A program made the position numbers and the translations under genes. The notes beneath the pieces are model-generated. The model was not told the DNA's origin. It saw only the letters and a program-made list of their open reading frames with translations, and did no database searches. Below, piece by piece: positions 1 through 46,412 of a stretch of 46,412 nucleotides of DNA (its first letter is position 1; each line of letters opens with the position of its first letter). Origin of the DNA: Oscillospiraceae bacterium (GTDB lineage Bacteria > Bacillota_A > Clostridia > Oscillospirales > Oscillospiraceae); assembly GCA_017537045.1 (NCBI GenBank), contig JAFYLN010000043.1:1-46412 (forward strand), given 5' to 3'.

Positions 1-80
1 CTGAACCAGAACCTGAGCCTGCGCCTGAGCCTGAACCTGAACCTGATCCTGAGCCTGAGCCTGAACCCGACCCCGACCCG
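1..80 (+). repeat. Hexameric GARCCT repeat encoding Glu-Pro/Asp-Pro
   Basis: Tandem degenerate hexamers (gaacct, gagcct, gatcct, gacccc) run from the window edge to about base 80. In the permease frame they read alternating Glu/Asp and Pro. Such stretches form a stiff, extended, acidic spacer, here probably in the extracytoplasmic loop of the permease. The start of the array lies outside the window. Confidence 0.8.
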
Positions 81-1034
81 GATCCCGGTCCCTCGCAACC
101 CGGAACGGATGTCGGGCTGGGTATATATGGTATGATCAAAAAGGAGGATATTCCTCAAATTGTTTCAGATTATTTAGGAACCCCTGCCGTCAGCACGGCT
201 GCGGATGCGGTGGGCATGAAGATGATGGAAGCCACCATTCAGGCAGACGTCATGGAAAAGCTTTATGCGTTCAGCAAGCAGCTGACTTCCTATATCAGCA
301 GATCCTTCTATGTAGATGGCGACCGGATTGCAAATGCCTTCCAGTTCAACATGACGGAGGAAGAGATCCAGCGTCTGATGATGGCTATGTCCGGCCAGTC
401 CGGTGAGCGCAGCGCTGCGGCCAACATCCGAAGCCTTGGCTATGCAGAGCAGGAAAAACCCACTTCCATGTCCGTCTATATGGTGGACTTTGCGGCAAAA
501 GAAGAATTCCTCGCGTTTCTGGATGCCTATAACGAAGCCATGCGGGAAGCGGAAAAAGAAGAGCAGGTCATTCAATATACGGATATGACCGGAATCATGA
601 TGTCCTCTATCCGCACCATTATTGACAGTGTCAGCTACGCGCTGATCGCATTTGTGGCTGTCTCGCTGGTGGTGTCCTCCATCATGATCGGTATCATCAC
701 CTACATTTCCGTCATGGAGCGAACCAAGGAGATCGGCGTGCTGCGCGCCATCGGCGCATCGAAGCGCAATATCACCCAGGTGTTCAATGCGGAGACCTTT
801 ATCATCGGCCTTTGCTCCGGCATGCTGGGCATCGGCGTGACCCTGCTGACCCTGATCCCGGGCAATATGCTGATCCACCATCTGACCGACAATCCCGATA
901 TCGTGGCGCAGCTGCCCGTAGCCAATGCAGCAATTCTCATTGGACTGAGTGTGCTCCTGACTTTGATCGGCGGCTTTATCCCCGCCAAGAAGGCTGCAAA
1001 AAAAGATCCTGTCATCGCCCTGCGCAGCGAATAA
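3..1034 (+). CDS. ABC transporter permease, FtsX/MacB type (5' end outside window)
   Basis: The frame is open from the window edge, so the N-terminus is missing. The visible part starts with a Glu-Pro/Asp-Pro repeat of about 30 residues, then an extracytoplasmic segment, then a C-terminal FtsX-like permease domain with three hydrophobic stretches. Between them is the cytoplasmic-loop motif ERTKEIGVLRAIGASKRNI, typical of MacB/FtsX/LolCE permeases. The end AKKAAKKDPVIALRSE is also typical. Such permeases work with a cytoplasmic ATPase to move or sense lipids, peptides or antibiotics at the membrane. No partner ATPase is in view; it probably lies upstream. An ATG at 132 exists, but the upstream frame continues through the repeat without a stop, so I treat the gene as running in from the edge. 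Substrate unknown. Confidence 0.85.
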   Translation, partial: EPEPEPAPEPEPEPDPEPEPEPDPDPDPGPSQPGTDVGLGIYGMIKKEDIPQIVSDYLGTPAVSTAADAVGMKMMEATIQADVMEKLYAFSKQLTSYISRSFYVDGDRIANAFQFNMTEEEIQRLMMAMSGQSGERSAAANIRSLGYAEQEKPTSMSVYMVDFAAKEEFLAFLDAYNEAMREAEKEEQVIQYTDMTGIMMSSIRTIIDSVSYALIAFVAVSLVVSSIMIGIITYISVMERTKEIGVLRAIGASKRNITQVFNAETFIIGLCSGMLGIGVTLLTLIPGNMLIHHLTDNPDIVAQLPVANAAILIGLSVLLTLIGGFIPAKKAAKKDPVIALRSE

Positions 1035-1038
1035 ATTT

Positions 1039-1067
1039 CAAGCCCCCGGTACCGGGGGCTTGTTTTT
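1039..1067 (+). terminator. Rho-independent terminator after the FtsX permease
   Basis: A perfect GC-rich stem built on AAGCCCCCGG / CCGGGGGCTT is followed directly by TGTTTTTG, four bases after the permease stop codon. Confidence 0.9.
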
Positions 1068-1081
1068 GTATATTTGCAAGG

Positions 1082-1110
1082 TTGACAAATGTCTTTTTCT
1101 TGCATACAAT
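1082..1110 (+). promoter_or_regulatory. Sigma-A promoter for the HD hydrolase/amidohydrolase pair
   Basis: A perfect -35 TTGACA (1082-1087), a 17-base spacer and a near-perfect -10 TACAAT (1105-1110) lie 29 bases before the ATG at 1139. The promoter follows directly on the preceding terminator, so a new transcription unit begins here. Confidence 0.85.
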
Positions 1111-1138
1111 ATAGGAAATTTGCCAAACGGAGGTAGTT

Positions 1139-1726
1139 ATGAGCGAAATCACAAGAGCGCAGGCATTGGCCTTGCTGCAAAAGTATAATGAAGAACCTTT
1201 CCACATTCTCCACGGTCTGACCGTTGAGGGTGTCATGCGCTACTTTGCCAAAGAGCTTGGTTATGGCGCTGAAGAGGATTTTTGGGGTTTGTGCGGCCTG
1301 CTGCATGATGTGGACTTTGAAAAGTATCCGGAAGAGCACTGCAAGAAAGCACCGGAGCTGCTGGCTGAGATCAATGCCGGGGAAGCCATGGTGCACGCAG
1401 TCTGCTCCCATGCTTATGGTATGACATCCGATGTGGAGCCTGTACATCAGATGGAAAAGGTTCTGTTTGCCGTGGATGAACTGACCGGTCTGATAGGCGC
1501 TGCTGCCCGGATGCGCCCCAGCAAGAGCGTTATGGATATGGAGCTTTCCAGCCTGAAGAAAAAGTTCAAGGATAAGAAATTTGCCGCCGGCTGCTCCCGT
1601 GATACCATCAAAGAGGGTGCGGACCGTCTGGGGTGGACACTGGATGAAGTGCTGGACAAGACGATTCTTGCCATGAGAAGCTGTGAAAGCGCCGTTGCTG
1701 CGGAGCTTGCAGCACTGACAGAGTAA
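1139..1726 (+). CDS. HD-domain hydrolase
   Basis: A 195-residue soluble protein. It has an HD-type phosphohydrolase pattern: an early His (H25 in FHILHGLTVEG), the metal-binding pair in LLHDVDFEKYP (H56-D57), further His residues in MVHAVCSHAYG and a later Asp in FAVDELTGLI. HD proteins use one or two metal ions to hydrolyse phosphate esters, often of nucleotides, but the substrate cannot be read here. The start is fixed by GGAGG seven bases upstream of the ATG. The stop lies 13 bases before the amidohydrolase start and both share the 1082 promoter, so they form a two-gene operon. Short HD proteins of this kind occur widely in Clostridia next to unrelated metabolic genes. Confidence 0.8.
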   Translation: MSEITRAQALALLQKYNEEPFHILHGLTVEGVMRYFAKELGYGAEEDFWGLCGLLHDVDFEKYPEEHCKKAPELLAEINAGEAMVHAVCSHAYGMTSDVEPVHQMEKVLFAVDELTGLIGAAARMRPSKSVMDMELSSLKKKFKDKKFAAGCSRDTIKEGADRLGWTLDEVLDKTILAMRSCESAVAAELAALTE

Positions 1727-1739
1727 GGAGGAAATACAT

Positions 1740-2891
1740 ATGATTCTGATTAAAAACGGTTACATCAAACCCATGGTCGGCGCGGATATTGAAAACGGCT
1801 GCATCCTGATCGGCGATGACGGCAAGATCGTTGCAGTTGCTCAGGAACTGGATGCACCTGCAGGCTGCACGGTTATTGATGCGGAAGGAAAACTGGTTAC
1901 TCCCGGCTGTGTGGATGCCCACTGCCATATCGGACTGGATAACGAAGGCATGGGCTGGGAAGGCCGTGACTATAACGAGATCGTTGACCCTCTGACACCC
2001 CAGATGCGCGCCATTGATTCTATCAATCCGCAGGATGAGGCCTTTGGCCTTGCGCTGCAAGGCGGCGTTACCTCTGCCTGCACCGGTCCCGGCAGCGCCA
2101 ACGTGGTCGGTGGTACCTTCGTTGCCATCAAGCTGTCCGGCAAGCGTGTGGACAATATGATCATCAAGAACCCGCTTGCCATGAAGTGTGCTTTTGGTGA
2201 GAATCCCAAGCGCTGCTACGGTCAGGGCTTGAAAAAGAGCCCCACCACCCGCATGGCAACCGCTGCTTTGTTGCGGGAACTGCTGTTCAAGGCTCGTAAT
2301 TACCAGCAGGAAAAGGATGCAGGAAACAATCCTGCCTTTGATATGAAGCTGGAAGCCATGCTGCCTGTCATGCGTGGAGAGATCCCCCTGAAAGCCCATG
2401 CCCACCGTGCCGACGATATTCTGACTTCTATCCGTATCGCCAAGGAATTTGGTGTAAAGCTGACGCTGGATCACTGCACCGATGGTTCCCTGATTGCTGA
2501 CGAATTGGCAAAGGAAGGCTACAGCGCCTTTGTGGGTCCCTCTCTGGGTAATAAGTCCAAGATCGAGCTTCAGAACAAGAGCTTCACGACTCCAGCTGTG
2601 CTGCATGAAGCAGGCGTTCCCATCAGCATCATCACCGATGCGCCCGTTATTCCGCTGCAGTATCTGCCCATGTGCGCGGGTCTGGCAGTGAATGCCGGTT
2701 TGGATGAAGAAACTGCATGGCGTGCAATCACCATCAACCCCGCTGTGCAGACCGGTATTGGCGACCGTGTCGGCAGTCTGGAAGCAGGCAAAGATGGCGA
2801 CGTGGTGATCTGGACAGCCAATCCCTTGACTACCATCGGTGGCGAGGCTTACACCACCATTGTGGATGGTCAGATCGTTTACCAGAAATAA
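1740..2891 (+). CDS. Metal-dependent amidohydrolase (imidazolonepropionase-like)
   Basis: A 383-residue protein with the whole amidohydrolase layout: an N-terminal beta segment (MILIKNG..), the metal-binding HxH in VDAHCHIG near residue 61, further ligands in KAHAHRADD and LDHCTDG, a late Asp in IITDAP, and the closing beta segment GSLEAGKDGDVVIW. These enzymes hydrolyse C-N bonds in cyclic amides or related compounds on a TIM barrel with one or two metals. The variant with KAHAH and LDHCTDG recalls imidazolonepropionase-related amidohydrolases common in Clostridia, but there are no histidine-degradation neighbours, so the substrate is unknown. RBS AAGGAGGAAATACAT precedes the ATG. It is the second gene of the operon and ends at a strong terminator. 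Confidence 0.85.
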   Translation: MILIKNGYIKPMVGADIENGCILIGDDGKIVAVAQELDAPAGCTVIDAEGKLVTPGCVDAHCHIGLDNEGMGWEGRDYNEIVDPLTPQMRAIDSINPQDEAFGLALQGGVTSACTGPGSANVVGGTFVAIKLSGKRVDNMIIKNPLAMKCAFGENPKRCYGQGLKKSPTTRMATAALLRELLFKARNYQQEKDAGNNPAFDMKLEAMLPVMRGEIPLKAHAHRADDILTSIRIAKEFGVKLTLDHCTDGSLIADELAKEGYSAFVGPSLGNKSKIELQNKSFTTPAVLHEAGVPISIITDAPVIPLQYLPMCAGLAVNAGLDEETAWRAITINPAVQTGIGDRVGSLEAGKDGDVVIWTANPLTTIGGEAYTTIVDGQIVYQK

Positions 2892-2897
2892 AAAACA

Positions 2898-2925
2898 AAC
2901 CCACCGGTTGAACCGGTGGGTTTTT
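2898..2925. terminator. Bidirectional terminator between amidohydrolase and kinase
   Basis: The stem AACCCACCGGTT / AACCGGTGGGTT is followed by T5 on the plus strand, and A-rich sequence on the other side gives a T-run on the minus strand. It separates two convergent genes. Confidence 0.88.
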
Positions 2926-2934
2926 GCATGCTCG

Positions 2935-5900
2935 TTAGCCGATATCGCTGATGATGGAGAAATTCTTGGTCAGTGCCAGGGCACCGTTGAAGTAAACCTC
3001 AATGGTGTAATCACCGAATTCATTGGGCATGACCGGAATATCCAGATAGCAGTACTTTCCGGTACCGAGCCACAGGTCACGCCAGATGGCACTCTGGGTA
3101 CGGATCAAGCTGGGAATAACCTTGCCTGCTTCGTCACGAATGACAAACATGACATTGGTATCATCCCGCTCCAGATAGAACAGGGCGTTGGTATAGAGCA
3201 CCAGAGAAGCAGCCTCACCCTTTGTGTAGGAAGTGGTGTAGTCCGTATTCTTGACGTCCTTATACGTCCAGCCTTCCTTTCCGGGGCTGCGGCACAAGCT
3301 GGACTGAATCTTGCTTGCGGAAAGACCGTAGCGGTCAAATGCCTTCTGCCCGATGCCTGCATGCTCTGCAGTGCCGCCAAAGACGGTGGAGCCGTCAGCA
3401 GCCATGATCTGGAAGCTGTAGGCGGCATTGGGGATCACATCCTTGACAACTGCTGTAGTACCGGTGCATTCGGCCATCATGGTGGTCTCGCTGCCGTCAA
3501 TGCTGTACATGACCAGCCAGCCACCCTCGGGCTCGCTTGTGGACTTCCAGCTGAGGGTCATACCATGCTTGGCATCATAACCGGTCTGCACATCTGTAAC
3601 AGTTGCGGGATTGGCGGTTACATAAGCCCGGACACTCTGAGACATGCCGGCTGCGGTTACCTCCAGGGTATAGGCGGAGCCGGAGCTGATATTGCTGAAC
3701 TGCACGGTGGTATCTGTGACGGTTACGGTCTCATCGTAACCATCCTCGGAATAGCAGCGAACCGCCCAGCTTTCTGCATGCAAACCTTCGGGAAGGTTCC
3801 ACTCGGCAGTCAGCACACCGTCAACACAGGAAACAATGGTCAGCTTTTCGGCAAGAACGATTTTTGAAGCCATAAATTCCAGCGTGGTGTTGCCATTCAG
3901 ATACAGCTCATCATCCGTATTGGGAACCAGAGTGAATGTATAAAGCTTACCGACATTCAGATCGTTGATGGTAACCATATGCCCATTAAAGGAAGTGGAC
4001 TGAACCTGTTCACCGTCATCGGTGTATTCCACCGTCCAGGACTGGGATTCAGGCCCATCAACTGTGAAATTCAGAATAACAGAACCATCCTGCAGGCCGG
4101 CTTTCGCAGTGAAATCCACGATTCTGGTTTCTTCGGCGGTAGTGTAGCTGCCGGAGACGGCACCGCCCACCTTATGGAAGCCCTCGGTCACAACGGTGAT
4201 CTTATACATCGTATCTGCATTCAGGTCGGTAAAGAAGGCCTTGCCGTCCATGACAGGCTCTTCCTGCCTGTTGCCATAGGTGTCCGTACAAACGACCGTC
4301 AGCAGAGCTTCGTCCACATTGGTGGACAGCTGAACAGTCAGACTGTTTTCGAAACCGTCGATCACCATGTTGTCAATGGTCAGCAGGTAGTAGTTATCAT
4401 AGTAATAATAACCACCGCCGCCGAGCAACGCCAGAATCAGAAGCAAAATAAGAATTCCGATCCAGCCGCGCTTTTTCCTGCGGGGCTTTGCCTCTTCCAG
4501 AAAATCATCTTCATCACCGAAAAGACCGGCAACCGAAGGCGCTTCCGGAACACCAAATTCCAGATCATCCCCACCGTTGTTTTCGCTTTTTGCGGCAGTG
4601 CCAAAATCAAAATTGAAGTCTTCGTCGTCGATTTCCATACCGGCTTCATCTGCCGGAATATCCTCTTCGAACACTTCACCGCAAGGTTCGGTCTCTCCAT
4701 CAGAGGCCTCTTCCGGTACCGGTGCAGGTTCATCCCCGGGTGCCGGTACAGGCACATCCTCAGGTTCGCCATCGAATTCCTCTTCCGTAAACAGCCCGGC
4801 TGCTTCGGTCTCAATGTATTCGTCTGCGTCAGCAATGTCTTCCTCTGCTGCGGTCTCGCCGGACAATTCCTCCGGCGTGATATCCGGCTCATGAGAGATC
4901 AGGTCATCTGCTTGAGACAGGATCTCATCGACCTCATCGGTTGTCTGCACCGCTGCGAGATCATCCTCCTTATCGGCACCGGGTGCCGTATCATCGGAAA
5001 CCAGATCATTCAGGAAGTGCAGCTCTTCCGGCTCCTGTGCAGCAGGCGGTGCAGAAATTTCGGCCGGTCTTTCCGGTGCCACATCTGCAAGTGCAGCAGG
5101 CTGTGCCAGAATCGGATCCGCACTGGGCGGAACAATGGGGACATCGTTGATGCTGTTGCGCTGCATATAGCTGACCAGTGCTTTGCCCATCTCAACAGGC
5201 GTTTGATAACGCTTTCTGGGATTGGGATCACAGGCTTTCAGAATGATCTCAGCCATTTCGTAATCCGCATTCAGCGGGGCGGGCAGGATCATCATGGGCG
5301 CCTTATCCTTAAAGGGGATATGGCCGTTATTGTAGATCATGTAAAGGATCATGCCAACGGCGTAGGTGTCAACCGTGGGATTCAGGGTTGCCAGCGGATC
5401 ATGCAGCTCCGGCGGGGTGAAGCGGCTGATGTAGGATGCATTGATGGATGTGTACTTCATGGCACCGAGCTTGGCAAAACCAAGATCACCGATCCGGTAT
5501 TCTTTCTGCCCGGTAATAAAGATATTGCCCGGCTTCAGGTCGGTGTAGATAAATCCTGCGCGGCGGCACAGGGAAAGTGCGCTGCACAGGTCAATGCCCA
5601 GATTTACCGCACCAAGATGCGTCATGGTATTGCGGCGCAGAAACTTTTCCAGAGAATGCTTATAGGAACCCAAAAGGTAAACATCGTAGCCGGTATCTTC
5701 GCCGTCCATGGGAACGATCTGCCAATCCTCATAGGAAAGGAATCCTTCCAGCTTGGCCAGTTGCTGCAGCAGGCGTGCTTCCTTCACCGTATCCTCAGCC
5801 AGCTCCTTGAAATACTGCGCGGCTGCGGCGGTATCTTTGTAAGCGCCGGTCAGCAGCAGTGCATCAAGCTGCTTCTGGGAAGCGGGGACGGAAATGATCT

Positions 5901-6027
5901 TGACTATGTATTTGTCGTCAGAATTCTCCTTCATAGCCGGACAGCAGCGGCTGCCGTCATGACTGCTGATGGGCTCACCCATTGCAAAACCGTCCAGCAG
6001 GGGAGAGACGAGTTTCAACTCTGACAA
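2935..6027 (-). CDS. Transmembrane Ser/Thr protein kinase with extracellular fibronectin-III-like repeats
   Basis: A 1030-residue protein. Residues 1-290 are a Hanks-type kinase: Lys43 (YIVKI), Glu83 in helix C, catalytic Asp163 with Lys165 and Asn168 (YTDLKPGNIF), metal-binding Asp181 (GDLG) and PPELHDP in place of APE. It is atypical because the glycine-rich loop is not recognisable, HRD is YTD (a non-RD kinase) and DFG is DLG. Residues about 300-510 are a very acidic Pro/Glu/Asp-rich linker. One membrane helix follows at about 520-540 after an RRKKR stop-transfer, then about four fibronectin-III-like repeats and a C-terminal beta domain outside the cell. The start is TTG with AAGGAGG eight bases upstream; no better ATG exists. 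It is divergent from the zinc-ribbon/SH3 gene. Inference: a surface-sensing kinase for the cell envelope; partner unknown. Confidence 0.85.
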   Translation of the reverse strand: MSELKLVSPLLDGFAMGEPISSHDGSRCCPAMKENSDDKYIVKIISVPASQKQLDALLLTGAYKDTAAAAQYFKELAEDTVKEARLLQQLAKLEGFLSYEDWQIVPMDGEDTGYDVYLLGSYKHSLEKFLRRNTMTHLGAVNLGIDLCSALSLCRRAGFIYTDLKPGNIFITGQKEYRIGDLGFAKLGAMKYTSINASYISRFTPPELHDPLATLNPTVDTYAVGMILYMIYNNGHIPFKDKAPMMILPAPLNADYEMAEIILKACDPNPRKRYQTPVEMGKALVSYMQRNSINDVPIVPPSADPILAQPAALADVAPERPAEISAPPAAQEPEELHFLNDLVSDDTAPGADKEDDLAAVQTTDEVDEILSQADDLISHEPDITPEELSGETAAEEDIADADEYIETEAAGLFTEEEFDGEPEDVPVPAPGDEPAPVPEEASDGETEPCGEVFEEDIPADEAGMEIDDEDFNFDFGTAAKSENNGGDDLEFGVPEAPSVAGLFGDEDDFLEEAKPRRKKRGWIGILILLLILALLGGGGYYYYDNYYLLTIDNMVIDGFENSLTVQLSTNVDEALLTVVCTDTYGNRQEEPVMDGKAFFTDLNADTMYKITVVTEGFHKVGGAVSGSYTTAEETRIVDFTAKAGLQDGSVILNFTVDGPESQSWTVEYTDDGEQVQSTSFNGHMVTINDLNVGKLYTFTLVPNTDDELYLNGNTTLEFMASKIVLAEKLTIVSCVDGVLTAEWNLPEGLHAESWAVRCYSEDGYDETVTVTDTTVQFSNISSGSAYTLEVTAAGMSQSVRAYVTANPATVTDVQTGYDAKHGMTLSWKSTSEPEGGWLVMYSIDGSETTMMAECTGTTAVVKDVIPNAAYSFQIMAADGSTVFGGTAEHAGIGQKAFDRYGLSASKIQSSLCRSPGKEGWTYKDVKNTDYTTSYTKGEAASLVLYTNALFYLERDDTNVMFVIRDEAGKVIPSLIRTQSAIWRDLWLGTGKYCYLDIPVMPNEFGDYTIEVYFNGALALTKNFSIISDIG

Positions 6028-6052
6028 TTTGATCGCCTCCTTTTACCTGTCT

Positions 6053-6081
6053 ATCATAAAATAAAATTACAAAAAATGCAA
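6053..6081 (-). promoter_or_regulatory. Sigma-A promoter for the kinase gene
   Basis: Read on the minus strand: -35 TTGCAT (6081-6076), 17-base spacer, -10 TATGAT (6058-6053), followed 25 bases later by the TTG start with its AAGGAGG. It is back to back with the plus-strand promoter at 6093. Confidence 0.7.
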
Positions 6082-6092
6082 CTCTTTTGTAG

Positions 6093-6121
6093 TTGTTTTC
6101 TCTGTAAAATAGTGTTATAAT
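6093..6121 (+). promoter_or_regulatory. Extended -10 promoter for the zinc-ribbon/SH3 gene
   Basis: -35 TTGTTT (6093-6098), 17-base spacer ending in TGT, and a perfect TATAAT (6116-6121). The TGn directly before the -10 is an extended -10 motif. Confidence 0.75.
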
Positions 6122-6129
6122 GTCGTTTA

Positions 6130-6152
6130 AGAATTGCTTTCAAAGCAATTCT
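6130..6152 (+). promoter_or_regulatory. Leader hairpin just upstream of the RBS
   Basis: A perfect inverted repeat, AGAATTGCTTT and AAAGCAATTCT around one central base, sits between the promoter at 6093-6121 and the RBS TAGGAGGT (about 6155). In mRNA it folds into a hairpin ending only a few bases before the RBS. It may stabilise the mRNA or tune translation. There is no T-tract, so it is not a terminator. Confidence 0.55.
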
Positions 6153-6167
6153 GTTAGGAGGTAAGTC

Positions 6168-7193
6168 ATGAGCAAGATTATTTGCGATGTTTGCGGTACC
6201 CGTTATCCGGATACAACGGAGCAGTGCCCCATCTGCGGCCATATCCGCGAAAATGCCGAAAAAACGGCGAAACATGTACCGGTTCCGGTAGAAGTACAGC
6301 CTGAAACCCGTAAGAAAGTTCAGGGTGGCCGCTTCTCCAAGGAGAACGTCAGGAAGCGTAATGAGGGAAAACTCGAGTACGAGGAAGTCCCTGTTAAAAA
6401 GAGTAAGCCCGCCAAGGCGGCAGAGAATGAAATGCCTGTAAAGACTGCCAAGCCTGCAAAAGCGGCGAAGCCTGCCAAGCAGGACGAGGATATCTTCACT
6501 GAAGACGATCAGAATAAGCGTGCAAACAGAGTTCTGAATATTCTGCTGGTGATTGTGATTCTGGCACTGCTGGCTGTGACTGCCTATATTTTCACGCAGT
6601 TCATCATGCCTGAGATCAACAAGCCGGAGCCTACCACGCCTCCGACCATCATGCAGACTGAGCCGACTCAGCCTCAGGAGACGGAACCACCCTCCTACGC
6701 CTGCACGGAACTGGTTCTGGAAGAGACCGAAGTCCTGCTGACCGAGTATGAGCAGAAGTGGCTGATCCCTGTTACCCCCATGCCCGTAGATACCACCGAC
6801 GAGCTGACCTTTACATCCGGTAACGAACTGATCGTAACCGTGGATTCTGAGGGTTGCCTGACTGCGCTGGCAGAAGGCCAGACAACCGTCACCATTACCT
6901 GCGGCAATGTTACGGTGGATTATAATGTCATCTGCCTGTTCCCCGGTGCCGATATTCCTCCCGGTTATGTACCCACGGATCCCCCACCCACGGAGCCTCC
7001 GGTGGAATATAAGGTCACGTCGAACTATGTGCATGTGCGTACCGGTCCCGAGGTTGGCATGGATCCTGTTCGCCAGTGCATGAAGGGCGAGTCGATCTGG
7101 GTCTATGAGATCAAGTATGATAAGACCGGCTTGCCTTGGGGCAAGCTGGAGGACGGCTGGCTGTGCGTAAAGTACGCCCAAAAAGTTGAGTGA
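6168..7193 (+). CDS. Zinc-ribbon, single-pass membrane protein with Big2-like and SH3b domains
   Basis: A 341-residue protein. Residues 6-23 form a zinc ribbon (CDVC...CPIC). A Lys/Ala/Pro-rich basic linker runs to about 115 and one membrane helix lies at about 122-147. Outside the cell follow a Thr/Pro/Glu-rich stalk, a Big2-like immunoglobulin fold (LTFTSGNELIVTV..., about 175-262), a second Pro-rich spacer and a C-terminal SH3b domain (about 281-341, with NYVHVRTGP). The design, cytoplasmic zinc ribbon plus a wall-facing SH3b, suggests it connects a cytoplasmic partner with peptidoglycan. It is divergent from the kinase with overlapping promoter space, so the two may be co-regulated; the Thr-rich stalk and linker could be kinase substrates (inference). 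RBS TAGGAGGT is seven bases before the ATG. Confidence 0.75.
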   Translation: MSKIICDVCGTRYPDTTEQCPICGHIRENAEKTAKHVPVPVEVQPETRKKVQGGRFSKENVRKRNEGKLEYEEVPVKKSKPAKAAENEMPVKTAKPAKAAKPAKQDEDIFTEDDQNKRANRVLNILLVIVILALLAVTAYIFTQFIMPEINKPEPTTPPTIMQTEPTQPQETEPPSYACTELVLEETEVLLTEYEQKWLIPVTPMPVDTTDELTFTSGNELIVTVDSEGCLTALAEGQTTVTITCGNVTVDYNVICLFPGADIPPGYVPTDPPPTEPPVEYKVTSNYVHVRTGPEVGMDPVRQCMKGESIWVYEIKYDKTGLPWGKLEDGWLCVKYAQKVE

Positions 7194-7206
7194 TGAAATC
7201 AGACCA

Positions 7207-7236
7207 AACCGCGCCGGAGTTTTCCGGCGCGGTTTT
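7207..7236 (+). terminator. Rho-independent terminator
   Basis: The stem AACCGCGCCGGA / TCCGGCGCGGTT (12 bp) with loop GTTT and a following T-run lies just after the zinc-ribbon/SH3 gene. Confidence 0.9.
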
Positions 7237-7310
7237 CTCATATTTATAATATCATTCCGGGTAGCTGCACCTTGGCCGGGATGACAGGGAAGAGCAATAC
7301 GGGCACGAAC

Positions 7311-7341
7311 AAAAATCCCTGCAAGGCGTGTCCTTGCAGGG
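7311..7341 (-). terminator. Rho-independent terminator of the DUF378 gene
   Basis: The stem CCCTGCAAGG / CCTTGCAGGG is followed on the minus strand by ATTTTTG, six bases past the DUF378 stop. Confidence 0.88.
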
Positions 7342-7347
7342 AAGCTT

Positions 7348-7551
7348 TTATTCACCGTCGATGACGGCTCTTTTGCGAAACAGGAAAGAAACACACCACA
7401 GACCTGCCAGTCCCACGACTGTGTAAACAAGCCGGCTGAACAGCGAACCCTGACCGCCAAACAGCCATGCCACCAGGTCGAACTGAAAAATGCCCACAAG
7501 CCCCCAGTTCAGACAGCCGATGATGGAAAGGATCAATGCCAAAGAGTCCAT
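7348..7551 (-). CDS. DUF378 small membrane protein (YuzA-like)
   Basis: A 67-residue protein with two hydrophobic helices. The N-terminal pattern ALILSIIGCLNWGLVGIFQFDLV and the second helix LVYTVVGLAGLWCV are the DUF378 signature. These inner-membrane proteins have no known function. I chose the ATG at 7551 because GGAGGT lies six bases upstream; the frame extends further upstream but has no RBS there. It is a single-gene unit with its own terminator, convergent with the zinc-ribbon gene and divergent from ispE. Confidence 0.85.
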   Translation of the reverse strand: MDSLALILSIIGCLNWGLVGIFQFDLVAWLFGGQGSLFSRLVYTVVGLAGLWCVSFLFRKRAVIDGE

Positions 7552-7630
7552 AACTTTACCTCCGTTCTGACTTTGGATAGGCTTATTCTCCCCGAATCGG
7601 AAAGAAATATTCAATCCGCTCATATTCTGA

Positions 7631-7659
7631 TTGCAAAATGAGGCGCATTGGGCTATAAT
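7631..7659 (+). promoter_or_regulatory. Sigma-A promoter of ispE
   Basis: -35 TTGCAA (7631-7636), 17-base spacer, perfect -10 TATAAT (7654-7659), 30 bases before the ispE ATG. Confidence 0.8.
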
Positions 7660-7689
7660 AGGCTAAAAATATGAAAAGGATGAAATCAT

Positions 7690-8547
7690 ATGATTACTCT
7701 TTATGAAGGCGCATTTGCAAAACTGAATCTGACGCTGGATGTGCTCGGTAAGCGTGATGACGGCTACCATGACCTGAAAAGTGTCATGCAGACCGTTTCT
7801 GTCCGCGACGATATTGAGATCGATGTGGGCACCGGCAAGCCCTGGGTGCTCAAGTGCGATAAGCCCGGCATTCCCACCGATGAGACCAATCTGGCATGGA
7901 AGGCCGCAAAGCTGTATCTGGATACGATCAAAAAGGATCCCGACGGGCTGGAGATCCGCATTACCAAGCGGATTCCATCTCAGGCAGGCATGGGCGGCGG
8001 CAGTGCCGATGCGGCAGCGGTTCTGCGGGCGCTGAACGACCATTACGGAAATCCGCTGTCCATTCTGGCACTGGCGGAGCTGGGCGCACAGGTAGGCAGT
8101 GATGTGCCGTTCTGCGTGGTCTGCGGCACGGCCATGTGCGAAGGCCGCGGTGAGAGATTGCGCAGGCTTCCCGATATGCCGGACTGCATTTTTGTGGTCT
8201 GCAAGCCTGAATTCTCCGTGTCCACCCCGGAGCTTTACCAGAAGATCGATTCTGTTTCTATCCCCAAGCACCCTGATAATCAGGCTATGGAAAGCGCCTT
8301 GCTTGCAGGGGATCTGGAGCGGGTCGCAAAGAATATCTATAACGTCTTTGATCCCGTGGTGACGCAGGAGCATCCGGAACTGAACTACATCAAGTCCATC
8401 ATGCACCAGTACGGTGCCATTACCTACCAGATGACCGGTTCTGGCTCTGCGGTCTTTGGCATCGTCTCCGAGTTTGAGATTGCAGCAGTTATCTGCAATA
8501 TGCTCAAATCCAACTATTCCGACGTTTTTATCTGCAAACCTGTATAA
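7690..8547 (+). CDS. ispE: 4-diphosphocytidyl-2-C-methyl-D-erythritol kinase
   Basis: A 285-residue GHMP kinase. IspE phosphorylates CDP-methylerythritol at the 2-hydroxyl with ATP, the fourth step of the MEP isoprenoid pathway in the cytoplasm. Visible signatures are the N-terminal AFAKLNLTLDVLGKRDDGYHDL with the catalytic Lys, the glycine-rich ATP loop AGMGGGSADAAAV at about residues 98-110, SDVPFCVVCGTAMCEGRGE, and the C-terminal MTGSGSAVFG loop. The length matches the family. RBS AAAGGATG precedes the ATG. It has its own promoter and ends at a hairpin that overlaps the beginning of spoIIR. The ispE-spoIIR neighbourhood is found in other Clostridia. Confidence 0.95.
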   Translation: MITLYEGAFAKLNLTLDVLGKRDDGYHDLKSVMQTVSVRDDIEIDVGTGKPWVLKCDKPGIPTDETNLAWKAAKLYLDTIKKDPDGLEIRITKRIPSQAGMGGGSADAAAVLRALNDHYGNPLSILALAELGAQVGSDVPFCVVCGTAMCEGRGERLRRLPDMPDCIFVVCKPEFSVSTPELYQKIDSVSIPKHPDNQAMESALLAGDLERVAKNIYNVFDPVVTQEHPELNYIKSIMHQYGAITYQMTGSGSAVFGIVSEFEIAAVICNMLKSNYSDVFICKPV

Positions 8548-8559
8548 ACAATCCGATTG

Positions 8560-8600
8560 CCGTCCATACTGGAAGTATTTCAGTATGGACGGTGTTTTTT
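8560..8600 (+). terminator. Terminator hairpin abutting the spoIIR start codon
   Basis: CCGTCCATACT (8560-8570) pairs perfectly with AGTATGGACGG (8582-8592), and TGTTTTTT follows and ends exactly at the ATG at 8601. It has the structure of an ispE terminator, but there is no room for an RBS between it and spoIIR, so it may also act as a leader structure. Confidence 0.7.
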
Positions 8601-9212
8601 ATGGGAAAAGCTGTGAAACGGGTCATGCTTTGCGCGCTGATGGCCTGTCTGGTATGGGTCGCTATGCTTATTACAGATAAGCAGACACTCCGGAATGAAT
8701 TGATCCGCCTGCATGTTGTGGCAGCATCTGACGCTGCGGAAGATCAGGCACTGAAATTGCAGGTTCGGGATGCAGTTGTAAACAGCCTGCGGGAAAATAT
8801 GGAAAACGTAACAGATTCGGAGCAGGCAAAAGCATACTTACAGGAAAATCTTCCGAAGATTGAAGCGCTTGCCAACCGCGTCCTGCAGGAAGCAGGCTGC
8901 TCCGATGTGGCAACCGTATCTCTGCGGCTTGAGGAGTTTTCCACAAGATACTATGATACATTCACCCTGCCTGCCGGGATCTATGAATCTTTGCGCATTA
9001 CCATTGGCGCGGGGCAGGGACACAACTGGTGGTGTGTGGTGTTTCCGTCCCTTTGCGTTGGCGCAACGGTAGAGGAATTTGAAGATACGGCTCAGTGTGC
9101 GGGCATGTCCGATGCACTGACAGCAGCCCTTGCAGGTGAAGAAAGCTACGAGGTGCGCTTTTTTGTTCTTGATGCCATGGGCAGATTGGAGAATTTCCTT
9201 CACAAGGGATAA
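8601..9212 (+). CDS. spoIIR: Stage II sporulation protein R (SpoIIR)
   Basis: SpoIIR is made in the forespore and secreted toward the mother cell, where it triggers SpoIIGA to process pro-sigma-E. The sequence shows an N-terminal membrane/signal segment (VMLCALMACLVWVAML), then the family motif LRNELIRLHVVAASDAAEDQALKLQVRDAVV, a helical region, and the conserved C-terminal part GAGQGHNWWCVVFPSLC. I give the ATG at 8601. A GTG at 8592 in the same frame lies inside the hairpin stem, and a GTG at 8613 is also possible. None has a strong RBS, since the terminator-like hairpin ends right at the ATG. In Bacillus the gene is under sigma-F; I did not find a clear sigma-F promoter here. About 203 residues, normal for the family. 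Confidence 0.9.
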   Translation: MGKAVKRVMLCALMACLVWVAMLITDKQTLRNELIRLHVVAASDAAEDQALKLQVRDAVVNSLRENMENVTDSEQAKAYLQENLPKIEALANRVLQEAGCSDVATVSLRLEEFSTRYYDTFTLPAGIYESLRITIGAGQGHNWWCVVFPSLCVGATVEEFEDTAQCAGMSDALTAALAGEESYEVRFFVLDAMGRLENFLHKG

Positions 9213-9278
9213 TTGCCACTATAATTCGGCCGCAAGATGTGCTATCATATCAAAAAAAGAAAGAAAGGCGGTGGGCGT

Positions 9279-12200
9279 ATGCTGCATCTGCTTCTTGGTA
9301 CGGACTGGACGGCAAACCGGGATGAACTTTTGCGCCGCATCAGTCTGGATGTAAAAAAACAAAGAGAAAACAGAATCCTGATGGTGCCGGAGCTGATCAG
9401 CCACGAAACTGAAAGACTCCTTTGCCATCATGCAGGAGATACGGCCAGCCGTTTTGCAGAAGTGCTGTCCTTTACCCGCCTTGCCCGCCGTGTGGCGGAT
9501 GTTCAAGGCTGTGCAGCAGAGGAGAGTCTGGATGCCGGCGGCCGGGTAGTAGCCATGGCCGCCGCGGTCAAGCGGCTCAGCAGTGTCCTGAAAGCCTACG
9601 CCTGCGCGGAGTCCAAACCGGAATTTCTCACGGGTCTGATTGATGCTGTGGATGAATTCAAGCGCTGCTGCATTTCTTCTCAGGATTTGGAGAAGGCTGC
9701 ACAGGCTGCGCAGGGCGCGCTGGCAGAAAAAATGCACGAGCTGGCACTGATTCTGGAATCCTACGATGGTGTCTGTGCGCAAGGCAAGCGTGATCCCCGC
9801 GATCAGGAAACCCTGCTTCTGGAGCAAATGATGCAGGGTGATTTTGCAAAAACGCATGTGTTTTACATAGATGGATTTCCGGACTTTACCCGCCAGCATA
9901 TGGCGATTCTGGAGCTCCTGATCAAAGAATCTCCCGATGTGACCATCAGCATGAACTGTGACAAAGCAGGCTCTTCAATGCTTGCCTTCGAAAAAGCAGG
10001 TGATACGGCGCAGCAACTGATCCGAATGGCACGCAGCGCTGGTCAGGAAGTGGAGATCGAACGGATTCCTGCTTATGACAGACCGCTGGCTCCTATGCGC
10101 CACGGCCTGTTCCAGGGATATATTTCTGCCAATTCCTGTGCCGGACTGAAGGTGCTCCGGACAGATTCACCCTATCAGGAATGCCTTGCCGCGGCAGAGC
10201 AGATTATGGAACTGGTGCGCGGTGGATGCCGTTACCGGGATATTACAGTAATTTGCAGCGATCTTGGAACGTACCAGCCGTTGGTGCGGCTGGCATTTCA
10301 CCGCTGCGGTATTCCCCTCTACCTGTCGGGAACAGAGGATATTCTGCAAAAAAGCGTTATTTACACGGTGCTGTCTGCCATGGATGCGGCACTGGGCGGA
10401 TTTGAGCAGCGTTCAGTGCTGCGCTATCTGCGGTCCGTCCTTTCGCCTGTTTTGCCGGATGTCTGCGATTTGGTGGAAAATTACGCCATCACCTGGGCTG
10501 TTCGCGGCAAACGCTGGCAGGAGAAATGGACATACCACCCCGATGGCCTCAGTGCAGTTTTTGATGAAGCGTCCACAATGCGCCTGCAATTGATCGAAGA
10601 AGCCCGTGAAGCGGCGGTTGCACCCCTGCTGCGGCTGCAAAACGGCTTCCAGAATGCCAGAAACCTGTCTGAACAGGTTCTTGCATTGTATGACTTTTTG
10701 CAGCAGATCGATTTGGAATCCCGTCTGGATGCACTGGCACAGGAAATGGATGCAGCAGGTGATAACCGCAGTGCCCAGATCCTCAACCAGCTTTGGGAAA
10801 TCCTGATTGGTGCCATGGAACAGATGCATGATGTGCTGGGCACCACCAGGTGGGAGACCGATACCTTTACGCGTCTGTTCCAGTTGCTGCTAAGTCAGTA
10901 TCAGGTCGGCACCATCCCGCCGGTGCTGGATGCGGTGCAGTGTGGTCAGGTCAGTGCCATGCGCCTGCACCAGCAGAAGCATCTGATCGTACTGGGTGCA
11001 CAGGAAGGAAATCTTCCATGCTATAACGGTTCTTCCGGTGTGCTGACCGATCAGGAACGTGTTGCCATCCGAAATCTGGGTGTCCCGTTGACAGGTGGTG
11101 CTATGGAGGGCATTCAGGCAGAATTTGCAGAGATCTACGGCGTGTTCTGCGGCGCAACGGAAACTGCAACGGTCTATAATTCCGGGACCCAGCCATCCTT
11201 CGTCTGCCGCCGGCTGGCAGAGCTTGCAGGCGGGGAGGAAACAGTTCAGCCGCAGTTGGGCGCAGCACTTTCCAATCCCTTTGAAACTGGCGCCTATCTT
11301 GCTTCATGGGACGATGCGGCCGCCGCAGCGCAGTTGGGCGTGCAGGACAGCTTTGATGCTGTCTGCCGCAGCAGAAGCTATGCGCTTGGAAAAGTGGAAC
11401 GCCGCCGTATAGAAAGACTATACGGAAGGCAGCTCCAACTGTCCGCATCCCAGATCGACCGTCACGCAGAATGCCGCCTGGCCTATTTCCTGAAATACGG
11501 CCTGCGCGCAAAGGAGCGGAAAGAAGCCACCGTTGACCCTGCCGAGTTCGGCACATATGTCCACGCGGTGCTTGAAAATACCGCGCGCCGCGTGCTGGAA
11601 CTGGGCGGATTTCCGCAGGTGACCTTAGAGCAGACCCAGGAAATTGCAAAGCAATACTCTGATGCGTATGCAGCCGCGCATTTCTCCCAGCTGGATTCCG
11701 AGCGCCTTGTGTACCTGTTCCGCCGAAACGGACAGGAGCTTCATTTCGTGGTGCAGGAGCTGTGGGAGGAATTGCAGCAGTCTAAATTCCAGCCAGCGGG
11801 ATTTGAAGTGAATTTCGGCAATGCGGACGGGCTACCCCCCATTGCCCTCAACGGCAGCACAATGAATGCGGTCCTGCGGGGATTTGTAGACCGCGTGGAC
11901 AACTGGAAACAGCATGGAAACGACTATTACCGTGTTGTGGACTATAAGACCGGTAAAAAAGACTTCGATTATTGTGATGTATTTAACGGGGTGGGCTTGC
12001 AGCTTCTGCTGTATTTGTTCGCATTGCAGGAATGCGGCGGTGACGTGGTGGGCGACCGTCCCATCCCCGCCGGTGTCCAGTATTTTCCTGCCCGTGTGCC
12101 TTATGTGACGACGGATGGCCGCATGAGCGGTGAAGAACTGGAAAAAGCCCGCTTGAAGGATTTGAAGAGAAAGGGTCTGCTGCTTAGTGACAGTGAAGTC

Positions 12201-12533
12201 CTGCAAGCGATGGAGCCTGGTGAAAATCCACAGCGCCTGTGCTACAGCATCAAAAAGGATGGAACGCTGAGTGGTGATATTGCCGACAGGGAGCAACTGA
12301 AGCTGCTGAAGGCTTATTTGCAGCGCATCCTTGGAAAAATGGTGGATGACATCGCCTCGGGCAATGTGGAGCCCAATCCCTATACCCGCGGTACCAGTCA
12401 CAGTGCCTGTACCTTCTGTCCCTATGGTGCCATCTGCCATGAAGCAGAGGTGGAAGGCCGGCGCAATTATAAAACCATGACAGCCCAGCGGTTCTGGGAC
12501 GAGATCGGAAAGGAGATGGATTTCCATGGCTGA
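9279..12533 (+). CDS. addB: ATP-dependent helicase/nuclease subunit B (AddB)
   Basis: With AddA this makes the Gram-positive RecBCD-like complex that resects double-strand ends for recombination repair. The 1084-residue protein has the inactive-helicase fold and a C-terminal PD-(D/E)xK nuclease: LSASQIDRHAECRLAYF, the GTYVHAVLE box and VVDYKTGKKD. Four cysteines fit the 4Fe-4S cluster: one near residue 731 (HAEC) and three in CTFCPYGAIC near 1044-1053. Unusual: the N-terminal Walker A loop expected at LLG.... is replaced by GTDWTANRDE, so ATP binding in this subunit is doubtful. Start at ATG 9279 with AAGGCGGTGGG upstream; an earlier in-frame ATG at 9237 lacks an RBS. It overlaps addA by 8 bases, so translation is coupled. 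Confidence 0.93.
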   Translation: MLHLLLGTDWTANRDELLRRISLDVKKQRENRILMVPELISHETERLLCHHAGDTASRFAEVLSFTRLARRVADVQGCAAEESLDAGGRVVAMAAAVKRLSSVLKAYACAESKPEFLTGLIDAVDEFKRCCISSQDLEKAAQAAQGALAEKMHELALILESYDGVCAQGKRDPRDQETLLLEQMMQGDFAKTHVFYIDGFPDFTRQHMAILELLIKESPDVTISMNCDKAGSSMLAFEKAGDTAQQLIRMARSAGQEVEIERIPAYDRPLAPMRHGLFQGYISANSCAGLKVLRTDSPYQECLAAAEQIMELVRGGCRYRDITVICSDLGTYQPLVRLAFHRCGIPLYLSGTEDILQKSVIYTVLSAMDAALGGFEQRSVLRYLRSVLSPVLPDVCDLVENYAITWAVRGKRWQEKWTYHPDGLSAVFDEASTMRLQLIEEAREAAVAPLLRLQNGFQNARNLSEQVLALYDFLQQIDLESRLDALAQEMDAAGDNRSAQILNQLWEILIGAMEQMHDVLGTTRWETDTFTRLFQLLLSQYQVGTIPPVLDAVQCGQVSAMRLHQQKHLIVLGAQEGNLPCYNGSSGVLTDQERVAIRNLGVPLTGGAMEGIQAEFAEIYGVFCGATETATVYNSGTQPSFVCRRLAELAGGEETVQPQLGAALSNPFETGAYLASWDDAAAAAQLGVQDSFDAVCRSRSYALGKVERRRIERLYGRQLQLSASQIDRHAECRLAYFLKYGLRAKERKEATVDPAEFGTYVHAVLENTARRVLELGGFPQVTLEQTQEIAKQYSDAYAAAHFSQLDSERLVYLFRRNGQELHFVVQELWEELQQSKFQPAGFEVNFGNADGLPPIALNGSTMNAVLRGFVDRVDNWKQHGNDYYRVVDYKTGKKDFDYCDVFNGVGLQLLLYLFALQECGGDVVGDRPIPAGVQYFPARVPYVTTDGRMSGEELEKARLKDLKRKGLLLSDSEVLQAMEPGENPQRLCYSIKKDGTLSGDIADREQLKLLKAYLQRILGKMVDDIASGNVEPNPYTRGTSHSACTFCPYGAICHEAEVEGRRNYKTMTAQRFWDEIGKEMDFHG

Positions 12534-15500
12534 AAAACTGACACCGCAGCAGCTTCAGGCAGTGGAAGACCGTGGCGGCCGGCTTCTGGTTTCGGCAGCA
12601 GCCGGTTCCGGTAAAACCAAGGTTCTGGTGGATCGTCTTCTGAAATATCTGAACGATCCCGGCAATCCCGCCAATCTGGACGAATTTCTGATCATTACCT
12701 ACACCAAGGCTGCGGCCTCGGAGCTGCGCGGCAAGATTGCCGCCAAGCTGACGGAGACAATTGCGGCTCAGCCGGAAAACCGCCATTTACAGCGCCAGAT
12801 GCAGCGCCTGTTTCTGACGAAGATTTCCACAGTCCATGGTTTCTGTGGCGACCTGCTGCGGGAATTTGCGTATAAGCTGGATCTGCCTGCAGATTTTCGC
12901 GTGGCAGATGAAAACGAGTGCAGCGAAATCCGGGAGACCGTGCTTGCTGATCTGCTGGACAGAGCCTATGAATCAGCAGGTGAGAATGAAGATTTCCGCG
13001 CTTTTGTGGATACGCAGGGGCTTGGCCGTACGGATAAGCTGGTGTCGGAGATCGTACTGAAAGTTTATGACAGCGCCTGCTGCCACTTGGATCCGGAAAA
13101 ATGGCTGGATGGATGCCTGCGTGATGCGCAGGTGGATGGAATCGGCGACGCGGCGGAAACCATCTGGGGTAAGTATCTGGTGGATGACCTGTTCCATTAT
13201 CTGGACGGGCAGATCAATGTGATCCGCAGATGTGCGGAGCTGGCAGAAGCTTCTGACGGCATGCAAAAGCCTGCTGTAAATTTACGCGATACGCTGCAGC
13301 AGCTGGAACACTTGCGTGCTGGCACCACATGGGATGAGATCGTTGCACGAAAAAATATTGACTACGGCAGATTGACTTTCCCCAGAAAGGGCATCGACAC
13401 CACTCTTGCCGAGCAAATCAAGGCCTGCCGTACCGCCTGTAAAAAGGGACTGGAGAAACGCCTGCGCACGTTCTCTGACGAATCGGTGCAGGTGCTGGAC
13501 GATCTTTCCCAGTCTGCGGCCGGAACCAGAGGCCTGATTGCGCTGGTGCGCCAGTTTGGGGAAAATTACAACCGCGCCAAGCGAAGCCGCCGCTGTGTCG
13601 ACTTTGGGGATCTGGAGCACAAGACGCTGGATCTTCTGCTGGGAACCTCCCGCAGCGGTCCGACGGCAGCATCAAAGGAAATTGCACAGCGCTTCCGCGA
13701 AATCATGGTGGATGAATATCAGGACTCCAACGGGGTGCAGGATGCGATCTTCATGACATTGACCGGACAGAAGCAGAACTGCTTCATGGTTGGTGATGTC
13801 AAGCAGTCTATTTACCAGTTCCGTCTGGCTGACCCCGGAATCTTCCTGCAAAAATACCATAGCTATGTCCATGCAGCCAGCGCCGTACCGGCGCAGGGAA
13901 GAAAAATTCTGCTCAACGCCAATTTCCGCTCCGGCGGGGAAGTGGTGGCCGCAGTCAATGATGTATTCTGCGACTGCATGAGTCCGGCGGTGGGCGGCCT
14001 TGTGTATGGCGAGGATGAAATGCTCAAAGAGGGAATTCCCCACATTCCGCTGCCTGAGCCGGCAGTGGAACTGTATGCAGTGGATGTGAAAGAGGATACA
14101 TACGATGAGGAATCCTCTTTCGTTGCATTGCGGGTGGCACAGCTTCTGGATGGCACCCATTTTGTTCGTGACGGAGAAAATCTGCGACCCATCCGTGAAG
14201 AGGATATTGTGATCCTGCTGCGTTCTCCCGGCAGTGTGGGAGGCCATTTCCAGCGGGCATTGGAAGAGCGGGGAATTCGATGTACCAGCGGTGGCGGCGG
14301 TGATCTGTTACAGACACAGGAGATTGCCGTGCTTCGCTCCCTGCTGCAGACCATTGCCAACCCCCAGCAGGACATTCCCCTGATTGCCACACTGGCAAGT
14401 CCTGTATTCGGCTTCACAGCGGACGATCTGGCGGCGTTTCGTGGAAAGCAAAAACGCAGCAGTGTCTATGATGCACTCTGTGCCGACGGCGATCCCAAAT
14501 CCGCAGCGTTTCTGGAAACCCTTGCGCTTTTGCGCCGGGAAGCACGGATGAACACCCTGGCACAACTGATCGAAAAGATATTCAGCCTGACCCGCATGGA
14601 CAGCATCTTTGCCGCCATGGAAAATGGTGAAACAAAGCGGGAGAATCTTCAGGCATTTTATAAACTGGCATCTGACTTTGAATCCACCTCCCACCGGGAA
14701 TTGAGCCAGTTTTTGGAACATCTGGAAGCATTGGAGGAAAAGGGTCTCATAGCTGCTACGGAACCTACCGGCGGCTGCGTCACGGTCATGAGCATCCACA
14801 AGTCAAAGGGTCTGGAATTTCCCGTGGTATTCCTGTGCGGCCTTGCCAGAGAATTCAACCGTGAAAGTTTGCGCGCGCAGGTTCTTTGCGATAAAGAATT
14901 GGGACTGGGTCTATCCGTGGCAGACACGGTCAACCGGATCCGCTATCCCGCCATTTCCAAGCGGGCGATCGTTGCAAAAACGGCATCAGAAAGCCTGTCG
15001 GAGGAAATGCGGGTGCTGTATGTTGCCATGACCCGCCCGAAGGATCGTTTGATCATGACCTATGCGTCGAAGAATCTGCAAGGCGATCTTCAGGAACTGG
15101 CGCTGCGCCATGATCTCGGCGGCGCGCAGCAACTGACAAAGGATGCCGTATGTCCAGGTGAATGGGTGCTCCTGAGTGCATTGAACCGCACAGAAGCGGG
15201 TCAACTTCATGCACTCGGCGGAAAGCCTGCTGAAACCAGAGTGTCCGGTCATCCATGGCTGATCCGTGTGGTAGAAGCACCACACCCTGATGGAAGGTCA
15301 GCGGAAGCAGTTTCAGAGAAACGAAAGCTTCCGGCATCGACCATTGAAAAGCTGCACGATGCATTGGCGTTTCGTTACCGGCATGATGCAGCCACCATGG
15401 CACCGTCTAAAATGACAGCAACCCAGCGAAAAGGCAGGCTCAAGGATCAGGAGGCATCTGAAAATACACAGGAGCATCAGACCTCCCGTTCCTGGCGAAG

Positions 15501-16032
15501 ACCTGCCTTTGCAGCGCAGAAGATTGCGGGAAAGACCTACGGCAGTGCCATCCATGCGGTTATGCAGTACATCCGTTACGAGGATTGTACCGATGCGGCG
15601 GGTGTTGAAGCACAGATCAGAGAATTGGCCGACCGTGGCTTCATTACAGCAGAAGCTGCCGCCATGGCAGACAGAACGCAGATTGCCGCTTTCTTCCAGA
15701 CGGAAATTGGTAAAAAGCTGCGCAGCGGCACAGATTATGTGCGGGAGTTCAAGTTCTCCATCCTCGATGATGCGCAGAATTATGCAGACGGACTGCAGGG
15801 TGAGCAGATTTTGCTTCAAGGTGTGGTCGACTGTGCCATGATCGAAGAAGACGGTATCACCATCATCGATTTCAAGACTGATTATGTGACGGAGGAAACG
15901 CTTCCCGGCCTTACGGAGCATTACCGTATTCAGGTGCAGACCTATGCACAGGCCATGCAGCGCATTTATCAAAAGCCGGTCAAGGCATCCTGCCTGTATT
16001 TCTTCAGATTAAATCGGTTTATTTCTGTATAA
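12526..16032 (+). CDS. addA: ATP-dependent helicase/nuclease subunit A (AddA)
   Basis: A 1168-residue UvrD-type helicase with a C-terminal nuclease, the motor subunit of AddAB. Walker A is SAAAGSGKTKVLVDR near residues 23-37. Motif II is VDEYQDSN near 395, followed by GDVKQSIYQFRLADP. Later helicase motifs are VMSIHKSKGLEFPVVF and EEMRVLYVAMTRPKDRL. The nuclease part has GSAIHAVMQ and the active-site stretch IIDFKTDYV near the end. Length and motif order are normal, so the protein should be active. It starts inside the end of addB (8-base overlap) with the RBS AAAGGAG in addB codons. It ends at a hairpin at 16038, which separates it from convergent sporulation genes. Confidence 0.96.
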   Translation: MAEKLTPQQLQAVEDRGGRLLVSAAAGSGKTKVLVDRLLKYLNDPGNPANLDEFLIITYTKAAASELRGKIAAKLTETIAAQPENRHLQRQMQRLFLTKISTVHGFCGDLLREFAYKLDLPADFRVADENECSEIRETVLADLLDRAYESAGENEDFRAFVDTQGLGRTDKLVSEIVLKVYDSACCHLDPEKWLDGCLRDAQVDGIGDAAETIWGKYLVDDLFHYLDGQINVIRRCAELAEASDGMQKPAVNLRDTLQQLEHLRAGTTWDEIVARKNIDYGRLTFPRKGIDTTLAEQIKACRTACKKGLEKRLRTFSDESVQVLDDLSQSAAGTRGLIALVRQFGENYNRAKRSRRCVDFGDLEHKTLDLLLGTSRSGPTAASKEIAQRFREIMVDEYQDSNGVQDAIFMTLTGQKQNCFMVGDVKQSIYQFRLADPGIFLQKYHSYVHAASAVPAQGRKILLNANFRSGGEVVAAVNDVFCDCMSPAVGGLVYGEDEMLKEGIPHIPLPEPAVELYAVDVKEDTYDEESSFVALRVAQLLDGTHFVRDGENLRPIREEDIVILLRSPGSVGGHFQRALEERGIRCTSGGGGDLLQTQEIAVLRSLLQTIANPQQDIPLIATLASPVFGFTADDLAAFRGKQKRSSVYDALCADGDPKSAAFLETLALLRREARMNTLAQLIEKIFSLTRMDSIFAAMENGETKRENLQAFYKLASDFESTSHRELSQFLEHLEALEEKGLIAATEPTGGCVTVMSIHKSKGLEFPVVFLCGLAREFNRESLRAQVLCDKELGLGLSVADTVNRIRYPAISKRAIVAKTASESLSEEMRVLYVAMTRPKDRLIMTYASKNLQGDLQELALRHDLGGAQQLTKDAVCPGEWVLLSALNRTEAGQLHALGGKPAETRVSGHPWLIRVVEAPHPDGRSAEAVSEKRKLPASTIEKLHDALAFRYRHDAATMAPSKMTATQRKGRLKDQEASENTQEHQTSRSWRRPAFAAQKIAGKTYGSAIHAVMQYIRYEDCTDAAGVEAQIRELADRGFITAEAAAMADRTQIAAFFQTEIGKKLRSGTDYVREFKFSILDDAQNYADGLQGEQILLQGVVDCAMIEEDGITIIDFKTDYVTEETLPGLTEHYRIQVQTYAQAMQRIYQKPVKASCLYFFRLNRFISV

Positions 16033-16037
16033 GTAAG

Positions 16038-16071
16038 ATCCGGCACCTCATCGGGTGCCGGATGCTTGTTT
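16038..16071. terminator. Hairpin between addA and the Asn/Gln-rich gene
   Basis: ATCCGGCACC (16038-16047) and GGTGCCGGAT (16054-16063) form a 10-bp stem. The following GCTTGTTT is only moderately T-rich. It sits between convergent genes and may serve both. Confidence 0.75.
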
Positions 16072-16174
16072 AGCGGTTGTTCTGGTTCTGGTTGTTCTGA
16101 TTCTGGTTGTTGTTCTGGTTGCGGTTCTGATTGTTATTCTGGTTGTTGTTCTGGTTACGGTTCTGGTTATTCAT
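16070..16174 (-). CDS. 34-residue Asn/Gln/Arg-only peptide downstream of spoVAE
   Basis: A short minus-strand frame with a clear RBS (TTTGGAGGATCTATT before the ATG at 16174) and a TAA stop at 16070-16072. After Met it contains only 21 Asn, 9 Gln and 3 Arg, beginning MNNQNRNQNN. Asn is encoded by both AAC and AAT, and Arg by both CGT and CGC, so it is not a simple DNA repeat. It lies 60 bases downstream of spoVAE on the same strand, with no terminator seen between them, so it is probably the last gene of the spoVA operon and made during sporulation (inference). No known family is assigned. Asn/Gln-rich peptides tend to be disordered or self-assembling, and a spore structural or core role is possible. 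The opposite-strand Val/Leu reading is its shadow. Confidence 0.65.
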   Translation of the reverse strand: MNNQNRNQNNNQNNNQNRNQNNNQNQNNQNQNNR

Positions 16175-16234
16175 AATAGATCCTCCAAAATTTGTACTCA
16201 CGGCTTTTGCCGCCTCCATAGTGTAACCAGAATT

Positions 16235-16591
16235 TCAGCTTTTATCCTTCGCCTTGAAAATCAGTCCGGCAAGCAGTCCTGCGGTGATGGCAGCGGCAAT
16301 ACCACCGGCACAGGCCTTCAGTCCGCCGGTAAAAATCCCAAGAAATCCGTCCTCCTGCACAGCCTCCTTGACACCCTTGGCCAGATTATATCCGAATCCG
16401 GTCAAAGGTACACTCGCGCCCGCGCCTGCAAATTCCGCCAGCGGTTTGTAAAGACCGATAGCGCCCAGAAAAACGCCGATCACCACATAGCTGACCAGTA
16501 TTCGAGCAGGTGTCAGCTTTGTTTTGTCAATGAGGATTTGGCCGATCAGGCACAGCGCTCCGCCGACCAGAAATGCTTTGATATAGTCCAT
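16235..16591 (-). CDS. spoVAE: Stage V sporulation protein AE (SpoVAE)
   Basis: A 118-residue protein with about three to four membrane segments and the SpoVAE pattern: AFLVGGALCLIGQILIDKTKLTPARILVSYVVIGVFLGA, then the glycine-rich VPLTGFGYNLAKGVKEAV. SpoVA proteins form the channel in the spore inner membrane that takes up dipicolinic acid with calcium during sporulation and releases it in germination. It begins two bases after the spoVAD stop, with GGGGAGGGACTAAG as RBS, so the two are translationally linked. Because spoVAD is split by the element, the native spoVA promoter lies 24 kb away at 41778-41806. Expression of spoVAE is therefore expected to be lost or altered while the element is in place (inference). 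Confidence 0.93.
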   Translation of the reverse strand: MDYIKAFLVGGALCLIGQILIDKTKLTPARILVSYVVIGVFLGAIGLYKPLAEFAGAGASVPLTGFGYNLAKGVKEAVQEDGFLGIFTGGLKACAGGIAAAITAGLLAGLIFKAKDKS

Positions 16592-16592
16592 C

Positions 16593-17000
16593 TTAGTCCC
16601 TCCCCGTAATGATGGAAACTGCGTGACTCACACCGGGAATCGGAAGCCCCTGCTGCGTTGAGGTAGGGGAGAGCAGTGCACCCGTGCCACAGAATAGGAT
16701 GCGTTTTAATTTTCCATCATTGAGTTTGTTCAGAAGCTCGCCGCACAGGGTAATGGCGCTGCATCCGCAGCCGGAACCTCCGGCGTGAACGTCCTGAACG
16801 GTGTTGTCAAAAACCAGCGTGCCGCAATCGGTCAGCTTTCCTCCCAGTGGCAGATGCTTGCGTTTGCCCAGTTCCAGCAGCATTTCCTTTCCGAGCTGAC
16901 CCAGATCACCGGTGACGATCAGGTCGAAATCCTCCGGTTTTCGCCCCAAATCCTCCATATGCGCCTGTATGGTGTCAAATGCAGCCGGGGCGATTGTCAA
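16593..17000 (-). CDS. spoVAD: spoVAD, 3' fragment (codes the C-terminal 130 residues)
   Basis: The frame reads IAPAAFDTIQAHMEDLGRK..., then LTDCGTLVFDNTVQ, HAGGSGCGCSA and GTGALLSPTSTQQG, which is the C-terminal third of SpoVAD. The frame runs to 17000 at a TTG, but the first bases past 16991 belong to the inserted element and no RBS is near, so this piece is probably not made alone. The missing first 209 codons are at 41751-41125 on the same strand. Joining at the shared CCGGGGC gives ...MGAAMAP/AAFDTIQAH... in frame and 339 residues in all, the usual SpoVAD length. SpoVAD has a thiolase-like fold and binds dipicolinic acid for uptake into the forespore. Confidence 0.92.
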   Translation of the reverse strand: MTIAPAAFDTIQAHMEDLGRKPEDFDLIVTGDLGQLGKEMLLELGKRKHLPLGGKLTDCGTLVFDNTVQDVHAGGSGCGCSAITLCGELLNKLNDGKLKRILFCGTGALLSPTSTQQGLPIPGVSHAVSIITGRD

Positions 17001-17012
17001 GTATAGACCATA
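16985..17012. other. Left attachment junction (attL-like)
   Basis: Core CCGGGGC (16985-16991) lies in the spoVAD codons for Ala-Pro-Ala. Inside the element, TAGACCATA (17004-17012) is the exact inverted complement of TATGGTCTA (41102-41110) beside the right core. In the circular form the two lie equally far from a centre between the first two G of the core. Confidence 0.85.
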
Positions 17013-17335
17013 AAGTACCGGAAAAAGGAAGCTGCAGGGAGAATTTTTGAGTTTTGATACATTTCATCTGAAACAACTGATATACTGTTAACCAGCATAT
17101 TTCTCAGGTGCTTTTCCACAAGCAGCAGGAATCGAGTTGGTGGTAGGGGAGGTTGGATGATGAAAACAGGCAGCTAGTTAAAAAATACAATAAAATATTT
17201 TGCAGATTATTGTTGAATAACCATTCTTTTTGCCGGTTCCTGTAATTTGCAGCGGCACGGTGCTGAATCACGGCGAACGAATCCTGTGGACAAGCGCCTG
17301 AAAATATGCAATAATCAGGATAAAGGAAGAAAGAA
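16992..17335. other. Left-end non-coding region of the element
   Basis: 344 bases without a supported gene: the attP arm at 17004-17012, then AT-rich sequence. A weak promoter candidate, TGGACA (17287-17292), 17-base spacer, AATAAT (17310-17315), points at the Spo0A-C-like gene starting at 17336. I see no Spo0A-box-like site here. Confidence 0.5.
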
Positions 17336-17773
17336 ATGTCAAACAGAAAAGAAGAAACCTTGTATCATGCGATGTTTTTGGCGCAGCATTTAAATAAATG
17401 CGATCTCAAGGATGGACTGGTGTATATCCTCTTCGAACTGGATGTGGATAAGGGTCGGCTCGGCTACCACTACGTCAAAGATGCCATTTTACTGTTTCAT
17501 AAGGACCCGATACATACCCTGTTATCCGGAATCTATCAGAAAGTTGCTGAGAACATCGATCCGTTTATCAATTCTGAGTATATTGAGAAGAACATACGCG
17601 ATGTGATCGGCAAGTCCTACCGGGACTGCGAGCCCGAGATCTGGGCCTACTATTTCCCTGAAAAAGCAGGCAGAAAGCCGAGTAAACCCAATAACTACAA
17701 ATTTATTTCCAATATTTCCGCATTTATGGAATTGTGGCAGGCATGCTGTAAGGAGGCCAGTTATGAAATTTGA
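17336..17773 (+). CDS. Stand-alone Spo0A C-terminal-domain-like DNA-binding protein
   Basis: A 145-residue protein. Residues about 26-135 resemble the DNA-binding (effector) domain of Spo0A: ILFELDVDKGRLGYHYVKDAI fits the Spo0A stretch containing GYLYLREAI, then IYQKVAENI, YIEKNIRDVIGKSY (recognition-helix region) and the C-terminal PSKPNNYKFISNISAF, like KAKPTNSEFIAMVAD. No receiver domain is present, so it cannot be switched by phosphorelay in the usual way. It could bind 0A-type boxes on its own or compete with Spo0A (inference). RBS AAAGGAAGAAAGAA precedes the ATG. Its stop overlaps the next gene by 11 bases. It is the first gene inside the element's left end, and a divergent domain relative lies at 19102-19473. 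Confidence 0.7.
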   Translation: MSNRKEETLYHAMFLAQHLNKCDLKDGLVYILFELDVDKGRLGYHYVKDAILLFHKDPIHTLLSGIYQKVAENIDPFINSEYIEKNIRDVIGKSYRDCEPEIWAYYFPEKAGRKPSKPNNYKFISNISAFMELWQACCKEASYEI

Positions 17774-18593
17774 TAATGTAGCTGTTCTCCGGGAAAATCT
17801 GGAGCAGATGGAGACACAGCAGCTCGATGAAATGCTCCATATGCAATTGCGAAAAGACCAGCCGGACGGCCAGTTGATCCGCATGATCGGCAGCGTTCTG
17901 AGAGAGCGGGAACGTGACAGGCAGCCTGAAATCACACCCGAAATTCAGAAAGCCTGGGAACGGTATCAGAAATTAACGCAGCCGCCCACAAGAAAACCAA
18001 AATCTATGAGAAGTACGCTGGTAAAGGCAGCATCCATCATACTGGTTTTGCTTATCTTGGCGGCGCTTCTGCCCAGGGAAGCGGAAGCGGAGAGCTTCTT
18101 TGACAGGTTCATTGCATGGACTTCCGATGTGTTCTCCCTGCTCAGTCCCGTTGAAAAGGGAAAGCAACAGGATATATACGAGTTCCGAACGGACAACCCC
18201 GGCTTGCAGGAGGTCTACGACAAGGTCACCGAACTGGGCGTGACAATCCCGGTTGTTCCCTCGTGGTTTCTTGATGGGTATGTATTAAAATCGTGTAAAA
18301 TAACCGAAACTCCAACGAAAACGTACATGTCAGTTGTGTTTACAAACGGAGAATTAGATGCTGTTTATGAACTGAACGTATACAATGGTAATCTTACTTC
18401 TGCATACACGAAAGATGAAAATATTGTTCGTATACTTGAAATGAACAATATTGAGCATACCCTGATGCACAACAAGGATTTGTTGCTTGCGGTGTGGGAA
18501 ATAGAAAACATAGAATGTGCTATCAACATAGATTGTGAAGAGGACGAATTGAATCGGATTCTCAAATCAATCTATACGATGGAGGAGAACTAG
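17763..18593 (+). CDS. DUF4367-like single-pass membrane protein
   Basis: A 276-residue protein with a cytoplasmic N-terminus of about 80 residues, rich in Arg, Gln and Glu, a membrane helix at about 85-104 (VKAASIILVLLILAALL), and an outer domain. The pattern there, TELGVTIPVVPSWFLDGYVLKSCKI followed by beta strands (TYMSVVFTNGE, YELNVYNG), recalls DUF4367 and anti-sigma/regulator-type membrane proteins of Clostridia. RBS AAGGAGG lies in the end of the preceding Spo0A-C-like gene, which it overlaps by 11 bases, so both are translated together. A functional link between a small DNA-binding protein and a membrane protein is plausible: the membrane protein may hold or inform the regulator. This is inference. 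Confidence 0.65.
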   Translation: MKFDNVAVLRENLEQMETQQLDEMLHMQLRKDQPDGQLIRMIGSVLRERERDRQPEITPEIQKAWERYQKLTQPPTRKPKSMRSTLVKAASIILVLLILAALLPREAEAESFFDRFIAWTSDVFSLLSPVEKGKQQDIYEFRTDNPGLQEVYDKVTELGVTIPVVPSWFLDGYVLKSCKITETPTKTYMSVVFTNGELDAVYELNVYNGNLTSAYTKDENIVRILEMNNIEHTLMHNKDLLLAVWEIENIECAINIDCEEDELNRILKSIYTMEEN

Positions 18594-18594
18594 A

Positions 18595-19038
18595 ATGAAA
18601 CGTTTTCTTCGATGCACCTGTCTGGTTTTAGTGATGTCTATGCTTTTGGCAGTACCGGCTTTTGCTGCTGGGACTATGGACTCCAGAGCCAGCAGTTATT
18701 TTATGAGAAGCAGTGTTTATCTGTGCAATGTATCAGGAAACTCATTCGAAGCGTGGTTTGATGTGACCGGTACCGGCACCATGGATCTGATCGGCGCGGA
18801 ATTCATCAAGATTCAGCGGTCTTCCGATAATTCCAACTGGACGACGGTAAAAACCTTCTCCAGAAGCAGCAATTCTAGCTTAGTTGACACAGATACGGTT
18901 ACCCATGCAGCTGGTGTCAGCTATACCGGAAGCAGGGGCTACTACTACCGCGCCTACGTCCAGCTCTATGCCGAAAAGGGCATCGGCTGCGGCTACTGGG
19001 ACCGCTATAGCGCTTCTATTTACATCCCAACTAATTAA
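18595..19038 (+). CDS. Secreted protein of unknown function
   Basis: A 147-residue protein with a clear signal peptide (MKRFLRCTCLVLVMSMLLAV, probable cleavage after PAFA). The mature part is about 120 residues, rich in Ser, Tyr and beta-strand patterns (WFDVTGTGTMDLIGAEFIKIQ, GYYYRAYVQLYAEKG), and looks like a small beta-sandwich. Third gene of the 17336-19038 operon: one base after the DUF4367-like stop, with GGAGG upstream. I do not recognise a family. Small secreted proteins of this look often travel with DUF4367-like genes in gut Clostridia (recollection, not checked). Confidence 0.6.
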   Translation: MKRFLRCTCLVLVMSMLLAVPAFAAGTMDSRASSYFMRSSVYLCNVSGNSFEAWFDVTGTGTMDLIGAEFIKIQRSSDNSNWTTVKTFSRSSNSSLVDTDTVTHAAGVSYTGSRGYYYRAYVQLYAEKGIGCGYWDRYSASIYIPTN

Positions 19039-19101
19039 CGCATTTCTGACCCCGGCCTGAGGATTCAGGCCACACAATTCGCATCCTCTTGGCAATCTAT
19101 T

Positions 19102-19473
19102 TTACCCCTCCCATCCGGGAGGGGTATTTTTTATGAACTCAGCAACGGTCGCAATGAACTGCTTGGGTGTCGGCGGCTGCACCGCCCCGGGAAAGAATTC
19201 TTCCCAAATCTCCCGGCTGCCCTGTTCCCACGCAACCTGTATGACCACCCGCACCGCATGCTCCACCGCTTTCCATGAAGAAGCGCCGCAATAGTCAGCA
19301 ACAAACGGATATAGCTCCTTCGTCAGGCTCAGGCTGCTGTCTACCGAAAAGCAGCAGATCAGCAGAACAAGATACTTGTACCCAATGCGGTAAACGGGGA
19401 ACCGCAATCTGCGCAGCACAATACACACAGACCTCCGAAACCACTCCAACTGTGTCTCTTGTATGGTGATCAT
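19102..19473 (-). CDS. Second stand-alone Spo0A C-terminal-domain-like protein
   Basis: A 123-residue protein, almost all of it a Spo0A effector-domain homologue: RIGYKYLVLLI for GYLYLREAI, LTKELYPFVADYCGAS for the HTH, KAVEHAVRVVIQVAWEQG for the recognition-helix stretch RVERAIRHAIEVAWSRG, and PPTPKQFIATVAEFIK for PTNSEFIAMVADKLR. It has no receiver domain. Start ATG at 19473 has GAGG eight bases upstream; a TTG six bases earlier is too close to that RBS. It faces the 17336-19038 operon. A tandem Spo0A-box-like pair lies 74 bases upstream of the start, suggesting auto- or cross-regulation. The last codons double as the terminator of the opposing operon. Confidence 0.8.
   Translation of the reverse strand: MITIQETQLEWFRRSVCIVLRRLRFPVYRIGYKYLVLLICCFSVDSSLSLTKELYPFVADYCGASSWKAVEHAVRVVIQVAWEQGSREIWEEFFPGAVQPPTPKQFIATVAEFIKNTPPGWEG
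19104..19132 (+). terminator. Terminator of the left operon, built from codons of the opposing gene
   Basis: ACCCCTCCC (19104-19112) and GGGAGGGGT (19117-19125) are followed by ATTTTTT on the plus strand. On the minus strand the same bases encode the last residues (NTPPGWEG) of the Spo0A-C-like protein. Confidence 0.85.
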
Positions 19474-19546
19474 GTGCAAAACCTCATTTCTTTATTTTTC
19501 CAAAACCACCATAACATGAATACCAAAACAAAATCAACGTACAAAA

Positions 19547-19563
19547 ATCGACATTTTTCGACC
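19547..19563 (-). promoter_or_regulatory. Tandem Spo0A-box-like operator
   Basis: On the minus strand: GGTCGAA, 3 bases, TGTCGAT. Each half matches the 0A box TGTCGAA at six of seven positions, and the 10-bp period equals that of tandem boxes bound by a Spo0A dimer. It lies upstream of the Spo0A-C-like gene starting at 19473. Which protein binds it is not known. Confidence 0.55.
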
Positions 19564-19604
19564 TCTGAAATATACTGGCATGGTATTCTTTCAAATCATA
19601 CTTT

Positions 19605-19702
19605 GCGGCATTGCCGCTTGGACTTAGTCCAACTGGGGCATGGGGTGAGCAATCCCGAAATACGGCAAGCGTGTCCCGCGTAGCCAATGCTTGCGACCCC
19701 CT
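19605..19702. ncRNA. Candidate structured RNA, about 98 nt
   Basis: Consecutive perfect stems: GCGGC/GCCGC (19605-19617), TTGGAC/GTCCAA with loop TTA (19618-19632), GCAAGC/GCTTGC (19665-19670 with 19689-19694), and a possible closing GGGG/CCCC (19635-19638 with 19697-19700). No convincing gene covers it. It sits in the 460-base gap between the minus-strand Spo0A-C-like gene and the LicC-like gene. Strand and family are unknown; a repeat element is an alternative. Confidence 0.4.
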
Positions 19703-19828
19703 AAAAACGCGATTTGCGATTGCAGATTATGGCTTGTTTGCTTTATTTAACACCAGATGCATAACAGCAAAAATGAATGTTGAGAGTATTCCAACTACAA
19801 GATTTTTAAACGTGAAATGTGAAAAATA

Positions 19829-19857
19829 TTGACAAAGATCAAAATGAGGTGTATTAT
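19829..19857 (+). promoter_or_regulatory. Sigma-A promoter for the LicC-like/ABC operon
   Basis: Perfect -35 TTGACA (19829-19834), 17-base spacer, -10 TATTAT (19852-19857), with a leader of about 75 bases before the ATG at 19939. Confidence 0.8.
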
Positions 19858-19938
19858 AACGAATATTGAACATAACGGCCAGAGAAAAAATGCTTACTCG
19901 TTCAGAATACGCACATATAGTGAAAGGATGAAATATTA

Positions 19939-20832
19939 ATGAGTGGATTGCTTCGTAAACAGTTTGATGTCCTAACATGCATCGATCTGTATGGTTCCGA
20001 TATGAGTCAGCGTGTGATTGCTGAGATTACAGGTATGTCTGTGGGTTCTGTGAATCGTACAATTGCCGATTTGACCGAACAAGGATTATTGATGGATAAA
20101 AAACTGACTCCTGGGGCTTATGATAGACTTGAACCCTATCGCGTAAAGCGAGCTGTTTTTATCGCTGCAGGATTTGGATCCCGATTGGTACCAATTACGC
20201 TGAATACACCTAAACCTTTGGTTAGGGTGAATGGGCAACGGATGATTGATACACAGTTAGATGCAGTGATTGCAGCAGGAATTGAAGAAATTTATATTGT
20301 TAGGGGTTATCTGGGTGAACAATTTGATCAGCTACTTTATAAGTATCCTATGATCCGCTTTATTGACAACCCTTCTTACAATGAGGCAAACAACATTTCC
20401 TCTGCCATGTATGCCCGACACTTGCTACAGAATGCCTATGTGATGGAAGCGGATCTGGTGTTGTACAATCCCAAAGTGATTACCAAATATCAGTACACTT
20501 CCAACTATTTGGGTGTACCAGTGGAGAAGACCGATGACTGGTGTTTCAAGACCACTAAGAACCGCATAATTACAGCTCTAATGCAAGGTGGTGTGGACTG
20601 CTATCATGAGTTCGGTATTTCTTATTGGAATGCTGAGGACGGTGCAAAGCTTTGTGAGGATATTAAGAAGGTGTACGAGATGCCTGGCGGAAAGGAACGT
20701 TACTGGGATCAGGCTCCCCTGGAGTTCTGTAAGGAGAATTATCGTGTCGAGGTACGCTGTTGCACGTTTGATGATGTGATTGAGATTGATTCTTATTCAG
20801 ACTTAAAGAAATTGGATAGAACCTATCGATAG
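19939..20832 (+). CDS. LicC/PntC-type cytidylyltransferase with N-terminal winged HTH
   Basis: A 297-residue protein. Residues 1-65 look like a winged helix-turn-helix (QRVIAEITGMSVGSVNRTIADLTEQGLL). From 70 on it is a nucleotidyltransferase: VFIAAGFGSRLVPITLNTPKPLVRVNG, the substrate loop SYNEANNISSAMYA, the metal Asp in YVMEADLVLYN, and a C-terminal FGISYWN...YWDQAPLEF, close to pneumococcal LicC. LicC joins CTP to phosphocholine; the related PntC uses 2-aminoethylphosphonate. No choline kinase is near and an importer follows, which favours a substrate needing no kinase, such as 2-aminoethylphosphonate (inference). The HTH may make the enzyme its own regulator or be a structural relic. First gene of the 19939-24246 operon. 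Confidence 0.8.
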   Translation: MSGLLRKQFDVLTCIDLYGSDMSQRVIAEITGMSVGSVNRTIADLTEQGLLMDKKLTPGAYDRLEPYRVKRAVFIAAGFGSRLVPITLNTPKPLVRVNGQRMIDTQLDAVIAAGIEEIYIVRGYLGEQFDQLLYKYPMIRFIDNPSYNEANNISSAMYARHLLQNAYVMEADLVLYNPKVITKYQYTSNYLGVPVEKTDDWCFKTTKNRIITALMQGGVDCYHEFGISYWNAEDGAKLCEDIKKVYEMPGGKERYWDQAPLEFCKENYRVEVRCCTFDDVIEIDSYSDLKKLDRTYR

Positions 20833-20849
20833 GAAAAGGAGAAGTTATT

Positions 20850-21830
20850 ATGAAGAAAAAATTGATTTATGTACTGGCCATGCTGTTGATGCTTAGTACA
20901 ATTTTGTGCGGTTGCGGTGGTGGCAAAGAGTCTGTTCTGATTTACACCAGCGTAGAAGACTATGTGGTGGAGGATATGAATGCCCGCCTGAGCGAGCAGT
21001 TCCCCGATTATGACATCACTGTGGAGTATGTATCCACTGGCAATCATGCAGCAAAGCTGCTGGCAGAGGGAACCAATACTGAATGTGATATCACCTATGA
21101 TCTGGAATATGGTTATATGGAGCAGCTTGCAAATGCCGGTGTTCTGGCAGACCTCTCCGCCTATGACAAGAGCATCTACATGGACGATACCGTTGTCAGC
21201 GACAATTACCTGATTCAGTGCCGTGTAGGTGGCGCCATTATCCTGAACACCGAACTGCTGGCCCAGAAGGGTCTGGCAGAGCCCACCTGCTATGAGGACC
21301 TGCTCAAGAGCGAGTACGCCGGCATGATCTCCATGGCAAACCCCAAGTCCTCCGGCACTGGCTATATGTTCCTGAAGAGCCTGGTCAATGCGTGGGGTGA
21401 GGAGAAGGCTTTCGCCTATTTTGACGCACTGACTCCCAATGTGCTGCAATACACTTCCTCTGGCTCCGGCCCTGTCAACGCTCTGCTCCAGAGTGAGGCT
21501 GCCATCGGCTTCGGTATGACCTCCCACGCCGTGACCCAGATCAACGAAGGCGCGCCCCTGAAGGTTATTTTCTTCAGCGAAGGTTCTCCCTTCACCCTCT
21601 ATGGTCAGGGCATGATCGCCGGTAAGGAGACCCGTCAGTGCGTCAAGGAGATCTTCGATTTCCTGGTGAACACTTACAGCTACGAGCTCAACGAGAAGTT
21701 CTTCCCCGAGCAGATGTTCAAGGATGTGGTCTACAGCGTGGAGAACTATCCCCAGAATATCGTCTACAGCGATATGAGCGGCAATACCATCGAGGAGAAG
21801 ACCCGTCTGCTGGAAATGTGGAAGTACTGA
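20850..21830 (+). CDS. ABC importer substrate-binding lipoprotein (iron/phosphonate type)
   Basis: A 326-residue protein with a lipoprotein signal (MKKKLIYVLAMLLM, then LSTILCGC; probable acylated Cys22). The mature protein begins SVLIYTSVEDYVVEDM, like the FbpA/2-aminoethylphosphonate-binding class, with a C-terminal periplasmic-type fold (GMISMANPKSSGTGYMFL, AIGFGMTSHAVTQ). It lies outside the membrane, anchored by lipid, and delivers a small solute to the permease. RBS AAAAGGAGAAG precedes the ATG, 17 bases after the cytidylyltransferase. The close link to a LicC/PntC enzyme suggests the ligand is 2-aminoethylphosphonate or a choline-type compound rather than iron (inference). Confidence 0.85.
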   Translation: MKKKLIYVLAMLLMLSTILCGCGGGKESVLIYTSVEDYVVEDMNARLSEQFPDYDITVEYVSTGNHAAKLLAEGTNTECDITYDLEYGYMEQLANAGVLADLSAYDKSIYMDDTVVSDNYLIQCRVGGAIILNTELLAQKGLAEPTCYEDLLKSEYAGMISMANPKSSGTGYMFLKSLVNAWGEEKAFAYFDALTPNVLQYTSSGSGPVNALLQSEAAIGFGMTSHAVTQINEGAPLKVIFFSEGSPFTLYGQGMIAGKETRQCVKEIFDFLVNTYSYELNEKFFPEQMFKDVVYSVENYPQNIVYSDMSGNTIEEKTRLLEMWKY

Positions 21831-21862
21831 TTTTCTCCCATAAACGAAATTGAGGTATCGAT

Positions 21863-22639
21863 ATGGATAACATCAAACTGATCGTTCGCGATCTTGAAAT
21901 GGAGTTTGACAGAAAGGTCACGCTCAATAAGGTAAATTTCGAGGTTCGGGACGGAGAATTCCTCTCCATTCTGGGTCCCTCCGGCTGCGGCAAGACCACC
22001 ATTTTGCGAATTCTCATTGGCCTGCTGAAGCCTGTTGGTGGCAGTGTGGAGAAGAACGGTGTGGATATTACCCATATTTCTCCTGCGGAGCGCCGTATGG
22101 GCATCGTATTCCAGAATTACGCGCTGTTTGAGAATATGACAGTACTGCAGAATGTGGAATACGCTCTGAAGATCCGCAAGGAGAACAAAACCAAAGAGGC
22201 AAGACAGGAGATCCGCCGCAAAGCCATGGCGGTGATTGAGAATATGGGCCTTTCCGAGCATGTGGACAAGCTGCCCACAATGCTCTCCGGCGGTCAGCAA
22301 CAGCGTGTGGCCATTGCCAGAACGTTGATCCTGAACCCCGATGTAATCCTCTTTGACGAGCCCATGTCCGCGCTGGATGTGGCGACCCGTCTGTCCCTGC
22401 GTGCTGAGTTGAAGCGGATCCAGAAGGAATTCGGCACCACCATGATCTACATTACCCATGACCAGGAGGAGGCCTTTGCCATGTCCGACCGGATCATGGT
22501 CATGCGTGAGGCCAATATTGTTCAGCTGGATACACCAGAAAACATTATCGGTAATCCGGCGGACGACTATGTGAAGGAATTTGTACTGCAGAATCTGCAG
22601 ACGAAAATCGATTCTCTGATGAAGTATGTGAGGGTATGA
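21863..22639 (+). CDS. ABC importer ATP-binding subunit
   Basis: A 258-residue ATPase with Walker A GPSGCGKTT (about residues 37-45), Q-loop FQNYALFENMTV, signature LSGGQQQRVAIAR, Walker B VILFDEPMSALD and H-loop YITHDQEEAFAMSD. This is the pattern of spermidine/iron/phosphonate importer ATPases (PotA/FbpC/PhnT group). It is shorter than PotA because it lacks most of the C-terminal regulatory domain. It acts on the cytoplasmic side of the permease at 22636. The stop TGA overlaps the permease ATG (ATGA). It powers uptake of the ligand bound by the 20850 lipoprotein. Confidence 0.92.
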   Translation: MDNIKLIVRDLEMEFDRKVTLNKVNFEVRDGEFLSILGPSGCGKTTILRILIGLLKPVGGSVEKNGVDITHISPAERRMGIVFQNYALFENMTVLQNVEYALKIRKENKTKEARQEIRRKAMAVIENMGLSEHVDKLPTMLSGGQQQRVAIARTLILNPDVILFDEPMSALDVATRLSLRAELKRIQKEFGTTMIYITHDQEEAFAMSDRIMVMREANIVQLDTPENIIGNPADDYVKEFVLQNLQTKIDSLMKYVRV

Positions 22640-24246
22640 GCATGAAGCATGCACCCAATAACACAATGAAAAAGCCCATTGGACTGGGCAAAGCGGATAC
22701 CGTCAGATTGGTTCTTGCGCTGATCTTTATCTCCGCTGTGTTCATTCCTCTGATCCGGATGTTTGCTTACATGGATAGGGACAGCATCCGCAGAGTTGTC
22801 AGCTCTCCGAACTTTTTTACAGCCGTAACCAATTCCATTGTTTCAGCCGTGCTGGCTACCGTGGTTACGGTGATCGTAGCCTTTGCTCTGACCTTTTCAG
22901 TACAGCGTACCAATATCCGGCTCAAGGGTATTTTCGAGGTAATCTTTGTCCTGCCTATGCTGATTCCCTCCATCTCCTGCGGTATGGGTCTGGTCATTCT
23001 CCTAGGTAACAACGGACTGCTGACCCGCTTTCTGCAGCTAAAGAGCAGTATTTACGGTTTGCACGGCATCGTGATAGGCTCTGTGCTCTATGCTTTCCCA
23101 GTGGCCTATCTGATGCTTGCGGATGTTCTTCGATATGAAGACGGATCTCCTTACGAGGCGGCTCAGGTGCTGGGTATCCCAAAGTGGCGTCAGTTTGTTT
23201 CTATTACGCTGCCGTATCTGCGCAAGCCTCTGATCAGTGTAGTCTTCTCTGTGTTTACTATGATCATTACCGACTACGGCGTGCCGCTGATGGTGGGCGG
23301 AAAGTATACCACTATTGCCACGGTTATGTATCAGGAGGTTATCGGCCAGCTGGACTTCGGTAAGGGTGCAGTGTACGGCACTCTGCTGCTGATCCCTGCG
23401 GTTATCGCCTTTGTGATCGACCTTCTGAATAAAGATTCCGCCAAGTCTGGTTTTGTCACCAAGTCCTGCACCCAGTCCAACAGTGCCGTGTCGAAGTCCG
23501 GTGCCTATATCTGTTGCATCACGGTGTCCGTAGCTACGTTGCTGCCAGTTATTGCCTTTGTTCTCCTTGCATTTACCGTGGACTACCCCAATAATCTGTC
23601 CTTCTCTTTGGTAAATCTGAGCAAGGCTTTTAAGCTGAAGGCGGGGAATTATCTGTTAAATTCTATTCTCATTGCAACTTTTACGGCCATTGCCGGTGTG
23701 GGTATTTCCTTTATGACTGCCTATATGTCTGCAAGAATGAAATCCTCCACATCCCGCTTTCTCCATCTGTCTGCCATGACCTCTGCTGCCATTCCTGGTG
23801 TGGTTCTGGGTCTTTCTTATGTGTTGACTTTTAACCGTACACCGATTTACGGTACGATTCTGATTCTGGTGGCTGTCAACATCATCCACTTTATCGCGTC
23901 TCCGTATCTGATGATGTACAACTCCCTGTCCAAGATCAATGAAAACTTAGAGGGTGTTGCCCACACCATGGGTATCAAGCGATCCTATATGATTCGGGAT
24001 GTGTTTATCCCTCAGTGTAAGTACACACTGCTCGAAATGTTCTCCTATTTCTTTGTGAACTGCATGATGACCATTTCTGCTGTGTCCTTCCTTGCAACCA
24101 CAGCTAATAAGCCTGTCTCGCTGATGATCAATCAGTTCGAGGCACAGATGCAGTTAGAGTGCGCGGCAGTTGTATCTCTGATGATATTGATTGCCAATCT
24201 AATGATCAAGGGTACTATCTATATCATTAAGAAGCGTAATAGATAG
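22636..24246 (+). CDS. ABC importer permease, two fused MetI-like halves
   Basis: A 536-residue inner-membrane protein with about 12 helices in two homologous halves, as in FbpB and 2-aminoethylphosphonate permeases. EAA loops are visible: YEAAQVLGIPKWRQFVSITLPYLRKP in the first half and LEGVAHTMGIKRSYMIRDVFIP in the second. A full transporter therefore needs one permease and an ATPase dimer. The frame opens at the ATG at 22636, overlapping the ATPase stop; a second ATG at 22642 has better RBS spacing (AGGG seven bases upstream) and may be the true start. Last gene of the LicC/ABC operon, ending at a strong terminator. Confidence 0.9.
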   Translation: MSMKHAPNNTMKKPIGLGKADTVRLVLALIFISAVFIPLIRMFAYMDRDSIRRVVSSPNFFTAVTNSIVSAVLATVVTVIVAFALTFSVQRTNIRLKGIFEVIFVLPMLIPSISCGMGLVILLGNNGLLTRFLQLKSSIYGLHGIVIGSVLYAFPVAYLMLADVLRYEDGSPYEAAQVLGIPKWRQFVSITLPYLRKPLISVVFSVFTMIITDYGVPLMVGGKYTTIATVMYQEVIGQLDFGKGAVYGTLLLIPAVIAFVIDLLNKDSAKSGFVTKSCTQSNSAVSKSGAYICCITVSVATLLPVIAFVLLAFTVDYPNNLSFSLVNLSKAFKLKAGNYLLNSILIATFTAIAGVGISFMTAYMSARMKSSTSRFLHLSAMTSAAIPGVVLGLSYVLTFNRTPIYGTILILVAVNIIHFIASPYLMMYNSLSKINENLEGVAHTMGIKRSYMIRDVFIPQCKYTLLEMFSYFFVNCMMTISAVSFLATTANKPVSLMINQFEAQMQLECAAVVSLMILIANLMIKGTIYIIKKRNR

Positions 24247-24272
24247 CCGCACAGCAATGCTGTGCGGCTTTT
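24246..24272 (+). terminator. Rho-independent terminator of the ABC operon
   Basis: An 11-bp perfect stem, GCCGCACAGCA / TGCTGTGCGGC, around a single central base, followed by TTTT. It begins in the permease stop codon. Confidence 0.9.
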
Positions 24273-24310
24273 GCATAGAAAGATAAGAGCGCCTCATTCT
24301 GAGGTCAGCA

Positions 24311-25300
24311 TCATTTATCTAAATTAATGGCATCGAGGATGTAAGTGATCAGATATTCCGTAGATTTGTTGGCACCTGTTTCACTCAGGTGCTGGTAATC
24401 AAGAAAGTCAACCGCATAGTCATACTGGATTACTTCTTCCAGATCGATGAATTTGACATTATGCTCAGCACAGATCTGGCGCAGATGATTGAGCTTTCGG
24501 AGTTCATTTTCGGTAGAGATATAGGGAGAACGGTAGAAGATCAATTCTACATCATGTTTTTTACACAAGATGATGATTTTCTCCAGATATTTTACAATAT
24601 CTGGTTCAATTTCAAGAAACTCATCTGAATCAATATGATTCTGATAGATCGGGTAATCCAGAATCTCCTTGGATGGATTTAGTTTGAATCCATTGTAGGC
24701 AAGACGGGAGGTCATTTCAGAGTTGTTGTAATTGGAACTATGCGGTTTGGTGCCTTCAAAGGAATAGTCAAAATCAATATCCAGAAGTGCTTCGTCCATG
24801 ATTCGGTCTTTGTAGGATGCAATGGGGAAATTCATCTCCAGCATATCTACCCAGTTCTCGTAATCCTGAATCACCTCCAGTTTCTCCAGAGAGATGGGAA
24901 GTCGCTCCAAATTAACAGGCAAATAGTAACCCAAAATTTTTTCTGTGGTATCATAGGTCTCGTAGGGATTAATGCCCCATATTTCCACAAAGGCAATCTT
25001 TGGTGCGTATTCCTTGAACTGCTCATACATACGTACATAGGTCGTGGGGATGATTTCACCAGCGTTTCCGTAGATGAAAGACTCCACTCCAGTCTGTTTT
25101 TCCAGAAATATCGGATTAAAGGAGGTATAGCTATGGCAGGAACCATAGATATGTACGTCAAAGTCTTTTGGATTGTATTCCAAATATTTCTCCAAAATGT
25201 AGTAGCGGTTGGTTGCTTTGGGAACCAGGATGTCACTGATTCTTCCTATAAGAAGCAGGGTCAGCAGACAGAAAATCATACAGGAAAATGCTTTCTTCAT
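24311..25300 (-). CDS. SGNH-like protein, partner of the MBOAT O-acyltransferase
   Basis: A 329-residue protein with an N-terminal membrane anchor (AFSCMIFCLLTLLLIG) and an extracytoplasmic SGNH/AlgX/DltD-like domain. The nucleophile region is VHIYGSCHSYTSFNP, and the C-terminal catalytic Asp/His lie in VDFLDYQHLSETGANKST. Such proteins take an acyl group (usually acetyl) passed across the membrane by an MBOAT protein and put it onto a polysaccharide or teichoic acid. It overlaps the MBOAT gene by one base and is second in a two-gene minus-strand operon whose only good promoter lies in the invertible segment at 26832-27010. The target is probably the glycan made by the neighbouring operon (inference). 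Confidence 0.75.
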   Translation of the reverse strand: MKKAFSCMIFCLLTLLLIGRISDILVPKATNRYYILEKYLEYNPKDFDVHIYGSCHSYTSFNPIFLEKQTGVESFIYGNAGEIIPTTYVRMYEQFKEYAPKIAFVEIWGINPYETYDTTEKILGYYLPVNLERLPISLEKLEVIQDYENWVDMLEMNFPIASYKDRIMDEALLDIDFDYSFEGTKPHSSNYNNSEMTSRLAYNGFKLNPSKEILDYPIYQNHIDSDEFLEIEPDIVKYLEKIIILCKKHDVELIFYRSPYISTENELRKLNHLRQICAEHNVKFIDLEEVIQYDYAVDFLDYQHLSETGANKSTEYLITYILDAINLDK

Positions 25301-26760
25301 CAGAAACCTCCGTACATAAAGCTGCTCATGTCATAGCCGCTTCCATAAACGCCAAACAGTAGAACTTCAAAAATCATCATCAGATATACCGTCCAGCGGA
25401 TCAGGAAGTGCTGTTTGGTGATACCTACGATCACATCTTCTTGCTTGTTTGTAGTGAGTTCGGCAATTAGTAGAATACAGATATTGACAATTAGTAGGCC
25501 AAAGTAATTTTGGTTGACACCGAAAGTGTACAAAGTACCGTCAAAGAGTTTGTGCATATCTGCCTGGGAGATCATATAGCATACATATCGCAGACCGGAG
25601 GCTAGACCTTTGGAACGGAAAAAAATCCATGCGAAAGTGACCAGATTAAAGGTAATCAGAGTCTGATAGATCCGTTCACTGAGGGATCCTTCTTCTATAC
25701 CAATTTTATGCTTGACCCAACTTCGCAGGGGAAGTGTGTGCTGGCCGATGATTTGATATATAGCATGTAGTGCACCCCAGAGCAGGAAGTGGAAGCCGGC
25801 ACCGTGCCATAGGCCACTGATCAGAAAGGTGATCATCAGATTGTAATGCTTACGCAGCACGCCTCTCCGATTACCGCCTAAGGGAATGTAGACATAATCC
25901 TTCAACCATCCACTCAAAGACATGTGCCATTTACCCCAGAATTCCTTGATGGAACGGGAGAGATAGGGGCGGTTGAAGTTGTGTACCAAATTAACACCGA
26001 ACAGTCCGCTGACCCCTCTACAGATGTCCACACATCCAGAAAAATCGGTGTAAAGCTGAAAAGCATAGCCCACAGCCGCAATATACAGAATAACACCCCG
26101 CAGTTCCAGATAATTTCTAAAACAGGCGTTAACAAAGATGCCAAGGCGGTCAGCAATAACCATCTTTTTCACAAGACCAATCAGGATCAGTAGCATACTG
26201 TCTCGGACTGATTCAAATGTAAAGGGCTTTTTATTCAACAGAGAGGGCATTAGCATGCTATACCGGGAGATAGGACCCTGCACGATGGCAGGGAACCAGG
26301 ACAGGAACAGCAGATATTTTCCAAAGCATACTTCCGACGCTGTTTTTTCTTTATAGACATCCAACAAATACCCTACTCCCTGCAGAGTGAAATAAGAAAT
26401 ACCTACAGGCACCAGAAACCCTGATTGAGGTGGCGTGAAAGAAATACCAAGAATATCAAGGCAGCGGCTGATGGTACTCAGTACCCAAGGCACCTCTTTG
26501 ATAGCAAACCAGACAGCTATATTCAAGCCAATACATCCAGTCAGAACCCATTTACTTTTCCTCTTTGCCAGCAGTTGGGCACCGAAGAAAGTTGTCAGCG
26601 CTGTAAACAGAAGGAAGGGGACATAATTAAGAGAAAAACATCCGTAGAATACTAAACTGCCGATTAGCAGGAGAATCCATCGTATCTTTTTTGGTAACAG
26701 ATAATATATAATCAGAAGCAATGCGGTACATGCCGCAAAGTTAAGGGACAAATAACTCAC
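25300..26760 (-). CDS. MBOAT-family O-acyltransferase (AlgI-like)
   Basis: An inner-membrane protein of 486 residues with about 10-12 helices. MBOAT signatures are visible: VGISYFTLQGVGYLLDVY, YTDFSGCVDICRGVSGLFGV, NFNRPYLSRSIKEFWGKWHMSLSGWLKDYVYIPLGGNR and the catalytic His in GLWHGAGFHFLLWGALHAIYQ. AlgI/PatA/DltB-type proteins move acyl groups across the membrane for extracellular O-acylation. I chose the GTG at 26760 because GGAGGT sits four bases upstream; the in-frame ATG at 26772 and TTG at 26793 lack an RBS. Transcription probably comes from the invertible promoter at 26864-26890, so expression should be phase variable. Confidence 0.88.
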   Translation of the reverse strand: MSYLSLNFAACTALLLIIYYLLPKKIRWILLLIGSLVFYGCFSLNYVPFLLFTALTTFFGAQLLAKRKSKWVLTGCIGLNIAVWFAIKEVPWVLSTISRCLDILGISFTPPQSGFLVPVGISYFTLQGVGYLLDVYKEKTASEVCFGKYLLFLSWFPAIVQGPISRYSMLMPSLLNKKPFTFESVRDSMLLILIGLVKKMVIADRLGIFVNACFRNYLELRGVILYIAAVGYAFQLYTDFSGCVDICRGVSGLFGVNLVHNFNRPYLSRSIKEFWGKWHMSLSGWLKDYVYIPLGGNRRGVLRKHYNLMITFLISGLWHGAGFHFLLWGALHAIYQIIGQHTLPLRSWVKHKIGIEEGSLSERIYQTLITFNLVTFAWIFFRSKGLASGLRYVCYMISQADMHKLFDGTLYTFGVNQNYFGLLIVNICILLIAELTTNKQEDVIVGITKQHFLIRWTVYLMMIFEVLLFGVYGSGYDMSSFMYGGF

Positions 26761-26785
26761 GTCTACCTCCATGGTTAGTGTTTCT

Positions 26786-26792
26786 TTCGACA
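26786..26792 (-). promoter_or_regulatory. Perfect Spo0A-box match in the MBOAT leader
   Basis: TGTCGAA on the minus strand, preceded two bases upstream by TGCCGAA (six of seven). It lies between the invertible segment and the MBOAT start, downstream of the expected transcription start, where a bound protein would block RNA polymerase. A single 7-mer can occur by chance, so this is tentative. Confidence 0.35.
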
Positions 26793-26804
26793 ATTTCGGC
26801 AGTT

Positions 26805-26831
26805 ACCACATAATTTACATTATGTGGTAAC
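26805..26831. repeat. Left inverted repeat of the invertible segment
   Basis: These 27 bases are the exact reverse complement of 27011-27037. This copy also extends into a longer palindrome (26802-26831) with 13-base arms GTTACCACATAAT / ATTATGTGGTAAC around TTAC. The spacer reads TTAC here and GTAA in the other copy, as expected of head-to-head recombination sites. Confidence 0.9.
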
Positions 26832-27010
26832 CATCAATAAAAATATGAAATAATTGAGTTAATATTATAGTATTTGTCTAAAATTGTCAATAAAAAGATA
26901 CTTTCTGACAGAGGAAATGTTCTAAAGCAAGGCAGCATTTGTTTACTTCTTTCCAACTGTATGTGTTTACCTTTCTTACGTAGTACATATATCTAAGATT
27001 AGTGTTTCAT
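26832..27010. other. 179-bp invertible promoter segment
   Basis: AT-rich, without a gene, bounded by perfect 27-bp inverted repeats and lying three bases beyond the stop of a tyrosine recombinase gene. It carries a promoter pointing left at the MBOAT/SGNH pair. Inversion would turn that promoter toward the 3' end of the recombinase gene, in antisense. This is the classical layout of a phase-variation switch. Confidence 0.85.
26864..26890 (-). promoter_or_regulatory. Invertible promoter, currently facing the O-acyltransferase genes
   Basis: Minus strand: perfect -35 TTGACA (26890-26885) and perfect -10 TATAAT (26869-26864) with a short 15-base spacer. Alternatively the -10 is TAATAT (26867-26862) with a 17-base spacer. 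Transcription would cross the left inverted repeat, which would fold into a hairpin in the leader. Confidence 0.7.
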
Positions 27011-27037
27011 GTTACCACATAATGTAAATTATGTGGT
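27011..27037. repeat. Right inverted repeat of the invertible segment
   Basis: 27 bases, exact reverse complement of 26805-26831. The stop codon of the recombinase gene lies three bases to the right. Confidence 0.9.
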
Positions 27038-27039
27038 TT

Positions 27040-27879
27040 TTATATTACAAGACCCAGAGACTCCAATGTTTGATTGTGTTCTGTTCCGGTGTCCATAATA
27101 TAGATTCGGGTGGTCTCGATGCACCCATGACCCAGTACATCCGCAAGCTTGCAGATATCATTGTCTGTGCGGTAGAAGGTTCGGGCGAAGAGTTTGCGCA
27201 GATTATGGGGATATATCTTTGCTCTGTCCACGTTGGCTTTCTCACATAGCCCTTTCATCTGGGACCAGATGTTACTTCGATCCAGAGGATTTTTGCTACG
27301 TGTCACGAAGATGCAGCCATTACTGATGCTTTCTTTCTGCGCGTAATTCAGAAGAAGTTGCCGAAGACTTTCCGGTATCAATACTTTTCGTAATTTACCC
27401 TTACAATTAACGTTAATGCATCTGTTCTTTACTGATTCTACTGTAAAATACTGTAGCTCCGAAACCCGGATACCGGTTGCACCGAGAGTCTGGATTACAA
27501 GTTGTAGCTGTGGCCGATCTTGTGCTGCTGCAATTAGTCGTAAGTATTCCTCTTTACTAAGCGCTGTTTCTTTTGTGCAGAATAGTTGTCGCTGATACCG
27601 AATATTCTTTACTCGACAGTCATTCCATCCGAGAAGATTCAGCAGACTATTCAAGCCTGCAAGCATGGAATTGATGGAACATGCTGTGTAGCCACATTGG
27701 AGAAGATGTGCTTTATAGTCAATAACAAGAGTTTTGGTTATCTCTCTATTACCGGCAAAATCCAGAAATGTCTGCGCATCGCGCATATATTTTTGAATTG
27801 TGGCCGGGCTTTTTTCTTCTGAAATTAGTTGGGCATGCAGTGTGCAAAGGTGGTCAGCGGTAATGATTCTTGTGGACAT
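27040..27879 (-). CDS. Tyrosine recombinase (probable invertase of the adjacent switch)
   Basis: A 279-residue XerC/D-like enzyme. An N-terminal core-binding domain (SPATIQKYMRDAQTFLDFAG) is followed by a catalytic domain with the whole active site: Arg138 (GATGIRVSEL), a Lys in the CKGKLRKV hairpin (about 163), His225 and Arg228 (PHNLRKLFA), His251 (LGHGCIETTRIY) and nucleophile Tyr260. RBS GGGAGGTATCATC precedes the ATG. Position, orientation and the repeats at its 3' end argue that it flips the 179-bp segment rather than moving the island, whose ends carry a serine recombinase. It is divergent from the glycan operon, with promoters between them. Confidence 0.88.
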   Translation of the reverse strand: MSTRIITADHLCTLHAQLISEEKSPATIQKYMRDAQTFLDFAGNREITKTLVIDYKAHLLQCGYTACSINSMLAGLNSLLNLLGWNDCRVKNIRYQRQLFCTKETALSKEEYLRLIAAAQDRPQLQLVIQTLGATGIRVSELQYFTVESVKNRCINVNCKGKLRKVLIPESLRQLLLNYAQKESISNGCIFVTRSKNPLDRSNIWSQMKGLCEKANVDRAKIYPHNLRKLFARTFYRTDNDICKLADVLGHGCIETTRIYIMDTGTEHNQTLESLGLVI

Positions 27880-27959
27880 GATGATACCTCCCTTTATAAG
27901 TTTGTTTCAATCGGTAAATGAACTGTTTTGTAGGTGCTTGAGCTGGAGGATAATTGAGC

Positions 27960-27988
27960 TTGATTTTATGTATAGTTGATAGTATAAT
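27960..27988 (+). promoter_or_regulatory. Promoter of the glycan operon
   Basis: -35 TTGATT (27960-27965), 17-base spacer, perfect -10 TATAAT (27983-27988), with a leader of about 75 bases before the first gene at 28070. Confidence 0.8.
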
Positions 27989-28069
27989 TACCATGGCTAA
28001 TAGTTAGTTTAGTGTGTATATTGGTAAAAGAGACGCTCATAGTGGGGTATACTGGAGGACAAAAATAAT

Positions 28070-28738
28070 ATGAAGAATAATTTAAAAAAAGAAAACTACA
28101 AAGGAGTCTACAACTGCTATGTTAAGCGTATCGTTGATTTGGTATTTGCACTGATTTTTTGTGTGATTTTGCTTCCGGTCTATTTGATCATCGGTATTGC
28201 TGTGGCACTTGAAGATGGTTTCCCTGTGCTGTATACCCCTCAGCGAGGTGGCTATCGGGGTAAGACCTTCCGGATCTTTAAGTACCGAACCATGGTAAAG
28301 AATGCCGATCAGATCGGTGGAGGTACCACTGCGTTGAATGATCCCAGAATCACAAAAATCGGCAATCTCCTCAGAAAAACCAAACTGGATGAAGTTCCTC
28401 AGCTGTTCAATATTATTGCAGGTACGATGAGTTTCATTGGTCCCCGACCCGAGCTGCTTCACTATACTACTCAGTATTCCGGTGATGAGAAGCTTATTTT
28501 GGAGGTTAGACCTGGCATCACCGATTTTAGTTCCATCGAATTTATCAATTTGGACGAAATTGTCGGTGCAGGAAATGCGGATGAGATGTACGAAAAGTAT
28601 GTACTTAAGCGCAAGAATGAGCTTCGTATTCGCTATGCCCGGGAAGTTTCCATGAAGACAGATCTGATTCTATTCTTCAAGACCGTGTTCTATGTGCTGA
28701 AAAAAGCGCTGAAGTTTATTACAAAGAAGGCCAACTGA
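28070..28738 (+). CDS. Initiating sugar-phosphate transferase (polyisoprenyl-phosphate glycosyltransferase)
   Basis: A 222-residue monotopic membrane enzyme of the bacterial sugar transferase family. It moves a sugar-1-phosphate from a nucleotide sugar to undecaprenyl phosphate, the first step of repeat-unit assembly. Visible: a membrane re-entrant helix (IVDLVFALIFCVILLPVYLI), PVLYTPQRGGYRGKTFRIFKYRTM, the catalytic pair in RKTKLDEVPQLFNII, and GTMSFIGPRPELLHY. It is of the short type without an extra N-terminal membrane domain. RBS TGGAGGACAAAAATAAT. First gene of the 28070-38787 operon. The sugar (for example N-acetyl-hexosamine, bacillosamine-type or galactose) cannot be told from the sequence. 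Confidence 0.9.
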   Translation: MKNNLKKENYKGVYNCYVKRIVDLVFALIFCVILLPVYLIIGIAVALEDGFPVLYTPQRGGYRGKTFRIFKYRTMVKNADQIGGGTTALNDPRITKIGNLLRKTKLDEVPQLFNIIAGTMSFIGPRPELLHYTTQYSGDEKLILEVRPGITDFSSIEFINLDEIVGAGNADEMYEKYVLKRKNELRIRYAREVSMKTDLILFFKTVFYVLKKALKFITKKAN

Positions 28739-28769
28739 TTTGATTTAACGGTAAAGAAAGGGAAATAGA

Positions 28770-29708
28770 ATGGAATATATCCAACTGAAGAATTCTGAAC
28801 TACAGGTATCACGTTTCTGCATGGGAGGCTGTCCAATGGGTGGCTACGGTTGGGGTGATGTGCAGAATACCGAGTTGATCGATGCCGTCCATCAGGCATT
28901 GGAGCAGGGTGTGAATTTCTTTGACACGGCAGATACCTACGGTCTGGGCGAGTCGGAAAAGACACTGGCAGCCGGTCTGGGCAGCTACCGTAAGGATGTG
29001 GTGATCGCATCCAAGTTTGGCGTGCGTACCGGCGGAGGCAAGACGGTCTACGACAATTCTCCCGGTTATATTCAGGAGGCGCTGGAAAACAGCCTGCGCC
29101 GGCTGAATACAGATTATGTGGATATTTATATCATCCATTACCGGGATGGTGTGACGCCGATCTGCGATGTGGTGGGTAAGCTGGAGGAGCTGAAGCAACA
29201 GGGTAAGATCCGCTATTTTGGCCTATCCAATATTCATATTGACACCATGGAGGAGCTGCTGCCCTACAAGGGTAAGTTTGTCAGCTGTCAGGACGAGTTC
29301 TCTCTGGCTTGCAGAAAGTTTGAAAAGGACTTGCTTGCGGTGCAGAAGGAACTGGAGGCCTCGCCTATGACCTGGGGCAGCCTCGGTCAGGGTATCCTCA
29401 CCGGAAAATATACCTGTGAGAATGTAAACTTCGGCAGCAACGACCGCCGCAGCCGGGATATCTATGTGAATTTCCATGGGGAAAAGCTGGAGCAGAATCT
29501 GAAGATCGTGGATGTGCTGCGGGAAATCGCCCGAGAGCGGGGTAAGAGCGTCGCCGCTTGTGCGATTCGCTATATTCTGGATTACCTGCCGGAATCTGTC
29601 GTTCTGGCAGGCGTGAAGCGTCCGGCTCAGCTCCACTCCAATCTGGAGGCAATGGATTGGCAGATGACACAGGAAGAATTGAGTGTTCTGGAACAGATTT
29701 CCAGATAA
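28770..29708 (+). CDS. Aldo/keto reductase
   Basis: A 312-residue NAD(P)H-dependent reductase on a TIM barrel with the full catalytic set Asp52, Tyr57 (FDTADTYGLGESE), Lys82 (ASKFG) and His123 (YIIHYRD). The C-terminal cofactor region VVLAGVKRPAQLHSNLEAM is present. RBS AAAGGGAAATAG. It sits between the initiating transferase and a split transketolase, all within 20-30 bases, so it is part of the glycan operon. It may reduce a keto- or aldo-sugar phosphate made by the transketolase to an alditol phosphate for activation by the TarI-like enzyme at 38071 (inference). A general stress reductase is the alternative, less likely in this context. Confidence 0.85.
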   Translation: MEYIQLKNSELQVSRFCMGGCPMGGYGWGDVQNTELIDAVHQALEQGVNFFDTADTYGLGESEKTLAAGLGSYRKDVVIASKFGVRTGGGKTVYDNSPGYIQEALENSLRRLNTDYVDIYIIHYRDGVTPICDVVGKLEELKQQGKIRYFGLSNIHIDTMEELLPYKGKFVSCQDEFSLACRKFEKDLLAVQKELEASPMTWGSLGQGILTGKYTCENVNFGSNDRRSRDIYVNFHGEKLEQNLKIVDVLREIARERGKSVAACAIRYILDYLPESVVLAGVKRPAQLHSNLEAMDWQMTQEELSVLEQISR

Positions 29709-29723
29709 CCGGGAGGATAGAGT

Positions 29724-30722
29724 ATGACCAGTGAACAGCTTGCGTGGCGCATTCGCCGCCACGGCGTTGAAATGACCCATTTGTCCGGCGGCAGCCATCT
29801 GGGTGCCATTTTGTCTGTAGCGGACATCGTGGCGGTGCTGTATGCCGAGGAACTGAAATTTGATGTAAATAACCCTAAGTGGGAGGATAGAGATCGCTTT
29901 ATCCTCAGCAAGGGTCATGCCGGTGCATCCATCTATGCAGCTCTGGCAGAAAGCGGCTTCTTCCCCGTGGAGGAGCTGAAGACCCACTATGCCAACGGCA
30001 GCCGTTTGTCCGGCCATGTGTCCCATCATCTGCCTGGCGTGGATTTCTCCACCGGCTCTCTGGGTCACGGCTTGTCTGCCGGTACCGGTATGGCCTATGC
30101 TGCCAAGAAGGATGGCAAGGACCATCGGGTATTTGTGGTGCTGGGCGACGGTGAGTGCAACGAGGGCTCTGTCTGGGAGGCAGCCATGTTTGCCAACCAT
30201 TTCCGGCTGAGCAATCTGGTGGCCATTGTGGATCATAACCATATGCAGAGCCTGGATTTTAACGAGAATACCATCGAACTGGAGGACTTCGGTGCCAAGT
30301 GGCGGGCCTTCGGCTGGAATGTCATCGAGATCGACGGCAATGACCATGTTCAACTGCGCTCTGCCTTGGCCCAGACCCGGGGCAACCGCACTGCCGAGCC
30401 CCATAAGCCCACGGTGATCATCGCCAATACCATCAAGGGCTGCGGCATATCCTTTATGCGCAACGATATTCTGTGGCACTATCGCTTCCCCCATGACGGC
30501 TGGGAATACGATACCGCAGTGACGGAGCTGCACAATGCAAAGCCCGAGGGCGTGGAAGATCCCTATACCCCGAGTGGCATCGAAAATCCCGTGTTGCCTA
30601 CGGAAAAGGATGACATCAACAACGATCACACCTTCTCTTACACCTGGAATACCACCTACCCTGAGAAGATGCGTAGAGTAGTGGCTGCATCCGGCAGCGC
30701 AGAAAGGGTGAAGAACGTATGA
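29724..30722 (+). CDS. Transketolase-like subunit A (thiamine-diphosphate-binding half)
   Basis: A 332-residue N-terminal half of transketolase: HLSGGSHLGAILSVADIVAVLY, SKGHAGASIYAAL, STGSLGHGLSAGTGMAYAAK and the diphosphate/metal motif GDGECNEGSVWEAA...NHN. Split transketolases (two genes) are common in Firmicutes and archaea; alone this half is inactive. The C-terminal half follows with a 4-base overlap (ATGA). The location inside a glycan operon suggests a dedicated carbon-transfer step that makes an unusual keto-sugar phosphate rather than the housekeeping pentose pathway (inference). RBS GGGAGGATAGAGT. Higher GC and clean codon use set it off from the AT-richer genes downstream. Confidence 0.9.
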   Translation: MTSEQLAWRIRRHGVEMTHLSGGSHLGAILSVADIVAVLYAEELKFDVNNPKWEDRDRFILSKGHAGASIYAALAESGFFPVEELKTHYANGSRLSGHVSHHLPGVDFSTGSLGHGLSAGTGMAYAAKKDGKDHRVFVVLGDGECNEGSVWEAAMFANHFRLSNLVAIVDHNHMQSLDFNENTIELEDFGAKWRAFGWNVIEIDGNDHVQLRSALAQTRGNRTAEPHKPTVIIANTIKGCGISFMRNDILWHYRFPHDGWEYDTAVTELHNAKPEGVEDPYTPSGIENPVLPTEKDDINNDHTFSYTWNTTYPEKMRRVVAASGSAERVKNV

Positions 30723-31639
30723 GAGATACCTTTGTGAGAACCGCGGTGGAACTGGCCAAGAAGGATAAGAATATTGAGCTGATTACCGGTGACCTGGGCT
30801 TTGGTGTGCTGAAGCCCTTCTGGGAGCAGTGCCCCGATCAGTTTACCAATGCCGGTATTGCAGAACAGAATATGACCGCTGTGGCGGCAGGTATGGCGCT
30901 GAGCGGAAAGACGGTATTTACTTACTCCATCGGTAATTTTCCCACACTGCGATGTCTGGAGCAGATTAGAAATGATTGTGCTTACCATGATGCAAATGTA
31001 AAGGTAGTTTGCGTCGGTGGCGGTTTTGTATATGGATCTCTAGGCATGAGTCATCATGCTACGGAAGATCTTGCAATTATGCGTGCGCTGCCTGGTGTAG
31101 TTGTTATGGCACCCGGTGATTTGGTGGAAGCTGAAGAAGCCACAAAGGCAATTGCTAACTATCCTGGAACCTGCTATCTGCGGCTAGGACGCGGTGGCGA
31201 AAAGCGCATTCATGAAAAAATCGAGAACTTCCAGATCGGTAAGGCGATCAAGATTCATGATGGCGAGAAGGTAGCAATTTTTTCCACTGGTGCAATTTTG
31301 GAGGAAGTACAGAATGCCTACGATCTGCTATGCCAGCAGGGCTTGCATCCTGTTGTGTATACGTTCCCCACAGTCAAGCCGATTGACAAGGATGTGATTA
31401 CCCGTTGCGCAAATGAATGCAATCTGATGGTCACTTGTGAGGAGCATAATGTCGTAGGTGGCTTTGGGACTGCCGTTGCGGAAGTGATGGCAGAGTTGCC
31501 TGGCTGCAAGGCCCGGCTGCTGCGGATCGGCATTGAGGACAATTACTGCACTGTGGTGGGCAGCCAGAAGTATCTGCGTGCTGCCTACGGCATTGATGCG
31601 GAAAGCATTGCAAGAAAGGTCCGTGAGGCGGTAAAATGA
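30719..31639 (+). CDS. Transketolase-like subunit B (pyrimidine-binding half)
   Basis: A 306-residue C-terminal half of transketolase. The catalytic Glu that activates thiamine is in NAGIAEQNMTAVAAGMALSG, followed by CVGGGFVYGSLGMSHHATEDLAIMRALPG, a typical Pyr-domain stretch, and a C-terminal domain with VYTFPTVKPID and EEHNVVGGFGTAVAEVM. It pairs with the 29724 product to form the active heterodimer. The start ATG overlaps the preceding stop, and its own stop TGA overlaps the ATG of the first LicD gene, so three genes are translationally coupled. Confidence 0.9.
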   Translation: MRDTFVRTAVELAKKDKNIELITGDLGFGVLKPFWEQCPDQFTNAGIAEQNMTAVAAGMALSGKTVFTYSIGNFPTLRCLEQIRNDCAYHDANVKVVCVGGGFVYGSLGMSHHATEDLAIMRALPGVVVMAPGDLVEAEEATKAIANYPGTCYLRLGRGGEKRIHEKIENFQIGKAIKIHDGEKVAIFSTGAILEEVQNAYDLLCQQGLHPVVYTFPTVKPIDKDVITRCANECNLMVTCEEHNVVGGFGTAVAEVMAELPGCKARLLRIGIEDNYCTVVGSQKYLRAAYGIDAESIARKVREAVK

Positions 31640-32400
31640 GTAATAACCCACAGATTGACAATACCTACGGCCTGGCCTCTCTGCAGGGCGAGCTGCTGGA
31701 TATTATGAAATTCGTACACAGCTTCTGTGTGGAAAACGGGATCGTATACAGCCTTACCGGCGGCTCTTTGCTGGGTGCTATCCGGCACGGCGGTTTTATT
31801 CCCTGGGATGATGATTTTGACATCATGCTGGACAGAGCCAACTATGATAAATTCATCGATTGCGCCAGTTGCTACACCGGCACCGATTTTGTCATGGAGC
31901 CGGATCAGTGGGTCTACCGTGTCCGTAAGCATCATAAAGAAGGAACGGCATTTGTGCCTTGCATCGATCTGTTTGTTATGGATCGGGTACCGGAGGGAAA
32001 GCTGGCGAGCAAGCTGCAGGTGTTGCGGCTGCGGATCATTCAAGGCATGCTGCGGGATAACCATAAGAAGCAGAATTTCTCTCTGATTTACCGTCTTTGC
32101 ATCGGTGTTACCGCGTTTATGGGTAAGTTCGTCAATAAGGAGAAACTTCTTGCCCGCTATGACCGACTGTGCCGCAAGGGTAATTCCGGTAATGCCAAGC
32201 AGTTGTCTATTCTCAATGACCGATTCAAGCTGCTGTCTCTACGCTATGATGATGACCTGATGGTAGAAGTAGAACTCCATGATTTTGAGGATACCCAGTT
32301 CTACATCACAAAGAAGTATCACGATTATCTCTATCTACAGTTCGGCGACTATATGCAGCTGCCTCCTGTAGAGGAAAGAATCCCCATGCACAGCGACTGA
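31636..32400 (+). CDS. LicD-family phosphotransferase 1
   Basis: A 254-residue protein. The LicD core is SLTGGSLLGAIRHGGFIPWDDDFDIMLDRANYDKF with the metal-binding Asp triad. LicD proteins move a phospho-group such as phosphocholine from a CDP-activated donor to a glycan; eukaryotic relatives (fukutin/FKRP) use CDP-ribitol. The donor here could come from the LicC-like or the TarI-like cytidylyltransferase in the same element. It is coupled to the transketolase B gene by ATGA. Soluble or peripheral: no signal or membrane segment is seen. Acceptor and donor are not determined. Confidence 0.87.
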   Translation: MSNNPQIDNTYGLASLQGELLDIMKFVHSFCVENGIVYSLTGGSLLGAIRHGGFIPWDDDFDIMLDRANYDKFIDCASCYTGTDFVMEPDQWVYRVRKHHKEGTAFVPCIDLFVMDRVPEGKLASKLQVLRLRIIQGMLRDNHKKQNFSLIYRLCIGVTAFMGKFVNKEKLLARYDRLCRKGNSGNAKQLSILNDRFKLLSLRYDDDLMVEVELHDFEDTQFYITKKYHDYLYLQFGDYMQLPPVEERIPMHSD

Positions 32401-32411
32401 GAGGTGATACT

Positions 32412-33215
32412 ATGGAAAAAGATCTGGATGTGATCCATGAAGAACTTCTGATTCTTTTGCAGAAGTTCCATGAGATATGTCTGAAACACGGCATCCAATA
32501 TTCCCTTCATGGCGGCTCCCTTCTGGGCGCGGTTCGGGAGAAGGGCTTTATTCCCTGGGATGATGACGCGGATCTGTCCGTGACTCGTGCAGAATTTAAT
32601 AAACTGCAGCAGGTTTTGCGTAATACGGATCTTGGATCGGAGTTCCGGTATGTTGAGGATGATCGATATACAAAATTTGTAATGAAACGGGAAGGAAAAC
32701 CTCCTGTCTGGGCGGATATCTTCATCTATGACTATATTTCTTCGAATCCTGTGATCCGTAAGCTGAAGCTGTTGAGCAATTACTTCTTTGTGTTGTTTAC
32801 CCGGTCAAAGGAGGCACAGGAACTGTCAAACCTGCATGGCCTGTACTCTGGAGTCAAGAAGTTTGGAATGAATGCCATTGTTACAGTCGGAAATTGGTTT
32901 CCCATGGCATTCCGGCTGAGACTTGCGACGAATAATATGCAGTGGTTTCCTGGGGACAGATCGTTGATCCATCGTGCCAATGACCAGTATGTGGGTATCC
33001 ATAAAACAACGCCTGCCTATACAATGGAATCCTATGAGATTATTCCCTTTCTGGGTATTGAGGTAATGATTACAAAAAATCACCATGAGATTTTGGTATC
33101 CTGTTACGGCTCGGACTATATGACTCCCCGACGAGAGAAACCTGTCGAGATGCACGAGATTACATTGAAAGCAGAGCAGGATAAATTTTCAAGCGATTTT
33201 GAGGATCGTATTTGA
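32412..33215 (+). CDS. LicD-family phosphotransferase 2
   Basis: A 267-residue LicD protein with YSLHGGSLLGAVREKGFIPWDDDADLSVTRAEFNKL as the catalytic core and a C-terminal basic/aromatic part. It is clearly a paralogue of its upstream neighbour but quite divergent outside the core, so the two probably act on different donors or positions. RBS GAGGTGATACT precedes the ATG 12 bases after LicD 1. Three LicD proteins in one operon suggest several phospho-substituents per repeat unit (inference). Confidence 0.87.
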   Translation: MEKDLDVIHEELLILLQKFHEICLKHGIQYSLHGGSLLGAVREKGFIPWDDDADLSVTRAEFNKLQQVLRNTDLGSEFRYVEDDRYTKFVMKREGKPPVWADIFIYDYISSNPVIRKLKLLSNYFFVLFTRSKEAQELSNLHGLYSGVKKFGMNAIVTVGNWFPMAFRLRLATNNMQWFPGDRSLIHRANDQYVGIHKTTPAYTMESYEIIPFLGIEVMITKNHHEILVSCYGSDYMTPRREKPVEMHEITLKAEQDKFSSDFEDRI

Positions 33216-33238
33216 TCAGCAACAGATGGAGGAGTTTT

Positions 33239-34618
33239 ATGAAAAGAATGCTGGAGAAAAAAAAGAACCCTTTGTTTGCTGTACTGATAACCTTCCTGCT
33301 TGGTTATTTTTTAATTTGTGATTTGGATATCCGCTATATTTATATTTATGCGTTGCTTGGTGTATTTTTGTGCATAAATATATTTACTGCGGGTATTTGG
33401 CGCCCCGGTGTGAAACTGGGGACAACGCTTCGTACAATTTGGAACCGGGTCACTCCTATCAAGATGTGTTTTTTCTTTATTGTGACGTTGATAACGATTC
33501 TGACTTTATTGCCTTCTTCCAATAAGTCTCATTTGACCATCTCGTTAATGATTTCTATGCTAATTTTTGCAGCATATTTGTTGTTCATGGAACCCGGAAA
33601 GGAAAGCATTCGCTGTGCTTTCTGCGCTATCCATGTGATGTCAATTCTGTTTACTTGTTACATTATTGTGGTCATGCTCTGGCCAGATCTTTTCTGGGAG
33701 AACATCTATCTTCATTTAAGTTCGGTTTCTCAGGAGCAGGCAGCACTGCTGATTCCGATGGGATATGGCGTTCCTCTTGGCGGATCATCCACATATACGG
33801 ATTATATTCTCACGATTGCATTGCTTGTTAATCTCAGTGAGGTGTTTGTTGAGGGCATCCACAATAATCGGAAACGCTTCTGGTTTGTTGTTATTTCTTC
33901 TGCATTTTATGCCGCAGGTATTTTACTGATGGGACGCAGATCTGAAGTGCTGGCTATGGGCGTTGCAGGTTTGCTCATGCTGATTCTTCATGCTGCTCCT
34001 ACCTGCAAAGGGGACACTTGGCGCAAGTTTTCTTCTCTGCTGATGATTTTTGTTCTGTTTGTGGTGATCCTTCTGCCTTTTGTGGCTGGCGGTTATATGC
34101 AGCGCTATTCCAAATTAATCGAAGCAATATTTCCTCAATATGTTTTGAACACAGAGGATAAAATGCAGGAAATCCCCATTGATGCAAATCAACTTACAAG
34201 CGGCCGTTTGATTCTGTGGAAACAGGCACTGCAACTGTTTAAGGAAAAACCTGTTTTCGGTATCGGCTGGGAACAGTTCATGACCCAGAATACCTACGAA
34301 CATGAAGTGCATAATACGTATCTGCAATGGCTATGCGAGAGCGGAATTGTTGGCTTTATTTTACTTATGATTCCGACGATGCTTATGTATGCCATGACGA
34401 TCAAACGGACGATCCGTTATCGCCGTAAAAATAGAGAGGTTCCTTTTGGCATTAAGCAGATGAATTTTGTCTCTCTGGGAATGCATACATTTTTGCTGGC
34501 TGTGAATCTGATTGATCCTGCATATTATCATTTGAATTACTTCTGCTTCTACGCGCTGGTTATTTGTCTTGAGGATACGGCCGGCCGTCTGGAACTGGAA
34601 TCTACCGTAAGGAGCTAA
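33239..34618 (+). CDS. O-antigen-polymerase/ligase-like membrane protein (Wzy type)
   Basis: A 459-residue protein with about 11-12 membrane helices. The large outer loop near the C-terminus carries SGRLILWKQALQLFKEKPVFGIGWEQF and HEVHNTYLQWLCESG, the pattern of O-antigen ligase/polymerase (Wzy/WaaL) proteins. It probably polymerises lipid-linked repeat units outside the membrane. I start at ATG 33239, with ATGGAGGAG upstream; an in-frame TTG at 33212 overlaps LicD 2 without an RBS. Lower GC than its neighbours, as usual for polymerases. Confidence 0.85.
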   Translation: MKRMLEKKKNPLFAVLITFLLGYFLICDLDIRYIYIYALLGVFLCINIFTAGIWRPGVKLGTTLRTIWNRVTPIKMCFFFIVTLITILTLLPSSNKSHLTISLMISMLIFAAYLLFMEPGKESIRCAFCAIHVMSILFTCYIIVVMLWPDLFWENIYLHLSSVSQEQAALLIPMGYGVPLGGSSTYTDYILTIALLVNLSEVFVEGIHNNRKRFWFVVISSAFYAAGILLMGRRSEVLAMGVAGLLMLILHAAPTCKGDTWRKFSSLLMIFVLFVVILLPFVAGGYMQRYSKLIEAIFPQYVLNTEDKMQEIPIDANQLTSGRLILWKQALQLFKEKPVFGIGWEQFMTQNTYEHEVHNTYLQWLCESGIVGFILLMIPTMLMYAMTIKRTIRYRRKNREVPFGIKQMNFVSLGMHTFLLAVNLIDPAYYHLNYFCFYALVICLEDTAGRLELESTVRS

Positions 34619-34623
34619 AAACT

Positions 34624-35679
34624 ATGTCCCAAAGACATTACTCAGAAGCGAATGAAGCGCTTCTTAATATTGATTTTCTTCCTCTGGAGAATCTGACCGG
34701 AAAGCTAATTTTTGTCACCGGTGGTACCGGGCTTGTGGGTTCCGGTCTGATCCGTGTCCTTCTGAGTGTGAACAGGGAAAACAATCTGGGTCTAATGGTA
34801 TATGCGCTGGTGCGAAATGTGCAGAAGGCCAAAGATATGCTGCCCTCTGACAGTGCGTTGATCCTGATCAAAGGCGATTTGGAGCATCTGCCGGAAATCA
34901 ATGTACCCATTGATTATGTAGTGCACAGCGCAAGTCCCACCGCAAGTAGCTTCTTTATGGAGCATCCTGTGCAGACCGTTAAGTCTGCTGTCTGCGGTAC
35001 GATGAACATACTGGATATGGCAAGAGAAAAGCAGGTCAGCAGCTTTGTTTACCTGTCCAGCATGGAGGTCTACGGCGAAAATGATACGGATGAGCCGCTG
35101 TATGAGGATCATCCGGTCTTGGCAAAGCCTGTCTCTATCCGTAGCTGCTACCCTCAGTCGAAGCTGCTGTGCGAAAATCTTTGCGTGGGCTATGCCCATG
35201 AATATGGTCTTTCCTGCAAGGCCATCCGTCTTGCACAGACCTTTGGACCCGGTGTGCCCAAGAATGATAACCGTGTGTTCGCGCAGTTTGCCAGATCTGC
35301 CATTCAGAAAACCGATATTGTTCTCCAAACTCCCGGTCTGACCAAGCAAACTTATCTGCACACCATGGATGCGGTCACTGCGATCCTTACGGTCTTGCTG
35401 AAAGGCGAGGCAGGTCAAGTCTACAATGCGGCAAATCCCGGAAATTACTGCTCCATTCGTCAGATGGCGGAACTGGTAGCCCAAAAACTGGCCAACGGTG
35501 AAATCGCGGTTACCGTAAATACTTTTCCCGAAGCTGCTGCGAAATACCCCCCTACCCACAAGTGGAATCTGTCTGCGGATAAGCTGATGGCTCTGGGATG
35601 GCATCCTACTGCGGATTTGGAACAGATGTACCGCAGCTTGATTGCGGATATGATGGAGAATAACGGATCAAAGGATTAA
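34624..35679 (+). CDS. NAD-dependent epimerase/dehydratase (extended SDR)
   Basis: A 351-residue extended short-chain dehydrogenase. The Rossmann loop is GKLIFVTGGTGLVGSGLIRVLL (about 27-48). Further along come VHSASPTASSFFMEHP, the active-site Ser-Ser in SSFVYLSSMEVYGE and the Tyr-x3-Lys in SCYPQSKLLCE (about residue 175). Such enzymes change the sugar of a nucleotide sugar (4-epimerase, 4,6-dehydratase or decarboxylase). The PTASSFFMEHP and SCYPQSK forms recall UDP-glucuronate-decarboxylase-like members, but the reaction is not certain. RBS AAGGAGCTAAAAACT. Six bases after the polymerase stop. Confidence 0.85.
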   Translation: MSQRHYSEANEALLNIDFLPLENLTGKLIFVTGGTGLVGSGLIRVLLSVNRENNLGLMVYALVRNVQKAKDMLPSDSALILIKGDLEHLPEINVPIDYVVHSASPTASSFFMEHPVQTVKSAVCGTMNILDMAREKQVSSFVYLSSMEVYGENDTDEPLYEDHPVLAKPVSIRSCYPQSKLLCENLCVGYAHEYGLSCKAIRLAQTFGPGVPKNDNRVFAQFARSAIQKTDIVLQTPGLTKQTYLHTMDAVTAILTVLLKGEAGQVYNAANPGNYCSIRQMAELVAQKLANGEIAVTVNTFPEAAAKYPPTHKWNLSADKLMALGWHPTADLEQMYRSLIADMMENNGSKD

Positions 35680-35681
35680 CT

Positions 35682-37139
35682 ATGAGTAGCATCAGAAAAA
35701 ACTTTATTTTAAATACATTGTTTCAGGTGCTGCGGCTTATTTCCCCGCTGGTAGTCACCCCTTACGTTTCACGTGTTTTGGGCGTGGATGGTATTGGTAC
35801 ATTCAGTTATACCTATTCCATTGAGTATTATTTTTCAATGTTTGCGGTGCTGGGAACTACAGCCTACGGTGCCAGAGAAATTGCCCGGCTTCGGGATGAG
35901 CCGGAGGCAATGAGTCACCTGTTTTGGGAAATATGGCTTATGGCATTCACAACCTCTCTAATCAGTATTATCTGCTGGAGCATTGTGGTGTTGAATGGCG
36001 GTGCTCACCGCCTTTATTACGCAATCCTTACTTTCTACCTGCTGGCAGCTATGTTTGACATTTCCTGGTTTTATACGGGACTCGAACGGTTTCCCATTAT
36101 TGTTGCTCGCAATATTGTACTGAAACTGATTGAGATCATGTTTGTATTCCTGTTGGTGAAAAAAATGGAGCATCTGTATATCTATTTCCTGATTATGGCA
36201 GGTGGCACTTTTTTGGGAAATGTTTCTCTATGGATCGGAATGGGAAAGAATCTGACCAAGGTAAAGTGGAGCACCCTTCGCCCTTACCGACATCTGAAGA
36301 ATACCATGGTGTATTTTCTTCCCACCATTGCTACTTCCGTCTATTCCGTGCTCGGTAAAACCTTGATTGGTGCCATTACCAAGAGTGATGCGGAGAATGG
36401 TATCTATGAGCAGGCCACAAAGATTATTGATGTTGTCAAGGCTGTAACCATTGTATCTCTGAATACCGTTCTTGGTCCCAGGAATTCCTACCTCCACAAG
36501 CAGGGAAAATTGGAGCAGATTCGCACCAATATACATGTATCTATAGATTTTACTCTGATGATGAGCATCGGTGCGGTCTGCGGTATTATTGGTGTGGCAG
36601 ATCTGTTTGTTCCTTTGTTCTTCGGCGCGGGTTATGAACCGGTGACAAATCTGCTGCGATTTCTGTCTCCGTTGCTTGTGAGCATTGCCATCAGCTATAC
36701 TATTGGTTCCCAGTATTATGAGCCTGTTGGATTGCGGTTTAAGAGCGCCAGATACTTGATGGTGGGAGCCTGTTGCAGTGTTGTGCTGAATCTGATTCTG
36801 ATTCCCGTTTGGAAAAGTCTTGGTGCAGCTATCGGTTTCCTGATTTCTGAAACTATAATCGCTGTACTGTATCTGATCAACTGTGACGGATATATAAATC
36901 TGAAAGACCTGATCCGGATCAGTTGGAAAAAATTTGTTGCAGGCAGCATTATGGCAGCGATGCTTCTGTGGCAGTCTGCGTTTATGCACCCTGTGACAGT
37001 GAATGTGATTCTGTTGGTGGTTGTGGGCATGGGTATCTACTTCGCGTGCCTGCTTCTGCTGGGCGACCGGATGGTTCTGTCAGTACTTAAAAAAGGTTAT
37101 GCCAAAGTTGCTGATTTTGTGTGTAAGAGAAAGGGATGA
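35682..37139 (+). CDS. Polysaccharide flippase (Wzx/MOP family)
   Basis: A 485-residue membrane protein with about 12-14 helices, starting NFILNTLFQVLRLISPLVVTPYVSRVLGVDGIGTFSYTYSI, the hallmark of Wzx flippases. It carries lipid-linked repeat units to the outer face for the polymerase at 33239. The start follows the epimerase stop by two bases with a weak RBS, so translation is coupled. The stop overlaps the next ATG. Together with the initiating transferase and polymerase it shows a Wzx/Wzy-type pathway. Confidence 0.9.
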   Translation: MSSIRKNFILNTLFQVLRLISPLVVTPYVSRVLGVDGIGTFSYTYSIEYYFSMFAVLGTTAYGAREIARLRDEPEAMSHLFWEIWLMAFTTSLISIICWSIVVLNGGAHRLYYAILTFYLLAAMFDISWFYTGLERFPIIVARNIVLKLIEIMFVFLLVKKMEHLYIYFLIMAGGTFLGNVSLWIGMGKNLTKVKWSTLRPYRHLKNTMVYFLPTIATSVYSVLGKTLIGAITKSDAENGIYEQATKIIDVVKAVTIVSLNTVLGPRNSYLHKQGKLEQIRTNIHVSIDFTLMMSIGAVCGIIGVADLFVPLFFGAGYEPVTNLLRFLSPLLVSIAISYTIGSQYYEPVGLRFKSARYLMVGACCSVVLNLILIPVWKSLGAAIGFLISETIIAVLYLINCDGYINLKDLIRISWKKFVAGSIMAAMLLWQSAFMHPVTVNVILLVVVGMGIYFACLLLLGDRMVLSVLKKGYAKVADFVCKRKG

Positions 37140-38056
37140 ATACTATGAGAATTGAGATCCCCGAATCCTTTTACCAAGAAGAAGTCCGCTGTGATTATAC
37201 TATTTCAACAAAGATGAAGAAGGTATGGGCAGAAGAATTGAAACTGTACGGAATCTTCCAGGATATATGCGATAAGCGCGGAATCCATTGCTTCTGGGCA
37301 TATGGCAATCTGTTGGGGGCTGCCCGCCATCAGGGGTTTATCCCATGGGATGATGACATCGATGTTTTCGTGTCCCGTAAAGATTATGAAAAGCTTTGTG
37401 AAGTTGCAGCGGAGGATTTTGAGACACCTTACTTCTTTCAGAATGACCGTACCGATCCTGGTGCCCACATTGCATTCGGCAAGCTGCGCAACAGTATGAC
37501 TACTGCGATTCTAGATTTTGAAGCCCCCAGTCGATATAAGTATAATCAGGGTATTTTTCTGGATATCTTTCCTCTGGATAATGTGCCGGATGATCCTGAG
37601 GAACTGGCGATATTTACAAAGGAGATTGCTTTCTGGAAACGTATGACTCAAAAATGGGCTAGAATGTTTGATGCACGAACCTTCTATTTCGGCCGTAATT
37701 GGATGCGAGCTACGATTCCATTTATGCTGATAGCGAAGGGAATTGTCAAATTACTGAGGATTCCAAACATTCCCTGTCGCATACTTGAGAAGACTATGCA
37801 GCGTTATAATGATCAGGAAACTGAATGTGTCTGTATGCTTGGCCTTGGTGAGGTCAAACCCTACCCCAGATCCTGCTTTGATGATACAGTTATGCTTCCA
37901 TATGAATTTTTGCAGGTTCCTGCACCCGTAGGATACCTAAAGATGCTGGATATCGACTATGGTAACTGGCATCAGTTTGTCCGCGGTGCAGCTGGGGGTA
38001 ATATGCATGAAGGCATGACCTACGATACGGAACGTCCCTACACAGATTACTTATGA
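37136..38056 (+). CDS. LicD-family phosphotransferase 3
   Basis: A 306-residue LicD protein. The core is CFWAYGNLLGAARHQGFIPWDDDIDVFVSRKDYEKL, followed by a conserved GIFLDIFPLDNVPDDPEEL region absent in the same form from the other two, and a C-terminal part that ends with PYEFLQVPAPVGYLKMLDIDYGNW. This longer form is close to the canonical LicD of phosphocholine transfer (pneumococcal LicD1/2 are of similar size). The start overlaps the flippase stop by 4 bases (ATGA). It directly precedes the TarI-like gene, hinting at use of its CDP-alditol (inference). Confidence 0.88.
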   Translation: MNTMRIEIPESFYQEEVRCDYTISTKMKKVWAEELKLYGIFQDICDKRGIHCFWAYGNLLGAARHQGFIPWDDDIDVFVSRKDYEKLCEVAAEDFETPYFFQNDRTDPGAHIAFGKLRNSMTTAILDFEAPSRYKYNQGIFLDIFPLDNVPDDPEELAIFTKEIAFWKRMTQKWARMFDARTFYFGRNWMRATIPFMLIAKGIVKLLRIPNIPCRILEKTMQRYNDQETECVCMLGLGEVKPYPRSCFDDTVMLPYEFLQVPAPVGYLKMLDIDYGNWHQFVRGAAGGNMHEGMTYDTERPYTDYL

Positions 38057-38070
38057 AAGAGGGCTATTCT

Positions 38071-38787
38071 ATGAAAAAGGTGGCAGTTATTTTTGCTGGT
38101 GGTGTTGGTCAGCGTATGACCAATTCCACAAAACCAAAGCAGTTTTTGGAAGTGAATGGTAAACCTATTCTTGTATACACGTTGGAGAAGTTTCAAACCC
38201 ACCCTGATATTGACCATGTTGTATTAGTCTGCGTGAGGGATTGGATCGATTATGCAAAGATGCTGATCCGGCGCTATGAGCTAACCAAAGTGGAAACAGT
38301 TATTCCTGGAGGTAGCAACGGTCACCAGTCTCGATATCTGGGATTGAAAAAGACACGGGATCTTTATGGCGATTGCATGGTTTTGATTCACGACGGCGTT
38401 CGCCCTCTTATTGACCATAAGACGATTACCGATTGCATCGAAAGTGTTGAAACTAAAGGTAGCGCAGTTGTAGGCACATCCTCTACAGAAACTATTGCTG
38501 TGGTTAAATCTGATAGTGAATGCAAAATTATCCCTAGAGAGCAGTGTGTTTTACTCCGAGCACCACAGTGTTTCAGACTGGGTGAAATTATTAGACTTTT
38601 TGACCAGGCAGAAGAGGAGGGGATTGTGGATTGTATTGATGCAGCTACGCTGATGCAGTATTATCAAAAAAATATTATCATTATCAATGGCCCCCCGGAA
38701 AACATTAAGATTACCACACCATTGGACTTCTTTGTGTTCAAAGGCATACTGGAGATACAAAACAGCAAGGAAGTTTTTGGTCTATAG
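38071..38787 (+). CDS. TarI/IspD-like cytidylyltransferase
   Basis: A 238-residue enzyme that joins CTP to an alditol or erythritol phosphate. It begins KKVAVIFAGGVGQRMTNSTKPKQFLEVNGKPILVYTLEKF, then WIDYAKMLIRRYELTKVETVIPGGSN, HDGVRPLIDHKTI and the end NGPPENIKITTPLDFFVF, closest in pattern to TarI (ribitol-5-phosphate cytidylyltransferase). IspD for isoprenoids is less likely in this context. I start at the ATG at 38071, which has GAGGG seven bases before; an in-frame ATG at 38053 overlaps the LicD stop but lacks an RBS. No TarJ-type dehydrogenase is seen; the aldo/keto reductase at 28770 may take that role. Last gene of the glycan operon. Confidence 0.85.
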   Translation: MKKVAVIFAGGVGQRMTNSTKPKQFLEVNGKPILVYTLEKFQTHPDIDHVVLVCVRDWIDYAKMLIRRYELTKVETVIPGGSNGHQSRYLGLKKTRDLYGDCMVLIHDGVRPLIDHKTITDCIESVETKGSAVVGTSSTETIAVVKSDSECKIIPREQCVLLRAPQCFRLGEIIRLFDQAEEEGIVDCIDAATLMQYYQKNIIIINGPPENIKITTPLDFFVFKGILEIQNSKEVFGL

Positions 38788-39005
38788 ATGCGGAAAATTT
38801 TCCAAATTTCTACTGAGAAAGGCATATTACAGTGATGTAATTCTGTTGAGTGGTTTTTATCTTGCCTTTATAATGGTTGAAATTAATTAACGAATAATCA
38901 ATGCGTGGTGTTTGTTGTAGAATTGGTTCTGATTATTTCATCGCCAATAGGATGTTTCAATTTGATGACAAATTAAGAAATGCTTACTCATTAAAAAATA
39001 CTATC
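38788..39005. other. Non-coding gap between glycan operon and serine recombinase
   Basis: 218 AT-rich bases between convergent genes. GGAAAATTTTCC at about 38791-38802 is a short palindrome. I found no convincing terminator, gene or RNA. Confidence 0.5.
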
Positions 39006-40697
39006 CTAGTTGGAATATACCATCCCAACCGCATCCCGATTCATCTCCAAATACTCAACCAGCTGCTCGTACTCGTCCCGGAAGTTGAGTTCGACTTCGA
39101 TCCGGTTCTGGTCATAGACCCGAATCTCTTTGACGAGTTCCACCAGCATAGGACGGGTCAGCTCGGTAATATTCCCATACTTTCTGAAACTGGAAAGAAA
39201 GGCGTTTTCCTGATTCATGCCTTGCGCGTACTGCTTTGCGGTACTCTCGAGGCTTTGCAAGGATTCGTCCAATCTTTCCAGTTTTTCGTTCAGATTGACC
39301 TTGATATTCAGATACTCCTGCTGGGTCAGAATGCCGCTTTTCCAATCAGGATACAGATCAGCCATGGCGCGCAGGCATTTTTCACGCTCCGCCCGCTGCT
39401 GGGCCAGCAGACGCTGTAGACTATCTGATTTTGTTTTTCGATTGGAGCTGCTGTTGATTTGCACCAGCAGCTTTTCATATTCGACACAGGCGGCAACAGT
39501 TGCCTGCAGCAGGGTGAGCACCGCGTTTTCGATGCGGTCGACCCGCAGAGAACCGCGGGTGCAGCCGCCGGGCTGCATCTTGTTGTTGGTCACGCAGCGG
39601 TAATAGTGATAGGTGCCATAGGTGTGCCGGTTGGTCTTTCGTGACATGATGCGCCCGCATTTTGCACAGCGGACGAGACCTGCCAGCAGATGCACCTGGT
39701 TTTGTGCCGGTGGCTTGCGGATATGCTTGCCCAAAAGCGCCTGCACGTTAGCGAATGTGTCCGGATCAATGATCGCCTGATGTGTCCCGGTTACCCTGAT
39801 CCAATTTTCCTTCGGAACGGCTCTGCACTGATGGATCTTATAGCTGACGGTGGTGTTTTTTCCCTGAACCATATTTCCGATGTACATTTCATTGCGCAGG
39901 ATCCGCCGCACGGAACTGTCCGGCCACAGACCGTCATTTTTCTTGCCGGCAGGATGACGGTAATTACAGCCTTTCAACTTTTTGTACGCAGAGGGATTCG
40001 GGATGCCCATGGCATTCAATTCCTTGGCGATACCCATAATGCTGGTACCGGAGAGGAATTTGTCGAAGATCATCCGCACCACAGGGGCGGTTTCCTCGTC
40101 CACGATCAGCTTGTGACGGTTCTCAGGATCTTTCAGATAGCCATAAGTAGGAAAGGAGCCAATAAATTTCCCCTGCTGCCGGTTCATGTTCAACGTGCCC
40201 CGAACATTGACGGAGGTAGTGGCCGCGACGCTTTCATTGATGACGTTCGTAACACCAACTGAGATCAACTGTGTCGCCGCATTCATGGTTCCGGATGCCG
40301 TGTCAATACCGTTATTGAGGGCAATAAAGCGCACGCGCAGCCGCACAAACACGTCATCCAGATACCGCCCGCCCTCAGATGCGTTACGGCAAAAACGGGA
40401 AAGATCCTTCACAATGACGCAGTTGACATTGCCGGAATAGATATCGTCCATCATCCGCTGAAAACCGGGGCGGTCAAAATTTGTGCCGCTCCAGCCGTCG
40501 TCCACGTAAAAATCATTCAGCGCAATATCAGGATGCAGCTTCAGCCACTCTTTTAAAATCTCCCGCTGGCTGGTGACGGAATTGGACTCCATTTTGTCGC
40601 CATCATCACGGGAAAGGCGGATGTACAGTGCGGCTTTCCAGAGAAACACAGGCTGTTGCGGCGGTGCCATATAGGCAGCATATTTCGTTCCGTTCAT
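39006..40697 (-). CDS. Large serine recombinase (integrase/excisionase of the element)
   Basis: A 563-residue enzyme. The resolvase domain holds the nucleophile Ser29 in LYIRLSRDDGDK, QRE, and VKDLSRFCRNASEGGRYLD. A recombinase domain (MGIAKELNAMGIPNPS...) follows, then a zinc ribbon (VRCAKCGRIMSRKT...CVTNNKMQPGGC) and a coiled coil (about 450-510), used in synapsis. All parts look intact. Such enzymes join attP to attB and, with a directionality factor, reverse the reaction. RBS TGGAGGAG is five bases before the ATG. It lies 427 bases inside the right end of the island and points inward, the usual arrangement. It resembles the recombinases of sporulation-gene intervening elements (SpoIVCA class). 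The target is the spoVAD core CCGGGGC (inference from the junctions). Confidence 0.93.
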   Translation of the reverse strand: MNGTKYAAYMAPPQQPVFLWKAALYIRLSRDDGDKMESNSVTSQREILKEWLKLHPDIALNDFYVDDGWSGTNFDRPGFQRMMDDIYSGNVNCVIVKDLSRFCRNASEGGRYLDDVFVRLRVRFIALNNGIDTASGTMNAATQLISVGVTNVINESVAATTSVNVRGTLNMNRQQGKFIGSFPTYGYLKDPENRHKLIVDEETAPVVRMIFDKFLSGTSIMGIAKELNAMGIPNPSAYKKLKGCNYRHPAGKKNDGLWPDSSVRRILRNEMYIGNMVQGKNTTVSYKIHQCRAVPKENWIRVTGTHQAIIDPDTFANVQALLGKHIRKPPAQNQVHLLAGLVRCAKCGRIMSRKTNRHTYGTYHYYRCVTNNKMQPGGCTRGSLRVDRIENAVLTLLQATVAACVEYEKLLVQINSSSNRKTKSDSLQRLLAQQRAEREKCLRAMADLYPDWKSGILTQQEYLNIKVNLNEKLERLDESLQSLESTAKQYAQGMNQENAFLSSFRKYGNITELTRPMLVELVKEIRVYDQNRIEVELNFRDEYEQLVEYLEMNRDAVGMVYSN

Positions 40698-40716
40698 TTT
40701 TCTCCTCCATTGGGTG

Positions 40717-40962
40717 CTAACATTGCGTCATCAGGTCAGCCAACGCTGCCGACAGGCTGCGGTTTCCGCCGAACGTTACTTTGACGATCAGATCATCCAC
40801 CCGGAATAAATACGGATTTCTGACCTGCTCCATGTAACAGTCCAGCCGGGCAGGCAGCGGCAGGGCAGGGGATATGGCCACATCTTTTAAATCAGTCAAG
40901 CCGTCAGCATTGCAAGTCAGAATATCAGCCTGACGGCAGCAGCGCAGCATTTCGCTGGTCAT
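40717..40962 (-). CDS. Small protein encoded next to the serine recombinase
   Basis: An 81-residue protein 19 bases upstream of the recombinase on the same strand, so co-transcribed. Its second half, RNPYLFRVDDLIVKVTF, followed by SLSAALADLM, resembles small proteins often seen beside clostridial site-specific recombinases (recollection, not searched). It has two Cys in RCCRQ and one at the C-terminus. RBS AAGGAG lies ten bases before the ATG. Role unknown; being first in the recombinase operon and nearest to attR, it is a candidate regulator or directionality factor (inference). The resolvase itself shows no obvious excision control elsewhere in the element. Confidence 0.6.
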   Translation of the reverse strand: MTSEMLRCCRQADILTCNADGLTDLKDVAISPALPLPARLDCYMEQVRNPYLFRVDDLIVKVTFGGNRSLSAALADLMTQC

Positions 40963-41025
40963 TGGTTCACCACTCCTTGATTGGGATTATGTCCAGAAAG
41001 AAAAAGTCATAGACATCTGTTCTAA

Positions 41026-41751
41026 TCAAATAATGGTGTCTCTGCCTTGATTTTTTGCATGATCATAAAAAAATTTCAAAAAAATAACCATACCAACATG
41101 GTATGGTCTAAGTTTATCACTTTCCGGGGCCATGGCAGCGCCCATATTGTTGGCATCCTTAATTCCGAGATCTGTTACGGTGCCGATGGTACAGCATTCG
41201 ATACGCGGCCCCGTGCCGGATGAGCAAACCAGCGCAGCTCCGGCACCTGTGACAGTCCATTGAGCCGTAGGTGTGCGCTGACCGCCGTAGCCCAGTGGAA
41301 AACGGTACTGCCGCTCCGAGGAAGCGAAGTGCGACGATGTCATGGCAGCTACTTTATCAGCAAAGCCACCGCCGACAACCATGGATGCAATCAGCAAACT
41401 CTCTGCCATGGTAGAGCAGGCACCGTACAGCCCCAGATGCGGAATTCCTGTATTGCGTAAGCTGAAAGAAGATCCGATGCACTGGTTCAGAAGGTCACCG
41501 GATAACACCAGTTCCAATTCTTTTTTCTTCATGCCGGCTTTTTCCGCCAGCTTTTCCAGCGCCATCTGCTGCATACGCTTTTCGGCCTGCTCCCATGTTT
41601 TCTGTCCGAAATAGGTGTCCTGCGATGTGACATCAAAAGTATGCGCCAGCGGCCCTTCGGATTCCTTTTTGCCTGCGATGCTTGCCCAGTGCTGGATCAC
41701 AGGCATCTGCGGTAGCACAAAGCTTTGTTTCCCCCGTTTGTTGATTGCCAA
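41026..41751 (-). CDS. spoVAD: spoVAD, 5' fragment (codes residues 1-209, then a 33-residue foreign tail)
   Basis: The frame reads GKQSFVLPQMPVIQHWASIAG, GPLAHTFD, SGDLLNQCIGSSF, YGACSTMAESLLI, TSSHFASSERQYRFPLGYGGQ and DANNMGAAMAP, the first two-thirds of SpoVAD. At 41124 it runs into the element and ends after a foreign tail (ESDKLRPYHVG...) at 41026. I choose the TTG at 41751: it follows AGAAGGTG, makes a 339-residue protein with the 3' piece, and lies just downstream of a sigma-G-like promoter, whereas the ATG at 41778 overlaps the promoter's -10. The truncated product lacks the C-terminal third including HAGGSGCGCSA, so it is not expected to be functional until the element leaves. Confidence 0.92.
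   Translation of the reverse strand: MAINKRGKQSFVLPQMPVIQHWASIAGKKESEGPLAHTFDVTSQDTYFGQKTWEQAEKRMQQMALEKLAEKAGMKKKELELVLSGDLLNQCIGSSFSLRNTGIPHLGLYGACSTMAESLLIASMVVGGGFADKVAAMTSSHFASSERQYRFPLGYGGQRTPTAQWTVTGAGAALVCSSGTGPRIECCTIGTVTDLGIKDANNMGAAMAPESDKLRPYHVGMVIFLKFFYDHAKNQGRDTII
41102..41130. other. Right attachment junction (attR-like)
   Basis: Core CCGGGGC (41124-41130) is in the spoVAD codons. The arm TATGGTCTA (41102-41110) inside the element is the inverted partner of 17004-17012. Partly overlapping it, CCATACC-AACAT-GGTATGG (41088-41106) forms a further inverted repeat upstream of the recombinase operon and may be an operator. Confidence 0.85.
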
Positions 41752-41777
41752 AATAACACCTTCTTTTGCATTTTTCA

Positions 41778-41806
41778 TAGTATGTGTCAAAAATGCAGTA
41801 TTATGT
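41778..41806 (-). promoter_or_regulatory. Sigma-G-like (forespore) promoter of spoVAD
   Basis: Minus strand: ACATA (41806-41802), 17-base spacer, CATACTA (41784-41778). The -10 is a perfect match to the sigma-G type CATACTA and the -35 matches GHATR at four of five positions. It lies 27 bases upstream of the TTG start. Confidence 0.6.
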
Positions 41807-41812
41807 TGGGAC

Positions 41813-41840
41813 TTGTAAATTTTGAAGAATCGACTATAAT
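41813..41840 (+). promoter_or_regulatory. Promoter of the GNAT gene
   Basis: -35 TTGTAA (41813-41818), 16-base spacer, perfect -10 TATAAT (41835-41840), 23 bases before the ATG at 41864. Divergent from the spoVAD promoter. Confidence 0.7.
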
Positions 41841-41863
41841 GGTGCAAAAGGGGAGAGGATGCT

Positions 41864-42349
41864 ATGCAAAATTATGATATCCGGCTGGCTGAACCGGCGG
41901 ACTTATATGAAATTGAGAAGATTTATGCCACAGCGCGGCAATTTATGATTGATAACGGCAACCCGACCCAGTGGAAAAACGGGTATCCATGGCGTGATAT
42001 GCTGGCGGAAGATATCTGCCTTGGGAAGCTTTATGTTGTACTGAAAGAAGCTGAAATATGTGGGGCATTCGTCTTTTTGATCGGGGAGGATCCCACCTAT
42101 GTCTGCATTGAAGCCGGCGCGTGGCTATCCGATGCACCCTACGGAACGATTCACCGCATTGCTTCCCGCAGCAACGGAGTGTTTGCAGCAGCGCTGGAAT
42201 TTTGCCGCAGCAAATGCAGTCATATCCGCGTTGATACCCATGCGGACAACAAACCCATGCAGCATCTGGCAGAAAAGTATGGATTCAGCCGCAGGGGCAT
42301 TATTTACGTAGAAGACGGCACACCGCGCATTGCCTATGAACTGCTGTAA
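41864..42349 (+). CDS. GNAT-family N-acetyltransferase
   Basis: A 161-residue GNAT protein: N-terminal IRLAEPADLYEIEKIYATAR, the acceptor strands EICGAFVFLIGEDPTY, and the acetyl-CoA-binding end HIRVDTHADNKPMQHLAEKYGFSRRGIIYVED. The usual loop Q/RxxGxG/A is weak (IASRSNGVFAAAL). It transfers an acetyl group to an amine of an unknown small molecule or protein. RBS GGGGAGAGGATGCT. It is a single gene, divergent from spoVAD. The intact spoVA operons I know of have spoVAC just upstream of spoVAD; here this gene lies there instead. Confidence 0.85.
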   Translation: MQNYDIRLAEPADLYEIEKIYATARQFMIDNGNPTQWKNGYPWRDMLAEDICLGKLYVVLKEAEICGAFVFLIGEDPTYVCIEAGAWLSDAPYGTIHRIASRSNGVFAAALEFCRSKCSHIRVDTHADNKPMQHLAEKYGFSRRGIIYVEDGTPRIAYELL

Positions 42350-42544
42350 AAGAGCGTTATAATGAAGGGGTGGCCAATGGCCGCCCGAAGTATTCATGAT
42401 TTTTGCATGTAAAAACAGATGGATTGTTTCATTTATCTAGAACAATGCGAACATATATGAAGAAAAATAGCGGGCGGCGGGTCGCTGCCCCTACGAGTTC
42501 TATCGGAGACTCATACAAATGATAGACTTTTTGACAGACTGAAA
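42350..42544. repeat. Intergenic region with two GC-rich imperfect palindromes
   Basis: No gene. GGGGTGGCCAATGGCCGCCC at about 42368 and GCGGGCGGCGGGTCGCTGCC at about 42470, followed by CCCTACG, stand out in AT-rich sequence. They look like dispersed palindromic intergenic repeats of the kind seen in clostridial genomes; only a genome-wide search could confirm this. Confidence 0.35.
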
Positions 42545-42571
42545 GAGCCTGTACCAGTTTGGTACAGGCTC
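42545..42571 (-). terminator. Terminator of the NlpC/P60 gene
   Basis: An 11-bp perfect stem GAGCCTGTACC / GGTACAGGCTC with a 5-base loop, followed on the minus strand by TTTC. Confidence 0.85.
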
Positions 42572-42584
42572 CTGTATATTTGTG

Positions 42585-44186
42585 TTAGCCGGTATAGCGT
42601 GCAGCACCGTAGTAGTGCGACACATAGTAGTCCGAGTAGAGGTCTGCATAGGAAACGACCTTGCCGGAGCTGGGGGCGTGAATGAACTGTCCGCCGCCGA
42701 CGTAGATACCGACGTGAGAGAGGCCAGCCTTATATGTATTCTGGAAGAACACCAGATCGCCGGGCTGCAGATTTTCCTTGGATACGGGCTTGCCTTCGGC
42801 GTACATAGCAGTCTGCGTGCGGCTGACATTGATGCCGTTGCAGCGAAGGACATAATATACGAAACCGGAGCAGTCGAAACCGCTGGGGTCAGTGCCGCCC
42901 CATTTGTAGGGAACGCCAAGATGCTGCTTTGCAGTTTCAACGATCTTTGCACCAGTGGAACTGCCGGTGGAGGAAGAACTGCTGCTGGAAGAGGAACTGC
43001 CGGAAGAAGTACCGGAACCGGTCAATGCACCGGTGGTGACTTCAGTACCGGTGGACTTACCGCCGCGGAAGAACTTGGGGGACTTGGAGGAAGACTTGTT
43101 CTCATAAGGAACTTCAGTCAGCTCCAGATAGTCACTGCGCAGATAACCGATGGTGTCTTCAAAAATGACCTTGTACCAGCCGTCCTTCAGACCGATGATA
43201 TAAACCTTTTCACCGCGCTTTGCCTTGGCCAGTTCAGCATAGGAGGTGCCTGCACCGGAGCGGATCTTTACCGCACTGGCAGTGACCTTACCATAGCCGA
43301 GTTCGGCGTTTTCGGCGGTAGAAACGCTCAGATAATCGCTGTGCATGTAGCCTTCCTGCAGATCATAAATGACCTTATACCATTCGCCGTGCTTACTGAC
43401 GACGACCACGACTTCATTCTTGGATGCTGTATCCAGCGTCTTGGCGTTGGTGTCAGCGCTGCTGCGCAGGCGCAGGCCGGAACCGGTCACAAAACCGATG
43501 CCGTACATAATGCCGTTAGAAGCACTGCTGGAAGAAGCGCTGCTGCTGGAACTGGAAGAAGAGGAATTGCTGGAAGAATTGCTGGAAGAATTTCCGGTAG
43601 AACCGTTCAGAGCGCTGGCGCTGACTTCGGTGCCGGTGGATTTACCACCGCGGAAGAACTTTGGGGTGTTCTTGGAAGCCTTGTTTTCATAGGGAACCTC
43701 TGTCAGGTCGAGGAAATCACTGCGGATATAGCAGACTTTGCTGCCGAAGATAACTTTGTACCAGCCATTATCAATACCGACTATGTAAGCCTTGTCACCC
43801 TTATCACCCTGCGCGACCTTGGAGTAAGAGGTGCCGGCGCCTTTACGGAGATTAACATTGTTGCCGTTGATTTTGCCGTAGCCAAGCTCAGCATTTGCAG
43901 TCGTGGAAACATTCAGATAATCGCTGTGAATGTAGCCTTCTTTCAGGTCATATACGACCTTGAACCAGTCGCCGCTCTTGCCAATGACGGCTACGACTTC
44001 GTCTTCATTGGTGGTGTCAACGATCTTGGAATCGGTGCTGGCTTCACTGCGCAGACGCACCTTGGAGCCGGTAATAAAACCGATGCCATACATCACATCG
44101 CCAGCGGCGAAAGCATTCATGGGAATGGCGCTGATAAGCAGCACCATTGCCAGAATGAGGCTGACAATTCTGTTTCTAATTTTCAT
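42585..44186 (-). CDS. Secreted peptidoglycan hydrolase: four SH3b domains plus NlpC/P60
   Basis: A 533-residue protein with a signal peptide (cleavage near AFA). Two long modules of about 150 residues (about 30-180 and 225-380) each contain two SH3b domains and end with PYENKxSxxPKFFRGGKSTGTEV. They are separated by Ser-rich linkers and followed by an NlpC/P60 domain (about 410-533). Its catalytic Cys is in GFDCSGFVYY (about 437), with His in LSHVGIYVGG and FIHAPSSGKV. Such enzymes cut the D-Glu-to-diamino-acid bond of wall peptides. The module duplication is also visible in DNA. RBS GGAGGGTAACGT. It probably shares a transcript with the 44218 gene (31-base gap), from the promoter at 44540. 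Confidence 0.93.
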   Translation of the reverse strand: MKIRNRIVSLILAMVLLISAIPMNAFAAGDVMYGIGFITGSKVRLRSEASTDSKIVDTTNEDEVVAVIGKSGDWFKVVYDLKEGYIHSDYLNVSTTANAELGYGKINGNNVNLRKGAGTSYSKVAQGDKGDKAYIVGIDNGWYKVIFGSKVCYIRSDFLDLTEVPYENKASKNTPKFFRGGKSTGTEVSASALNGSTGNSSSNSSSNSSSSSSSSSASSSSASNGIMYGIGFVTGSGLRLRSSADTNAKTLDTASKNEVVVVVSKHGEWYKVIYDLQEGYMHSDYLSVSTAENAELGYGKVTASAVKIRSGAGTSYAELAKAKRGEKVYIIGLKDGWYKVIFEDTIGYLRSDYLELTEVPYENKSSSKSPKFFRGGKSTGTEVTTGALTGSGTSSGSSSSSSSSSSTGSSTGAKIVETAKQHLGVPYKWGGTDPSGFDCSGFVYYVLRCNGINVSRTQTAMYAEGKPVSKENLQPGDLVFFQNTYKAGLSHVGIYVGGGQFIHAPSSGKVVSYADLYSDYYVSHYYGAARYTG

Positions 44187-44217
44187 ACGTTACCCTCCGT
44201 CTTACGGAACTAAAAAT

Positions 44218-44508
44218 TTATTTACCTGCCAGAGCTCTTTCCAGCCATACGCAGCCAAAATCCAAAGCTGTGTACAGACCATCTTTTTCGCTCTTCTTCA
44301 CGATCCGATCCCGGCTTCTGGCGTTGGGATCGGTGAGCTGCAGCTGAACAGACACGCGGGATGCAACTTCCTGACCGTTGACCTGCTTGGTCTCGAGGAT
44401 CTGGAGCATCACGATGTGGGAGTCAGCCATGGAACCATAATAAATGAGGTTGTCCTTACGCATCAGGGGACGACCTTTATACATCAAAACTGCATTTTCT
44501 TCAGCCAT
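44218..44508 (-). CDS. Conserved small protein of unknown function
   Basis: A 96-residue soluble protein (ENAVLMYKGRPLMRKDNLIYYGSMADSHIVMLQIL..., ...DPNARSRDRIVKKSEKDGLYTALDFGCVWLERAL). The KGRPL and MADSHIVMLQI parts suggest a conserved clostridial family; I recall no function. The start at 44508 follows GGAGG eight bases before the ATG; the frame extends to 44568 but without an RBS. It lies 31 bases upstream of the NlpC/P60 gene in the same operon. Confidence 0.7.
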   Translation of the reverse strand: MAEENAVLMYKGRPLMRKDNLIYYGSMADSHIVMLQILETKQVNGQEVASRVSVQLQLTDPNARSRDRIVKKSEKDGLYTALDFGCVWLERALAGK

Positions 44509-44539
44509 GGGGGAAACCTCCAAGAGAAATTGTAATGAA

Positions 44540-44568
44540 ATTGTAACACATTGTAACGAAAAAGTCAA
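44540..44568 (-). promoter_or_regulatory. Promoter of the 44508-42585 operon
   Basis: Minus strand: -35 TTGACT (44568-44563), 17-base spacer, -10 TACAAT (44545-44540), about 32 bases before the ATG at 44508. Confidence 0.8.
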
Positions 44569-44691
44569 TACACAATTCGAGCCGAATCCCGCAATAGCAA
44601 GGGTTTTCGGGTTACAAAATCATCCGGAAATGGAAATAAGAGGTGGATTTTGTAAGACGGAGGGGAGTATGAAATTGTCAAAGAACATAAC

Positions 44692-44721
44692 AAGAGGCTT
44701 TTGCCGTGGCAAAAGCCTCTT
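44692..44721. terminator. Hairpin downstream of ireB
   Basis: A perfect 14-bp stem AAGAGGCTTTTGCC / GGCAAAAGCCTCTT with a 2-base spacer, nine bases past the ireB stop. The T-run after it is weak. Confidence 0.7.
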
Positions 44722-44729
44722 GGCTGGGA

Positions 44730-44981
44730 TTACTCCTTGATGGACAAATAGTCGCGTACCAGCTGCTGCATCAGCTCATCCCGATCCAGCTTACAAATCA
44801 TGCTGCGGGCATTATTGTAATTGGTAATATAGGTGGGATCTTCTGTGAGCAGGTAGCCGACGATCTGATTGATGGGATTATAGCCTTTTTCATTCAGAGC
44901 ATCGAACACACCACGCAGAATTCGGCGCATGTTCTCTTTGTCATCGCTGGGGACTGTGAACTTGATGGTACTTTCTGTCAT
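44730..44981 (-). CDS. ireB: IreB family regulatory phosphoprotein (UPF0297/YrzL)
   Basis: An 83-residue protein that matches the UPF0297/IreB family over its whole length: TIKFTVPSDDKENMRRILRGVFDALNEKGYNPINQIVGYLLTEDPTYITNYNNARSMICKLDRDELMQQLVRDYL. In Enterococcus, IreB is a small dimeric substrate of the Ser/Thr kinase IreK and limits cephalosporin resistance; the phosphorylated Thr residues lie at the N-terminus (here TESTIKF). In most Firmicutes it is beside alaS and ruvX, but here it stands alone between pheT and the wall-hydrolase operon. RBS AAGGAGGTCGATCCC. An unusual PASTA-less kinase exists at 2935-6027 in this window. Confidence 0.9.
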   Translation of the reverse strand: MTESTIKFTVPSDDKENMRRILRGVFDALNEKGYNPINQIVGYLLTEDPTYITNYNNARSMICKLDRDELMQQLVRDYLSIKE

Positions 44982-45015
44982 GGGATCGACCTCCTTAAAT
45001 CTCTTTAATAGGATT

Positions 45016-45044
45016 ATTATATCCCAAATTTCCCCTAGTGTAAA
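45016..45044 (-). promoter_or_regulatory. Promoter of ireB
   Basis: Minus strand: -35 TTTACA (45044-45039), 17-base spacer, perfect -10 TATAAT (45021-45016), about 35 bases before the ireB ATG at 44981. Confidence 0.8.
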
Positions 45045-45079
45045 GAGCGGAAAAAGTAAATTTTTCCTTAAGATTCGAC

Positions 45080-46412
45080 TTAGCGCAGATCGATGTTCAG
45101 CTTATCTTTCAGGGCGCGCAGCACCTTGGTGATGACACCTTCGGAATCGGTGTCAGTCAGGGTGCGGTCATCGGCGCGCAGCTCCAGAGAGAAGGCAACG
45201 CTCTTTTTGCCCTCAGCAATACCGGTACCGCGGTAAATGTCGAACAGGCGGATGCTGCGCAGAAGCTTGCCGGCAGCAGCAGTCATAACAGCCTCAACCT
45301 CAGCAACAGTCAGTGCTTCGTCGCAGACCACAGCCAGGTCGCGCCAGACGCTGGGATATTTGGGCAGGGGGGTATAGGTGGGTTCGGGCAGCTGCATATC
45401 AAAAAGCTGGTTAAAGTTAATCTCAGCGCAGTAGACCTCGGCATCAATACCGTAGTTCTTGCAGACAAGAGGATGCACCTGACCCATAAAGCCCACATCG
45501 GTGCCATCAATGGTCACCTTTGCGCAGCGGCCGGGATGATAGGAGGGATTGTCCTTGACGGCGGTATAGCTTGCCTTCTTAATGCGCAGACCCTTCAAAA
45601 TGGCCTCCAGCTCACCCTTCAGAGTGAAGAAGGTCTCACCGGCACCATAGGTGCCCAGAACCAGCATCTTGGGCTCTTCGGGCAATGCCTGACCCTCAAC
45701 GGGTAGGTAGATTTTTGCCATTTCGTAGAGCTTGGCTGCCTTGTTATGGTAGGCGTTGTTGCGGCTTAGGATCTCCAGCATGGAGGGCAGGGCGATGGTG
45801 CGCATGATGGAGGTATCTTCACCCAGAGGATTCTGGATGCGCAGGGTATTGCGCAGCTTGGAATCTGCAGGGATGCGGATCTGATCGAAAATGGTGGGAG
45901 AAACGAAGGAATAGGTGATGATCTCGCTGTAGCCCAGACTGCGGCACAGGGTACCGGCCTTGGCTTCCAGCTTCATGAAGTCGGAGTAGCCGCCCTGGGT
46001 GGAGGTCTTAAATGCGGTGGTGGGAATTTCGTTATAGCCGTAGCTTCTGCCCACTTCCTCGGCAATGTCAGCCATCAGGTTCAGGTCGGGGCGGAAGGAG
46101 GGTACCAGAATGGTATCACCCTCAACCGGGACTTCCAGCAGACGCAGGTATTCCACCATCTGCTCCTTGGAGATATTGGTACCCAGCAGACGGTTGATCT
46201 TCTCGGGTTCCAGAGGGAGCGTCTTGGGCTGGGGAACATAATTGATGATATCAATGATGCCGTCCAGCACATCACCGGCCTCCAGCATTTCCACCAGTTC
46301 ACAGGCGCGCTGCACAGCGGGAACAGTCATCATGGGATCCAGATTCTTCTCGAACTTGCCGGAAGCCTCGGTACGCATACCCAGAGCCAGCGCGGTCTGG
46401 CGGATGGAGGTA
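45080..46412 (-). CDS. pheT: Phenylalanyl-tRNA synthetase beta subunit, C-terminal part (runs off window)
   Basis: The frame is open to the window edge, so the N-terminus is outside. About 444 residues are visible. They begin SIRQTALALGMRTEASGKFEKNLDP, typical of PheT, with the B5-type domain LGTNISKEQMVEYLRLLEVPVEGD, the catalytic-like core (NPLGEDTSIMRTIALPSMLEILSRN) and the C-terminal ferredoxin-fold anticodon-binding domain (YPSVWRDLAVVCDE, LRSIRLFDIYRGTGIAEGKKSVAF). PheT is the large subunit of the alpha2-beta2 enzyme that attaches Phe to tRNA(Phe) and edits mischarged Tyr. pheS is expected upstream, outside the window. It stops 35 bases short of the ireB promoter with no strong terminator seen. 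Confidence 0.95.
   Translation of the reverse strand, partial: TSIRQTALALGMRTEASGKFEKNLDPMMTVPAVQRACELVEMLEAGDVLDGIIDIINYVPQPKTLPLEPEKINRLLGTNISKEQMVEYLRLLEVPVEGDTILVPSFRPDLNLMADIAEEVGRSYGYNEIPTTAFKTSTQGGYSDFMKLEAKAGTLCRSLGYSEIITYSFVSPTIFDQIRIPADSKLRNTLRIQNPLGEDTSIMRTIALPSMLEILSRNNAYHNKAAKLYEMAKIYLPVEGQALPEEPKMLVLGTYGAGETFFTLKGELEAILKGLRIKKASYTAVKDNPSYHPGRCAKVTIDGTDVGFMGQVHPLVCKNYGIDAEVYCAEINFNQLFDMQLPEPTYTPLPKYPSVWRDLAVVCDEALTVAEVEAVMTAAAGKLLRSIRLFDIYRGTGIAEGKKSVAFSLELRADDRTLTDTDSEGVITKVLRALKDKLNIDLR

Follow-up and report, generated by a model that had tools for sequence, protein, structure and literature searches.

The window analysed here, the whole stretch of 46,412 nt, contains the gene spoVAD in two halves separated by an island. 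The following features were located:

16235..16591, reverse strand: SpoVAC/SpoVAEB-family gene, directly downstream of spoVAD (PF03862, 1.2e-38)
16593..16988, reverse strand: C half of spoVAD, with the crossover CC located at 16988-16987 (PF07451, junction comparison)
16989..41127, no strand: island between the two crossover points, 24,139 bp, missing from the relatives L161 and L162, whose flanks are contiguous
41125..41751, reverse strand: N half of spoVAD, beginning with a TTG codon at 41751; the crossover CC, part of the Pro209 codon, lies at 41127-41126 (PF07451, junction comparison)

In a profile search, the open reading frame of the N half (41026-41847, reverse strand) corresponded to positions 1-204 of the SpoVAD profile PF07451 and that of the C half (16593-17000, reverse strand) to positions 200-328, in agreement with an earlier note on this DNA, which had placed the halves 24 kb apart on the same strand. 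The heptamer CCGGGGC, reported in that note for both junctions, is found at 16985-16991 and 41124-41130 with a spacing of 24,139 bp; taken alone, this repeat lacks significance (the window has 7 copies, vs. 5.1 expected by chance). The crossover was assigned to the CC of the Pro209 codon by comparison of the junctions across the family, and precise removal of the island yields the in-frame reading MGAAMAPAAFDTIQAH across the junction, as the note had stated. The joined protein of 339 residues was aligned over residues 7-332 with residues 5-329 of the solved SpoVAD 3LMA, and in L161 and L162 the same neighbours flank an uninterrupted spoVAD, i.e. the empty site; both checks had been proposed in the earlier note and both turned out in its favour. 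Because of this alignment, the uninterrupted relatives and the split of the same codon between the same arms in many genomes, the split was taken as real. It is confirmed that spoVAD is split at Pro209 by an island of 24,139 bp, the status of the gene in the window organism being read from this one contig. With regard to a tRNA-type attachment site, no tRNA was detected in the window with ARAGORN.

Recombination module and cargo of the island

At the right end of the island, where a complete large serine recombinase had been noticed before, the following features were identified:

39006..40697, reverse strand: large serine recombinase, 563 aa, with the domains Resolvase, Recombinase, Zn_ribbon_recom (zinc ribbon) and DUF4368; closest solved chain TnpX 2MHC
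40717..40962, reverse strand: DUF6870 protein, 81 aa, candidate directionality factor (PF21757)
41077..41107, reverse strand: terminator-like hairpin with a T run behind it, a little inside the N-side island end (read from the sequence)

Among 12 PDB matches of the recombinase TnpX (2MHC) was the best, and the match to the XisF model stayed far below the cut-off. The DUF6870 gene is located immediately upstream of the recombinase gene in 25 of 30 spoVAD-linked loci, 4 of the remaining 5 being without upstream DNA, and by this position its product may be a directionality factor; DUF6870 was also found beside recombinases without a tie to spoVAD. A model of the DUF6870 fold reached a mean pLDDT of 77 and gave no PDB match at an E value of 0.001 or better. 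A viral origin was considered and rejected; recombinase relatives occur at 22 viral-collection loci, one of which (L001) is linked to spoVAD.

The remaining part of the island comprises:

17336..17773, forward strand: protein with a Spo0A-type DNA-binding domain (PF08769, 3.6e-11)
19939..24246, forward strand: MarR-type domain plus nucleotidyltransferase, then a transporter resembling those of 2-aminoethylphosphonate (Pfam; NCBIfam)
24311..26793, reverse strand: DltB-like MBOAT acyltransferase and a 329-aa protein without Pfam match (domain searches)
27040..27879, reverse strand: tyrosine recombinase adjoining a 27-bp perfect inverted repeat at 26805-26831 and 27011-27037 (domain search; repeat search)
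28070..38787, forward strand: glycan locus with sugar transferase, transketolase pair, three LicD, O-antigen ligase/polymerase, epimerase, flippase and IspD-like cytidylyltransferase (domain searches)

The best NCBIfam matches of the transporter (PhnS2, PhnT2 and PhnU2) were all under the curated cut-offs. A PHROGs scan of ten island ORFs matched the two recombinases only, the remaining ORFs being scanned with Pfam, and no relaxase was detected in the island ORFs scanned with Pfam; a related island (G002) contains a relaxase and MobC. The glycan cargo had been described in the earlier note as unlike the phage remnants of other elements; such non-phage cargo is not unique to this island, since an excerpt of PMC5595907 describes gin, the element in gerE, as free of phage genes. 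Essential cargo as a retention device was examined for islands with glmM and glmS (n = 5) and is unsupported, because second copies of both genes are present elsewhere in 4 of the 5 genomes.

Recurrence, selection and island history

Related islands interrupt spoVAD at this codon in dozens of other bacteria, many of them Clostridia; in many of these genomes the attachment arms are shared as well, and the family is characterized by a clade of TnpX-like large serine recombinases, usually with an adjacent DUF6870 gene. These comparisons show that one clade of serine recombinases uses the Pro209 codon recurrently as its site, by which the earlier proposal of spoVAD as an intervening-element site is strengthened and widened. 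In the open-access literature searched, spoVAD was not found described as a site of this kind; the established sites listed in the earlier note were sigK (skin), spoVFB, gerE and spsM. Within one genus, 26 of the 49 classifiable species possess a split and 23 a full spoVAD, where G440, G458, G461 and G464 were left out; across this and a second genome set, G425, G468 and G473 were counted as full though each also has a partial SpoVAD match, and G415 and G055 were left out of the counts in other genome sets. The split rates of the three surveyed genera are not random samples, since the genera were picked for holding a split genome. Class-wide, 0 of 390 other genomes were split according to a junction pattern with a sensitivity of 40 out of 49 known junctions. 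Splits are rare class-wide and common in some genera.

Both halves are on one contig and in the same orientation in eight cases (4.7 to 34 kb), and on one contig in opposite orientation in G011. In G082, G125 and G098 the codon is split with other arms and without a family recombinase inside the 6-8 kb read. In 19 of 27 genomes, and likewise in the split genomes from further sets, the halves are not accompanied by a full spoVAD; 4 of the 27 have a full copy plus a half, which was counted against the excision model.

In-frame rejoining through GAAMAPAA was found in all 42 genomes for which both halves were fetched, and all fetched halves are open (N half 53/53, C half 56/56; stops in 0/109). 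The median dN/dS was 0.068 for the N half, 0.062 for the C half and 0.066 for intact spoVAD, computed from pairs with a protein identity of 78% to 99.5% and unsaturated dS. In one genus, the island and the gene halves show parallel divergence across at least three species. The DNA identity between G370 and G408 is 91.7% for the N half, 92.1% for the N side of the island, 87.6% for the C side with the recombinase and 91.8% for the C half; in the co-diverging genus dS is 0.62 for the recombinase vs. 0.45 and 0.41 for the halves, the dN/dS of which is 0.024-0.045. Due to this co-divergence it can be stated that spoVAD stayed constrained while interrupted. The recombinase is under purifying selection as well (dN/dS of 0.054-0.067 in three pairs). 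Outside the co-diverging genus islands have moved horizontally, the recombinases of G002 and G008 being 98% identical and their SpoVAD N halves 68%. Of 41 split genomes, only 24 yielded an alpha/beta SASP and 1 passed the NCBI cut-off for sigG, which was likewise counted against the excision model.

Promoter motifs and predicted excision

Three strings near the island ends are relevant for the expression of the recombination module:

40985..41014, reverse strand: GTCTA-N15-GGACATAATC, a sigma-F-like string preceding the DUF6870 gene, weak by itself (score 0.85, reached by 7.8% of control windows)
16995..17000, reverse strand: TTGACA, the -35 half that the C-side end would supply to a predicted circle promoter (TTGACA in 42/53 C-side arms)
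41111..41119, reverse strand: TGATAAACT, the extended -10 half that the N-side end would supply to this predicted promoter (TG in 46/49 and TAnnnT in 46/49 N-side arms)

Sigma-F-type strings were found upstream of the recombinase operon in 17 of 33 spoVAD-linked loci, compared to 7.8% of 774 control windows and 8 of 46 other recombinase loci (6/33 vs. 2.3% at a stricter cut), with a consensus chosen after the sequences had been seen and with loci that are related to one another, some being tied to spoVAD via the genome only and L025 by recombinase similarity only. Strings for sigma-G, -E, -K and -A were not enriched upstream of the operon, and sigma-H-like strings were rejected as a specific signal because the cut was reached in 10 of 33 spoVAD-linked and 17 of 46 other loci. 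Upstream of the window spoVAD, a sigma-K-like string scores 0.89, equal to a sigma-G-like string. The predicted circle promoter TTGACA-17-TGnTAnnnT is present in 32 of 40 paired genomes, where G082, G125 and G098 with their other arms and junctions cut by contig ends were left out; the first gene past it is reversed in several islands, which was counted against the excision model.

We consider it probable (roughly 0.6) that the island with its TnpX-like recombinase is excised from the Pro209 codon during sporulation, likely in the forespore, and that the halves rejoin to a working gene. The DUF6870 protein and the recombinase would be made in the forespore from sigma-F-type promoters and would recombine both junctions, restoring spoVAD before sigma-G transcription. 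Two steps are the least certain: the assembly of the circle promoter, which in the window would read into the DUF6870 and recombinase genes, and the reintegration of the circle. The latter would probably take place at outgrowth and would account for the persistence of the island in the germ line. More tentatively, a reversible germ-line switch may be envisaged, in which excision is driven by sigma-F, the spore carries the circle together with the repaired gene, reinsertion at outgrowth is brought about by the circle promoter, the germ-line cell is thus rearranged and restored with every spore cycle, and spoVAD serves as a dock where gut Clostridia swap surface-sugar and other loci.

Known systems, rival explanations and meaning

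The closest solved relative of the recombinase is the TnpX of Tn4451/Tn4453. Lyras and Rood reportedly described in 2000 that the circle junction of the Tn4451 family forms a promoter toward the recombinase gene tnpX, and judged from the sequence of its two ends the circle of the spoVAD island might form one toward its recombinase; the island differs in its fixed target codon in a spore gene and in that no relaxase was detected in the window ORFs scanned. Excision also brings a promoter to the integrase gene in ICEclc and ICEKp1, according to the portion of PMC13023037 available, but there the promoter is whole at one end, whereas the -35 and -10 of the spoVAD island would come from different ends. 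Cyanobacterial heterocyst elements (fdxN element, XisF), as outlined in part of PMC6957869, combine a serine recombinase with the rejoining of a developmental gene; their excision occurs in a terminal cell, whereas spoVAD likely acts in a germ-line cell.

Skin (sigK), gin (gerE), SPbeta (spsM), a phi3T-like element (kamA) and the elements in spoVFB and spoVR are alike in splitting a spore gene and, in the available text of PMC6957869 and PMC5595907, in having their own site-specific recombinase, a short crossover repeat and in-frame rejoining. Measured against such elements, the spoVAD island shows an in-frame gene on removal, an empty site and its own recombinase; it differs in its cargo of glycan and transport genes and in that its excision is predicted. 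Moreover, the reported elements are, in the part of PMC6957869 drawn on here, almost all in mother-cell genes, whereas in C. difficile and B. subtilis, the species studied, spoVAD is a member of the sigma-G regulon of the forespore (excerpts of PMC3789822 and PMC5629000). The known elements survive in the spore because their host genes act in the mother cell. A forespore gene is a puzzle, since the likely place of action of spoVAD is the future spore itself, from which an island, once excised, should be lost. This regulon membership is the main point absent from the earlier note.

A plain mobile island that disrupts spoVAD, so that spores are DPA-poor or not formed, excision is for transfer alone and the halves are intact because insertion was recent, is unlikely: the horizontal movement seen for G002 and G008, the relaxase and MobC of the G002 island, the incomplete occurrence of SASP and the class-wide rarity would suit it, but not the co-divergence through at least three species under the low dN/dS of the halves, the 26 split species among 49, the lack of stops in 109 halves and the purifying selection on the recombinase. 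Less likely still is a restoration of spoVAD in the mother cell or before asymmetric division, as for skin, with SpoVAD used outside the forespore or early. Against the sigma-K-like string upstream of the window spoVAD and the precedents consulted, all of which excise in the mother cell (parts of PMC6957869 and PMC5025042), stand the sigma-G regulon membership of spoVA genes in the two species named above and the lack of enrichment of sigma-E and sigma-K strings upstream of the recombinase operon.

The thiolase-like fold of SpoVAD consists of two similar halves, for which reason its fragments might associate. A split protein functioning without DNA excision is nevertheless very improbable, given that a Shine-Dalgarno-like motif before any start codon was found in 6 of 55 C halves vs. 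29 of 53 N halves and that separate genes leave the kept recombinase unexplained. An assembly artefact might be suspected because many relatives are metagenome assemblies and the window is known from its assembly alone, but it can practically be dismissed in view of the same codon, arms and recombinase clade in independent assemblies and of the one-contig cases, including the oppositely oriented G011.

According to the usual logic the mother cell is a dead end, where an element is cut out and yet survives in the spore genome. This logic fails for a vertically kept, recurrent insertion in a forespore-regulon gene, which raises the question of how a germ-line gene can be kept interrupted without losing the island or the spore. 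The Pro209 codon appears as a conserved docking site for islands, several of which carry surface-glycan loci, and the presence of two spoVAD fragments in a genome is by itself no ground for calling the host non-sporulating.

Structure and content of the interrupted gene

The earlier note described spoVAD as lying in two pieces on the same strand, and both the coordinates and the matches to PF07451 agree with this. The pieces lie 24,139 bp apart on the minus strand, and the features of the gene and the island are as follows.

41751-41125, minus strand: spoVAD N half, ORF matching PF07451 positions 1-204
16988-16593, minus strand: spoVAD C half, ORF matching PF07451 positions 200-328
17336-17773: Spo0A-type DNA-binding domain protein
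19939-24246: MarR-type/nucleotidyltransferase fusion, then a 2-aminoethylphosphonate-like transporter (matches below curated cut-offs)
25300-26793: DltB-like acyltransferase gene
27040-27879: tyrosine recombinase
Directly upstream of the serine recombinase: DUF6870 protein, 81 aa
Glycan locus of the island: three LicD proteins, IspD-like cytidylyltransferase, flippase, O-antigen ligase/polymerase

Joined at the Pro209 codon, the pieces encode 339 residues, and the end-to-end alignment with SpoVAD that had been proposed was obtained (residues 7-332 with 5-329 of the solved structure 3LMA). An uninterrupted spoVAD, sought in related genomes, was found in loci L161 (genome G137) and L162 (G300), where the left and right flanks of the window are contiguous without the island across an intact gene 77% identical to that of the window. 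The 7-bp junction repeat is not more frequent in the window than expected by chance; its evidential weight lies in its position at both junctions, not in its frequency. The large serine recombinase that had been noted comprises 563 aa, with TnpX as the best solved match. The cargo had been regarded as unlike phage remnants, and a PHROGs scan of ten island ORFs gave no match beyond the two recombinases.

Within the island, at 26805-27037, a 27-bp perfect inverted repeat encloses 179 bp with a TTGACA/TATAAT-like promoter string pointing toward the DltB-like gene, and the tyrosine recombinase adjoins it; judged from this layout, the segment is likely an invertible, phase-variable promoter. The fusion and transporter, near the three LicD proteins, perhaps serve a phosphonate- or phosphocholine-decorated glycan. 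The Spo0A-type protein might link the island to sporulation entry; Spo0A C-terminal domains are reported as enriched in elements of gut Firmicutes (PMC6907783). Cargo of the other islands includes LicD and IspD-like proteins again (G365), a hexapeptide transferase, GlmM, GlmS and a Polysacc_synt_2 protein (lineage of G016), beta-galactosidase- and galactokinase-type proteins (G017), a chemotaxis-type sensor in only 4.7 kb (G012), and a relaxase with MobC (G002). As 87 of 114 recombinase loci (some stretches overlap), many of them without a spoVAD tie, have DUF6870 ahead of the recombinase, it is assigned by position to the recombinase module; its predicted structure matched none of the solved folds searched.

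Recurrence of the split at one codon

A recombinase alignment was run against a genome collection. Of the 593 loci confirmed, the best 80, along with 23 from two viral-collection scans, were queried with the joined SpoVAD. A spoVAD half starting or ending at the split site was found in 22 of these 103 loci, two of which (L028 and L029) are identical DNA over 21,635 bp. The 27 genomes behind the chosen loci contained both halves without a full copy in 19 cases, one half alone in 3, no match in 1, and a full copy besides a half in 4 (G006, G010, G019, G022). In an even draw of 147 genomes of the order, 133 matched: 8 were split at the site (among them G012, the centre, and G003, previously known), 124 were full and 1 was other. 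The genus of G016 (61 genomes, 53 matched) gave 11 split, 41 full and 1 other, that of G014 (8 genomes) 3 split and 5 full, and that of G023 (60 genomes, 53 matched) 26 split, 23 full and 4 unclassified. A class-wide search with a junction pattern that recovers 40 of 49 known junctions yielded none in 390 other genomes; the split is thus rare overall but common in some genera.

On the N side, host ATGGCnCC is followed by island DNA containing TGnTAnnnT and ACCATA; on the C side, island TTATGGT...TTGACA passes into host CCnGC. The arms compared have the CC of the Pro codon in common. Rejoining gave an in-frame read through GAAMAPAA in all 42 genomes from which both halves were fetched. Between hit edge and crossover, 53/53 N halves and 56/56 C halves were open, a somewhat favourable count as badly decayed halves are harder to detect. 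Profile searches flagged a few stops within matches (for example in G003, G020, G367, G437, G470 and G477); where such genomes were fetched, the half itself contained none. The splitting of spoVAD by mobile islands is real, recurrent and site-specific. Gut elements are reported to carry spoVAD as cargo (PMC6907783), a different matter from spoVAD as an integration site, of which no report was recognised in searches of an open-access library.

Several loci depart from the simple arrangement. The G019 island (L047, 4816-6345) has a full spoVAD of its own adjoining the interrupted gene's C half, as though complementing the host; this full copy shows 82% and 86% identity with the two halves of the host gene. 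In G022 (L056, L130) a joined spoVAD and a split N half are identical over 685 bases, and the recombinase match before the joined gene stops at residue 390, which would fit either a repaired copy or a misassembly or chimeric contig. G006 and G010 are apparently mixtures produced by binning: L028 and L029 are the identical stretches named above, and in G010 identity between the full copy and the C half is 48%. The assembly of G026 (L115, L221, L222) combines one N half with two C halves and has two recombinase loci (L036, L038), which would fit either a strain mixture or multiple islands. In L146 (G011) a single contig has the two halves in opposite orientation, separated by about 5 kb that include the recombinase, through either inversion or misassembly. 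L001 (IMGVR_UViG_3300023371_002967), filed as viral, holds a recombinase of this family and a spoVAD C half, and so probably represents the end of an island, not a virus. In G082, G125 and G098 (L134-L137, L140), three of the eight split genomes of the even draw, the same codon is split and the arms differ from the others'; no serine recombinase was recognised within 6-8 kb of flanking sequence to each side. Their neighbouring genes resemble core genes, and another recombinase or a large rearrangement may be involved.

Constraint during interruption and movement between hosts

Median dN/dS was 0.068 over 116 pairs of N halves, 0.062 over 85 pairs of C halves and 0.066 over 44 pairs of intact spoVAD from two of the genera. 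Co-residence was tested because much of the low dN/dS could predate insertion. The islands of G370, G408 and G365, in the genus of G016, have their N-proximal genes and recombinase end in common, and DNA identity drops in step within and outside the island.

DNA identity (%) and synonymous divergence of islands and spoVAD halves
Pair: N half; island N side; island C side; C half; synonymous divergence of recombinase vs the two halves
G370-G408: 91.7; 92.1; 87.6; 91.8; 0.62 vs 0.45 and 0.41
G365-G408: 84.0; 79.2; 79.0; 84.7; 1.31 vs 1.04 and 1.00

With a recombinase dN/dS of 0.054-0.067 (the three pairs where it was computable), this in-step divergence means that spoVAD has been constrained while interrupted, and the recombinase likewise. 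G016 has the same N-proximal gene set; its co-divergence is less tight, since its recombinase (67-69% identity) is more diverged than its SpoVAD halves (84-94%), so that tight co-divergence covers three species, not four. Outside the G370/G408/G365 case the island moves between hosts: recombinases are far more alike than SpoVAD N halves in G002 and G008 (98% against 68%) and in G003 and G007 (83% against 50%); recombinase and SpoVAD trees agree in part only.

Promoters, the predicted circle junction and the forespore

A sigma-F-type string (score >= 0.85) was found upstream of the DUF6870-recombinase pair in 17 of 33 spoVAD-linked loci. Among 774 control windows, matched for GC and drawn from those loci, 7.8% reached that score (binomial p 4.6e-11). 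The consensus was picked after the sequences were inspected, and the loci are related. Five of the 33 (L033, L034, L036, L038, L051) are tied to spoVAD through the same genome only, and L025 by recombinase similarity only. Of the recombinase loci without a spoVAD tie, 8/46 had a sigma-F-type string. At the stricter cut of 0.90 the counts for the spoVAD-linked loci were 6/33 against 2.3% of control windows. Sigma-G, -E, -K and -A strings were not enriched at the 33 loci. The best case is L145, GTATA-N15-GGTAAAAATT; the window's own sigma-F-like string is weak.

Excision would bring TTGACA of one end 17 nt from TGnTAnnnT of the other. TTGACA was present in 42/53 C-side arms, TG and TAnnnT each in 46/49 N-side arms, and the complete set in 32/40 paired genomes. 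The half-sites are alike at TG and ACCATA, as expected of recombinase sites, and unlike at the -35/-10 boxes. In the window, transcription from the putative circle promoter would enter DUF6870 and then the recombinase. In other islands the gene first in line is, for example, of the Gp49 family (G003), TnpV (G023) or a ParA-type ATPase (G074); several islands have their nearest gene in reverse orientation. As a precedent, Tn4451 reportedly has a circle-dependent promoter. Circle-dependent integrase promoters are also described for ICEclc and ICEKp1 (PMC13023037).

The sigma-G regulon of C. difficile is reported to include spoVAC-spoVAD-spoVAE (PMC3789822), and SpoVA proteins of B. subtilis to be produced in the forespore under SigG (PMC5629000). 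Reported intervening elements lie almost all in genes of the mother cell (PMC6957869), so that the element is kept in the spore; an element in a forespore gene lacks this safeguard. Upstream of spoVAD in the window lies a sigma-G-like string, ACATA-N17-CATACTA (score 0.89), equalled by a sigma-K-like string (0.89). Among 41 split genomes, in assemblies of unstated completeness, 34 have a SigG-like match of nearly full length (at least 344 bits), 24 have an alpha/beta SASP, and 1 passes the NCBI SigG cut-off. We infer the cell type, timing and reintegration of the proposed excision, and confidence is slightly lowered by the equal sigma-K-like string and by the limitation of tight co-divergence to three species. 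There is strong indirect evidence that spoVAD is reassembled.
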